Source: Liolophura sinensis
Taxonomy: Eukaryota; Mollusca; Polyplacophora; Chitonida; Chitonidae
Reading direction: 5' to 3'
Length of the DNA: 64,000 nt
NCBI RefSeq assembly: GCF_032854445.1
Contig: NC_088295.1
Span: 76,534,028 to 76,598,027, forward strand
Of the stretch, positions 1 to 64,000 are shown piece after piece; position 1 is the stretch's first letter, and each line of letters starts with the position of its first letter. Below the pieces are notes generated by a model that ran no database searches, had not been told where the DNA came from, and saw nothing but the letters and a program-made list of their open reading frames with translations. A program made the position numbers and the translations under genes.

Positions 1-3000
1 CTCTTGCCCTGTATGCATGCATAATCTGGCTGTTTCAGCATTGCAGACACTCCGTCGCCCGCTAATCAATTTATTACTGAAATCAGAGACTATTTACATC
101 ACCCACAGACACAAAAGCAACATAAAGCTGTTAGGGAGGCTGGAAAAAGCGACAGCTTGGACCCATAACTGCTTGAACATGAGACTGGTATCTCTATTTG
201 ACAATTTGTGATTGCCAATGAAAAAACACATATACGACTGCAAGCAGCAAGCATTTCAAATTGTAGCTTAGCTTAGCGGGATTAACTGATGCATTTTACA
301 AGGCGTGGCCAGGGCTGTAGAGAAGAAGTAATTGTGAAAATGATCATCGAGTATACTCGTTCGAATGCTATCAAGGAGGTACAACCTGTACAGAACTTAA
401 AATCTAACAAACATGGGAGATTTTGTTTAGGTTCCAAACAAACAGCAACACAAATGGGTCTTTATGTCATCAAGCCTGAGACTTTCTCCATCAGTATAGC
501 GTGCCTATCGTTTTCAAATCGGATGGAAAAGTTTGCTGTCTTTTTAACGTGGCGCAGATCGACTAAGACTTGTTTGAATGTGTAAACGCGTATTTTCGCA
601 TTATACGTTCAACTGTACAGTGTCTTTGTTATCTCTGACAGTCACAATTGTAATTCACTACTGTACAGTCAATTGTCTGTCACCATCACTGGATTTTTAG
701 TAACGATGAACAGTGAATGGGGATATCCTGCCGGTAATTCCATCCTGCCGATGACCCATGTTGAATGCGTGTCTACCATGTGAGTGAGGCGGACCAGATA
801 AAAAAAAACATGTAGTCCACTGAGGTCTAAAGGACAGGGAACATTTGATAGCCAGAACAGCGCGACGCAATAGAGTATAATCCTCGCAAATGTAGCATGT
901 GTTTATGTTACATGTAACATAAAAGTGGTCCATGTTAGCACTCAAAAGCGACAGCTAGGCTTTGAACAAAATGGCTTCGTTTTCATGTAAGCAACAGCTT
1001 CAGCATGTCCGTTCTCTCATTTCTTCTTAAATCACATAGTTTTTGTTAGATCATCACAAGAACTCATGTTCTCACAAGGTCACACTTTTCATCGAACATT
1101 ACATCTGTACATGTAGTTTTTATATTCATCAAAAGTGTAGTTGAAAGATTTAATCTGTAAAAGAACTCTCAAAAGCTTTTTAGGTTTAGTGTGAGAATGT
1201 TGTGCAATGAAAATAATAAAAAGGTGCTAAGTAAACCACGAGGGAGATGAGAGAGCGTTTACTACGAGCACATGAAGGTTAACACAGGCTGCTTACTCAG
1301 ATACTGCAGTGGTGTGAAATCTTAAGCTGAACTACTATTTTCTGGCACGGAGTTTGTGGGAGGAGAGGGAAACAGTTAGGGACGTTGAGCATAAATAAGG
1401 AATATACATATATATGCGTGTACAGGGTTCAGCTCAGTGTGTTTAGTCGCTATATGTAGTGAGGTGATTCTTGTCACGTTTTCTCTATTATTTGCCCGTG
1501 ACTAGTATTCCCCTCTTAAAATACTGAGAATTCACATTCTCTTTTCCCAATAAAAACTAAACAAAGTTAGTACTATAAATGTATTTGCGTAGAACACCTG
1601 TTGGAACAAGTCTATAGTGGAAGTGTCCAGGATGTTATATGCACCGCTAGCAGGGAGTAATTTTTCTAATGCTAAGTTCATTGTAATGACGTCAATGGCG
1701 AGATCACATTCAAAAGTGGCTATATATAGAAATCAACTTAAATAAACACAATTAACACGCGTTAGAAGATTATTATCTAAACATCAATGTATATTTAGCA
1801 GATACCTTTTGGAGTCATCTCTCATTGTTTCCAGAGAAGGACGGCAATGGTGGTTCCCACATGATTCACTGCCCCATTTCTTGTGTCATCATCATATATA
1901 TATATTTTTTTTTTCTACTCGCGATTCACAAATGAAACAATAAATAATTAAATAACCCATATGCACGGATGTTTTGTTTGATCAAAAACATTCATAACTA
2001 ATTCAATGACGCAGTCCTGACGCCACAAGGTCTTGCGTTGAGGACATAAAAACACCCGAAACAGCCATCCCCTAGTTTATAGTATAGGAGACAGGAGACA
2101 TCCCGTCTTATGCTATGCATGCATGCAGTGTATACTACAGCTTGACACACACTCTCATAAAAAGCTGGAGATCCGCCTACCAGGGCATTATAATGACCGT
2201 ATATATTTTTTAAAAATTATTCAGCTTAAAAGTTTTATGTTGCTTACCTGAAAAAGGTGTGCCATAAAGGTGATGGTCTTTTATGTAGATGTATATTAGA
2301 GATAAACTTTCTTTGATTACCCACCAGTAATCAAAGATTAAAATAAGATTAAAACGCAGGTGTTGAAAACATGCTTACAAATACGTAATAATTAATGAAG
2401 AAAACTGACAGAGGAGAGCTTAAATAAAGCTACTGTCATTTTTAGATTCATCCTACTCTTATTAACAAGTGTAAACCAGGAGAAACATTTCCTTTTTGAC
2501 AATGGAGGAAAACGGGGTGTTATTTCATTCTTGGAGCATGGTAATGTTTTATCTTTGTGTTAAGCTTTCTTCGTGGAAACATTTGTTTCAAGGTTAACAG
2601 AGCCATAACTGAATTCCTGCACGACTGAAAAGCAAGAAGATTTGTCGAGCAGCAGGAGTTTAGCTCTCTGGAAAACTGTAGCTGGGTGTATGTGCAAATC
2701 TTTGTGATGAAAAAGTAGAACAAAGTGTGAGCGTTTTGAAGAGTATGTGAATCAAAGATTACGATGTATTTGGTACATGTCGCCTTAAATAGCATTAGTG
2801 TATGAAACACAGTAGCACGGCAAAAGTTGCGCTTACTACATGATTTACATACCTCATATCTTACAATATTTATCCGTGTATTAGTGATGAACACCGTCCA
2901 GAAACTCACGAATGTTACACTTAATATATGACGGCTGTCATGTTTGAAAGTGGAGGACCCAGGTCGAGTCCATAGAAAACCACTGCACCTTACCAGACAC

Positions 3001-6000
3001 CTGACACATTTCCTGACGTAAACCGCAGCCGAACCATTGAGAAATGCACTGGAACACGAGATCTATTTTCTGTCATGGTCTCTTCAGCTGTTGTTACCAT
3101 AGACGGCTATAGTATGTTTACGTCACATTGGTCGTTACGACCCATAGTGGAACTTTAAACATAATTTCTCGGTATTATAAATTATCTAATTCAAGGTTGG
3201 GGAAAGTTGCTTTGAGTGGGTGACATTTGAATTTTTCGGATGGGGCGGGGGGGGGGGAGGGGACGGCGGTATTCCAACCAATCAGGTTTTAATCCTCAAA
3301 GTGATGAAGTCATGGCACAAATTTAATTACCAGATCGCTTCTAAAATCTTTCTACTTATTTTCTTACAACACAAATTTAGCCACAATAATTTACACAAAC
3401 TAAGCAATGCTTGTTATATATATTTGGGCAATAATTAAAACAAATGCATATGAAGTTATCAAATGGGAATTCAGTATAAATCAATGTAAATCTGATATTC
3501 TTATGTACTTAGTGCGAGAAAACCTACAGGCATTGCTTCATGGAGACAACTGTTTAGTTGTTTTATGGCCTTGCTGAGAACATGATTTGAAATAGGGCGA
3601 ATAGTGCACTGAGTTTTGTTTGGCCTAGATATGATATGCTGTATAAGACAAGGGGATCATGACAAGGAGGTAGAAGTGCATAGTCTTCACACCAGTCGAC
3701 TACAGCGTTACATTGCACGATATTGTAAATTACGATCTTTTGGAATAAATATAACAAAATCATTGAACAGTATAGCTGATAAATTTCAGATAAATGTCAA
3801 GCTTTCTTAAATATGATTGAAAGGTGAGAGGCAGAAAATGTGAAGCATCCCCACCCCTACTTTTTTTTAAATGCGAGGGTTTGTCCTCATTTCCCCTATT
3901 TCCTGCGCCACTGTAGTTGCCTGTTCATTAGCACACGAACGTTTACGATCGAAACAAATTTGGGTTTATCTAAAACTCCCCCCTATGAACGCAAATTCGT
4001 CATATTCGTCTAGGGCCTAAACCAGAATCAATCATACGTGTCTACTTGGAAATCCCACGGCCTATCAAATATTTACATGTATTATTGAACACTTATTTCC
4101 TGTTACATACGAATCGGCAGTCGTGATGGAGCAGTTGTACTGTGGCTTTCTGGAGTGTAACCAGGACGACACTGCAATCAGGCCTAGAGTAGGATACGTA
4201 ACGTTGCTTATATGCACTGTCATGTCTATAGGAAAGAAATAAAATACTAATTTTGTTTTCATTTCTTCATTCATTTGTTGACATAAATATATGGACACGT
4301 AAAAAATGTTATCTGTGATGTAAGTGTTCTTGTGAATTCCTATATGTAAATTAGAGACCATGATATTGAATAGTATCTGATTGAATTAATGGTATTGTTG
4401 ATATGAAAAAGAGTGGCCTTTAACATTAAATTTACATGCCACAAATCACAGAGCTAAAATATACATGTTTCACAGAGAGTATCCGGGTTTAGAGGAGAGG
4501 TTCACAAACACCAATGAAAAACATATCAGGGGCTTTTTATTTCATCTTGGCAAGAGTCACAAAGGGACTTGTCTCATATACATGTTTAGATGGAGAGAGT
4601 AACATTTACATTAACGGCAGAAAGCTACTGCTTACAAACATTGCACTACTACCAGATCTACAAGGGAGACACAGACAGCTTCTATAGAGAGAGGAATCAC
4701 AGGTGTGGAAGGATACAGTAAAGTCAGCACAGACAGAACTCACTGGGGTCATGGCAAGGCACGAAAGGGGAACCATTAGAACATCTGCTTACCTAATAAT
4801 GATTGGCGTCCTTGGAAGTTGGGAATAAAGTCAAAAGTAAAATTTCATATGTTTATCATCCCCACACGAACAAAACATCTTCAAAGCAACATTCTCCCAA
4901 TAAGTAAGGATACCCTCAGGGATATCATTGCAACAAGACAGTATGTAGTATAGCACTGCGACAATGAACAAAGTGGGACAGTTGATTTGTGATTACCTCT
5001 ATAATGGCTATAAATCTAAGATCAAAGCAAATGTAGATTATCCTGCATCATTGATATAAGTGTAATCTAAAAGCTACATTCAAGCCTCAAAGCAAGCTTT
5101 AATCCGAATACTTAACTTGCATATGCGTTTCGAATGTTACATACTATGGTGTAATTTTCTGTATTAAAGTCGTAGTTGTTTAGGTGAAGATCTTTATCCC
5201 ATACGCGGTTACGTGAACAGAGAAGGGAAAAGGAGCATCAGACGAATAGAAAAAAACAACAAAAAAATGAAATGAAAACAAATAATACTAATCAAACAGC
5301 ACTGTCAAAGAAGACGACGACAGTACGTTTGCGTCACCCAAGTCGTTATGGAGGCCTGGAGGAATTTGAGTAGCGTTATGCATTTTTTTATTCGATGATA
5401 TTAATTGTACATTGCACATCTTTTCAACCTCGATTGGTCTGCGAGTTGACATGTACTAGATGGGTGTAAGCTATGCATCCAAGTTATTGGCTATACAGCC
5501 AAAACGGGAAGTAGTGCTACTTTCCTGTATTGTGAACTACCCGATGGTTCTACAGAAATTTTCCCGCATACCCTCGCTCAGGCGAACTTAACACATTGTT
5601 AAGCCCGTGTGTACCGTCACAATCAATAATGAGGAACAAGTGGAATAGCCTGGTGTTGACGTTCTCAGATCGTTTTACTCCATAACATGACGCATAAGCA
5701 CTGTAACGGTTTTAAATTCACCATGCAGACCAGCTCTTCATTTACTGGCGGCTTTTCACATTACTTGAGACGTTGCTAATCATTCATGGCAGAACAATAT
5801 TATGTTTAAGCTCCACAGTTGTCAATCAGCGCAAATTGTGATTCTGTCTGTAGATGTACAAACGTTACTTAACCCGTTTGCTAATCCCGATATTCCTAGA
5901 ATATCTTTCAGTTAAATTTAACAAAGGTTGTGCGTTTAGATGTTTGCTCGTATCTTTCATTAATGTACCAGTTCAGTGTCATTTTGTGACTAACACCACA

Positions 6001-6068
6001 TAACCGCACTTCAAAGGTCAAGAAACACGCACACAACACGCACATTTAATCACTTATCCGTCACTTAC
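1..6068. other. Non-coding, no supported gene
   Basis: Nothing with protein features was found. A G-run occurs at about 3,245-3,260. A minus-strand donor-like CTTTTTCAG|GTAAGC at about 2,250 and another TTAG|GTAAGC at about 4,793 could be tiny exons of the tentative minus-strand gene, but the exons would be only 18-30 bases and I do not call them. Confidence 0.5.
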
Positions 6069-6116
6069 CTGAGTAGTCGTCTTGAGATAGCACCCGTTGA
6101 ATTTGTAGAAGAAGCA
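6069..6116 (-). CDS. Candidate 48-base exon, phase 1-1
   Basis: The minus strand has a very good acceptor (T-rich tract then ATTGTTTCAG) and donor (CTCAG|GTAAGT) only 48 bases apart. In phase 1 it reads VLLLQIQRVLSQDDYS, which would finish the hydrophobic helix begun in the candidate exon at 9.5 kb and start a cytoplasmic tail. In other frames it is also open, so the frame rests on that join. Confidence 0.35.
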
Positions 6117-7194
6117 CTGAAACAATAAATTATATTAAAAAAGTTAAATTTACTGTATCTATATAACTTAAGGTCATGCTTATTCGAGTCGGTCGTTTAG
6201 GTGCATAAACTGCTAAATAAGATGCATCTTCAACTATCTTCCCTTGTAATTTAAATTTTTATATTTTTTTATAACTTAATTCAACTGCACCGGCTCCTAG
6301 AATCCAGTACCTGCACAGATGTATAACACAGCGTATAATTGAACTCACAGTCAGCACAAAAGGAAGGTGCTTTCATTTGATTACATTTCAACACGGTGAT
6401 GCGTTGCACATGTATGTGCATGCCTGTAAGTTGTCCTCTCACCTTCAATGAGCACTTCCGTAACACTCTAGCATAGGGTAAGTGAACAGGGCGATATGAC
6501 GAACAATCAGCCATTCTTCGACTATTACGCAAATCTTCTACGTCAACATTTATAGCACAATTGCACCTTTTATCTCTATACATAGAGTATATGAGCCACA
6601 CAAAAACGTGCTGCCCTATGGTGTAATGCCTTTGTATACTGCATATACCACATTCTGTTCTAGTGTTAATAATAAAGCCTAATGTTGTTAGATCCAACAA
6701 CAGACCGGATTTCACCGCTTAAGTGTGACCATTTGCCATTATCACCCTGCCGTCGATGCTTGTAGTCTTTTGTATCGTTTAATTTTGCTTGAGATCAAAT
6801 GCATGTGAGGGAGAGGGGATATAAATTTTTCGGTGAGTTAACACGCTGCCATAACGGTGTTACCGTTAGGGTAATAAGATATTCTCTAACGGAGCAGAGT
6901 GACGTCCCTTGAGATTAAATGGCGTTCGTTTAACCGCACAAAGGTTATTTTCTCTGAGCCTGATCAGCCACATCATGGCAACTTTAGTAGTAGCCCATCA
7001 CTACATAGATTAATTTGCACAACAACGACCTAAGCTCCTTTGATTTTATCTCTGTCATTATTTCAGACACCTTTTCGTAGCTTGGACTTCAGTCACGTCG
7101 CTTCTATCATAATCCAGAATGACACTGTGCACTGTTTTATTGTGCACTGTGCCATTCACTACAAGGTTAGTATGTATTTTTGCCACAGCTGTGT

Positions 7195-7980
7195 CTAATT
7201 CCGCTTAACCCGGAGCTAGGGGCAATAAAAACATGCGTGTTTACTGCATAAACATGATGCGTTTATGAACAGTTGCAATCACAGCGCGACTGAGATACCT
7301 ATATTTGCATTAGACCTGGAAATTATTCACGGACAACGAATTTGCAACATGAATATCATATTTAGATTATATCGACTGTCTTCCCTGTTTTACTTACCAT
7401 TTATGTATTGTTTAATACATAGGCTATTCCTTTGGAGACTGGTGTTTTACGATTTTTTTTCGAAATGGGAAGTAAACTTGTCCACACTAAATGCCGCGTT
7501 TTGGTTTAGGAATGTTATACGAATGTCGAAGATGTAGCTTAGATTCACCCTTAGTGTGAGAAAATCCTTCTTTCTCATTCACTAAACGGTATATTGATGA
7601 TCTGATAATTCCGTTCAAGCCGCAGCCAGGGGGGTGGGGGGGTGGGGGTGGGGGTTGGGGTGGGGTGTATTTATCGTGTTGAATTAGATCGCCACTTTGA
7701 TATATGAACAGTTGCAATCAAAGCGCAATTGAGATAATATTTTGTTATCGACAACTTATAATCTAGCATGGTACATGATCTGAATACTGATTTCAGTCAG
7801 TCACCTAAAACATACCTTTCCTGCATCACTGACAACTGCTGACCGCTTCTCTTTGTATGACTCTGTCCTACTTTTGTACTTTATATACTTTCTTAGTTTT
7901 TGGGTAGTTTGTGCTAAGCATCGTTTTGGGAATTTCCCTTGCATCTTGCTCATTGGTAGACAGCTGGTATACGAAATGTC
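7195..7980 (+). repeat. Dispersed repeat family R2, copy 1 (with palindromic part and G-run)
   Basis: CCGCTTAACCCGGAGCTAGG, ATGAACAGTTGCAATCACAG, then at 7,680 GAATTAGATCGCCACTTTGA and a second ATGAACAGTTGCAATCAAAG, then CTTTATATACTTTCTTAGTT. The same blocks recur near 14.1, 23.1 and 32.6-33.2 kb. A G-rich run (7,628-7,666) sits inside. Confidence 0.55.
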
Positions 7981-8675
7981 TTTTTCGACGCATCGATTTA
8001 TGCGTTATTAAAAATGGTAGGCCTATTATTTGGGCTTAAAAGTATCAAAAGTAGTTGCTTTTGATCGGTTTTGATGTATATTGTGTATACATATACATAT
8101 ACATATAAACGCGTGAGTGTGCTCCTTCCCCGAGTGCTGTTTTCTATATTAGGAAGCGTCGCCATGGCATAATGACGGCGACGCTAAATCCCTAGCAAAC
8201 AAACGAGTTAAAGATGGACAAAGTGTTAAGTTTTCTTCGGTGCCGATGACTTAACTTTAGTATTCTAAGGGCAGGGTTTCACAACAGCAGTGTTATTTAT
8301 TGATGTGAATGTGTTGCATGTAAACATGCACGTAACTCTTATAGCTTATAGCACTCCACAGTTGTCACTGCCGCAGATGTACATGTGCGTCAGGACGGAT
8401 TCCATTTTTATGTTACATGCATGACCGATGTGGTGTACGGAACATGTGTGAGTATACGTGTATAATGTACGTGTATAGTGACTACCAGGTAAAGAGGTGT
8501 GGGTGAAGTATGTTGACAGCTGTAGGCTAAAAACATTCAATTAACACCTACAGTACTTCGCCATCGACTTATAACTCCCATCTACGTAAACAGGGCGAGA
8601 AGACGGGATATCAGTGACACTGGGTGTCGCTATAAGTCAAAAAATCCGCTATGACTGTTTATTACAAACAGGACA

Positions 8676-8676
<1 letters not shown>

Positions 8677-8722
<46 letters not shown>
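8677..8722. repeat. (TA)n microsatellite
   Basis: Twenty-three uninterrupted TA dinucleotides. The flanks show no relation to a named element. Confidence 0.95.
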
Positions 8723-8726
<4 letters not shown>

Positions 8727-9504
8727 AGTGAAAGGCTACCATGCCAGATCCGATGCTGCGCTACCTATACGGTTTCACACTCAGCGACGAGTACGTATAG
8801 CCTTAGTTCGGCCTTCTTAGTTCAGCCTAGCTTGACATATAACGGTATTTTGGGCGTATAGTAATAGATAGGATTTCACTGTTAAGGACGGGGAATTTTT
8901 TTCGACAGTTTTCTCATTCGCAATTAAGAAACACCCTTGGCTTTCACAGTTAGCCACTCGAACCAAGCGTTCTGCCATGCATTAGACCGTCTATATGTGT
9001 AAGCCCTGGCCATGACATGCATTAGACTCGTTAATGACAACATCAAATAAGGGGTCATGTTCTAGTTACCAACCAAGCCTGCATTTTCATATATACACAT
9101 ACATGTACACAGACACTAGTATATTTAACAATAATTTGTAGACAATCTATTTATCGATCTTCCAGGAACACAACCGTAACATATTGTTAAATAAATACTA
9201 GGTCAGTTCTGACGGTCTGATAACGATGATGAGAGACCACCTGCCGAATAGCTGGCTATATACATGTACCTCTCTGAGCACATCTTCCTGGGGGTGATAC
9301 GCAGCCTTAATTCAGTCTAAACACCCGGCCTACTGAATGTACGTGTAGATATGTATTACTGTCTTAATGGGCATTTATTATTTGCGACCTCGTACTATAG
9401 TAGTTTATACTGGGGGAACGACCGTAATGTGGACATACAGCAAACCTGGTACTTTCGATAGCATATATAGATGGTTAGGCGCCCTATATGGACATCAGAC
9501 TTAC

Positions 9505-9645
9505 CTAAGAGAATAGTGGCCGAAATGTATAATCCCCATTCCCCCATGGATCGCATTGCATTGGGACTGCCCCTGCACCAGGACTCCTCGAAAACCACAC
9601 GGTTAATGTAAGTCCAATTAGCGTTGGTATGGACGACCTGGCTGT
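9505..9645 (-). CDS. Candidate exon (juxtamembrane), phase 1-1
   Basis: The minus-strand donor TTAG|GTAAGT is strong; the acceptor GAGATGTGCAG has a poor pyrimidine tract. The 47 open codons include NANWTYINRVVFEESWC and end in a hydrophobic stretch GLYISATILL. Joined to the candidate exon at 6.1 kb this becomes a plausible membrane helix. Confidence 0.3.
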   Translation of the reverse strand, partial: TARSSIPTLIGLTLTVWFSRSPGAGAVPMQCDPWGNGDYTFRPLFS

Positions 9646-11847
9646 CTGCACATCTCGCTACTGGTATGCATTCCCCCCGAAATACACCCGAGCTTTTCTA
9701 TCGCCCGGAGGCTCTCTCTTAAGAATTATTGTCAGTGACTATAAGCCGTTCAAAAAGATCTGCCAGCGTAGTCATGTGTAGCGAAAATCTACATGGTTGA
9801 CAGTCGCCTCAGTATAGAGCTAATGCGGGCTTATTCTGACATGTCCCGGCGCTTGGCTGCTCGTCCACAAGCTGGTATACAGGCCCCATACCACCACAGC
9901 ACTCTGGTCTCCACTCAGCTCCACACAAGGTTGAGTCGGCCGACTGAAGCCTATAAGTGAGATTGAGCGATAGTACGGAAGCTTAACGTTGCTGTCTCAC
10001 TACAGCAGGATCAGTGGAAAACCACAAAGCCCGTGTAGAGAGGCCGGAGTTATTTACAGCTCTAAACCGGCAACACCCGCACTCGCTGGTTTTTCCTCTT
10101 AGGACGCAAGCCCTATAGGATCTGCTGAGCTTGTCTATATTACTAGTATATACATATATGTAAACATATATGTATATATACGTACGCGGAGGGGTCGGAG
10201 ACGACTGCCGCTGAACAGGCCCGGCAAATATCTTCCCACATGAATGCTCCGCTTTCCTTCCACCCGCAAATATAGTCTTGTGCTCACGACAAATAACATA
10301 TAATTATGTAAACTTTGTGTTCCTATAGGCCTCGGGTTACTTTTGTCTGATTTGGAAGAGCCACCTTGAAAATATATACACTGTGACAATTCCACACATC
10401 AAATTACGCCTGCGTGAGAACGAGGGCATAATTTGTACATGTGCAGTTACATTTGTTGTCAGTCTGAAATGATAGATTGATAAAGGACATTATTCATGCT
10501 TGCGAAGCTTAAACTCTTATATAGGCATCAGGATGCTAGCTGTCATGTTATATACATATAGTGCTCATTCCACCGTATTGGCAACATGTGCCATGTGTGC
10601 CTTCCATTCAGTCTACAACGTCAATATAGTCAGCCGTGTATTTTCCGATAACATCTGCTTGCGTTGACAATTGTTCCTAAACATTTTAAAAGTCAGCCAC
10701 CATTCTCTATACCGTGTACAGTGCAATACGTTTGGTTTTCTGCTTTGATGTGCCTGATATATGCATGCGTAATATTAGGCCTACGTGTAATCAATGTGTG
10801 TTCAGAGCGCGAGAGTAGGCCTACTAAGCTGCGTGCATGTTTTCAAATTGCTTTCACAAACACGGCACACAATCCACGGTTATTCCGCTAGGCAGATTTG
10901 TAGCGAAAACATATTTGATTCATTATTCATCTCCATTTAAAAGAAAAAATCAATAAATAGTTAACAGATAGGACTTCGGTTTTTGGAATAAATAACGCAG
11001 TAGGATGTAATTAAATGATCTACCGGTATGTGGACGGAGAGTACATGGTCCGTTGCAAAGCGATACGATTTGACTCGTGGAAAGCATTCTCTTCAGTTTT
11101 CATTCTCTATTTATTACTGCATTGCCGCAGAAAGAAAATATACAGCTTATTGGCTTACATGGCTCTGTACGGCCCCTATATAAAGTTACATGAACAATAA
11201 ATTCCATGTATTCTGCCTCACGTTGCTGTCCGGTCAGATTTGGTGAGTTACTGTATTAAAAGGGTACAAATAATTTTTCTTGACATCACTATATGAAATA
11301 CTTAGATTTTGGTACAGACTGGAGATAGTACTTGAACAATGGTAGCCAATTGTCTATCTGGAGAGTATGAGGGGAAGACTATTGATTACAACAATCCTAT
11401 AACTGTGCTAACGCTCCCACCAATGCCATCGACTACATAATTATTTTCCCCAGCGTTCCACCTATCAGTGACAGTAAGGGAGTTGCTGGCCAGCTCCCTT
11501 CACCACCAAGTCCGTCAGGTTTCACTGTAGTCATGCCAGTGCATCTGACAACAATTGCGCTGTGATACTATTTTAAATTCCACAAATTCTTGTAGGTTTT
11601 GCTCACATAATCCTGCCATTTTAGTTCACCAAAGCACCGTAAAATGCACAATGCCAAATAAACATGACAAATCGATTAAAATATGTTGGTTTTTAATTTT
11701 GGTGATGTAAGACTATTCATCAGGTTCGATCATCTCTTTACGAGTCAAGAGGGGTTAATGCTTCACTTAAACTTATGTCGCCATTTGTGCCAATTTCTTA
11801 TAGCTTTTAATGTTTACTTTACACACATTTGATGCACACTATTTTAT
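9646..11847. other. Non-coding, nothing recognised
   Basis: Open frames of 60-86 codons here have no domain, compositional or splice support. No repeats shared with the rest of the window were noticed apart from short TATA-rich patches. Confidence 0.5.
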
Positions 11848-12025
11848 CTATTTATTTCATTGGTGTTTTGCCCAGTACCATCCGCAGGTAGCTGAAAGAC
11901 CTTCCCACGTACGCCCGGAGAGGAAGCCAGCATGAGCTGGACTTGAACTCAGAGCAACCGCATTGGTGAGAGGCTCCTGGGTCATTGCGCCACGCTGGTG
12001 TGCTAACCACATCGGCCACTGAATA
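11848..12025 (+). mobile_element. SINE family S2, partial
   Basis: ATTTATTTCATTGGTGTTTT is followed by a deletion, then CATCCGCAGGTAGCTGAAAG, GAGAGGAAGCCAGCATGAGC and CTCCTGGGTCATTGCGCC. Same family as the copies at 33.6, 35.1, 36.2 and 38.7 kb. Confidence 0.7.
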
Positions 12026-12744
12026 TACCGTGGCACTTCATTATCTACGATAGGTTTAGCTCCCCCAGCACTCGCTGGCTACGCCTTGAATCGTATTCAT
12101 GGCGCGCCGTATGAATTTTTCGACATATTTCGGCGATAATTACAGTCAGTGTAGTTACAAATTTCTGCTTTGTTATTTTTGCGTTAAGTTAAAATATATC
12201 ACAGTTTTGTCTGCTTTGGATAGAACGAGAAATGCTTTACCTAGGATTACTAAAACATCTATGGCGCTTATGAAGATGAGAAAATGCTCTGATTTCCTCT
12301 CCAGTTGGAACAGTGCAAATGTCAGGTTGTGTTTTTGATACGTTGTAGAGAAAAATGCAAGCTGCATGCGACAGTATCTGACTTTGCACCGCACAGAAAC
12401 TTGAGTGTATTATTTTTGGGGGCTGAAGTTGACTAATTTACTACGTGAATAGGAAGCTAAAACATGGCCTAAAAGCTGAAGAGGCACAGGATAGAGTTGT
12501 CCTCGAGGGCTGAAATTAAATCAAAGGGAAGTTATTCTCGTTAAACGTTACAGGAGAGAAAAACCGTCCGTAGTTATCTGCCCGGGGGTCAACCGACTAA
12601 GTCAGACACAAGGTACACATATACAAACCAAAAAGTCTCGCGCTGATGCTTGTTACTCTCTAGTTTTGTGGAGAATATACCCTGAGAAATGACTTGTAAA
12701 CACCTAAAACAATTTTGTAAATCACCTGGAAATTTTGTAGAGAC

Positions 12745-12915
12745 CGGCCCTCATAGCACAGTTGATAGAGCGTCCGCTTCGGGAGTGGTAGATCCAGGGT
12801 CAATCCTGGGTCGAGTCACACCTAAGACTTTAAAAGAGGAAATTATAACTTCCTCGCTTGGCGTTCAGCATGAAGGGGATAGTGCAACGACTGGTTGACC
12901 TTTATCAGAGCAGGG
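12745..12915 (+). mobile_element. tRNA-derived SINE (family S1), 5' fragment
   Basis: Head and proximal body only: CATAGCACAGTTGATAGAGC, GATCCAGGGTCAATCCTGGG and CAGCATGAAGGGGATAGTGC. It breaks off soon after GGTTGACC and a short piece resembling TCAGAGCAGGGGCGGC. Confidence 0.75.
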
Positions 12916-12944
12916 GCGGCTTACTATGTCAAAAATATAATTAA

Positions 12945-13235
12945 AGACGCACAGCACAGAGGAGCGATGACAGAGTGATAGCTGGCAAATGGTCACACAT
13001 AACCGGTGAAATACGGTCTTTTGTCTGTTTACCTCAGCCAGGGCTTTATTCTACCTGTTCATGTAAATGAATAAATAGTAGCAATTTACACGCTCCCTAG
13101 AACCATGGATTCAGCAGAATTAGATAAAAAAATATGCAGTGATGTTAACTGCAATTTATTAGACGTCACTGGTCTAGAAAACTCTGCTGTGTTGTCATCA
13201 CATTTAAAATACAATCACATTAAGTCACATAAAAG
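12945..13235 (+). repeat. Dispersed repeat family R1, copy 1
   Basis: Contains GCTGGCAAATGGTCACAC, then TTACCTCAGCCAGGGCTTTA, TTCATGTAAATGAATAAATA and GACGTCACTGGTCTAG. The same blocks, in the same order, recur near 16.2, 25.7, 39.7, 58.5 and 59.3 kb. It has no convincing coding content; a 66-residue frame in it is not conserved among copies. Confidence 0.65.
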
Positions 13236-13984
13236 CCCCATCAAAACAAAAATTAATCGGGACAGCAATAATTCACACAACGTGTATTACACGAAGTTTG
13301 ATTAAGCCCAACTAAGAAAATACAAACATCAGCCGTGATTGTGATAATCTTCTTCCTGTACTCAATAAAAATATGTTACTTCTTTTCTATATGACGTGCA
13401 TTAATAGTTTGCAAAAATATTTGATAAAGCAGACGTCTTGAAATTTCCGACAATTTATACGTTCTGTAGTGAGTGGACTAGACAGTGAAAGTGTACATTT
13501 TAAGCGTGACAAACAAGAATAACATATATATGGGATTAATGTTTCAGCTAGGAAACATAAGATGTAAAGCACGTTTTGACTGGCTATTAGCGTGATTTCC
13601 TATAACGCATTATGACATAGATGTGCTAAACTTGGGAAACACCACTTAAAGACTGTAGGCTCAGAGCTGTTTTGATCTAAGAAGCTGTAAGACATGAATT
13701 TCACACAAAATCCAAAGTTTCTTAAACGTTACTGACTTTGCTCTATTTTAAATTGAAACATGTTTTGTCTCTTTGAAGCATATACATAAAACATATACTG
13801 TTTAGTTGTATTTAGTTTATGGTAAAGTTGAGGCTATGTCCGCACGATATGCTCTTTTGTACTTTACATGGTTCTTGGTAAACGGGCAGAGACCTTTGTT
13901 TAATTAAAAAACACTTGAGCCTACCTATAAGAAAACAGCTAGTAAGCCACAAAACAAAATAGCGTAAATCAATGTGCGGAAATA

Positions 13985-14285
13985 GACCTTGGTATACCAG
14001 GCGTATACTAAACGTCCCAAAACGACGTTTAACACAAAAAACCAGAAAACTAAGAAAGTATATAAAGTACGAAAATAGGACATAATCATACAAAGAGGAG
14101 CAGTCAACAGTTTCAAGTGATGTTGGAAAGATGCAAGATATGTTGTGGGCAACTGAATGAAATCAGTATTCAAATCGTGGAGCGAGTTAGTATCACATGA
14201 TTGCAACTGTTCATATATCCAAAGTGGCAATCTAATTCTACACGATAAATACCGCCCATAGTCCCGGGTTAAGCGGAACAATCAT
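13985..14285 (-). repeat. Dispersed repeat family R2, copy 2
   Basis: AAGAAAGTATATAAAGTACG, GAAATCAGTATTCAAAT, CAACTGTTCATATATCCAAA and CCGGGTTAAGCGGAAC are R2 blocks in reverse orientation. Overlapping open frames of 93 and 118 codons here are part of the repeat and show no protein signature. Confidence 0.6.
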
Positions 14286-14563
14286 GAAGAGTGGAAGAAT
14301 CAAGAGATTCTGGACGCTCTGTTCATAATTACTTACAATTTACTTACTTTACTTCACTTAATTTTGTTAAACTTAATAGACATGCCTCTTTATGAACAGC
14401 TGCAGAACCGCAGCATGCTTACGCCCTGCAAATCTGCAGCTTCACATGCCCATGATGGCGGCAAAACCTCATGACTTTCCTTTCAGCAGGCCAGACGTTC
14501 TACGATACACATTACTGCAAGGATATACCAATAAAGGCCAAAAGGCACATATAGTATGAGTAC

Positions 14564-14671
14564 CTTTGATGATCTCAGTAAATGCTCCTGAACTTTCCGC
14601 AGACAGGTTCACAAAAATGGGAACATTTACGTAAACTAAGCTCATTGGTTTTAAATTAATGCAACGATAAT
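14564..14671 (-). CDS. Candidate exon (ectodomain-like), phase 1-1
   Basis: The minus-strand acceptor GAGCCTTTTTCAG is strong; the donor CAAAG|GTACTC is acceptable. The 36 codons start DYRCINLKPMSLVYVNVP and continue IFVNLSAESSGAFTEIIK. It lies just beyond an R2 repeat and downstream of the stop codon of the small membrane-protein gene, so it would belong to another transcript or an alternative 3' end. No family recognised. Confidence 0.3.
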
Positions 14672-15208
14672 CTGAAAAAGGCTCAGTAAGATAAAGACTT
14701 TCCTGTAAATAGGTCAAGAGATATGGCAGTCACAGAGAGACAAACTGACAAAGGAACGGGGAAACAGACGAACAAACAGTGACAAGGCAATATACTTCGG
14801 CTCTAAGATGATCAGAAATAAAATAGCAAGTGTAAAAATGTCATTTTCAGAAAGGCTTCTCTTTCACGGTCTGAACTTGTATCGTTGAATACCTGAGCAT
14901 ATCATTTTCATTTTCACAATTATTTTAAGTACAGGCATTTTTATTTCGTCAGTTTAGTTTAACCCTGATTTCCTCGTGTTAATTACGTTTGTGATCTACA
15001 TTACAAATTAGTACAACATAATAAGCTAATGATTTTGGTTAGTCTGCATATTGTCCATGGGGCCATGTTCATGATGCTCTCAGCACATTCACCGTTCTTC
15101 CTGGTTAGCTTGGGATGCATTGAAAGCGATACTAAACGCCGCCATTAACATTATGAGCCATGCTGACTATATTGTTCTGTTTCTGGGATAAGTGTTGTTT
15201 TTCAGTCT

Positions 15209-15545
15209 TCACCGCTTGTGACCCTGGGCCCCGGATGAACGTGCATCGGACACTCCGTTAACTGGCTCGTACAGATTTGTCTCAAATCGTTCATTTTCGT
15301 AAAAGGGCTGGTCTATGTCAAAATACTCATGTTTATATACATGCTGTGGTTGCATGTAGCTCTCAGGCTGTTGTCGATCCCTCCTTGTTCCTTCTTGCAT
15401 GGAATAGTATGGTGAGCAAGAATTGTGACTCGTCTGTAATCCAGGGTAGCCTTCTGTCCCTTCATACAGATGTGAATCGCTTGTTAATCCAGTTCCCCTT
15501 ATAGAAGTCGCATCTTGGGGGTGTTTTCTTGCATTCCTCTGTAAA
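15209..15545 (-). CDS. Exon 3 of small membrane protein: cytoplasmic tail and stop
   Basis: Acceptor TTTTCCTGCATGCAG, phase 2, 111 codons plus the stop at 15,209-15,211. The tail begins LQRNARKHPQD (basic, as expected on the cytoplasmic side) and is rich in Tyr, Gln, Glu and Ser. Motifs include HLYEGT, CSPYYSMQ, SYMQPQ, HVYKHEYFDID, PFYENERF and NLYEPV. The pYxN-like YEN could bind GRB2-type SH2 domains; this is inference. Confidence 0.6.
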
Positions 15546-18059
15546 CTGCATGCAGGAAAATGCCAACATTTCAAAAACGAGTACATTGTTAAACATACTT
15601 GTATACAAATCGTTGCTTGCTCCGATTATCAAAGTTTGAACAACGCTCTGCTACTGGAAGCCTTGTCATGAGTGGTATGACTTAGCCCAAATGGGGATCA
15701 TCAGTTAGATAAAGAGATGAAATAAAAATAGTACAAATTTGCATGATTCATGGAAGTGCCATAAATTTCGATCCTCAGAAATTAACGTTTTTATGAGATG
15801 TCATGTAAAGTTGATTCATCTTACCAGTTTGCGCAGGCGCCTATGCAGGTAATGACCAGTGAAATTCCAAAAACGGCTAAGAAAACCCAAAGGCCAAATG
15901 GTTCAGTCGACGAATCATCATCTGAAATTGCAAGTTGACACTAAATGGTAATTTAATTTATAACCTACCACGGGCAGGATTGAAAAACACTTCCAACATG
16001 TAATGTTGTGGATAATCAGTATTGCGGCTCTTTTCATGGAATGTTCTAGTTTGATGTCCACACTGTAAAACGCCGAGAGGATGCATTTGGCTTTTCTAAG
16101 TTTTTATACATCTCTGTGTAGGCTTACTACAGTGTTTACACATAGATGAAAGGCAGTAATAAAGCTGAGTGTGGAATATATACGCAGTTAGTTTGTTCAA
16201 TATGATTAAAACTAACAGCACACGATCTCTTGCCAGTTTACCTCAGAGAGGGTTTTATTCTAACTGTTCACGTAAATGAGTGTAGCAAATTACACGCCCC
16301 CTAGCACCATGGCTGAAGAAGCACTATGTAAAATAAATGCAGTGGCATCAGTTGAACTTTAGTAGACGTCACTGGTCTAGGATTAATATAAATGCTGTGT
16401 TGTCATCATATTTAACATACAATGACATTAAAACAGTGCTTAGACCACCAGAAAAATCCTTGTTTATGCGGGAACACAATACAACTAAGACAGCATAGAG
16501 AGAGAGAGAGAAAGAAAAACAGAGCAGGAACAACAGTGTAATAGCTGGCAAATGGTCACACGTAACGGGTGAAATAGGGTCTCTTGCCATTTAGTTGGAC
16601 ATTTCAGAGTACCCGTACATTAACACAGGGTCTTATACATGGGCGTATGACGTGGAAATGTCATTAAAGCTGGCACAAGAATGTCGGTTATTTAAAGCCA
16701 TACTCTTATCTTAAAATTTTTTTTATGACGACGAAGGAATCCGTAGGATGTATATAATGTGCCTCCTTGTCGCAGGGCGGATTTCCACCTCTCTTTTATC
16801 TAATGCTGCTTCACTGAGACGACTTGCCGAAGGCAAGTGAAACGCCCCGCCCGAGCCATTATACTGATAAGGGTCAACCAGTCGTTGCACTCTCCCCCTT
16901 CATGCTGAACACCAAGCGAGGAAATTACAATTTCCTCTTTTAAAGTCTTAGATGTGACTCGACCCAGGATTGATTCTGGATCTACCGCTCCTGAAGCTGA
17001 CGTTCTACCAACTGTGCCTCTATGTGGACAAGTTAGAAGTTTCCTCAAAAGGCATACCAATCGGAACATGAAGCCACAACACACCACATACGAGTGTAGT
17101 AACTTAGTGAAATGTAATTTACACACGGCGAACTGTATAACGAATTTTCGTTCTTTAGGCCTAAATTGATATTCATGAGGATTTGGGATTGTCCCACTAA
17201 AAAAAATGAACCTTATGTTTCCAAAACAGTTTTAAATTCACAAACTATACTGACGAGCAAAAAAAATATACGCTTTAAATTTGATCAGTTTACCTTTTAT
17301 AGGTTTTACGTATATAATTCATAAACTCAGGAGAAAATCCCGTGTGGTTAGGTAAATATAACAACATTATTTGAGACGAAACATACGCTTAAGAAATATA
17401 TAACAAAATATCAACCAATTTAACATGTGTAGGTTCTTGGCACAGTGTTGTCACTTTTAATATTTTAAGCAATCGAGACTTAACATAGGGGTGATGATTT
17501 CATTGAAGACAGTTTAACCAGTTGTCCACCACAGAGCAACAAGGCATTGACGAAGCACTTAACCTCCAGAGCAGTATTAGGAGCGTTCTGTGCCCTAATT
17601 CATCAACCTTTTCGCATACAAAAGATCAAATTTGAGTGAAATTTATGCACCTTGATAACTTGATTCTGTAGATGAAATTCAGGGTTGCACAAAAATTATG
17701 AATTTATCACCCTAAACAGAATAATGTATTCAGAATATGCTTAAATGAACACATTGCAAAGATGCGCAAAGGTTGACAAATTACAGTGAAGTGAAGAAAA
17801 CAATCACGAATACTTGTGAAAAAGTTTCAGAAGATATGATTTCCTGTGTGAGGAGTTGATTTTCTGCCGTACACTTTTCTACACCTAACTACGACAGATA
17901 CTCACACAACGCATGAAACTGCCACACGAATCGCGATCGAAAACAAAATAACTCACCTGGAGAAATGCCACTCACGAGAGAAAATAAAGCTAGGAGTAAA
18001 GGGAACGCGATGAACATCATGTCGGCCAAATATCTTTTCAGTGTTGATGGCACATGCAT
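15209..18059 (-). CDS. Small single-pass membrane protein with Tyr-rich tail (3 exons)
   Basis: Predicted 178 residues in three phase-compatible exons: 17,957-18,059, 15,825-15,921 and 15,209-15,545. The parts are a signal peptide, a very short acidic ectodomain (DDDSSTEP), one membrane helix, cysteines just inside the membrane, and a 110-residue tail with about a dozen tyrosines. Tail motifs such as YENE, YEPV and YYSM look like SH2-type sites. The family is not recognised; the layout recalls small Shisa- or CYYR-like proteins without their cysteine-rich ectodomain. Extra ectodomain exons in phase 1 could exist between exons 1 and 2. A possible polyadenylation signal (TTTATT on the + strand) lies near 14,940. 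Confidence 0.55.
15825..15921 (-). CDS. Exon 2 of small membrane protein: transmembrane helix
   Basis: On the minus strand, acceptor GCAATTTCAG and donor AACTG|GTAAGA, phase 1 to 2. It encodes DDDSSTEPFGLW and then VFLAVFGISLVITCIGACAN, a membrane helix ending in cysteines that may be palmitoylated. Confidence 0.6.
16180..16610 (+). repeat. Dispersed repeat family R1, copy 2 (about 1.3 units)
   Basis: GTTTACCTCAGAGAGGGTTT, GTTCACGTAAATGAGTGTAG, CATGGCTGAAGAAGCA and GACGTCACTGGTCTAG, then an AG-rich run, then a second GCTGGCAAATGGTCACAC. The block order is circularly permuted relative to copy 1, as expected if units were once tandem. Confidence 0.65.
16738..17030 (-). mobile_element. tRNA-derived SINE (family S1), reverse orientation
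   Basis: Reverse-complement match to the S1 body and head: GGAAATCCGCCCTG, GGGCGGGGCG, TCAGTATAATGGCTCGG and the tRNA-like B box are recognisable. It lies in an intron of the small minus-strand membrane-protein gene. Confidence 0.75.
17957..18059 (-). CDS. Exon 1 of small membrane protein: signal peptide
   Basis: From the ATG at 18,059 the minus strand reads MHVPSTLKRYLADMM and then FIAFPLLLALFSLVSG, a strong signal sequence; Met14 or Met15 are alternative starts. It ends at the donor CCAG|GTGAGT in phase 1. The low coordinate may be off by one base. Confidence 0.55.
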
Positions 18060-18493
18060 TTCCGTTAATATTAATCTGTATACTAAAATAAGCTTACTAT
18101 GATTAACTTCCTGGAATTGAGGAAGCAGTGTATATTCAGTAAATACGATGCTCCAGATGCATGCATGTTGGACATTTATCCACTATCGCAAAATATTATT
18201 TATGCCAATTCTTCAGTAACATTTACGCGGAAATGAACTACAACACATAATAGTGTGAGATTCTGCCATGATCACCTCATTTTGTGAAGCTACAATACCA
18301 ATAGCAACCTCACATACGCAAGTAGTTATTTAAAAAAACATATGAAATAGCTTTAATAGCTTGCCCTCTTTTTTTTGTGCAGGCGAAAAAAATAAAGGAA
18401 AAGAAAACTCCCACTAAAGAGATTGGGGGTGAGTTTTTCTTTTTTTAAGCAGACGAAAACAAAAAAACTCCCACAAAAAAATCTCGTGGCCCC

Positions 18494-18520
18494 GACATAA
18501 TAAGCCATTCTTATTATGTC
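18494..18520. repeat. Short perfect hairpin upstream of the small membrane-protein gene
   Basis: GACATAATAAG and CTTATTATGTC are 11-base arms around a five-base loop. Direct A-rich repeats with ACTCCCAC lie just before it (18.38-18.48 kb). Confidence 0.6.
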
Positions 18521-18912
18521 TTGCTTCGCGCATTGTTGAATCACTCATGTATGTGACACTGTCATTGGATGATTATCTTTTAGAGAAAAGACAAAACCGC
18601 CATGCCCCCTTTACGTCTCCGTATGAATAGGTTAAACGTTGGTTTATTTTGACATTGTTTTAAATGTTTTCTGTCAGTTTGTGGCTTTTCCCCAAACCCG
18701 TTTGCCTTCGGTAATTTCCATAGACACTCGTGAATGGCCTGGCAAGTAGACATCTGCCGTTGTTAGGATCATTGAACACAGACAAGGTAAGCATGTACTG
18801 AAAAAAAGGTTTTCACTGACCGTGAATGAAAACATTTATGGATACATGGCTATGTCGGAATAAAACACACATACTTGTGTCGCGTATCCTAAGGCAACAA
18901 GTTGTATTCTAC

Positions 18913-19062
18913 CTCTGCTCTCCTCATTTGAAACTGTGACATTTATTAGTTGACCAAAAAGATCTATGTCATATGTTGAATGAGGAGGAAGATCATCTCT
19001 ATGGCTCGTTCTCTCTAAATAACATTTCCTGAAACTTTTCTGAGAAATGAACTGCAACTTCA
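18913..19062 (-). CDS. Candidate exon (ectodomain-like), phase 1-1
   Basis: The minus strand has a strong acceptor GCATGCTTTTCCAG and a weaker donor AGAG|GTAGAA around 50 open codons. The translation, starting VKLQFISQKSFRKC and including YDIDLFGQLINVTVSN, looks like extracellular beta-structure with an N-glycosylation site. It would join in frame to the candidate exon at 14.6 kb or to the transmembrane exon at 15.8 kb. No family recognised. Confidence 0.3.
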
Positions 19063-19439
19063 CTGGAAAAGCATGCCTGATTAGCACACACAGAAATAAA
19101 GCACAACAAAACTATGTGAAACGCAAACGTAACAGATAGCGGTTCGACTTGAGAGGCCTACATAGTCTGCAAACCTATACTGGTATGTTGTGACAGTATT
19201 TACATAATAGTATTATCAAAGCTTCAAAGGATAACATGACCACGCATGTACTTAAATTAATTTCGAGACCGTGTGTGTATTGTATAAATTTCTAAATATA
19301 GCGCAAAAACACAAAACACAAAGGAGAAATGCTACCTGTTAGTTGTCGATCAGATTAAAATATTAGACTTTTCATTTTCTCTGAAGTTTTCATATGAACA
19401 CAGTGGCAATGATATGCTAATATGTTAATGAAAATAAAC

Positions 19440-19580
19440 TACTCAGGAGCCTCCCACGAATGCGGTCACTGTGAGTTCAAGTCCAGCTCATGCCGGCTTC
19501 CTCTCCAGCCGTACGTGGGAAGGTCTTTCAGCAACCTGCGGATGGTTGCGGGTTTCACCCGAACAAATCAATAAATAAAT
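19440..19580 (-). mobile_element. SINE family S2, partial, reverse orientation
   Basis: CAGGAGCCTCCCACGAATGC, GTTCAAGTCCAGCTCATGCC and GTACGTGGGAAGGTCTTTCA are the reverse complement of the S2 body, followed by an AATAAATAAATAA end. Confidence 0.7.
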
Positions 19581-20199
19581 AACAAACTATTAGATTTTAT
19601 ATTATTAAATTTACCCACAAGTTGCAGGTATACAAAGCCCTACAGCAATTTTGTTTGAACGTTTTAATACGTGTTCTAAAAGAAATTGTTTTTTTTTTTT
19701 TTGTTTTTAACAAAAGTTATATCCCGCCAATTCGGAAAATGTGATGGTTTACAGACCAGCGAAAAATAGCTTTGCGCATGCCCATAAACTATCGTATTCA
19801 CCTTATTGGTATAATATGATAGCATTTTACTCCGAGATTACATTCGAGTAACATTTGTCACAAATACCTGAATAAAGGTTTAAAATGTGTGGTAATACCA
19901 ATAACAAATAATAACAAAATACAAGGAACAGCATTGTGTACATTTCGTGAAAGCATTATTTTATTATCTTCACGGAGTATCGTTATACCACGTAAATGTC
20001 TTCCAGTCATTGGGAAAACCCTTTACATGTATTCACCGACAAGTTCATCCGCCAGTACACGTAGTCGTACGAATGGTTACATATATATGCATGTGCAGTT
20101 GGACTGGGAAATATGACAATATGTCATACTGTGTATTCGTAAACAAGTATTTAAACCTCAGTAGTTTGTGTCGGAATGTGCCATTCTTCTTATTACGAT

Positions 20200-20201
<2 letters not shown>

Positions 20202-20286
<85 letters not shown>
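20202..20286. repeat. (TA)n microsatellite
   Basis: About 42 uninterrupted AT dinucleotides, directly abutting the 5' edge of a LINE reverse transcriptase fragment. Confidence 0.95.
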
Positions 20287-20287
<1 letters not shown>

Positions 20288-20691
20288 CCTCTTTATTGAT
20301 GTTATACAGGGCTCTCATTCTGTCAAGACTGGATTATTGCTGCGAAGTATTCGATTCAGTGGCCCAGTCAGTTAAAGGTAAGCTAGAAAGTATCCAATAC
20401 CGAGCGTTATCTGTTTGTACTGGTGCAATTAAAGGGGCCTCGTTACAAGTGGCCTGCAGTGAACTCCCCTTGTCGATTAGACGTAAGCTCAGAACTTTGA
20501 AATACACTCTTGTTCATAGGCTGTCCTACGATAATCCTCCTTCTCTATTCTTACAGCCTTCTTATCATGATTTTCTGTACAATGGACGCAATTCCGGAAA
20601 CTTTAGCGTACGATCAAGAGAAATCCGTGATGACGTGGGTGTTGACCTGACCAAGCTGGAAAAAGCAACTCCTTTCCCGCACCCTCCTTAG
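20287..20691 (+). pseudogene. Jockey-like LINE reverse transcriptase C-terminal fragment
   Basis: The open frame beginning LYRALILSRLDYCCEVFDS and continuing SIQYRALSVCTGAIKG and PLSIRRKLRTLKY matches the thumb/connection region that follows the reverse transcriptase core in Jockey/CR1-type non-LTR retrotransposons. It starts directly after a (TA)n run and stops at 20,689, so it is a truncated relic. More decayed sequence of the same type may continue to about 20,870. Confidence 0.7.
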
Positions 20692-21851
20692 CTTTTACAA
20701 GTACCTAATGTTTGCATGGGGTTACGTGAGTATACCCACAAATCTGACCAACCTAATCTTAACTGCTTGTCTTTTAAAAACTTTCGTGCAAAAGCGAAGC
20801 GTAGTTTTGTCCTGCAGAAAAACTTAATTGCATATTAAGTTGCGAAAGAATATGTGTGTGAAAAATTTGTACCCATGAGGTTTATATTTTTGGTTTTATC
20901 AGAAGACTAAATTAGGGTCAAAAGCAGATTTTGCTATTTTATGGAATTTTCCTGAGGGAATTCCCTTTATAATACAAATATGATTACATCGACTAAAATC
21001 ATTTCAACACGTTTGATGTATGAGGGAGTTCATTTTGTAGACTATATCAAAGTGTCGTGTTGGTCCACGCAATCATATTTATATTTGATATTTATATTTA
21101 AGTTGAAAAAATGAGATAATGTAGAAAGTTCATTGGAACGCTACATTCACCCTAATTTTTCATAGCTACTAACACGTTGTCCGTGTGGATTCAGTGGTAA
21201 CATGGGTGGTTTGAAGCCGTTTTGTTAAATAAGATCACGAATTCCTTGTATATTATTTCAGTGCTTAACATGAGCTAATAAGGGTGGGGGTAGTCATTTG
21301 AACCAGACAAGAAATATTTTTATTTTTGACAAGTCATATGTTAGATAAGTTTAATATATTGTAGTAAATGTATATAGATGACATATGGTATTCTTTTCAT
21401 GAAAACTCAATGCTAACTGCAGCTAACATCATATCGTACAGTTATATTGAGGAAGGTAGGGGGAGAGAATCTGTTTATCAGTTTATACAGTGTCTTAAAG
21501 ACACTATCATATATTCACGTTACAGTTTGTAAAACAAAACTTGGTTGAAATAACAACATGTGACGGAAAAGGATATTATCCTATGCGTTGACTGGCATAC
21601 ATTAGGCTGATCGTTAGCGAATATTTTTAGCCTTGGGAATTTTAACACCTGTTACACAACAACTTCGACCGCATACTGGGGAAGGCCTTGCGTCAATCCA
21701 TCAAAGCTCTGTCAATGTGAGCAGGCTGGCAATCGGTCTGAGGGACTGGGATACGATTTTCAATCTGGTTGCAAGGGATTCTTATTGTCAGGTTATATGT
21801 CAGGTAGAGGCAGTAATTATCAGAGGGCTGGAATGGAGGAATGGTTGATAT

Positions 21852-22058
21852 GGATCGATAAATACGAGCATTTGTCGATACCAATAATTTATTTATCGAC
21901 TTCATTAATTCATTTATCGATATCGGTCATCCATTTATCAATAAGTCATTTATCGATATCGATGATTCATTTAGGGATATCAATAAAGGAATTATCGATA
22001 TCGTTCATTGATCCATAAATATCAATAAATGATTTATCAATATCTATAATTTTCGATT
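21852..22058. repeat. Degenerate tandem repeat rich in ATCGAT
   Basis: About nine degenerate copies of a roughly 24-base unit such as TTATCGATATCGATGATTCA. Many copies contain TATCGATA-like palindromes. Confidence 0.75.
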
Positions 22059-22157
22059 AAATGTTAACTTGGTCTCTCATAGTTTTGGAGAATAATAATA
22101 ATCGTAACAATTTCAATAGATGATCCCTCGGGGCGGAATAAGTGCAAAGTATACTAC

Positions 22158-22515
22158 CAGCCCGGATAGCACAGTTGGTAGAGCGTCCGCTTCGGGACCG
22201 GTAGATCAAGGATCAATCCTTGATCGAGTCACACCTAAGACTTTAAAAGAGGAAGTTGTAACTTCCTCCGTGGTGTTCAGCATGAAGGGGATAGTGCAAC
22301 GACTGGTTGACCCGTATCAGTATAATGGCTCGGGCGGGGCGCCTTACTTGCCTTCGGTAAGTAGTCTCAGTGAAGCAGCACTAAATAAAAGAGCGGTGGA
22401 AATCCGTCCTGCAACAAGGAGGCACATTATACGTACATGCACCCTAATGATTCCTTCGTCGTCATATGACTGAAAAATTGTCGAGTACGACGTTAAACCC
22501 CAAGCACGCACGCAC
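22158..22515 (+). mobile_element. tRNA-derived SINE (family S1), nearly full length
   Basis: The tRNA-like head has an A box-like TAGCACAGTTGGTAGAGCG and a B box-like GGATCAATCCTTGATC. A conserved body (GGTTGACCCGTATCAGTATA, ATAATGGCTCGGGCGGGGC) and a 3' end around GTCATATGACTGAAAAATTG and ACGACGTTAAACCCCAAGCA follow, ending in CACGCACG repeats. About 357 bp, the best copy in the window. Confidence 0.8.
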
Positions 22516-22984
22516 GCAAAGTATACTGACACTGCAAAAAAGCCCCAGCTGTTAGAGATGGTGACTTGCAGGTAAGATCCTTAACTTCATATTTTGCTCA
22601 ATTCATTGTGCCAAAGTTTTATATTTGTTAATTTTTTTTTATTTAAATGTTCTTTGACAACATAAAATTGATGATATATGGAATGGTATATCTTGCATAC
22701 CGCTGATATGACATACATAAAATCGCTAGGAAAATCTTGCATGGGTAAGTCATAGATGGTTATGATCCCTGTACTCGATCATATGTAAGACAGCTTCGGC
22801 GGCATAGGTGTTAAAGCATTCGCACGATACTTCAGTGGCAACAGGAGTTTGGCGGCACACATGGACACACCCTGACACAAGAAGACACAATATATGTACA
22901 TACACTTCGTCGTCGTATGACTGAAAAATTAAGTACGGTGTAAATATAAACGTCAAGTCCGACATTCATATACCATTCGTAGTC

Positions 22985-23335
22985 CGTAAAAGGCGTTCCA
23001 AGTCGATAATCGCAAGATCCATTTCCAAAACAACCTTTAACACTAACTTCCAAAGACAAAGGTATGTAAGAAATTATACAGATAAGAAATAAAGCCGGTA
23101 ACACACAAGAGAGAAGCTGTCATCAGTTTTCAATGATGCCGAACAGACAATGAATATTCCAGGCATGAATTACATATCAAAGTTCAAATTTGTAGTCTGT
23201 GAATGACTTCCAGGTCAAATAACAATTAAACAAGTGTCTCTGTCGCGCTTTAATTGCAACTGTTCATAAACGCACCATGCTGATGTAATGAACATGGCTA
23301 CATATACGGCCCCTATCCCCAGGTTAAGCGGTATT
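22985..23335 (-). repeat. Dispersed repeat family R2, copy 3
   Basis: ACAACCTTTAACACTAACTT, TGCAACTGTTCATAAACGCA and CCAGGTTAAGCGGTATTAGA match R2 blocks. An open minus-strand frame with a signal-peptide-like stretch (PALFLICIISYIPLS) lies in it but has no ATG start. Confidence 0.55.
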
Positions 23336-23847
23336 AGATACAGTTTGAAAATGACTATCGTTACAGACCCTAACCGATCAGATTGTGATTCAAAAGTAAC
23401 GGACGATTACGTCTTTCCCGTTAACATGTTAGGATTTCATACTACAAGAGGCGCCATATATGATGTTACACATGACATGCTGGTCTGTATAAAAGCTGTC
23501 TACAAGATAGACGGTTACACTCGGCAACCAGTGCCATCTATCCTGTTAAATGCCATGTACGCGATAGATATGTACATAAGGATAACAGCGCCGTCGATGT
23601 GGTTGATCACAATGCAGATCGCCAGAGATTCTGAACGCTCTGTCCATACCTGCCAACGAGTGTTATACTCATAACAAAATTTCAGAAACTTAGAATGAAG
23701 GCCTTTGATGGAGTATTTTTGACAAACTAGTTTTTGAACTAACAACTTGTGACGCAGATGAAAGTCATCCCAATTTTCCCAAGATCTGACAAATGCTACA
23801 AGGCGAGATATGTATACGCCATATGCAGGAGCCTTTGGTATATTGCT

Positions 23848-24125
23848 ATCTAAATATCACAAATATTACAATATCAAAATTGAAATTATCCCTTTTGTAG
23901 TAAAGGCGGCGTGAAAAGAGACCTTGTTCGTCTTTGTACAAATATAGATCCAAATAAGATGTACCATCAGGACTATGTGTTGTCTCCTTTAAATCCAATG
24001 AAGGGGGGTAGATTTCCTTCACCGCTTGAGCAATATGGGGGTTATTTAACGCCAGTAGATCATCAATATGCCGGTTGGTAAATGAAAAAGATCGAGCATA
24101 TAGTCTTAATAATATGAAAACAGGT
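23848..24125 (-). pseudogene. Reverse transcriptase fragment, probably Penelope-like
   Basis: The minus-strand frame reads SFTNRHIDDLLALNNPHI, then EIYPPSLDLKETT, SYLDLYLYKDEQG and YYKRDNFNFDIV. This resembles the F-R-Y-I-D-D-x-L-x-x-N ... Y-P-x-x-L-x-L-K-x-T ... S-Y-L-D-L ... Y-D-K-R-D-x-F-N-F series of a reverse transcriptase family I associate with Penelope-like elements. The catalytic Tyr of YIDD is His here, and the fragment is truncated on both sides, next to a (TA)n(TG)n run. Confidence 0.6.
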
Positions 24126-24152
24126 ACAGGCACAGGTATAGGTAAAACCCAC

Positions 24153-24263
<111 letters not shown>

Positions 24264-24429
24264 CTTGTATATATGTATATAGTTTGATAAAGGTGTATTA
24301 ACCTTTACTCACCAGTCTACTCACCAAACTCACCAGTCCACTTCTTGATAACCATCACTCTTGAAGTGACAGCATGTCTGGAGGATTGGTTTCGGGCCAT
24401 TTATGAATGAACAAATGAATGAATGAATG

Positions 24430-24722
24430 AATGCTTGGGATTTTACATCGTAATTGACCATTATTCAGTCATAAGACGACGAGGACTCATTGGTTGTGTG
24501 TTCATACAATGTGGCATCTTGTAGTAGGGCGAATCCAAGTAGCCAAAGTCCTGCCGCCACTGCAGTATCTTGCCGAAGACAACAGACATAACACTCGACT
24601 CAGTCACGTTATACTGACACCGCGATAAAACCAGTCCTGTTTCTTTGCTCTCAATGCTGAGCGCCAAGCGAGGCAGCAAGAAGTAACAGTTTTAAAGTCT
24701 TTGATCTCCCGGCTTGGAGATC
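24430..24722 (-). mobile_element. Divergent SINE related to S1
   Basis: The reverse strand shares the order tRNA-like fragment, AAGACTTTAAAACTG, TTGGCGCTCAGCATTG, CTTCGGCAAGATACTG and TCGTCGTCTTATGACTGAAT with S1, but the body between is different. It looks like a separate subfamily with the same ends. Confidence 0.5.
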
Positions 24723-25619
24723 TTTTGTGAAGTTGGAGTAATCAAATACACCATATTGTGTGGTTGAAAAAACATACACTGCATCGCCTTTAAAGTTCTA
24801 TTCAACAATGACCCAGTTCAACACAATTTTGCAAGCCGCTACGGCCTCAGACCCCCATTACTTTTCCATAAGCGACAATGTTAACGTCTAGCGCTGTAGT
24901 TCAGTCCCAAACATTCTGTGGTCAATAAGCTTTGGTGCATACCTGGCCCAGTCTGTGAGAAACCATCCATAAAAATCTTGACATAGGTTGACCGTCAAAA
25001 TCTGGACCTTTCCATGCCGGCAGCTGGGAGGCGTGCCTAGCAACGCCAAGCGGACGTCACTCGCAGCCTCATCACTACCTCACACCTTGTGTCCTCTCGC
25101 CTAGAATTTCAAACTTTCATCAATAAAGCTCATACCTCCTCAAGGTTTAGACAGTTTCCAGCATTTTAATACCAAGCATGCACCTGCACACCAAAAATGG
25201 CCGCCTGGGAGCAAGAAAAGACTTGATACCCTAAAATTCAGAGAATTACATTCGTCCCGACCGACAAACGGAAGTTGGGTCTGTGTCCATACAAACTGTC
25301 CTAGTCCTCCATTATGGCATGACAACAAAATATTTCATCCTATTGTAAATAGGGTAATATATTTTTTGTGCTCAGCTGTCGTAAGCACATCTTAACCAAC
25401 AGTCAATTTGTAATCGGTAGATTCGTATATCCCAAAAACCATTTAAATTAAAAGCAGATGCGGTACTGATTAGGATCTAAGTAACATAATCCAGCGTTTC
25501 TTTATTTGAGACATCGTTATGGACTAGTGTTTGGTGATAGCAAACATGATTTGGTATACTGGTGTTTTCTAGTGTCTATTTAAAAATAATTGACTCTACT
25601 GTATGACAACTTGAGCTAC

Positions 25620-25965
25620 AGAATGGAGAGTAAAACCAGAGCAGAGACGACAGTGTGATATGGAGTGATATTTGGCAAATGGTCACACGTAACCGATGAA
25701 GTCCGGTCTATTATCAATTTAACTGAGCTTATATGGTTTTGTTCCAACTGTTCAAGTAAATGAACAATAGCAGCTACCTACAGCCCGTTTGCAACATGGG
25801 TTAAGAAGAATTAGGTAAAACAGGCAGTGATGTTATTTGTCTGGACATACTCAAAATGGTGAGTTGACATCACACTTAAAGAAGAATAACCTGCAAACAA
25901 TGCCACGGGACTTGGTCACATGGAGGCTTAGTCTAGAATCAGGATATCCTGATTTATGCAGAAAT
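25620..25965 (+). repeat. Dispersed repeat family R1, copy 3
   Basis: GAGCAGAGACGACAGTGTGA, TTGGCAAATGGTCACACGTA, GTTCAAGTAAATGAACAATA and CATGGGTTAAGAAGAATTAG follow the R1 order. More diverged than copies 1 and 2. Confidence 0.55.
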
Positions 25966-26811
25966 ACAACATCAAAGACTGCAGATTAGAGAGTTCTACT
26001 CGGAACTCAAACTTGCGTCCCCCACACTGACTCTTTGCTTGTTTGCTGTACGACTATCTGTATATCTACTAGCGGTAAAAGAGGGCTTTTGTTTACGTAT
26101 TAAATTCTTGGTTCTCATCACTTGTGGAACGGTAATATGCACACAAGAAGACACAGCGGTGGGATAGCAACGGTCTGTGCCCTGCAATAAACTGACAGGT
26201 TTTTGAACAAGTCACATTTTCGTAGTGAGTTTATTTAGTTTATACAGTCTCACGAAATTCTCACTTTGGATATACCCGCAAGTCATATCGACCCGACATG
26301 TACAATCTAAAAGCTTTAAGTGCTCGCTGATATATGAGTTAAATGGGTATTATCCATACTTTACGAGTATAGTGATATTATATTGTTTATCTATAGGTTT
26401 AATATGTAAAAGGCTACCAGACCACCACTAACACCATATATGGGAAAAGTACTATTGTGTTCCGCTCTATCGAGGAAGACTGCAAGCAAACAAATATCTG
26501 CGTGCTTTGACCCTATTCTCTTTGTGGGAACGTCAAATAAGACCAGGGGTATGTGGGGAAGGGCGGGGCTGACGCCTCAAACCCCTGCTGGAGCGCACTG
26601 GGGCATAAACTTGGTATAGTGTTTACAAAAGACTTTACCTGGAGAAGCTTTTCTTTGTATTGAGCTCTGCACTTCAATACAAACCTTGGGGTGTGTTAAA
26701 CTGAAGCTCAGGTTCTGCAAAATTTGACTTATGAGAAATGACGGAATGTAGGTTATGTACTGTAATAAATAGCCTGCGCTTTAGCGGATCTCTCTCTCAG
26801 ACAACGAGTAA

Positions 26812-26908
26812 ATGAACAGGACAGACATGGCTGGCGTCTCCTACTTCACGGGGTCTGCTTGGGCTGTGTTGGTCTTACTCACGGCACATATGGTTGTCGC
26901 CCAGCAAG
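26812..26908 (+). CDS. Exon 1: signal peptide
   Basis: The ATG opens 32 codons with a polar start and a hydrophobic core, SAWAVLVLLTAHMVVAQ, typical of a cleaved signal peptide. It ends at the donor CAAG|GTAAGA in phase 1, matching the next exon. Just upstream, CTCTCTCTCAG at about 26,790-26,800 resembles a 3' splice site, so this exon may begin about 11 bases before the ATG with a further 5' untranslated exon upstream; TAATAAAT at about 26,762 could instead be a TATA-like box. An in-frame second Met lies at codon 6. Confidence 0.8.
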
Positions 26909-29900
26909 GTAAGATGTTTATACAATATCTTCAGTTTGTCAAGATCTCACTTTGTCTGTTTCCCACCGTGTCAGACCAGGTAGTTCAGATCAAGAAACGT
27001 TTATATCACACTGGTAGAATTGCCCCTTAATAACCTTAATACGCAAGTATAATTAGCACTGCTTTGCGACTACCTATTTTATCATGTTACTGGAGGGACA
27101 CACAACATACAAACTTGGGCTCATCAGTCGTATGGGTTAATTCAAGGTCTTTGCTTTAGAAATTAAGTGGAGATAAACCATCATTGTATCCAACGTACTA
27201 TAGCTATAATTACAAATGATTCAAACAGTGGAAATAAGTAAACTCCAATTATCAAAGTCAAATTCTAAGACACTTGCAAACCGACTGTGCGGATAGTATA
27301 TTTAGAGTGGAAACACATGCACACCTGGTTTCTTCTGCGTTATTACTGATTGGGTGGTGTTATTTCTGTCATAAAATACGGAGTATCGATCGTTCTATTT
27401 AAACCTCTCCTTGTTTCTGAATCGGACAGATCTGACATTTTCCGCAGTGACAGAGAGAGTGTATATATGAATTGAACGATCTGTCAAGTTTAAATGTTGA
27501 CGTTTTTGAATTACAGATGAGATACTTTACTTAAAGTATCTTCTCACCAAGAGATTTATTTCACAGCCACTCAAATTGCATGGACCCACCCAATAGTATG
27601 ACAACACTACTCCCAGACAGCTGTGTATTAGCAATAAAGGGAGAGCACATGGTTTCAGTCCAGCATTTGCTTTAAATTTCGAAATCAAAAGATCCCATCC
27701 TTTGCTAATGGCATGTTCGCATAGAAATAAAACATAGCTTTCTCTGTTCAAATCATATATATGAAGCAGACGGGAATTGTCTACTTTTTTAAGACAAAGA
27801 GCTTAATGCTGGCTTAAAAAATCAAGTTTTTTATGTTTCGACTGACTGCGGCGAACGCTGTAGCAACATACTCAAGACGATGCAACTGTAGATATCACAT
27901 GTGTGCGGAACATTGGTTATGCAAAATGGAATACTGCACAGAAGGAAAACATACTGTGGAAGACCACCTCTTTTATCGCACTTTTGTTTATTACTCAGTA
28001 TCATAAAGGAACTTGATGGATGAATTTGTCATTTGAGTAACATCGGCTTTGTCTTGCTGATAAAATACATAGATTAAGAGCAGTTTCCTTCAGCCATTTT
28101 ACTTGCACATCTCTGCACAATTTCTAATACTCATTTCTAATACTCACCGAGATACTCACGTATAGGACTACAGACCCTAACACTTAAGTGACCGTCACAA
28201 ATAACATGGACCCCCAACATCTTGGTGGCTTCACACAATGTCATTTCTCCTCAAAATCCCTTCTCTGCATGAAAGCTGAAATATGGCTCTCTTGGGGTGT
28301 TGCGGAAAACCGGTTCTACTTCCCCCATGGTTAGCGTACCATCGTGGCACAGTGACAGAGGAGCCTCTCGCCAATGCGGTCGCTCTGAGTTCAAGTCCAA
28401 ACTCATGCTGCCCTTCCTTCTGGCTGTACGTGGGAAGATCTGCCAGCAGCCTGCGGATGGTCGTGGGTTTCTCCCCGCTCTCTGCCCTGTTTTTCCCATC
28501 ATAATGCGGGCCGCCGTCGTATAAGTGAACTGTTCTTCAGTACGCCCTATAACACCAATCAAATAAATAAAAAAATATACAAACAAGTTGGAGCGTGTGC
28601 ATTCTTTACAGTGAAATCTGCAATGACCCGAGCACAGTTGTATTCAAGGGAAGGCGAACGTTGTAAGGTGAAATCTGATCTGTACAGAGAAAAACGCTGA
28701 TCGTAAACCTAACGAAAGCAACTGAACAAATTAAGGATGTGGGGAACTGGGGGTGGGGCGGCCAGGTGTGGGGACGTGGTTGGAAAGGGGAGAACATTGA
28801 TACAAAATGGACAGCTACATCTATAGTCATTCCCAATGATCATGACAAAGTATTGCCTGAACATAACACATGTGAAAATCTGTGGATTTTTACCACCCGC
28901 GGTCACATTTCAGTGGATGTGGACACTATTCCCGCCCACTCTGTATCAGATTTATATTTGTTTTCGGTCTTCTTTTGTTTTTTATGCGGGATTCAATAAC
29001 TGCAATTTTTGACCACATGTTCATACCCCCCACACTGCCTGTTTTAACGACTTCAATTTTCGGGCACACACCCATACTTCGCACATTCGGGCGTTTTCAT
29101 ACAAAAACAAGCAATAGATGACTTAGTATAAGACGAAAGAAGGCCCGCAATGTGGGTGTGGCGTTTTACGCAGTCATGCAAATGGCATAGGTATAGCGGA
29201 CAGAAAACTAATTACCCTATAGTTGAAGCAGCGTTACCTACAGCACATCATTAAATTCGAGCCTATTGTTCACATTTTATAATTTGGGTGGCAAATGTTA
29301 TACAGAGATGAAAACATATTAGAGTCAAATCGACTGGTGTTCTGTGACGTTATCTTCCGAAATAAACTGACGGCCAAAAGAAACTTTACAAAGAGCTCAA
29401 ATCAATTTATTTTGCCAAAGGAAAAACAGGATGACTAAAGTTTAATATATTGAAAAAACCAATGACTTCAGATACTGAAAGTCTTGAGTAAGAACGGACA
29501 AAGTAACCCTCAAATCATTTTACAAGTGAACAAATAGAGCAGGGATAGGAAAATAGCCATTCCATCTTGGTTAGCAATGGGCAGAGTATACAAAAAGTTG
29601 ATTATTTTTAAAATCAGTCAATATCAACAACAATCAATATCGCGTGTGGCCACCCCTTGCTTCAATGCATAAAAAAACTCTCCAACGCATAGAAATAGTC
29701 TGATGAGATGACATAGGATTCGTTGTCATTCATCTTGGAGAGCGAATCGCAGTTCTTGTCGGTTGGCTGCGAGGTGTAGCCATTGTCTTACTCGACGACC
29801 CATGTTCTTGGCCTGTCCGATGTCTGCCCTGTCTGTCTGTAACGTTGCATCAAGTTTGACACAGTTACAAGAGAGCACCCGAAAGTCCTTGCAATGTGGG

Positions 29901-32900
29901 CATGGGTGGCTCCCATGGATACCATACCTAGGGCCCCCTCGCGTTGTTCTGGAGTTAATCGAGGCATTGCTTTAGCGGTTTTAGTCAGTGTGTAAGTCCA
30001 GCACACTGTGTGTAAAGTTTTTATACACTTATTACATGTGCAGGTGCGGCCATCCATGGGTCAAGCGATTTTTCAACTTTCCTCGTTGTCCCAAAACAAA
30101 TTCGTGTGGGCGTATATGACACTTGTCGCACATGGGAATACGCTTGGTACCATGTTTTCCTACAATAATTTGATATTAATTTGCTGAAAAGACTGGTTAA
30201 TTTAACTCACAGAGTCGTAAAGTTTCTTATGGCCGTCAGTTTATTTACCATTACGGACATAGGCCAATAGGCACTTGAGATATAAAGAGGTGGCGTCAAA
30301 TAACAAGCATCACCAATGTACTAAATATATGTCTGGATAAACGCAACATGGGCAACGATGCGTTTTTTTCTTCTTTCAACGTCATTTAACCAGTAACCGA
30401 TCCAAATCGGCGAATTGCTGGTATTGCAAACACACGATGGGAGTGGACAGCTTGTGTTCGACTATGGCAGACATCTCCCGTGATGCAGGGCTCAGCGGGC
30501 GGTACACAACACTCTCCGCGCCACAACACTCTCCGCGCCACTGCAGCCACAGTTCTGAGCCACGCTTGTGTCGGAAAACATGCGATAATGTTCGTAACTG
30601 GCCAACGAGTCCAACCTGATAACAACCCGATCTTTGAGCAGTGTTTTACACTCTACCGTTGTTTTCTCCCAGTCGTCGGATGTCTCTGTGGCTTGTGTCA
30701 GCGCGTATGACTCCATACCTACCGTCACCCAGACACAGAGTGTCTTCGGACAGATTTTGTATTAGTTTTACTTCAGTTACTTAAAAGCATTATTCCTCTG
30801 TCGTCACCAAACTGATATGTTGGAATTTACAGCGCGAACTGACATGGAGTGATGCTGGCGGAAAATGTGCATTTATTGGTCAATGTCAAATGACTTGCTC
30901 TGATTGGATGTTTTATTTCCCACCCATGCCATTGGCACGGATTTGCCAAAAATCATAAAAACGCAACCTAGACCGTTACATATTAACAAAAAGGGGAGAG
31001 CGGTTGTTTTCGTTGTTATTTTTTCCTCATAATGGCCCCATTATTTCATAATGATATGTTAGAATAGAAATAAAACGTAGTTTGCCATGTTTGAATCAAC
31101 TAGATAATGCACAGTAGACGGGAGTAGTCCACTGTTTGATAACTGGGGAGGCTTGCGACCCCTCGTTCTTAAACAGTAGACAACACCCGCCTGCTGTGCA
31201 TTATCTTGATGATTTGAACATGGCAAACTACGTTTTATTTCTTAATTAAATAATATTACAACCACTTGCTATATCCTCACACGAAAGAGATAGAGTCATC
31301 TCCTGGCAGGTTTAAACTTTAAGATGATATAGATCTTGGGCTGTCCATGTACTACTCCGAAGCATCTCTTGCTCACGCTCTAGATCTTTACAGGTATTTC
31401 GACATACAAGAACACCGCGCCTGTTGTTAACATCACGTGTGGTGTATACACTTGTACAATTGTTGACGATCACGTATAGGGGCACCTAGCCGCATACATC
31501 ACTGTCATTGGCCTGGAAAACTCGACGGCCGGATACTCTACACTCCTAGCTGGCTGTCTCAACCGAGCACCACCAAACTGGTACAATGTTCCGGCCTACA
31601 TACATTTCTTTCCTCTGCGAAATATTATTCAAAATAGCTTATACGCCAATACAAGCGCACAACCGAGTTTATCCGTGAATAGTGTCCCAAAGTTAATACA
31701 CCCCATCATCGCATTAGCTTCACTGCTGTATACAGGTATATAAAGCTGGCAGCCATTATTTCGTCTGCGTTATTTCTCTCGATAACATACGTCAAGGTGA
31801 GACTGGTGAATATTTTACCACGTGACTCACTCACCAAAGAGACAAACCCTGAAATTAGTGACATTAGTAAGTAAAATGAAAACAAAAACAAAATAATTTT
31901 GAGGAAATGAACGATCTGAAAATGCAGTATGAAAGTGTAAACTTGTGTGATTTCCGTTAATCAGACATAAGGCAGTGTATTTTAGTTACCCACATTCAAG
32001 TTTTGCTGATTAAAGTTTTGTTCAAAATGCCGACTGAGCGATTACGTTCGGAATTGCCAGTCAAATGTCTACACAACATCGGCTGTTAATGTGTAAATTG
32101 GGGAGCGACACCACTGAGCTGGACTAGATCAGCCTTCGTAACGTTTATGTTCTATTACTGGGTAACCATGCTTACTTTAGGCAACATATTTGGAATATTG
32201 ATAGCTGTTCCTGCAAGTCAGAAAGTTTTGGGTGTCTCTATCATGAATGTGAGGTCAGTACACGTAAGACATACCATATCACTCACATATGTAGTTTCAT
32301 TCTCGTTTGGTCATATTGACATCGTGTGTTTCCAATTCACTGTGTTATCACTATCTATTTATACATGGCCTAACAGACGCGGTAACTGATATAAGATGTA
32401 AAGTTTAGATAAAGTGTGTACAACAATAGTTTTTTTATTTCAGGAATGACCCACGTGACTTAAGACAAACCAAAGACTAATGTTCACCTAACTCACCAAA
32501 TGTCTAGGGACTATGGGTGACATGATGACGGGCCAAGTTTTTCCGTTGCGCTGTTGATATACCCAAAGTGGTGATCTAATTCAACACGATGAATATACAA
32601 ATCTCGGCCCGTCATCATGTTGAATTAGATCAACCCTTTGGGTATATGAACAGTTGTAATCAAAGCGCAACGGAGAAATTTGGTAGAGCGTCCGCTTCGG
32701 GGCCGGTAGATCCAGGGTCAATCCTTGATCGAGTCACACCTAAGACTTTATAAGAGGGTGTTGTAACATCCTCGCGTGGCGTTCAGCATGAAGGGGATAG
32801 TGCAACAACTGGTTGACCCGTATCAGTATAATGGCTCGGGCGGGGCGGCTTACTTGCCTTCGGTAAGTCGTCTCAGTGAAGCAGCACTAAACAAAAGCGC

Positions 32901-35900
32901 GGTGGAAATCCGTCCTGCAACAAGGAGGCACATTACACGTACATGCACCCTAAGGATTCCTTCGTCGTCATATGACTGAGTACGACGTTAAATCCCAAGC
33001 ACTCACTCACTGTTATACGATCTGAACCTATGCGTCAAAACAGACAGTTCCGGGTAAATATTCGCATGGCCAATTCCCAAAGCAACTTTTAACACAAACT
33101 ACCAAAGAACTAAAAAAGTATATAAAGTACGAAATTAGGACACAATCATACAAAGAGAAGCCGTTTTCAATGGGGCTAGAAAGACGCAAGGTATGTTCTA
33201 GGCGAGTGGGAGAAATCAGTATTCAAATACTCATTCGCCTTGAACAGTCATCACCATATGTTTCTCTCAACAGCCCTTTTCTGAACATTGAGGGATTTCA
33301 GTTATATATCTGAATACGTAATAGTTATCTGTAGATAAATATTCAATAAACGTCACCTATACTTCTACTTCTAAAATTGTCAATTTTGTGTTAATGGCAT
33401 GGTGTTTCGATTTGTGTCTACACTCCTGTAAAAGCAGTTCAAGTTGCAAGTACCCTATCAACGGAATGATAGGCATGGCATGATGGTACTTATTTTCAGA
33501 AATGGTAAGTATGACATGATGATAGTCATGACAAATTATGGTAAGCGAAATGATGTTGGCTTGAGCTTGCCACGGCGGCGTTAATGATTTATTTTTTTTT
33601 TATTTGATTGGTGTTTTACGCCGTACTCAAGAATATTTCACTTATACGACGGCGCCCAGCATGATGGTGGGAGGAAATCGGACAGAGCCTGGGGAAAACC
33701 CACGACCATCCACAGGTTGGTGGCAGACCTCATCGTTACTGATGACATTGGCAGATATAAGTGCGATTATAAGAAATGATGATACAACTAAGCTATTCTT
33801 GTCAAGAAATTTATTTGCAATTTGCAGGGAACTGCAGCTCGGCTTTGGGTATGGAAAGTGGTAATATTACAAGGTCTCAAATTACCTGCTGGCCTTCTAG
33901 AAACTGTCATTATGCGAGACCAAATGGTGAGTCAAACATCGCTACATGTTTTATGGCACATTAAGGGTAAAATGCTTAAACACACAGGCCAGCAACGTTG
34001 CACACTGCTATTTAAACTTATGTACAATTCTGTGTAAAAGTATCACATGAATGTTCTAAACTTTAATAACGAAGCTCTTTATAGATTTCACCTGTGTGGA
34101 CCTCTGTGATTTTCAGAGTATGGGTGGACTAACTACCAGTCCTCTCCACTGGCCTATAGTCAAGTTGACTTGTTGCGGGTGAAACAAGTCACTCGGGTGT
34201 CGCTGAGTTCTTCTGTTCCGTACTACACTAAGAGTTTCCGCATCTACTACAGTGTTGATGGCAGAGTATGGCAGACGTACCAGCCTCGGTCAAACTCAAG
34301 TTTCTTAGGGCAGATTTTGCCAGGAAATAATGAGGTTACCTCCACCGTCGATCGCTACCTGAACCCGCCCATACTGGTGAGTGAGTGACAGAGGAGTTGG
34401 GTTATGGTATTACGTTGCCCGTCGTCAGCCGGGCAAACTGATACCACACACTGATATTTCATTCTGCAATAGCGTTTTATCTCATCGAACCAGAATATAG
34501 CCATCCGACGCCGTGCCGTGGAATCAGACATCGTACTGTTAGGGTCTATATTGTGTTAATCTACTTTACGTTGACATCGCTCTGTTGACAGATAACTTCA
34601 ACTGGTATGAAAGACATCAATAGGTAGCCCCATGAAGTTGATTTAATTTTCACATTGATGCTTATATAAATCTCTCCTTTCTAAAATCTAAATCTTTTAA
34701 GGGTATTTGTAAATAACAAAATGTTTTGAGTGTATAAAAGAATGGTGTAAAAAAACTACCGGTGGGTGGGACATTACTTTGTCGTGTAAAGTGTAAGGAA
34801 CAAAACTCTCATGGAAAACATAACATTTAAATACATTTCGTTGGTTGCTCCAGTTTGGGTTGTGAAATCTTGTATCAAAGGAACCGGAGATGAAGTGTCA
34901 TTTTACTACACTCTGTTATTATTCATCAACCAATTGTAATCCTAAATCTATATCTACTTATTTATATAGAAATTACTAAAATTTCCGTTGTACCAAAATA
35001 CTCTATTAACTATCAAAAGCCATATTATTATTAATGATGCATGGATTGACAAGATTTATTTATTTATTTATTTGATTGGTGTTTTACGCCGTTCTCAATA
35101 ACATTTCACTTATACGACGGCGGCCAGCATTATGGTTGGAGGACAATCCGCAGGTTGCTGGAAGACCTTCCCACGTATGGCCGGAGAAGAAGCCAGCATA
35201 TTCTGGACTTGAACTCACTAGACTGACAAGAGATTACTTATTAATCACTGTGAGTTCAACTCATTCTGGCTTACTCTCCGGCTATACGTGGGTAGGTCTG
35301 CAGCAGCCTGCGGATGATGGTGGGTTTCTCCCGGGCTCTGCTCGGTTTCCAACCACCATAATGCTGGCCGCTGTGGTATAAGTGAAATGTTCATGAGTAC
35401 GGCGTAAAACACCAATCAAATAAATAATTAAATAAATCAATAACAGCAAAGACTGAAAACAACTGCTACTCAGTGGAAGAAAGAATTAATGCATTGTAGT
35501 TTGCGTATATTCGGTTATTTTTTTTTGTCAATGCATATTTGTCAGAATGGTCCTAACATAACACATGTTGTAGGGGAGTTCGGAGTTCGAACTCGCTGAA
35601 GGTAAAACAAGTTCTACTTTACGATGTAACCTGTCAGAAATGACATACAATTTTTAACTGCATGTAAGAGGTCTGAGAAAAGTTTTACATGACGTTAGAG
35701 CAGACAGGCCATGAGCAAAATTGACTGACTCTTTGTGAACTTAAGAAATTCCTGAATGGAAGCAGTATCATTTGTGCCTCGGGACACGGCGAGACAGGCT
35801 ATTGGTAAACTAATGTCAGCAAAAGTTGTCTAACATATCTGACTAGTCACATGATCCAGTATGACATTTTCGTACCTCAAGTGACAAAGCATTTCGACCT

Positions 35901-38900
35901 AAAAAAAAAGTTTGCCAAGATGAAGATGTTTGGAAGTGTGACTATTGTCATATTGTATGTGTGTCTTTTAACTTCCCTTTATCGTCGATGTTCGCAGGCC
36001 CGTTACATCGCGCTGAACCCTGTCGAATGGAATGTGTACGCTTATTTGAAGTATGAACTGTACGGATGTGAGGCTGTCTCCCCTGCTCAATCAACCGGTC
36101 AAAATGTCACACAGGATATCGAGGTGAGGGCCACACGTTGTATTGTTTGATATTTATTTATTTATTTGATTTTTTTATCCCACACTGAAGACTAATTCAC
36201 TTATACGACGGCGGCCAGCATAATGTGGGGGAAACCAGGCAGAGCCCGGGAGAAACCAACGGCCATCCGCAGGTTCATTGTTTAATACAAAGCCTTGCTA
36301 ACTCCATGCAGTGATATTGAACAAGAGAATTTCAGTATCCGCTTTCAGAGTACAACCATTAAAATAGTGTCAACATGCGGAACTACAATGAATAAACGCC
36401 CATTTGAAAGCTTTCATTAAACTTGATATCACTGATGGCTAAATGTCGCCATTCATTATGCCCTTCCTTATATCATAAGGTTTGTCAGCTGCCTTCTGCG
36501 AGACATCAAGCACAAAAACTGTTTTCATGTTTACATTGAATCCAGTCATATTATTCGTGATGTATTAAAATAATTAATAAAAAGTATAATAAAAAGAGAA
36601 ATGAGCCTGAATTACCGGTCATAGTTACTTCCCATTACAGTACTGCAAAAACACTGGTGTAGAAACGCTGCTCACAGAATGTGCTATAATACCATTTGTA
36701 GGATAACCAGGTTTTCGTGACAAGTCTGAGTCCCTATATCATCGACCGGGCGATCCACATAAGACCTGAAGCCAGTCTCACGATCCAGGCAGGCGTTCGG
36801 GTGCTCTTCACCAACACCGAGGCTAAGTTGGTTGTCTACGGTAATTGTCTGTAAACATCTACCTGTTACAATAATGCGTTCCGACAACAAACTGTGAAAA
36901 AGCCAGTAATGTTGCGAGTTTATAACAACTAAATCACGAGGCGTTTGATCGTTATTGTCAAATCTTTGGGTTGTTTTAGGACGTTTGAGATCCGATGGAT
37001 TAGAGGGCCTGAGAGTTGTATTTTCTCATAATTCCCTTCCTCTTGGTGACTCAGCCTTTCGATGGGATGAAGTTGAAGTCAAGAAAGGCTCCGGTAAGCT
37101 AATACAATCTCCTCAGTCAAAAAAATACGTCGTACTGCATGTGGCTATTTTCGGTTGGATAATATATTTTTGAACAGGTAATTTTCCAACAAACTCACAT
37201 TTAAGTTATACTTTGTAATGAAAGTTTAAAATTGGTCTCCAATTTCACAGATGTTATGCTAACGAATACAGACATCTGGCAAGCACAACGTGGTCTTCGT
37301 GGCGATGCTGATGACATGGATCTCAGCAGTTGCGGTGTCTACGTGAGTTCATCAGGAATTGTCCTTACATCCGGCAAAAAGAACAGGACAGGTCAAGCAT
37401 TTACTGGCGGAATTGTGTATGGATGTGGGCAAGGAATAGAACTCTCCTCGGGGCAGCAGTTAAGCCATTTCTTGTTCAGGTCGTACGAAATTGTTAACAA
37501 TTTAAATGAAGGCATTATCACCAAAACTAAAAACTGTGGTCTTGAGGTTGAAAACTCTCAGATATCTGACAATAGAGGATCAGGGATTAGCGTGTCGGGT
37601 TACTCACCGTTGGAATATATGCGGATGAATAAGGTGGACGTCACAGGAAATGCCAATTACGGAGCTCTCATTTATGTGAATCAGGTGGTGGATATTCGCT
37701 TTTGTAGTTTTAGGACAAACAAGTATTATGGGGTGCACGTACAAGGTCACACACAAGCATTATTTGCAGTATTTCAGAACAATTCTTTTGAACACAACGG
37801 TCGATCTGCTGTGTATTTGCGGCTAAGTAACGTGACTTTCACAGGAAATACATTGACCAGGAATGGAGATCGCTACGCTGTAGAAGTAACTGATTATCGC
37901 GGGACAGACAAGGACAGCTGTGTAATCTCGGGAAACATCTTACATGACAACTATGCGGGCGTGTACATCAGAACCTCGTCAAATGTTACATTTTCTTACA
38001 ACTTTATAACTGGTACTCAATCAAAGCACGCTGTTTATGTCGACGCGGAATGGGTCTTGTTCACTTACAACGAAATTGTCAACAACTCAGCGGCAGTTTT
38101 CATCAAAAAATTTCCACAGTACTCTCTCTCAATGAACACGTTTATTAACCCTGAATCTGAATATGAAATTGATACAAACCTTCCTTTTAGTGAGAGCTAT
38201 TTCATTAATGCCGCTTACAATTATTGGGGATCTTCAAACGGCTCCTTCGTCCGGTCTCGAGTAAGGGATGCCTTTATCAATATAGATCTCGTTCTGATCT
38301 TTGTATCCCCGTTTTTCGTAACAAGTGACTTGGCTGAGCTCTATACAGGGCAAGACCCAGACGAGTTCACCCAGGACGACTTTACCATCGGCGGACGGCT
38401 CGTCCAAAACGTGACTCTACGCAGGAATACTTCCTTCTCCGTTACACGCAGTATTTACGTCCCAGAAGGAATTTCATTAATGATCGAGCCTGGAGTTGAA
38501 CTTCGATTTCTAGAGACTCGTGGAATTTTGGTCCGGGGTAAGTTGATATTTTATCAAACATTTTATAAAACATCTAATAAAACATTTAATGGAATTGTGA
38601 ATTTAATGAATTGTTTGGTTTTCAAGCTGAAAGCTGATATGTGCGTAAATGGTAGGATACCTCGACCTTAAAGGTTACATGAGCGCATTGAGCTTTTTTA
38701 CTATTTATTTATTTATTTGATTAATGTGTTTTATGCCGTAGTCAAGAATATTTCGCTTATACGACGGCGGTCGGCATTATGGTGGGAGGAAAACGGACAC
38801 AGCCCAGGGGAAACCCACGACCATTTGCAGGTTGCTGGCAGGCCTTCCCACGCACGGCCGGAGAGGAAGTCAGCATGAGCTGGACTTGAACTCGCAGTGA

Positions 38901-41900
38901 CGGCATTCATAAGAGGCTCCTGGTTCATTACGCCTCGCTCGCGCGCCAACCGAGCCACGGAGACCCCAATTTCTTTTCTATTTATGTAGTAAATCTGTCA
39001 ACTTCAACCTGAAGAAAATATATATCCCCCAACTACCAGGTGGTAAAAAAACAACAGTTTGGTGTTTTACTGTTTGCCCCATAGTGCTTTCAACATGTCA
39101 GCTAACATAAATATAGAAAATTCGACCGCCATATTTACCGTGATTCACGAATACAACAGACAATTGAAGTCTGTTTTATCAGGTCGACCTTTGGTCTTGG
39201 AGATTTACATTGGAAAGTACTGTTCTATTTACCATCATGTGAGCTGTAGTACTAAGTACTGAGTTGATGAAACATTTTCGTACCATTTTGTTCCTCTGTT
39301 CCTCATACGATTTTATTATTTTTCCATTTCCCTTTACCTAACCACTTGGACTGTGGTAGTACTGGTTTTGTAAATGCAAGCATGTTTTCACCTCACCTGT
39401 CATAGGACACCTGTCTATCGCTGGCGAAGACGATGCTATGATCAAATTCACAAGCGCTGGTGAGAAGAAATGGTCCGGAATTAGGCTCGATCGCACAGGT
39501 ACTTTGTTTTTTTTTTCTTTGTCTTTATTGGATATGTGATTGCATATTCATTGTGATGACAACACAGATTCTGACCAAATTTAGACCTAATGTTATTTTC
39601 TTTTACCTAATTCTGCTGAAACCATGGCATTAGGGTGCATGTAATTTACTACTGTTGAAGCATTTAGATAAACAGTTAGAATAAAACCCTGACTGAGATA
39701 AATTGACAGGGGGCTGTATTTTGCCAGCTATGCATGATCATAATCACACTGTCGTCGCTGCTCTGCTTTTGCTGTGCTCTATGGCCTTTATGTTCTGTGT
39801 TGTGTGTGTGTGTGGTGGTGGTGGTGGTGGTTGGGGGGGGTGGGGGTGGGGGGTGGGGGGTGGGGGGGTGGGGGGTAATGGCGTGTACCCGCCCAATTGG
39901 ACGATTTAATGTTCTGTGTTGTATTCCCCAACTTCTGCATATAAACGGTGACATGCTTTCTCTGCAGGGCGTACTAGAAAATAGTTTTTACTATCGATAA
40001 TAAAGACAGTTCTAAATCAAGTGGCCATAATAAGACAGATCAGTAAAAAATCGATGCCTTAAAAACCTTTTTTCAGTATATTTTCACCTCAACAAATGTC
40101 ATAGAATACATGCATTGTGGAATCCCATTCTAGTTGATGTCCAGAATTCGCCGTTGGCAATCAGAGCTAATGTAGTAGATACATATCTTAGTCATGTTGG
40201 CGAGGAGGTTTTCCTGTTTGGACATACAATTTTCTTTCGGTTGCTTACACTTCATACCGAAGTACAGACATTCGCTCACCTATTTCAGCGATGTGCTTGT
40301 TTTTACACTGACCTGTATATAGGTTATGAAAAATCTGTTGACATTCATAATGGGGTTATATATATTCAAGCGCCGTCATCAATAAATGACAGGGTTTGCT
40401 GCTCAAAACCAAATGTTTTAACCTAGATCACATTTACGTCTACATGTAGTTGTGTGTGTAACAGTTTGCTTGTCATCAGAGAAAAATTCTAGCCAATATG
40501 TATTTGGTGTTGCACGATTTATTGTTGATATAAATAAACTCCAGTTGTGTACCACAACGTCATTACAGGTGCTTTTGAGTACGGTGTTACACACCAATCA
40601 AAGAAACAAACAAACATAAATAAATTAAAAATAAATAAATAAATAATGAAGAGCCACCATTTATCTCTGCTTACCTTTTCAGATTGTTTCGTTTTACACA
40701 CTATCGTGGACAAGGTCGGTACAGCTTGTTTCACCTTGACCAACACGACTCAGGTGGTGATGTCCGCCGTCAGGATGACCGATGGTGGCCAGGGCGTGAA
40801 TGCGGTTCTAGGTGTTGCTAGTAAGCTTCATTTCCGGGATGTCCATATCTCTCAGATGGCTACGGGAATATACCTTACTATAGAGGATGGAGCCTCTGTG
40901 GAAATGAACATCGAGGAAGCTACAGTTGTAGGATGCCAAAACGGATTTCGGCTTGATCGACAAAACAGTGGACAGGAAAGATTTCTTCGACTAGTCATGA
41001 CCAAGTCTGTGTTTCGACAAAACACACATTACGCCGTATATATGACCACAAACAACCACCCAACATCAGTGCTTATTTCACAGTGTTTGATGGAAGGCAG
41101 CTCCCGATATACTCATGGAATGTACGTTGATTTGAGATATGGTAATGTTTCAGTTATAAACAGTACATTCAAATCACTTGCGAGGCCAATAGATTTACGA
41201 TTCCATGATCAGTGCCAAAACATTAACATTGAGCGCAACCGCGTTGAAAATACCTTATCTCAGAGACATATTGATTTGTATAAATCTGGTTCTGGAAAAA
41301 GCGAAAACTGTACCTTGAACATTGTGGATAACATAGTTAGCCAGGATAGTGGCGACACTTCTCAAACCGGCGGGGTAAGGGTTTGGGCACGCTACGATAT
41401 TATGAGAATCAACTTAGACAGAAACAGCCTGTCAGGTATCAACTATCTGGCACTTTATCTCTATCTCTATCACACTTCCGCTCTTGTTTCTGTTTCCGAA
41501 AACGTTATCGCTGACTGCGAAAAAGCCATGCACGTTGAAGCATATGGTGGGTCGGCAACTGTCAGCATACATCAAAATACGGTTCTAAGAAATTTTGGAA
41601 CGGATATTATCAAACTCATAACAGCTGATTATTTAAAACGTCCACTGGAGTTTGAAAGAAATTCGATGCGAAATAACTCCAACACAGTTGTTACTGTTGA
41701 GGCGTCAAATGCTTTACTACACTACAACGTATTCAACAACCCGGATGCAACGTCCAATATTAAAGTGTCCACATCACAAGGAGGTTACGGGGATGTGAAC
41801 GCCACTCTGAATTACTGGGGCAGTGTTGATTCAAGGCAGATTGCGGGAAAGTTGTACGACCAGAGATCAAACCCTGCACTACCTCTCGTCATATATCAAC

Positions 41901-44900
41901 CCTACTTTGAGAACAGCTCCCTATCTTCGGTTTACGAGGAGACGCGGAGGTTTGTGACTCCAGACGGTATTCTTGGTGGTGACGTCAATGGCAACGTCAC
42001 ATTGACTGTAGAGGGAAGCCCGTACACCGCCGTTAGTTCCATTAACGTACTCCCCGGTGACGTTCTTCAGGTTGAAGCAGGTGTCGAGATCAACTTTTTG
42101 CCGAACATTGGCGTCACCGTCGAAGGTATCAGAATCCTATTTATAAGAAGACTGTAGAAAACATTATGCCATGTTTTTCATGTACATACGAACTGTCTTG
42201 ATGGAGATGCTTTATCTCATTAATTTGTATGAGTTACAAGTAATTATAGTTCCAAGTGTCTTATCAACTCTTAACAACGGTTTACTTCATAAACTTACTG
42301 TAAAGGTTTTTTATAGATCTGGAGTGAGTTAGCAGAATATTCGTCTAGGTTTTCATAACACACTTGACTTTGAGTAGTCTTTTATCTGCAGAAATAAACA
42401 CATTTTTGTAACTTTCAAGGAACGACAACTGTTTAATGAAGGCCCGGCAATCCAACTATTCTATTCGTAAAACTATTTGCATTTTCATGAGGAAAACCTA
42501 ACATTGTCCTGTCAGAAGATACTGGAGATCAAAAAGGAATAATTCACAATCGATTTTAAGCGCAAATATTTATTTCAAACGTATGGATGTTGTGAGCCAA
42601 GTATCGAAAGCAGAGCTATGGCCGTTAACCTGTAAAACCATATTCAGTGAAACTAACCAAGTTCTTCTAGAGTTAGAAATTTGAAGTAGTTGAGTCAAAT
42701 TTAAAATAAAAAAGTTTTCCATGGTTTCTATGATTGTTTGACTAATTTTCTGCCAAACAGATCATTACTTTGTTGAAAGATAATTCTAGCCGAAGACAAC
42801 TTTACGGTTAAATTTATCCATTCCTGACGCTTTGGTAGCAGTACTCTAAACAACGTCCATGACCCACATTTATCAAACGTCTTAAGATTTTGGTAAAAAA
42901 TTCAAACACAGCTAAAATTAAAATACTTGGCTCTGAAAACCCTTTAAATCTGTATATTAATTATTTACTTCAGAACAATATGAAAAGCATAATTTGAGAA
43001 ATCTTAAGTAGCTTGATAATTACGAGTGCTTATGGTATAATAGTATGTTTGTACCTAATTTCTCACCCAAAAATTTTCATCGAAATCAATACTTGTCATG
43101 TTATGCATGTCTTAGAGTTTGAAATAATGCCAGACAATGTCCTATGGTTTTAATATCAATAGAAACCGAGTGAATTTATATGTTCTCCAAAGTATCGTCA
43201 GACGAGCAGCTCGGTAACGGTACATCACATTCAAGCTAAATATGGCTGCCTATATAAACCAGTCTATAAAATCTACGACTTCAAATATCAAAAATTAATT
43301 ATTTTGTCCTTTTTCGATGCCTTAGTTTCTTTACCGGATCAAAAATGTGCAGTGTTTCCATGTAAGAGATATATGTAATTTCAACTTATGGCGGACTAGG
43401 TGAAATCGCATTGCATCAGGCAGTTAATGTTTCGCAGAGTTGTGCGGACCCAGTTTCCAGCTGACCCATAATGACGTTATATCTGATCTAAATGATGATA
43501 TTTGCTTACACACTGAGCGAATACCACGCACACCCTTATGCGAATTAATTATCCCACACTGTCTTACCACAGGTGCATTAATCGTGGAGGGCAACATCGA
43601 TAATCCGGTGAATTTCTTACCTCAATCGACGGAGAAAAAGTGGCGTGGGATTGAATTTCTGCACACTGGTAAGTGCTGAGTTCTGTTGGGTGTGAACATA
43701 TCAAGGTATTTGCCAACTAGTGCACATTACACCAGTAAACGATCCAATAATTTTATCCATAGGTAAACATTATTAGTATGGTCCAAATGTCTAAAATGTA
43801 AGAAACAAAGGTAGTTTTGGATGTTTTTCTTCACTCGAAGAATTAATCTGTTAATTTGAACGGAAAGTCTGTTTTCTTAGTGATGCTAGAATGTATTCTG
43901 TAATTACAACATAATATTCTGCCATATTCCAGATAATATGCTGTTGGTTTTGTAAATTCTTTATGTTGAATTAAGTGTTATATTTAACAGAATAATCGGC
44001 TGCAATAACAGAATGCATTCTAGCGTCACTCTTACAACAGACTTTCTGTTAAATTTAACCCCTTGTTTTTTTTTTGGGAGAGTATGAACGCTCCAGTATC
44101 ATTTTGCAGGACAAAGATACAGCCAAGACAATAACTACAAGAACGCCTGAAAAGGCGATAAATTAATAAAAGCTGAACATCAAGTTAATTAATCAAATGT
44201 CAGGCTGTTTTGTAATTAAACTAAACACGGAAAGACAACTAGGAAACACAATTTATTTAGCTTTTAAGATCTGGATATGGAGATATCTTACAAGAAGTTC
44301 TTCAGTAAGACATTAGGTTTGTGGATATCACACCTTTTTGCTCTCAGTACTGATCAAGGCATTATAAAATGGATAATTTATGGTTAGTTTTAAACATAGT
44401 TGAAACTGAGTTTAATATCATCCACGTGGCTTCCAAACGTTTTGTGGGGAAATAATGTCCTACAATGTTTAAAATGTGGATTGTGCCTTTAACACAGATA
44501 ATACTATCACAGAAATGCAGATAAACATTAGAATAAATGACACCGGTACTTTTGTTACGCATTGCAGAGTACTTTCCGAATCCGGACATCCGTCTCGTTG
44601 CCGGCAAACTGCCGAACGAAGGTCGTGTCGAAGTACGTTATAATGGCGAATTTGGGACAATTTGCGACGACAATTTTGGCCAGGAAGACGCCATGGTGGT
44701 TTGTCGAATGCTTGGCTATGAGTAAGTAATACATGCCGTTACCTTGTTGTAAGTTTCTCAACGTCGTTTGCTTAACGCTGCAACAACGTAGTCAAGGTAA
44801 CTATGAATTAGTGTTTAAATTCAAAAGCCAAACTGTCTTTCAAAATGCCACGAATTGCATCGAAGTTAGTCAGTAGAAATACAATCATTAACTTTTACTT

Positions 44901-47900
44901 TGACAAAAAAGCAGGCATTTAAGAAAAGGGATTACAATAATCTGTCAGCTTGGTATATGGCCTTGTATCTTGTTAGTCCACGGGGAGGGGTCACCGTCAA
45001 GGCAAGAGCAGCGTATGGACGCGGAAGTGGGACCATCTGGATGGACGATATCAACTGTATCGGTGACGAGCTCAACGTAACGTCCTGTATTTTTAATGGC
45101 TGGGGCAATCATAACTGTGGTCATTGGCAAGATGTTGGGGTAATCTGTCATGGAAATAGACTCAAGGAAACCAAGCCAGGTGAGGTTTTCAGTTATACCT
45201 CGGCAAAACCAAACCAAGTAAAATTTACAGGTAATACTGATAGACGCAGAGAAACAAAACCGGTCGAGTCTCACAAAGTCTCCATTTTCCTTTGACTCAA
45301 GAAAATCTACCCAGGTAAGCTTCTCAGATGCTAATGATTAAGTGAAGGAAGACAAACCACGTGGGATTTTCAGTTAATGTTGATAGACTCAAGAAAGCTA
45401 GCTAGGGGAGTTTCTCAGCTAATGTTGATAGACTCAAGGTAATCTGTCATGTTGCTAGATTCAAGGAGGCTATGCGAGCTTCCCAGAGTGTTGACAGAAA
45501 TCAAAACATAAATTAAAGATGCTACCTTCCTTACAGCGATACCAGTGACCAGACACCAAGATCCAACTGAATGTCAAATAAGAAAACACTATAAAACTAA
45601 TGCACTAAAATAATTTGTCACCATCGGAAAAATTATGCTTTGTCAAGCATCTTTTTACCAACTGACACTAACACACATAACGACGAATAACTGGATTTAA
45701 CTGCCCAAACACATAGACAATGGAAAATTCAATAAATCCAACCCGCATGTACAAATTGTAACAGTGTTTACAAAACAGACAACATGGAGAAAAAGCATGA
45801 CAGAAATGAAAATAACCAACTGTGTTTGAATCCAACACTACCAGATATCATATACAATGCGTCTAGTGCTGAAAAGCACCACTGCGTCTTGTCCGCGTTA
45901 GGCCATGTTAGGCCATTAAGTATGTACATTTCAACGTTGCTCGACACATGGCCTGCAATCACCTCACTCTAGTGTCCCATCTGGTTTGCCTGAGCTCAGT
46001 TCAGATTTGAGAGCGGGCAAGGACAAAGTGCATGTAGGTGACAGGAAATGTTAGGAGAATGTACAGATATGACATTGTGGTCTAAATAGTTTTAAAAGGA
46101 ATAAGCGATGTTACATCAAAAAACATCCCCAGTCCAAAGCCATGGCTTACGGTTTCGTAGTTACTTTTCTGTGCGGCATCCTAAAGCGTAGACCTTAAAT
46201 TCAAATTTTTCGTTTGCACATGACGTCACATCATATGTATAGTTAAAACCTAATTTGCAAACATATTGCACCTTTTTCAAAACAAGTAGTCTCCAGGAAA
46301 CGCTTGTTATGTGTCCTAAATTTTAATCAATCTTACATTGAGTTTTGGAGAAGATGACTGTTAAATGTTTTAAATTCAACCCAAAATAGTTGACAGGTCA
46401 CGTTACTGAGGACACCCAACTCGTAAGAGCACATCTCCGGGTCTACCACGCACCTAAGTTTCACGCATTTCTGTTGAGCCTTTTTACCTGTAGAAGTTGT
46501 TCAATATTAAAAAATGTAAAAATAGTATCTTTTTAGAATGTACCTCTTCTGGTTTACCGACGTCACTTCCGGTTTTTTGCATAAATCGCATTTTCGGAAT
46601 CAGCGTATTAAACTGCATCAGATAGGAATTTTGGCAGGACACCCTCTGAAGAAGTGTGGAAATTATGAGCAAGTCACGAATTTTTTGGTCACATGACATT
46701 TTCACCCAGTAGACAGCTTGTACAATTTTCAACCAACCAAATTCTCATCTTCAAACTTAACATGCATAGTCTGTGTACAACTGCAGTTTACATTTCAGCT
46801 CATTCACATTAGCCGGTCTGGAAAAGAATATTTTTTAGCTTCTCATCAAAACCCAAGGAGGCCGCCAAGTCACGTGATCATATCTGCCCAAAAGTTACGA
46901 TACACAACTTCAAGTGATACAGACAAACACATTAAAATTTCACAATCTAACCTAGACTAAACTAACTGTTTTCACTAGAAACGCGTCACAATTTTGGTGA
47001 GTTACCATAGGATTCGAGTTACACGTCATTGTAATTACGAAACTGACAAAAGTTTTTTAACCATATCTCAAAAAGTTACATAGATAGGCACAATACAAAA
47101 GCAGATTCGGAATCATCGTTGCCAGATACACCAGAATACATGAAAACATTATCAAACTTAGACGTCATAACTTCAACCAAAGGCTAGCTTCCAAAGCTTT
47201 CGATGAATGTCCAAGTTTTTTTTTTCAAACTTTCTCTGTCTGGGATCACACTACCATTACATCAAATGTCAAAGGCATTCGATCGTTGGTTCTTGAGAAG
47301 AAGATTTTTAACGGTTTTAATCAAAACCCAAGATGGACACCATGTCACGTTAGCAAAGTTAACCAAAAACAGCCAAAATTTGCGTTGTCCTTTAACAGCT
47401 CTTAAAGTTTGCAAAAAGCTTTCAAGAAAACGGAAGAAAAATAATAAAAATCACAGCACAGAGTGCTGGGCCACCGGCCAACTGTATGTATCACAGTTGT
47501 CAATCTTTATTTAGACCCAATGACTGATTTCAGGAAACCAAGCCAGGTGGATTTCTCTTCCAAAAGCATAGCATACAAAAATGACCTAATCCAAAGACTG
47601 GTGCAAGTCAAAACAACAAGTAAACAACAAAAGCTGTTTACTACTGAGTAAATAATAAATGCAGATGTTATTTAAACATATAGAGTTAATGTAATTTGGC
47701 TAGTGCTGTGGAAAGGGTTGGGACAGTAAATAAAAAAAAGGATGCTAGAAACTGAAGCGTTGCTCAATAAAATTGTGCAGTGGCAAAAATTGTGGTCATG
47801 CTCTGCTAGTCTTTGTAACAGAATAGCTTTGTTTTAGTGGATAAATATAACAGCAAACGGCTCTTTCAGTAATTAGGGAAAAATGTTGCTACGGTAATGA

Positions 47901-50900
47901 AATAATTTATGTACATGTACATTATTCTTTCCATTTTGCTCTGATTTTCCTATTGTTTTCACACAATGCCTTTCCTACCAACTTATTACTCTTAAATTTT
48001 TCTCACCTTAACGTGCTTTATGATGTCTTAAATACCTGCATGCATTTTACCACCAAAGCTATATGTATGATCCAGTGGAATCCTGGTAGTACTGAGGATT
48101 GCACAAACACAGTGATCGAACTATAAATTAACCTATACGACTTACATTATCGGAGTTACCTTGGTCAAGGAGGCCAAGCTAGACATACTCCTCAATTAGT
48201 TTGATACATTCAAGGAACCAATCCAGACGAGCTCCTCATACTTAATGGTGATGGCAGCAAATAAAAGAAAGCCAAGCGATTTTTTTAAAGAATGTCGATA
48301 ATAGCACTAAACCAAGCAAGACCAGCAGCTTCCGAGTTAGTCTTCATCGATTCAAAGAAAACTGGCACAACTAATAAAAAACTGTGATTAAATAATTTTT
48401 TTATACATTTTTAAAACCTTTTCTAAAACAGATAAAACGTTTGAAACCACCTATAAGCCAGATTTACTCTGTCCAAAGTTCTACCATGCTTAAAGAGGCT
48501 ATACCACATATTTGTGGCAAAAACACTATATTCGCTGATAAAATCAGTGTTTCTCTATTTATTACGAATAAGTTAAATGATTGCCCTTCAGATATTTTCT
48601 GATTTAAAATAACTGTAGAACACCTATTTACAGTATTAAAGTTATTCTAAATTTTGAAAGTTATGAAGTAAAAGATATCACACATTTTACAAACTTGATC
48701 GATTTTGAAATATAATACGTGAACAAACAAGGTCAAAAATTTGTGAGATTAAATTATTTGGGCTAGTACAAAACACATGTAATAGGAAACGTTTTGTCAG
48801 ATCGTTTGCTAAGATTCACCGGTATATCTATTTAAGGCTTATTGAGATAAAATCAGATTGAGAAACCACCAATCCTCCTTATGGATAATGGGTCCACAAA
48901 AAATACCGAAAACTTGTTACAGAACAATGACTAAAATTAACACCATTTCCATGAAATGTCCATGGCAATCTACATTGTACTCCATCAACATCAAATGAAC
49001 AGATCATTTGCCACGGACACCTTTTTCCATTCACGATGAGGTCATACGTCGGCGGTAAACCTACCACTGACTCTTTGCCCTAAACGATCTTGGCTTGGGA
49101 GTGGTTGTGACAGCAAACGCATTCATCCTGGAACTGCAGAAACTCATAAACATAAATAGCGATGACATCGTCACATACATCTCTGGATTTTCATGCTGTG
49201 ACTCATCTTCACTATTGCTAGTCACCTGGTCGCTTCCACTGTCGTCATTAGCTTGTCTTCGATTAGGTTCACGACGTAAGATTTGCAAGCTGAAATGATT
49301 TTCTTCAGTCAAAGCTGTAGCGTTCAACAGTTTGCTCGCTCGTATATCATTGTTACTGCTTTTTGTCTCGTAGAGGAGCTTTTTGATATATTTAACTACA
49401 ACGACGTAATTAAGATGATCTAATGTCTGCACTATAAGCGTAGAGAACCTCAACTTTTTGTGTTGCCTTCTAAGAATTCACGCATAGTTGAGCCAAAGTT
49501 GCTAACTATTTTATTTCACATCACGTACAACTGTACCATTTCAGGTATAGTTTTATAAACCATGATTTCTGAAGTGCTGACCACCCTCGTATTGGTGAAA
49601 TATTGTTGAGTATGACGTAAACCACCGATCAGATAAATAGATAAATATGATCTCTGGCTGTGCGTGTTAGCAGGGATGCAAGTGTCTATTTCCGTGCATT
49701 AATCCATGCATCATTTTAAAATTATGATAAAATGAAATGCCCAGCGAACCCCTGTCTTGATTCCTGGTTTAGATGGGATCTGTTTTTTTCTTCATGACAC
49801 TAAGACAAGTATGGAATGTCAGCTAGCTTTAAAACAAGGGGAGATTATAACCATATTATGAGACAAGAAATCTGGCACGACTTAGTACATGTACTTGTCT
49901 CTTTTCTTGGTTGCAGGCGCGTTGATATCCCAGCTACACTTCTTATTGGTGAATGAAACAACGGATGGAATCAAAATTCATGGAACACTTCCCAGATGAA
50001 TGCTGTGTCTGTAACGTTTTCATCGGCTGATGGTTTTTTGTTTGAATACCCCATTGTACGACAGGATACATCAATAAATATGCTGTTAGCTGCATTTAAT
50101 TCCAAAGCAGGGATACACGTATACTTTGGTCGCCAGGAGTTTGCTCCATACCTTAATGTTAATTCGGTCTTCCTTCGGAATAACACTAACACTGGCATAC
50201 GAGTGGAGAATAATGGCAAGCTTGAGGTAAACAGTTGTGAAGTGTACGGTTCAAAAACCGCAATCAGTCTTGAGTCGAACTTAGCAGGTTCCTTGATTTT
50301 CCGTGCTTGTGATTTCCACGATAATTCCGAGCGAGTGATATCATCCCAACGACACACATCTTCTGGGGGAAACTTTTCCTTTGTTCTGGCTGACAGTTCA
50401 ATTCATGATCACAGTTATTACATTTATTGGTCGTGGAACTACAGACCTTTGATTGATATTTATCCCAATGACCGACTTGAGCAGGCTACGTGGACATTTA
50501 AAAATAATAAGTTTTTCAATATGTCCATTTCTGGTACAATTTTAGACATAGATGCTCGATATGTTCGCTCTGAACTCAACGTTTATATCACTGGGAACCA
50601 ATTCATGGACATCGCTCGCGGAAGAGCTGTTGAAGTGAGAACAAGTATTAGGTCATCCATTAACATTGCCAATAATCTGTTTGAGAACATCACAGATCCT
50701 CGCGCCAATGCTTTGGTCGAAATTTATCAACACGTAATTAACGCAACAGTACGTGTTGAAAACAACACGTTTCAGGCCAATGGAGTTTCTAGCATGGTCT
50801 ATCTTTCAGGGGAATCGGGGACCTTTCCCTATACATACATAATATCAAACACGTTCCTCAACAACTCCGTTAGTAACACAATTCTCAGTGCTATTTCAGG

Positions 50901-51668
50901 CTTTCAAGCCCGGAACAACATATTCACGAATCCAAGAGCATCATGTGAAATTAAAGCACCAGACTTTAATGACTTTGCTCCGATTGATGCCTTAAATTGC
51001 TACTGGGGGTTTGGTGACTTAGACAAAATAGTACAGCGGGTGTGCTCGTTTGAGAAGGACATGCGTTTATCCCGGGTAAACTTCATTCCCTACCTGCTGT
51101 CAGCTGATTTGGGGAACAAGGTGGATATTACGGACGGGACCTTCCATTTGGACACTCTGATTGGCGGAGTGGTAACGGGCACTATTACCCTTGCTAAAGG
51201 ACCTGAACCAGTCGTCATATCTAGATCTGTTTATGTTGAGTGAGTTCACATCTTAATTTTCTTTCCCTTGCCTCTAAAAGTATTTCAAGCATACGTACAC
51301 AAAGCGTTAATTGGTAATATATACCCCCGCTTATATCTAGCAATCAGTTTTAGTGTAAACGCTTTTTTTGTAATATTAACCTTTGAAATTTGAAAAGAAA
51401 TTAACATCTAAAACTTTCCTGTTGCTTGAAATATCAAATTATAAGGAGCGCCTGACTTTATTTTATACGTATATGCAGGCCAGATGGGTCGCCCAAAAAC
51501 GCAAATATATACACAGTTATTAAAAGCAAGGTTCACGGTTTTTATGCTAAAAAGTTGTGTATAATTTTTGCTTGTGTCTCAAACAGGGAAAATGCGGTGC
51601 TGGTCATTGAAGCAGGATCAACTGTGGAATTCGAGGAAGACTGCGGTATCTTTGTCAAAGGTATGCAT

Positions 51669-51706
<38 letters not shown>

Positions 51707-54700
51707 TTCATATATATATAACATATATATGTTTTCAGGGTTGTTCGAATCGACTGAAGAATTAATCGTCACCAATATAGCATTAAGTCTACTATATATG
51801 GCGAATAGGAGACACTATGTCTTACAGATTTAGATTTCAACACTTTTTGCATAAACGCTCATACCAAAATTAAACAGTTCCATATCACTTCAACTCACGT
51901 AAATGTCTAGCACTTATCCTAAGCTACAAATTAAACTGGCTCATCTGGGAAACAATCCAATGGCATGACATTGTATTGGTTAATAACAATTACGTGGTTA
52001 GTCAGATTTACAATTTTGATAGCAGTTTTATACTTTTTATAACCTGAAACAACCTGAAACAGAAACTAGGCTAAAAGCTAAAACCACAAATCTCCGGGTT
52101 GATCCATTGAAATATTAGGCTGATTCCGTCTCTAAATACATCAAGGAATCATTTTATTCCCTTTGACCACGAACCTTTAAGTAGAAACAAATTTAATTTC
52201 ACAGACGGGCATTTGTGCGACCACTCTCTAGACATTCATAGATCTACTTGAAAGCTACTTTCTGTTATCGTATAAGATTCACCCGTTCAAGATGGATGCT
52301 GTTTGGCCAGCAAACGTGCCATATACTGAGTTTTATGTTAAGGCCTTATCATACGATATGTAATTTTTACCATAAATGTTTTCTGGTATTTGTTACCTGT
52401 ATAATTTCCAATTTACTTTTTTTCAGGGAAGGTTGTCATTGGATCTGACAAGGCAAGTCGTACAACCCTTCAGCCTCATAACTCCGATTTTTGGGAAGGC
52501 ATTGTGTTTGGTTCTGGCAGTTTGTCAAAATCCCGGTCTGTGACGTCTGTATCAGAGATGAGGAACACGCACATACTAAATCCTAGAACTGGAGTTAGGT
52601 TCCTTACTTCTCAAGTCAGCCTGTTTAATAACGTGATTTCGGGGTCTGGAAATGCTGGAATAACTCTTGATGTGCAAAATACTGTCTTTGACTTTAATGG
52701 AACAGCAGTGATAGATAGTGGTAGTTATGGACTTTACGGTGACCCTATAACAGATATCCGGATAAGAAACGTTACTATTATAGGAAGCAACTACGATGGA
52801 GTGGCCTTAAGGTCTGCAGGTGGTCATGTGGAGCTAGAGTATGTCACACTTGATGGGAATAGCGGTGCTGGAGTGGAGGTTACATACTCGAATAACGATC
52901 TGGAGAATTTCTTCACTATGTCTCATTCACAGGTTTTGAACAATCAAGGCGTAGCGGTCCAAGGTGAATTTTTCATGTTTTACCGGGATATCGGAATAAA
53001 CATTAACAATAATAACTTTACAAATAACACCAGAGGGGGTTTGCTTGTTACATTGTCCGAATCTTATGGCTGGAGAAGCTGGAATCCAAGACTGTGCACG
53101 TGTAATATTACGGACAACGTTTTTACCAACAGTGGAACAAGTTCTGTTCGCGTTCAGTCTTACGCAGTGATAGATATAAACAATAATCAATTCCTTAACA
53201 GTCATAGCTTAGATGCATGCATATTATCAATCGAGTCCTCTGCATGGAGAAACGAACAACCCTCGAAGGTTATCAGCTTAACCACTAACCGGTTTGAGAT
53301 GGGAAGTGGAGAGTGTGCCGTCGATCTGTCATCCCAAGACGAAGGAAACCTGGAAGGCTTGTTCGTTTACAATCAACTGACTTCTTTTGACGCGACGGAA
53401 GCAACTATTATTGTTGACTCTCTCCATTTTAATGTGACCGATAACATTTTAGACAACCCTGAATCTGTGTATGAGATCAAGGTGACCAAAGCAGGCACTG
53501 GTGTAGTGCACGCAGAGCGGAATTGGTGGGGAAGTACCAACCTACTGTCGGCTAAAGCTCGTGTCTTCGATCAAACTCGGGACCCATCTCTTTTGGCACT
53601 GGAAATTCAACCAATCCGCCAGGAACTGACATTTGACTGTAGCCTGGTTAACAACTGCAGTGGTCAGGGAGAGTGCGTTAGGCCGAACGGATGTCGTTGT
53701 TACCGGGGATGGGCGGGAACAAGATGCACCGAGTATGACTGTTCTGGAGTTAGCCAGTGTTCTGGTCGCGGGGCGTGTATCGGACCTAACGTCTGTGAAT
53801 GTAACCTAGGTTATACTGGTTCACGCTGTGAGCTAGCCACGTGTTCCAACGTAAATGACTGCTCGGGCAAAGGGTTTTGCATCGCTCCTGATACCTGTCA
53901 GTGTTTCACGAAATATTCAGGCTCAACATGTTCGGAGTGTGGACCGGAAAGATGGGGAGAAGACTGTCTGCCATGTCCATTCTGCGTTAGGCCTCAGGGA
54001 ACGTGCAACACGCAGAACGGTAAAATACTCATGTGTTATTCTCAGAAAAAAAGCTTTGAAACAAACAAGGCATCCAATCTTGAAATAATATTAATCGATT
54101 AACATTTTTTGCTTTTTCCCCTTTAATTTATTTTGGTCCTCACTAGCAGATTAATTAAGGCACTGTAACTGGCAAGGCACGACGAAGGATGCTGTGTATT
54201 TGAACTTAGGTCTAGTTTGCTGGGCTGAGCGTTTATATATGAAGGATTGTCAGATACATTGCATGATTCTGTTCTGCTTCAAATACTGGTAACAAAGCAA
54301 AAAAAGTGCATACTCCTACCTCTACTTGTATTGTTTACAACGAAATTCTTGTGAAAAAATTCTTGTGATTTTATTTCAATTTTATCATACCCGTAAGGAA
54401 CGTGTCTGTGTGCCTCCAACTGGGCCGGAGATATTTGCGATCGATGTGCCAAAACATTCTACGGATCTGACTGTGAGCCTTTAGTGACTGTTCTGAACGT
54501 GTTTCCTGACGGTGGACCGGACACTGGTGGTACGGAGGTGCATGTGAGAGGACACAACTTTCCAGAGACAACCAACAACACGTTTTATTGCCGCTTCGGT
54601 TCCAAAGTCGTGGAAGGCATTCGCCTCTCCAGAGAGCATGTGGTTTGTGTGTCACCGCAGTTGCCCGAGGCGACGTACTTTGTGGAAATCTCTGTGGATG

Positions 54701-57700
54701 GCGTCATGGATTTCACAGACAATAAGGTAAACATTTCCACAGTACCTTTGGAGTACAATTCATCTAATGCGCCAGATTTCCCTTGAAGTTCTTTCTGTTG
54801 CCAGTTCTGCTACGACTTTAAGGCAGGAGTGTAGTCTAGTGCAAACCGAACTATGCCCCTCTCCTTCTACTCATAAACCGGCTCATTGCGGAATGTAACT
54901 CTGTATCGAGCAACACGAAGTGTTGGGAGAGTTATAGGGAATAACTGTTTCTGATGTGTCGGATCGATGGCAAGCCACATTTACAGCACCTTCACACGCG
55001 CATTAAATCTTCGCTAGCTTAAACTGATGGCAACCAAGTGGTCCCCGTAATCAATAAACCTGTTCTGGGTCTCTCTCAAAAACGATCCGACACATTAGAA
55101 GAAGTTATTCCGCGTTTCTCGTTCAACATTTCGTGTTGCTCGATGAAGAATTTCAACATTTCCTTTTACATTTCGCAACTACCCATAAACTTAACCAACG
55201 TCTCGAAACAGAAGAAGTGCTCAGTACGGTGGAAAACATACAATCAAACAAATTCATCAAATTCAGCTATGCAGAAGAAAAGAATTTTGTAATCTCAGTT
55301 CAGTGTTGGATGTCATTTTTTTACAACCACTGATCAGTTTTTTTTATCTATATATGGAAATGTCATAATACGGTATAATAGAACAATACAAAAATAAACA
55401 TAACTCCCCATATTTGAGATCCTTGCTGACTAACAAAATGAATAATTAAATACTAAAAGTATCTCCACAAAACTCAGACAGTATATAGATAGTTTTAACA
55501 CAAAAAACTCACAACAGCATCAATTTGAATATATTATAGTAACAATTTCTGTAAAGGCTATATAGTACTTTGAAAGACAGCTTTTGTGTCTGATGTTTAA
55601 TAGGGTCATGGGTAAGTATGTAATTGACACCACACGATTTTAACAATTTTTCAGGTACCTTTCAATGTCTATGCGCAATGTCCTCCAAATGCATGTGGGA
55701 AGAACTTTAGTCCAGCGCACGGTTACTGTGCCTTCGGGGGATGTGTGTGTGAGTTACCTTGGTCTGGACAAGATTGTCTCACTGAGATTAGAGTTCCGCG
55801 AATAGCTGATGTCGACTCTCCTATCGCCATCAGCGAGGGGGACAGCTTTTCCCTGAAACTAAACCTAACACAGGTAGGAATGCTTAAGGGTTTAGCACCG
55901 CTGTAACTGTGTTTGTTGTATAAACAGATACCATGAACGTAATCGCTTACCGGTCTACTTTTAAGTGTGACCCTGGCCTCCCGAAAATACCTCAAAGACT
56001 ATAAAAAGGTCCTGACAATAACTAGAATTAAATTAAAAGAAAAATCGAAAGAATTTGTTTGGTAATGTGTTCTACCAACGACAACAGCGACAGATGACAT
56101 GTGCAGGGGTGAGAATACTGATGATCTTCTGGTTTATGGAGTACTCCTCCATACTCCTCCATAAACCAGGTTTTATGGAGCACATTTGTAAATTACGCGA
56201 AGGACTTTTTTGTGGTCATTCATAAATGTTCTGTCACAACACAAGCAATTGATGCATATATAGTACAAACAGTACCAAGTAGATTTTAGCGCATTTTGCT
56301 TATCTATTGATATAGAAGATGAATCGGGTTGTATACATTAGTACCATGTTGTTTTGTTTCGCCAGTTTACATAAGTTCTCTGTTTCCATCGATAGCGATC
56401 AGACGACGAGCACTCGCACTGCCAGAACAACGCAGAGCAGTGATAATGTATGCGGATTACCTAACACGGCTTCTGGTTTAATTAGCTCGGTAAATGCAAG
56501 GATTTCAGTGTCATAGGGTTTCTTGGTAAAATTTTCAAATGTGTGTGAGTGTGTGCTTAGTGGGCAAGCTTATATTCTTCTTTGCAATTATTATTTTTTA
56601 ATGGTATTTAACTTTCCTCTCATTCTAAGGGAACATCGCCAGTAGCGTGGTTTATCCAACGTCAGCCTCAGGGTATGGTTCTGGATGTGCGCTCAGCTAC
56701 GGTCACGTGGGACAGAACGATAGGATCCGGGACACCTTATCGTGTGGTGATTGGTGCCACAAACATCGTGGGGACGGACACAAAAACCTTAGAAATTCGA
56801 GTTCCCTTGTCATATAACGTCACTATAGAGACCACGACACCGTCTGGAACCCTGTCCACCCCGGAACCTGTTACAATCCGTGGTCATGTGAACTTCTGGA
56901 ATACCGACGGTTCACGGGTTGCTCTGGTGGATTTGCTGTATGCACCTGTTTCTTTTTATTTTCTATTATAATGCTCATTCACTACTTTTTTTACGCCTCT
57001 GAAATCTGATTTGTAGTCTCCGGTTATGATTTATACGTTATAGCCGAACATATCCTGTAATTTTTGTCGGTAAAATTAAAATAAAAGTTGCACAAATCAG
57101 GCGTATAAAGAGCTCTGGTTTTACCTCAGAATATAAGGCATTATCAAATACGAAGGCTATCAAGTAATTCATTCGTGATTAATGGATGTTCCGAAATTTG
57201 ATCTGGATTTGATTTAAGAACACCGATACCAATTTCACCCAGCTGCTGTGTGCATGTCTACGTACACTGATATTCCAAGTTAGGCAAACAAATAATGTCC
57301 TTATTTTTTTTAGGATTCGTCAAAATGACAAAACTAGACCACTTACCACCTTTTCTGATCCCGGGAGAAACGGATATTTTGAAGCTATATTTTATCACCA
57401 GTCCCAGGACAGTGGAGAATTTTTTGTGGTAAGATATATCATGTTTACCCCTTCATGTACTCCAACATTCCAGTGGTTAGTTTGAAGGTAACACCAACTT
57501 CTCTCGCCAACATCTGTGTATTTCTACCAATGAACCACCAAGAATCGAAAGCCATCTTAATTGGAATAAATGTTATAACTATCAAACATTTAGTAGCGGC
57601 GTAGTTAATGTCGTGCTTCGTCATCTAATCACAGTGGAAGCAATGTACATATACAGTAAATGTTGCTTGTGTGGTATCTTTAAAAGTGTTATATGTATTG

Positions 57701-60700
57701 GGCTCAGGTAACACAAAGTGAAGTTTCATCATGGATGTCGTGCAAAATATAGGAATGGGCCTATTATCCGTATTTAAGGGTCGGTCGTATCTCAAGAAAA
57801 ACTGGGTCCACTGGGCTCAGGTTTTACCTACATGTAAAGCACAATAATAAGAGTGGGTATGTTGCGTGTAAAAATCATAGTTGGGTAAATAATGGTGACG
57901 GTACCTCAAGACGTACTGCAGGTATTGAGCTCATACTATGCACACATGTGAAGAACACTACCACGAGGGAGATTTTTAATCGTAGGTGCTCTGCATGTGT
58001 GTTTATAACCAGATGTTGCCAAATTTTGTGTATTACAATCCATAGTAAAGATTTCAGTTCTTCATTTATTGAGCTGAGTTTTACATTGATGGGCCTCATG
58101 TTTGGTAGCCTTTCTACCACATATAAGATATTTTAAATGCAACAATGTGGCTAAATTGTTTTATAGTGGATAACCACTTACTTCATACTATCTAATAGGT
58201 AATTTTAAATGTCAGTAAACAATCTTTTTTTCATCGAGCACACGGTATATCTTCACCAATAAAAAGAATCACTTTATTTTGAACTTCTGATGTAGACTGA
58301 TTGGCTTACATGCACCGCTCAGTTAGTAATTACACCGTTTTCTTTAGCTTCTCTCAGCATAATCTTAAAACAGAAAGTTGACGTGATTGTCATGACTAGG
58401 AGTGTGCGGAAGAATGAAAGAACTTGTTTTAATGTAATTGTATGTTCAGTGTGATGACAACACAGCATTTTGAGTAATTCTAGATCAGCAGTGTATAACA
58501 AACTACAATTAACATTATTTTTTTTTACCTACTTCTGCTAACGCCGTTGTGCTAGGAGGCTTGTAAATTGGTGGTATTTATGCATTTACATGAACAGTTA
58601 GAATAAAACCCTGACTGAGGTAAATTGACAGGAAGTATTTCACCGGTTACGTGTGCCCATTTGACATGTATCACACTGTCGTCGCTATTCTTATTTTACT
58701 CTCTGTACTGTACGTTTTCAAATATATTATTCACTTTATTTCTGACAGTCCGGAAACCATCCATCGGATCCAGTTTTTAGGCCACAAGCAAGTTGGAAGG
58801 TACAAGGTCTTAGGTGTTCTGACTCATCTTTGAGACTAGTTAGCTACCTGGATGAGGAGCAAGTTACGTTTCCTAGTGTCGCCGAGCTTATTAATACTGG
58901 ACTGGAGAATGTTCGTAACATTCGGTCAGAGGTAAATATACCGGATTTCGTCTGTTCAGAATAGTTATTCGTTTTTAATAAGCCCATCAAACAGAATTGG
59001 TATCTTACATTGTTTCATCTGATTAACGGATCCTCTAAGGAGATAATTCATAAATCTCGCATTAATGACACATGGTTCCTCGTCACGTAAGATACGCGTA
59101 TTCTTATAGTATAAGTTGGGTGTTGTATTTCGGTCATGGTTTCAGGAGATGTATGCGTATTCAAGGATTCGCTTTAACAACTAGATTAGAAACCTAACAG
59201 AAAAGAACTCATAGGAGTCCGAGTTTCACCAGCGCGTGATTATTTGTAAACTATGACATTGTCGTCGCTGCTCTGGTATTATTCGCTGAACTCTTGTTTT
59301 CTGGGCTCTTTACCTGCACAGAACCTGAGTTAACTGTTGACTTCTTAGCCTTGATTTCATTGTATTGTTTTTACATATGACAACACAACGTATTTAGTAA
59401 TTCTAATCCCGTGACGCGAAAAACATTGCTATTCATAGAGTTGCATTTGTAAGCGTAATTCTGTTTCTACGGCTAGGGAGGGTAAAAGTTTGCAAAAATG
59501 AACTGACATGAACTGACATAAGAGGCCTGGTTTTTACAAAATACTATACCATCGCTCCTTTTTTTAATCGCTATGCTGCAGTCATGTCTAAGCATCTGTA
59601 CACAGAAAATAAAGGTGAAGACAGCCGATATGCTGGTTATGTCATCTACATATAATTCAGATATCAAACTCGTACTCCATTAATGTTAAACCCAGTAGGT
59701 TTTTAACTTGACTTTCGCTTCTTCGTGCAGAGGCATATATTGCCTGAGTAAAATTGACAATATTTTTATTCTGATTTGACATTTAAGGTTTAGAAAAAGT
59801 TGTATAGCTTTGGTTGTATTGTATCAACAAGGTCGATAAAGTGAGACCTTGCAGCCTAAGCAACTTAATGTAAAATTGAAGAAAAAAGTTTTAACACACA
59901 GATTTTAATGGGTTTTTACCTGCAGATTTTCCTAGTCATTGTCTTTAACTTTAGACCCGTTTAATGTACTTTCCGCCAGCTTTACTTTTCTTCCATTGAA
60001 CCAAAGGGCTTTTGGCTCACACTATCGGTAATGCTTGGAAGGACTCGCACTCTAAATTGCAAAGCGTGTTTTATGTTTGTAAATGTACATTTTGTCCATT
60101 TCAGGTTTTGGGCGTTGGATCGCCTCTTCAGGCTGTTACCGTGATACCTACAGGCACAACTGACTCTGGTGCAACATACTTCACGACGTCTCTGGAATCA
60201 AATGCCGGTATAGCCTTTGACGTAATCTTGAACGCTTCCGGACCGCTGCGAGGGACTATTGCTGTGGTTTTCACCGCTGACGTGGGTACAACAACAACGT
60301 GTAGGATGAGCATTAACCTAAGCATTCGGAAACCTCATTTTACTATTTCGCCTGGGTCACTACGTGCTAACCTTCTAATTGGCAGCCGAGCAACGTATGA
60401 GATTGAAGTCACAAATGACGGAGAGGCAGAGGCCGCTAATGTACGAGTCGACCTACCCAGTGACGATAGGTTCTCACTAGTATCTTTTAACAAACGTTTG
60501 TCCGCATCAACACCGAATGACGTTCCCCAAGATGTTTTGTCCCTGAGTAAAGATGAATCTGCTATTTTAAGTATTGGTTTACTGTCTGCAAGATCGGACA
60601 CTTTGGGAGAAGTCCGAGGCCAGATTGCTGTAAAATCGGATCAGATCTCTGTTGCCATTCCATACCACATCATTCTCGTGTCGGACACCCGCCTGAACCT

Positions 60701-63122
60701 TACGATTCGTGTTGAGGATGAGTTTACTTACTTTGATGAAAGTCATCCTCTTGTTAGCAATGCCACAGTTACTCTCGTCAACGGACGCCGAAAATTTCGG
60801 ACCTCTTTAATGACAACAAGAGAGAAAGGCAAGTCATTCTGATGTACACTGTAGTACTAACATCCTCTTTGGGTTAAACAGTCTCCATCTTCTCCATGAT
60901 AGTCCATGACCCTTCAGTTCAGCGTGTAACATTATCCCTTATTACGTTAGCCTAGCTTGAGTATGGCTTTAAACAACAGACTGACAAATATAAAATAATG
61001 AAATGTGTTAGCTTAGTAAATTGTCCTCGTATTTTTGATTTTATTTCATAGATTATTATTGAATTTCCTAAACAAGAATTATTCACTTTGAGAATAGTTC
61101 CACAAATGGAGGAAACCGGAGCGCCTATGGTAATCCATCGCCATTTTGTCAGTTCCTGAGAAACATTCCGACTTCAGCCAGGCTAGGATTGCACTCGAGA
61201 CTGATACACTGGTAGTAATGGAAGCTATGAATATCTTGCCCAGGGATCTGTTTCATGAAGCACAGTTAGCTAAGAAAGCCTTTCACTGCCATGACAACGT
61301 ATGCTGTGGAGATGTGAAGTTGGCTTAAGTAAGGGCCACGCAACACTACGTACGCTTCATTAAACTAAGGGTAGACTGGGTTGAACAACATTTTCATGAA
61401 GATGACGATTTCTCGAATGGCATATTATTTTATATTATTTCCTTTTGGTAGGTTGGGTGACCTTCGAAAATTTACAGGAGGATAAGTACGACTTACGTGT
61501 TCAGGCACCTGGTCATGGCTCGTACGTTGCCGTCATTGTTGCTGACAGCACATCTCCAAATATGAGCGTTTTTCTGCAGCGAACCGCTGTCACTTACACA
61601 TTTAGTGTAACGCCAACCACGTTTGAAGACAAATACGTAATTACCCTTGAGACTACGTTTGAGACTCAGGTAATCCATGCATATGCTTTAGTCGTAATTA
61701 AACCTGTTTACATGATAAATGCAATTTACGCCACGCTGATGTCCTGTTTACTTATGACGACAGTTAATATATTAAATGTTGTAAATGTATATTTTTGTTT
61801 ATATAGAGAAGATGATTTTCCTGGAGCCTGGGTACAGTTTGTGTAAACTACACAACTAAACACATTTTAATTAGTCTTGCTCGTTTATGGATTCTACTAA
61901 AACCGACTTACAAACGCAGACTGTAGATTCATTCAGACAAATGAATCTGTTTGCACTGAAGACACAGAAGAGATATTGTGTATTCAATGTACGCTATTCT
62001 ACGCGTAAACGGATCTTTTCGCTATTTGCCTAACTTCAGATGCATTTATTCAGCCCTTTTGCTTACCATGCTTTAACAAGGATGTTGAGTGCTACAGTTA
62101 AAGTTTTATCGTTTATATGAGGAATCAAAATCAAAAGTTGACCGCTTTGCTTCACCAGTTTTATGTATGTCCTTCCACATACCAAGTGTAATCTTGTCGC
62201 TTCTTTAGCTGATTTTACTTTTCCATGTGCTTCATCTCCATTTTGGATCATTTTGTCTTATCAAAAGGTACCAATGCCAGTCGTTACTGTGGAACCCGCG
62301 CAGGTTAATACCATTCCGTATGAAGAAGGTCGCAAAAACATCATGGAATTCCGCCTTACAAATCATGGGCTAATCCGTGCTGATAATGTGCGTTTCGCTC
62401 TCCCCAGCCATCCTCGACTCCTATTTTTTATGGTAAGAATTATGCTTTTTCATTTTCTTTTCGTTAAATTTGCATTTACTACCCGTGGTGGGACGAGGTG
62501 CTCCTAACTCATATAAATAATATATTTCTCCATTTAACATTAAGGAGAAATTTTTAATATGTATAATATTGCAAATGGTTTGTCCAATCATATTTTGATT
62601 TTCCTGTATGTATTAATCATTAGTACTCTCTTAACCGTCATTACGTCATTATCTGTACACAGACTATTGATGAGATTGGTCATTTAGAAGCGAATAGCAG
62701 CATCATCGTTCCTGTTCGAGTGGAGAGAAAGGTAACGGAAACTACGCCATCTCCCACTACAGTCTCTGTGAAAACCATTTCACCACGGACTCTAAATCCC
62801 GGTGCTACAACAGGCCGGCCATCACCAACCAATGCGCCGGCAACGAGAGCACCATCCACTCGGACTCCTACGGACCGGCCCAACCCACCATCTTCCGGTG
62901 GTTCCGATGGAGGGTCGTCAAGCAGCAGTGGATCGTCAGGTTATTGTGGGATAATCATAGTGTACGATTATGTGTGCGGGGTCCGTATCAGCCGGCAGAT
63001 TACGGTATCTCTTCCTAGGGTGTATCCAGGCAGACCACCTATACCGTGTGTGACTTCCACAGCTGTAGCCACTCTGCCGTCCATCAGAACAGGAACAGTC
63101 GGTGTAGGAGGAGGAGGAGGAG
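26812..63122 (+). CDS. Large multidomain extracellular protein: discoidin, beta-helix, SRCR, EGF, IPT (Bark beetle-like); 3' end off window
   Basis: Twenty-four coding exons, about 3,274 codons so far, were traced by eye through splice sites with matching phases. Predicted domain order: signal peptide (1-30), F5/8 type C (about 34-176), beta-helix modules (195-1251), group A SRCR (about 1255-1360), beta-helix modules (1371-2190), three EGF-like repeats and a laminin-EGF-like segment (about 2215-2400), IPT/TIG (about 2400-2480), EGF-like (2485-2520), beta-sandwich modules (2530-3140), Thr/Ser/Pro-rich linker and a Cys-containing segment (3140-3274). Many N-x-S/T sites fit an extracellular protein. 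Beta-helix plus SRCR is the combination known from Bark/Anakonda, a tricellular-junction transmembrane protein of insects; a role in adhesion or epithelial junctions is inference. No transmembrane segment or stop codon is seen before the window ends. One exon contains an apparent frameshift. Confidence 0.88.
27715..27790. repeat. Single arm related to the foldback MITE at 31.1 kb
   Basis: The sequence TAGAAATAAAACATAGCTTT through CAGACGGGAATTGTCTACTT follows the arm of the 31.1 kb element with scattered differences. No matching inverted arm was seen beside it. Confidence 0.45.
28270..28572 (-). mobile_element. SINE family S2, reverse orientation, near full length
   Basis: Reverse S2 body with GAGGAGCCTCTCGCCAATGC, CCTGCGGATGGTCGTGGGTT and GGCCGCCGTCGTATAAGTGA, ending ACACCAATCAAATAAATAAA. 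It lies in intron 1 of the large gene. Confidence 0.75.
29360..30246 (-). mobile_element. Tc1/mariner element, internally deleted
   Basis: Near-identical 30-base inverted terminal repeats (29,360-29,389 and 30,217-30,246, one mismatch, core AAACTGACGGCC) bound 887 bp. Between them the minus strand encodes MPRLTPEQREGALGMVSMGA, then IARTFGCSLVTVSNLMQRYR and SDRPR, the N-terminal helix-turn-helix of a Tc1-like transposase (29,788-29,974). A stop follows at once and the catalytic DDE half is missing, so this is a non-autonomous deletion derivative. Confidence 0.78.
29788..29974 (-). pseudogene. Tc1-like transposase N-terminal fragment
   Basis: The first about 60 residues of a Tc1-like transposase are intact from a Met, with the PAIRED-type helix-turn-helix ending in a G-R-P-R-like SDRPR. 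The reading frame then stops. A few downstream residues in another frame (NRQELRFALQDE) may be transposase remnants. The DDE/D catalytic residues are absent. Confidence 0.7.
31065..31243. mobile_element. Foldback MITE-like element
   Basis: About 70-base arms (31,066-31,137 and 31,172-31,242) are inverted copies of each other, beginning AGAAATAAAACGTAGTTTGC and ending at a short loop. The total is about 180 bp, with no coding capacity. A related single arm is at 27,715-27,790. It lies in intron 1 of the large gene. Confidence 0.65.
32530..32680. repeat. Dispersed repeat family R2, copy 4: palindromic core
   Basis: The left arm (TCCGTTGCGCTGTTGATATA and on to GATCTAATTCAACACGATGA) and the right arm (TCATGTTGAATTAGATCAAC through GGGTATATGAACAGTTGTAA to AGCGCAACGGAG) are inverted copies around about 30 bases. 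The S1 SINE starts immediately after. Confidence 0.6.
32683..33008 (+). mobile_element. tRNA-derived SINE (family S1), 5' end replaced
   Basis: It matches the 22.2 kb copy from GAGCGTCCGCTTCGG to the CACTCACTCACT tail. The A box half of the tRNA-like head is missing because the copy abuts an R2 palindrome at about 32,680. Confidence 0.8.
33040..33220 (-). repeat. Dispersed repeat family R2, second part of copy 4
   Basis: CCAAAGCAACTTTTAACACA, AAAAAGTATATAAAGTACGA and GAAATCAGTATTCAAAT match copy 2. The S1 SINE separates it from the palindromic core at 32.5-32.7 kb, so the SINE probably inserted into an R2 element. Confidence 0.6.
33588..33745 (+). mobile_element. SINE family S2, partial
   Basis: TTTATTTGATTGGTGTTTTA, CTTATACGACGGCGCCCAGC and CCATCCACAGGTTGGTGGCA. 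The copy ends about 80 bases before exon 2 of the large gene. Confidence 0.75.
33828..33926 (+). CDS. Exon 2: start of F5/8 type C (discoidin) domain
   Basis: Acceptor TTTGCAG, donor AATG|GTGAGT, phase 1 to 1. It encodes NCSSALGMESGNITRSQIT followed by ARPNG, the classic opening of a discoidin domain: first cysteine, then LGMESG, I and SQIT. Discoidin domains bind carbohydrate, phospholipid or collagen. The usual alanine-serine pair after SQIT is Cys-Trp here. The exon lies about 7 kb after the signal-peptide exon, across an intron rich in transposon remains. Confidence 0.88.
34117..34376 (+). CDS. Exon 3: central F5/8 type C domain
   Basis: Acceptor TGATTTTCAG, donor ATACTG|GTGAGT; enters in phase 1 and leaves in phase 0. 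The 87 residues begin EYGWTNYQSS and contain VDLLRVKQVTRVSL and FRIYYSVDGRVWQTY, the usual middle of a discoidin domain (hydrophobic strand, then Y-S-x-DG-x-W). The segment ending NEVTSTVDRYLNPPIL matches the position where family members have a V-x-N-x-L/F-x-P-P strand. Confidence 0.9.
35055..35435. mobile_element. Two S2 SINEs in head-to-head inverted arrangement
   Basis: The left copy (about 35,055-35,215) reads TTTATTTGATTGGTGTTTTA and onward. The right copy (about 35,250-35,435) is its reverse complement and ends ACACCAATCAAATAAATAAT. They are separated by about 35 bases, giving a foldback of about 380 bp inside intron 3. Confidence 0.75.
35998..36123 (+). CDS. Exon 4: end of F5/8 type C domain
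   Basis: Acceptor GATGTTCGCAG, donor ATCGAG|GTGAGG, phase 0 to 0, 42 codons. ARYIALNPVEWN followed by LKYELYGCE is the standard C-terminal strand of a discoidin domain (R-Y/F-I/V-R-x-x-P-x-x-W ... R-x-E-L-x-G-C). Its final cysteine, about residue 176, should pair with the cysteine at about residue 35. The remaining residues link to the first beta-helix module. Confidence 0.9.
36155..36275 (+). mobile_element. SINE family S2, partial
   Basis: TTATTTATTTATTTGATTTT, then TTCACTTATACGACGGCGGC and GGCCATCCGCAGGTT, in intron 4 of the large gene. Confidence 0.7.
36702..36840 (+). CDS. Exon 5: first beta-helix cap module
   Basis: Acceptor CCATTTGTAG, donor CTACG|GTAATT, phase 0 to 1. It encodes an initial strand (NQVFVTSLSPYIIDRAIHIR), then ASLTIQAGVRVLFTN and KLVVYG. 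This I-x-I/V-x-P-x-A-x-L-x-I-x-A-G-V-x-V-x-F pattern marks the start of a right-handed parallel beta-helix in Bark-type proteins and recurs four times in this gene, each time with a phase 1 intron after a V-x-G. Confidence 0.85.
36980..37093 (+). CDS. Exon 6: beta-helix linker
   Basis: Acceptor TTGTTTTAG, donor TCCG|GTAAGC, phase 1 to 1, 38 codons. It begins GRLRSDGLEGLRVVFSHNS and continues to FRWDEVEVKKGSG, a version of the G-x-L-x-x-x-G ... v-x-F ... W-x-x-I-x-x-x-x-x-G segment that sits between the cap and the main coil region of each beta-helix block. Equivalent exons are 39,406-39,498 and 43,573-43,668. Confidence 0.82.
37251..38537 (+). CDS. Exon 7: beta-helix block 1
   Basis: Acceptor AATTTCACAG, donor CGGG|GTAAGT, phase 1 to 1, 429 codons with no internal stop. 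The translation has repeated 20-25 residue coils with N-N/N-x-G and I/V-x-I/V-x-x-N steps, such as SQISDNRGSGISV and NVTFSYNFI, typical of PbH1 beta-helix repeats. Near the end NAAYNYWGSSNG matches the N-Y-W-G-S turn that closes such blocks in Bark-like proteins. The last 60 residues restart the cap motif (IEPGVELRF ... GILVRG). Several N-x-S/T sites are present. Confidence 0.9.
38700..38972 (+). mobile_element. SINE family S2, near full length
   Basis: TATTTATTTATTTGATTAAT, CTTATACGACGGCGGTCGGC, GAGAGGAAGTCAGCATGAGC and CCAACCGAGCCACGGAGACC. It lies in intron 7 of the large gene. Confidence 0.75.
39406..39498 (+). CDS. Exon 8: beta-helix linker 2
   Basis: Acceptor CTGTCATAG, donor ACAG|GTACTT, phase 1 to 1, 31 codons: GHLSIAGEDDAMIKFTSAGE followed by KKWSGIRLDRTG. 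It is the second copy of the linker module (G-x-L-x-I-x-G ... I-x-F-x-S ... W-x-G-I-x-x). A copy of the dispersed repeat R1 begins within about 60 bases downstream. Confidence 0.87.
39560..39790 (-). repeat. Dispersed repeat family R1, copy 4 (reverse)
   Basis: CTAATTCTGCTGAAACCATG, AGTTAGAATAAAACCCTGAC and CACACTGTCGTCGCTGCTCT are the reverse complement of R1 blocks. It is followed directly by the G-rich tract at 39.8 kb. Confidence 0.6.
39799..39876. repeat. G-rich simple repeat
   Basis: TGTG passes into (GGT)n and then runs of five to eight G separated by single T. Four or more G-runs are close enough to form G-quadruplex DNA. It lies in intron 8 of the large gene, next to an R1 copy. Confidence 0.9.
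40683..42125 (+). CDS. Exon 9: beta-helix block 2
   Basis: Acceptor CTTACCTTTTCAG, donor CGAAG|GTATCA, phase 1 to 1, 481 open codons. The protein has the same coil pattern as block 1, closes with ATLNYWGSVDS and then starts another cap (INVLPGDVLQVEAGVEINFL ... GVTVEG). No catalytic motif of a polysaccharide-degrading beta-helix enzyme was recognised, so a binding or structural role is more likely. Confidence 0.9.
42126..43572 (+). other. Intron 10-side spacer (between exons 9 and 10)
   Basis: About 1.4 kb of AT-rich sequence without recognisable exon, repeat copy or structured element. Confidence 0.55.
43573..43668 (+). CDS. Exon 10: beta-helix linker 3
   Basis: Acceptor CTTACCACAG, donor ACTG|GTAAGT, phase 1 to 1, 32 codons: GALIVEGNIDNPVNFLPQS, then KKWRGIEFLHTG. 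It is the third linker copy and is the last piece before the SRCR domain, which therefore interrupts the beta-helix series. The KKW-x-GI core is shared with the linker at 39,406-39,498. Confidence 0.87.
44568..44721 (+). CDS. Exon 11: SRCR domain, first half
   Basis: Acceptor ACGCATTGCAG, donor TATGA|GTAAGT, phase 1 to 2. It encodes IRLVAGKLPNEGRVEVRYNG, then EFGTICDDNFGQEDAMVVCR and MLGY, the textbook N-terminal half of a scavenger receptor cysteine-rich domain (R-L-V-x-G ... GRVEV ... WGTICDD ... A-x-VVCRxLGY). The usual Trp before GTICDD is Phe here. A domain encoded by two exons is the group A arrangement. Confidence 0.93.
44977..45179 (+). CDS. Exon 12: SRCR domain, second half
   Basis: Acceptor TATCTTGTTAG, donor CCAG|GTGAGG, phase 2 to 1. 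It contains AAYGRGSGTIWMDDINC, then NVTSCIFNGWGNHNCGHWQD and VGVIC. With the two cysteines of the previous exon this gives six cysteines, as in group A SRCR domains. The D-D-I/V-x-C and W-x-x-H-x-C-x-H-x-x-D-x-G-V-x-C signatures are intact. SRCR domains mediate protein-protein binding. The tail KETKPG and its donor are echoed by decayed copies in the next intron. Confidence 0.93.
45290..45500 (+). repeat. Degenerate tandem copies of the SRCR exon 3' end
   Basis: The end of exon 12 and its donor (AGACTCAAGGAAACCAAGCC then AGGTGAGGTTTTCAG) is echoed at least three times here, for example GACTCAAGAAAATCTACCCA then GGTAAGCTTCTCAG, and GATAGACTCAAGAAAGCTAG then GGGGAGTTTCTCAG. Another copy of TAATCTGTCATG is included. 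Related fragments are at about 47,530-47,562 and 48,172-48,240. Confidence 0.65.
49570..49652 (-). repeat. S2-type SINE end fragment
   Basis: GGTGAAATATTGTTGAGTAT and GACGTAAACCACCGATCAGA with ATAAATAGATAAAT match the terminal part of S2 in reverse orientation. A similar stub (ACACCAATCAAAGAAACAAA) is at about 40,570-40,645. Confidence 0.5.
49917..51239 (+). CDS. Exon 13: beta-helix block 3, with apparent frameshift near 49,994
   Basis: Acceptor TTGGTTGCAG, donor TTGA|GTGAGT; phase 1 in, phase 2 out. From the acceptor, in the expected frame, it reads ALISQLHFLLVNE ... DGIKIHGTLPR and then TGA at 49,997. The next frame, from 49,996, opens at once and runs 414 codons through clear beta-helix coils, a NCYWGFGDL closing turn and the next cap (GGVVTGTITLA ... 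SRSVYVE). Both halves look like the same fold, so the break behaves like one missing base. A 47-base intron (49,949-49,995) would also restore frame, but it would delete good coil sequence and be far shorter than the other introns. Confidence 0.82.
51587..51660 (+). CDS. Exon 14: beta-helix cap 4
   Basis: Acceptor GTGTCTCAAACAG, donor CAAAG|GTATGC, phase 2 to 1, only 74 bases. It encodes ENAVLVIEAGSTVEFEED and CGIFVKG, the fourth cap motif, and joins in frame to VYVE from the previous exon. A (TA)n microsatellite starts about 10 bases after the donor. No equivalent intron splits the other three caps at this point. Confidence 0.85.
51671..51730. repeat. (TA)n microsatellite beside a splice donor
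   Basis: A 33-base TA run begins 10 bases after the donor of exon 14 (GTATGC), with two shorter TA runs following. Confidence 0.92.
52427..54019 (+). CDS. Exon 15: linker, beta-helix block 4, and EGF-like repeats
   Basis: Acceptor CTTTTTTTCAG, donor GAACG|GTAAAA, phase 1 to 1, 531 open codons. It starts with the linker copy (GKVVIGSDKASRT ... DFWEGIVFGSG), here fused to the coils without the intron found in the other copies. The coil block ends with AERNWWGSTNLLS. Then come three EGF-like units with regular cysteines, for example CSGRGACIGPNVCECNLGY and CSGKGFCIAPDTCQC, and a CGPERWGEDCLPC segment typical of a laminin-type EGF boundary. Confidence 0.92.
54398..54726 (+). CDS. Exon 16: end of laminin-EGF-like segment and IPT/TIG domain
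   Basis: Acceptor ATACCCGTAAG, donor AATAAG|GTAAAC, phase 1 to 0. It begins GTCLCASNWAGDICDRCAK and completes the EGF-like unit. TVLNVFPDGGPDTGGTEVHV, then GHNFPETTNNTFYCRFGSK and HVVCVSPQLPE, is a classic IPT/TIG fold (P-x-x-G-P-x-x-G-G-T-x-V-x-V-x-G-x-x-F ... C-x-F-G ... V-x-C-x-S-P). IPT domains in extracellular proteins such as plexins serve as structural or binding modules. Confidence 0.92.
55655..55873 (+). CDS. Exon 17: end of IPT domain, EGF-like segment, start of next beta-sandwich
   Basis: Acceptor CAATTTTTCAG, donor ACACAG|GTAGGA, phase 0 to 0, 73 codons without a stop. VPFNVYAQCPP closes the IPT domain. NACGKNFSPAHGYCAFGGCV, then CELPWSGQDC, has EGF-like cysteine spacing. IRVPRIADVDSPIAISEGDS begins the next beta-sandwich (an I-x-x-x-E-G-x-x-x-x-x-x-L strand, as in Ig-like or cadherin-like folds). 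It was found by reading across splice sites because it has no internal start codon. Confidence 0.87.
56131..56167. repeat. Short perfect hairpin in intron 17
   Basis: GGTTTATGGAG and CTCCATAAACC form 11-base arms around a 15-base loop (TACTCCTCCATACTC). A third GGTTTTATGGAG copy follows at once. Confidence 0.6.
56630..56937 (+). CDS. Exon 18: Ig/PKD-like beta-sandwich
   Basis: Acceptor CATTCTAAG, donor TTGCT|GTATGC, phase 0 to 2. VAWFIQRQPQGMVLDVRSAT, then VTWDRTIGSGTPYRVVIGAT and NIVGTDTKTLEIRV, is the Y-x-V-x-I-x-A-x-N-x-x-G pattern of putative Ig (He_PIG-like) domains of extracellular proteins. A second domain starts with YNVTIETTTP and TIRGHVNF. The domain names are inferred from pattern only. 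Confidence 0.82.
57314..57428 (+). CDS. Exon 19: beta-sandwich continuation
   Basis: Acceptor TTATTTTTTTTAG, donor TTTGTG|GTAAGA, phase 2 to 0. Joined to exon 18 it reads VALVDLLIRQNDKTRPLTT, then FSDPGRNGYFEAIFYHQS and GEFFV. The T-x-F-S-D-x-x-G-x-x-x-x-F/Y form resembles a carboxypeptidase-regulatory-like strand pattern. It has no internal start codon and was found from splice sites and phase. Confidence 0.8.
58430..58700 (-). repeat. Dispersed repeat family R1, copy 5 (reverse)
   Basis: GTTAGAATAAAACCCTGACT, TTCACCGGTTACGTGTGCCC and ATCACACTGTCGTCGCTATT are reverse-complement R1 blocks. The copy ends about 50 bases before exon 20 of the large gene. Confidence 0.6.
58749..58931 (+). CDS. 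Exon 20: beta-sandwich linker
   Basis: Acceptor TTTATTTCTGACAG, donor TCAGAG|GTAAAT, phase 0 to 0, 61 open codons. It reads SGNHPSDPVFRPQASWKVQG, with VTFPSVAELINTGLENVRNI at the end. The P-x-x-x-x-L-x-N-x-G-L-x-x-V/L pattern resembles the strand before NEW/CARDB-type beta-sandwiches in large surface proteins. A reverse-oriented R1 repeat ends about 50 bases upstream of the acceptor. Confidence 0.78.
59185..59450 (-). repeat. Dispersed repeat family R1, copy 6 (reverse, decayed)
   Basis: GACATTGTCGTCGCTGCTCT, TTATTCGCTGAACTCTTGTT and a preceding CACCAGCGCGTGATTATTTG resemble R1 in reverse orientation. Only part of the unit remains. Confidence 0.4.
60105..60828 (+). CDS. Exon 21: CARDB/NEW-like beta-sandwiches, with GC donor
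   Basis: Acceptor TTGTCCATTTCAG, phase 0 in and 1 out, 241 codons. It holds a first sandwich (AGIAFDVILNASGPLRGTIA ... VVFTADVG), then SPGSLRANLLIGSRATYEIE with VTNDGEAEAANVRVDLPSDD, a clear CARDB/NEW-type pattern (G-x-x-x-x-x-E/F-x-V-x-N-x-G-x-x-x-A-x-N-V-x-V-x-L-P). The last part, LTIRVEDEFTYFDESHP, starts another domain. The best donor is AAAG|GCAAGT, a GC-type site, which joins in frame to the next exon. Confidence 0.83.
61452..61669 (+). CDS. Exon 22: carboxypeptidase-regulatory-like module
   Basis: Acceptor CCTTTTGGTAG, donor ACTCAG|GTAATC, phase 1 to 0. GWVTFENLQEDKYDLRVQAP with GHGSYVAVIVAD is the G-x-x-x-F-x-x-L-x-x-x-x-Y-x-L-x-V-x-A-x-G-H/Y pattern of CarboxypepD_reg-like domains. 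It continues NMSVFLQRTAVTYTFSVTPT and FEDKYVITLETTFETQ, a strand set I associate with large bacterial surface proteins. Confidence 0.83.
62268..62432 (+). CDS. Exon 23: beta-sandwich module
   Basis: Acceptor CTTATCAAAAG (weak pyrimidine tract), donor TTTATG|GTAAGA, phase 0 to 0. VPMPVVTVEPAQVNTIPYEE, then MEFRLTNHGLIRADNVRFAL and PSHPRLLFF. The P-x-P-V-V-T-V-x-P ... F-x-x-T-N-H-G-L-I-x-A-x-x-V-x-F pattern is another NEW/CARDB-like sandwich and continues directly from exon 22. Confidence 0.82.
62663..63122 (+). CDS. Exon 24: Thr/Ser/Pro-rich linker and Cys segment; last exon in window
   Basis: Acceptor ATCTGTACACAG, donor GGAG|GTGAGT, phase 0 to 1, 153 open codons. EIGHLEANSSIIVPVRVERK completes the sandwich begun in exon 23. 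About 55 residues rich in Thr, Ser, Pro and Gly follow (TETTPSPTTVSVKT to GGSSSSSGSSG), a likely O-glycosylated spacer. Next come YCGIIIVYDYVCG and more hydrophobic residues, then a glycine run at the donor. The gene clearly continues, since no stop or membrane anchor has been reached, but nothing further is visible before the window ends. Confidence 0.82.
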
Positions 63123-63434
63123 GTGAGTGAGAAAAGTTCATACTGCCTGAGTGTTTTTGATGCAGATTGTTTCAAGCCATTCTCAAAGTGAACTAACCTG
63201 TGAAGGATAATACCCGCACACGCAGCATCCGATTGGTTTCGAATCCGCCAGGAGGCTTGAATCCAACTGTCTCTGGTTCGACTGGGTCCTTAAATCAGGT
63301 TTATTTTGGGGATTGTGCTTTCCTCATCACAGTCGTCAAATTGAGAAAAAATCGACTGAATACGAAGCAAACTATATGATTTAGAGTTACACAACGGCTG
63401 CATATCAACAAATGCTTTGGTGGATCTATTATGA

Positions 63435-63853
63435 ATAAACATCAGTAACAAATGATAATAAACACCAGTAACAAGTGATAATAAACATCAATAACAAGTG
63501 ATGATAAACATCAGTAACAAGTGATAATAAACACCAGTAACAAGTTATAATTAACGTCAGTAACAAGTGATAATAAACATCAGTAACAAGTGATGATAGA
63601 CATCAGTAACAAGTGATAATAAACATCAGTAACAAGTTATAATTAACGTCAGTAACAAGTGATAATAAACATCAGTAACAAGTGATGATAGACATCAGTA
63701 ACAAGTGATAATAAACATTAGTAACAAGTTATAATTAACGTCAGTAACAAGTGATAATAAACATCAGTAACAAGTTATAATTAACGTCAGTAACAAGTGA
63801 TAATAAACATCAGTAACAAGTGATGATATACATCAGTAACAAGTGATAATAAC
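63435..63853. repeat. Minisatellite, 22-base unit with four-unit higher-order period
   Basis: About 19 tandem copies of a 22-base unit, consensus AACATCAGTAACAAGTGATA plus AT. Variant units TTATAATTAACG and TGATGATAGACA recur in a fixed A-B-C-B order giving an 88-base super-period. It lies just after exon 24, presumably in the next intron. Confidence 0.9.
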
Positions 63854-64000
63854 CGGTCGGCGATGCTTGTATGCTTGCCATTGTATAGTTAAAATATTCA
63901 AGTAAGGAGGTAAAGATCAATCAAATGCATCAATATGTAAGAAGGTTTAGGTTTACTTTGTAAGCATGATATGTATTGTTTTTTTAAATGAAAAACATCG

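Follow-up and report, generated by a model that had tools for sequence, protein, structure and literature searches.

Teneurins are type II proteins with an RHS/YD shell. They are animal adhesion receptors, held to derive from a bacterial surface protein and animal domains including EGFs (PMC5851990, PMC13018210), and are presented as the model case in which animals recruited an adhesion receptor from the surface proteins of bacteria (PMC13018210). Bark is described as a tricellular septate-junction protein that combines SRCR domains with a parallel beta-helix (PMC8006247). Its crab counterpart, SpBark, is reported to carry a transmembrane region and a C-type lectin domain in addition to three SRCR domains, and to bind microbes most strongly via the lectin domain (PMC6716108). 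More broadly, a 2026 survey of arthropod HGT-chimeras, in which metazoan and non-metazoan intervals share one frame, reports 104 independent origins and expression of 36 of the 41 chimeras tested (PMC13389597).

Here we describe a gene of this known kind, an animal-foreign fusion, with a module and an animal partner of its own. The window that we analyzed is a 64,000-nucleotide stretch of the 609-Mb genome of Liolophura sinensis (C1:76,534,028-76,598,027). Our results probably reflect one gene for a giant secreted protein, probably anchored in the membrane, that arose when a bacterial module was attached to the 3' end of a Bark-like animal gene, before the gene was duplicated to give copies on C1 and C3. 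Under this model, the animal partner would have contributed the discoidin domain, the beta-helix blocks, and the SRCR, EGF and IPT domains, and a complete bacterial surface-protein module of ~1,520 residues (U-M-C, as we name its parts) would have joined it in frame; the deep duplication giving the C1 and C3 copies would have come later.

Read around a 47-nt stretch in exon 13, the gene model comprises 30 exons spanning 42 kb and encodes 4,163 residues. An automatic chain based on codon score and splice-site weights consisted of 54 pieces, many of them spurious, and the final chain was curated by eye from three-frame translations. The part within the window runs from the ATG at 26,827 to the donor at 63,122, and with the 47 nt omitted every junction is in phase and the chain is free of stops. 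An earlier note on this DNA, which did not list exon coordinates, had proposed 24 exons with these ends and a single frame break, and this we could reproduce. However, the extent that it gave the gene (26812..63122) was too short. In 110 kb of downstream sequence, we found six further exons at window-extended coordinates 64,231-64,549, 64,843-64,998, 65,123-65,414, 65,649-65,720, 66,675-66,870 and 67,164-68,860. All are in phase and they reach a stop 4.9 kb beyond the window end; the gene therefore occupies C1:76,560,854-76,602,887. The coordinates of the features inside the window are collected in Table 1.

Table 1. Features of the gene within the window (window coordinates).
Feature	Position	Strand	Evidence
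Exon 1: start codon and signal-peptide-like segment (MAGVSYFTGSAWAVLVLLTAHMVVAQQ)	26827..26908	+	Hydrophobic core
Exons 2-4: discoidin / F5_F8_type_C	33828-33926, 34117-34376, 35998-36123	+	Pfam 2.1e-15; whole-genome family search agrees
Exons 5-7: beta-helix block 1, NYWG at aa 597	36702-36840, 36980-37093, 37251-38537	+	Beta_helix 3.8e-22, NosD 5.1e-13
Exons 8-9: beta-helix block 2, NYWG at aa 1110	39406-39498, 40683-42125	+	Similarity to block 1, 1e-12
Exon 10: short beta-helix cap-like segment	43573..43668	+	Similar segments in paralogs
Exons 11-12: SRCR	44568-44721, 44977-45179	+	Pfam 3.2e-28, profile positions 2-100 of 100
Exon 13: beta-helix block 3, one-base frame break	49917..51239	+	Similarity to block 2, 1e-5
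Exons 14-15: beta-helix block 4, then EGF repeats	51587-51660, 52427-54019	+	Beta_helix 8.8e-14, 2e-10; EGF_2 1.4e-12
Exon 16: EGF/laminin-EGF and IPT/TIG	54398..54726	+	Pfam TIG 3.7e-10
Exon 17: EGF-like, Ig-like region begins	55655..55873	+	DUF7949 7e-5, below cut-off
Exons 18-20: Ig-like, then start of bacterial-homologous module	56630-56937, 57314-57428, 58749-58931	+	blastp
Exons 21-23 (GC donor at exon 21): beta-sandwiches of U	60105-60828, 61452-61669, 62268-62432	+	Nostoc 27%, 1.2e-41
Exon 24: last U strands, T/P/S/G linker; Cys motif and Gly-rich stretch begin M	62663..63122	+	

The frame break at ~49,949-49,995 in exon 13 can be read either as a 47-nt GT-AG intron or as a one-base loss. 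We prefer the loss because a near-identical tandem copy 57-62 kb downstream reads through; the intron was set aside, as that copy is open across the same stretch. The break is thus a one-base difference peculiar to the window copy, whether real or an assembly error, and lies outside the gene's design.

The predicted protein begins with a signal peptide, followed by a discoidin domain, two beta-helix blocks, an SRCR domain, two more beta-helix blocks, EGFs, an IPT domain, another EGF and an Ig-like segment; then come the ~1,520-residue module, a weak cadherin-like domain, a Ser/Thr-rich stalk and, almost at the very end, a hydrophobic stretch of 17 residues with hardly any tail behind it. It contains 56 N-glycosylation sequons and 86 cysteines, and its C-terminus resembles that of GPI-anchored proteins, from which we infer a GPI-type anchor for the C1 protein. 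The domain order first proposed for the chain agrees with the positions of the Pfam matches above curated cut-offs (F5_F8_type_C, 2e-15; SRCR, 3e-28; EGF_2, 1e-12; TIG, 4e-10; and Beta_helix). The best Beta_helix stretches are aa 412-559 in block 1 (4e-22) and ~1861-2028 in block 4 (9e-14 and 2e-10 for two query segments that overlap), and EGF_2 matches four stretches in the block 4/EGF exons. Block 2 has no Pfam match at E<=1; both it and block 3 are supported by their resemblance to other blocks (1e-12 between blocks 2 and 1, 1e-5 between blocks 3 and 2), and four NYWG-like motifs correspond to the four blocks. The SRCR exons have phase-1 introns on either side and thus form a shufflable unit. 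DUF11 is marginally above its cut-off and CarboxypepD_reg marginally below, and the Cadherin match near the protein end is weak.

These domains raise the question of whether the gene is simply Bark. Like Bark/Anakonda and SpBark, it encodes a large extracellular protein with SRCR and a parallel beta-helix (PMC8006247, PMC6716108), and the description "Bark beetle-like" in the earlier note is apt to the extent that Beta_helix and NosD score above cut-off and occur together with SRCR. As a family label, however, it is not supported: a Pfam search of the entire model found one SRCR domain and no C-type lectin family at E<=1. Compared with the published domain descriptions of Bark, rather than with its sequence, the window gene has one SRCR instead of three, an N-terminal discoidin domain, EGF and IPT domains and the ~1,520-residue bacterial module, and no lectin match. 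Since neither the three SRCRs nor the lectin domain is found, we do not file the gene as Bark. The co-occurrence of beta-helix blocks and SRCR, as in Bark (PMC8006247), would fit a Bark/Anakonda orthologue with a role at tricellular junctions and a C-terminal part that is lineage-specific decoration, but we consider this very unlikely, given not only the SRCR and lectin differences but also a downstream gene on the minus strand (C1:76673602-76693035). In this neighbor, which encodes two SRCRs besides discoidin, beta-helix blocks and EGFs, we found no module: the IPT/U exons of the window gene give only a chance-level match (E 0.62), no module exon is predicted and the genome-wide search shows no C-part there. 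It looks closer to the published Bark layout than the window gene does.

The C-terminal beta-sandwiches had been called "bacterial-looking", and our results show that this was an understatement. The animal protein is collinear with bacterial proteins across ~1,520 residues, and bacterial proteins carry U, M and C in the same order. A single 4,599-residue Nostoc protein matches U (27% identity, 1e-41) and C (39%, 4e-84) in the animal order. A translated search with the 520 residues that precede the stalk gave matches in four plasmid records, the best match being a Nostoc plasmid protein (43% over 416 residues, E 2e-82), and the upstream beta-sandwiches (U) match the same four records. The M part is more diverged in sequence, as plain tblastn found it in 2 of 83 bacterial loci, but against a profile of 65 bacterial M stretches it aligned end to end with 98.8% probability over 343 columns. 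A local alignment gave 98.0% over 175 columns and covered only the second, helical half of M, and the controls (the animal M sequence in reverse and a beta-helix stretch from the animal protein) gave 0-2%. The first half, with its cysteines and Gly-rich stretch, is alike in animal and bacterial proteins by eye. AlphaFold predicts a PapD/Ig-like sandwich for exon 21 (pLDDT 85). The similarity is confined to the module: in the same 83 loci, the first 2,300 residues of the animal protein and its EGF/IPT part have zero matches at 1e-4, whereas U is found in 78.

The bacterial similarity starts at aa ~2571, inside exon 18 (blastp to a Methylomonas protein, 5.7e-29). Exon 18 encodes both the preceding Ig-like segment and the start of the bacterial homology, so that the fusion point is intra-exonic and the bacterial-relative interval lies in frame with the animal domains. 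This bears on the alternative that two adjacent genes were wrongly joined, namely a Bark-like gene that stops after EGF/IPT and, next to it, a bacterial-type gene of its own. The model comes from DNA alone, and a promoter or signal exon could have gone unmodeled at 54.7-56.6 kb; even so, we regard this alternative as extremely improbable, as the exon that holds the start of the homology also holds the Ig-like segment, the junction phases fit, and a diverged paralog on C3 has its exons for EGF/IPT, the Ig-like segment and the module arranged likewise. The open chain and the largely matching exons of the paralog likewise bear out the original proposal of a single protein. Bacterial contamination was also considered and rejected. 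The module has 12 introns in the animal gene, its codon use is host-like (GC3 of 0.455, versus 0.465 for the N-terminal part, with a correlation of 0.94), and the C3 paralog carries it as well. This is an animal gene rather than contamination.

To survey relatives of the module, bacterial and archaeal genomes were scanned with an alignment of four C-parts. At least 336 relatives of the C-part (~400 residues) were confirmed, and 80 of these, with 36-47% identity, were kept and combined with three plasmids to give the 83 loci. Among the matches listed, the relatives span seven bacterial phyla: Verrucomicrobiota, Planctomycetota, Cyanobacteriota, Bacteroidota, Pseudomonadota, Armatimonadota and Thermodesulfobacteriota. 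Of the 80 loci kept from the at least 336 relatives, 72 have U and C together in a single ORF and 3 have them in different frames or ORFs; in the other 5, U was not found in the available stretch. Some loci also bring in RHS-type sequence: a plasmid of Eleftheria has an annotated RHS-repeat gene between U and C, and in Methylomonas the U protein runs, by eye, into YD/RHS-type repeats, with C in a later gene. In three bacterial proteins that were scanned, CARDB was present in all, Calx-beta and RTX repeats in one, and a dockerin match just under cut-off in two. The Nostoc protein WP_256872037.1, annotated as Calx-beta domain-containing, shares with the animal protein the U-M-C order and, by eye, a Gly-rich linker and the Cys motifs in M. 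The bacterial giant surface proteins differ in that CARDB and, in part, Calx-beta, RTX and the near-cut-off dockerin are theirs, and in that the bacterial copies are intronless. The C-part itself is poorly covered by existing resources. A Pfam search of 44 C-parts yielded a single match at E<=0.01 (NPCBM_assoc, 0.0069), and no PDB sequence match was found; AlphaFold predicts the bacterial C-part as almost all-beta (pLDDT 92). The animal gene also exposes a bacterial extracellular module whose C-part lacks Pfam coverage and showed no PDB relative in sequence comparison.

In its own genome, the C-part is rare. Full copies are found twice on C1 and once on C3 (25% identity), and four other weak matches (1e-4 to 6e-4) correspond to the cadherin-like end only. 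The breadth in bacteria, together with the few copies in the animal genome, favors transfer into an animal ancestor, and we infer a bacteria-to-animal direction. Homologue searches covered prokaryote, plasmid and own-genome collections, and the animal rows in the C-part trees come from this genome only. In these trees, the animal sequence has a long branch and no supported sister: a quick tree placed it near the base, a careful tree joined it with another long branch, and the branch of the C3 row is very long. The absence of a supported sister or donor clade would also be expected if the module were an old eukaryotic or universal extracellular module, shared by descent through vertical inheritance and many losses, and the 25% identity between the C1 and C3 copies shows that the gene is old. 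Nevertheless, we think that vertical descent is unlikely, as the relatives span seven bacterial phyla among the matches listed in these collections and the 39-43% identity to Nostoc is, in our judgment, unusually high for such an age in a beta-sandwich region. Taken as a whole, the sequence comparisons suggest an old bacteria-to-animal gene transfer.

The C3 paralog (C3:4029707-4079821, minus strand) bears on the timing of the fusion. Its tblastn matches comprise, in order, discoidin, helix blocks, SRCR, EGF, IPT, U, M and C, although the SRCR lies between blocks 3 and 4 instead of between blocks 2 and 3 as in C1. The C3 exons are score-based predictions and were not curated. When the 16 exons that begin with block 4 and end with the stop were compared with these predictions, 9 had the same phase on both sides and 4 on one side, and 3 had no counterpart. 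The presence of the same parts with largely matching phases implies that the fusion and most of the intron gain appear to be earlier than the C1/C3 duplication. The end of the C3 gene differs in encoding a clear transmembrane segment and a short basic cytoplasmic tail. There is a frame break in a C-part exon of C3, and several tandem-repeat arrays in the introns of this gene read as long open frames.

What may be a much more recent event is visible on C1. The whole gene lies inside a tandem repeat whose unit runs from 24,627 to ~81,570, with a second copy extending to ~143.5 kb (window-extended coordinates); long aligned blocks at an offset of 57-62 kb are 97.5-99.2% identical. The repeat may reflect a genuine duplication or a haplotype that was left unmerged. 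In copy 2, exon 8 is missing together with the final 27 bases of exon 7 and the beginning of exon 9, and an insertion of ~7 kb interrupts exon 9 (affected region, C1:76629479-76636694). Over ~3,950 codons, the two copies differ by 24 synonymous and 40 non-synonymous changes, with no nonsense change; the resulting dN/dS of 0.51, based on 64 changes, indicates mild constraint only. Given the losses in copy 2, the one-base break in copy 1 and the break in C3, it may be that not every copy is intact or correctly assembled. The S/T/P/G linker is encoded by a minisatellite with a 105-bp unit (window 62797-62906; copy 2, C1:76658591-76659112), which has one unit in the window copy and several in copy 2, and the length of the linker thus varies in frame. 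A separate tandem array of ~46-bp units occupies 63431-63850 in the intron after exon 24.

What might such a protein do? Glycans and proteins are the usual ligands of discoidin and SRCR domains, and beta-helix blocks and serial beta-sandwiches form long rods, with a membrane-proximal stalk and tail serving as an anchor. Judging from its domains, the likeliest role of the protein would be that of a cell-surface adhesion or recognition fiber that works in a teneurin-like way. The N-terminal discoidin and SRCR domains could bind glycans or proteins on neighboring cells, matrix or microbes, with the beta-helix blocks acting as rigid spacers and the bacterial-type beta-sandwiches as a long ordered stalk near the membrane. 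The C-terminal hydrophobic tail would provide the anchor; in C1 it looks like a GPI signal, and in C3 it is a transmembrane segment followed by a short cytoplasmic tail. Reasoning from Bark/Anakonda, the earlier note had tentatively put forward an adhesion role at junctions or in the matrix. Another option, by analogy with the lectin domain of the crab protein, is an immune recognition receptor whose discoidin and SRCR domains bind microbial surfaces. Tandem duplication is common among immune gene families, and the locus appears to have been tandemly duplicated recently; SpBark, moreover, is reported to bind bacteria and promote phagocytosis (PMC6716108). However, SpBark binds microbes much more strongly through its lectin domain, for which the window gene gave no match, and we consider an immune role doubtful.

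Returning to a fiber-like adhesion or recognition protein, the comparison with teneurins is instructive. In both cases, a part that would derive from a bacterial surface protein is joined to animal domains including EGFs. Among the EGF profiles, EGF_Teneurin (41.2 bits; cut-off, 24.3) and EGF_2 (48.2; cut-off, 22.1) score above their cut-offs, whereas EGF_TEN (55.8; cut-off, 65) is below. Unlike in teneurins, the bacterial module is a different one, and the Pfam search of the entire model gave no RHS family at E<=1. With another bacterial module and junction-type partner domains, the window gene looks like a case independent of teneurins. We therefore put forward, tentatively and at slightly less than even chances, that this was a second teneurin-like event, in which a bacterial module and a Bark-like ectodomain founded a receptor family whose bacterial part is load-bearing or ligand-binding, and that the C-part defines a domain family common to bacteria and animals that has no Pfam model. 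If so, the C1 and C3 types would be members of a family of cell-surface receptors. A search of titles and the beginnings of abstracts found no publication that describes this module and animal partner together. As in the HGT-chimeras, metazoan and bacterial-homologous intervals share one reading frame, here in the predicted exon chain; a difference from the chimeras of the arthropod survey is the age of the window gene, which has a deep paralog. The fusion is traceable because a related neighbor in which no module was detected and a diverged module-bearing paralog are present in the same genome. If other animals carry the module, its age and donor could be dated and its role tested.

Finally, two minor features were noted along the way. 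Elsewhere in the genome, 15 discoidin-domain matches are clustered within 55 kb (C11:7828962-7884102). Within the window, an open frame on the minus strand at 29788-30060 resembles what we take to be a remnant of a Tc1/mariner-type helix-turn-helix.
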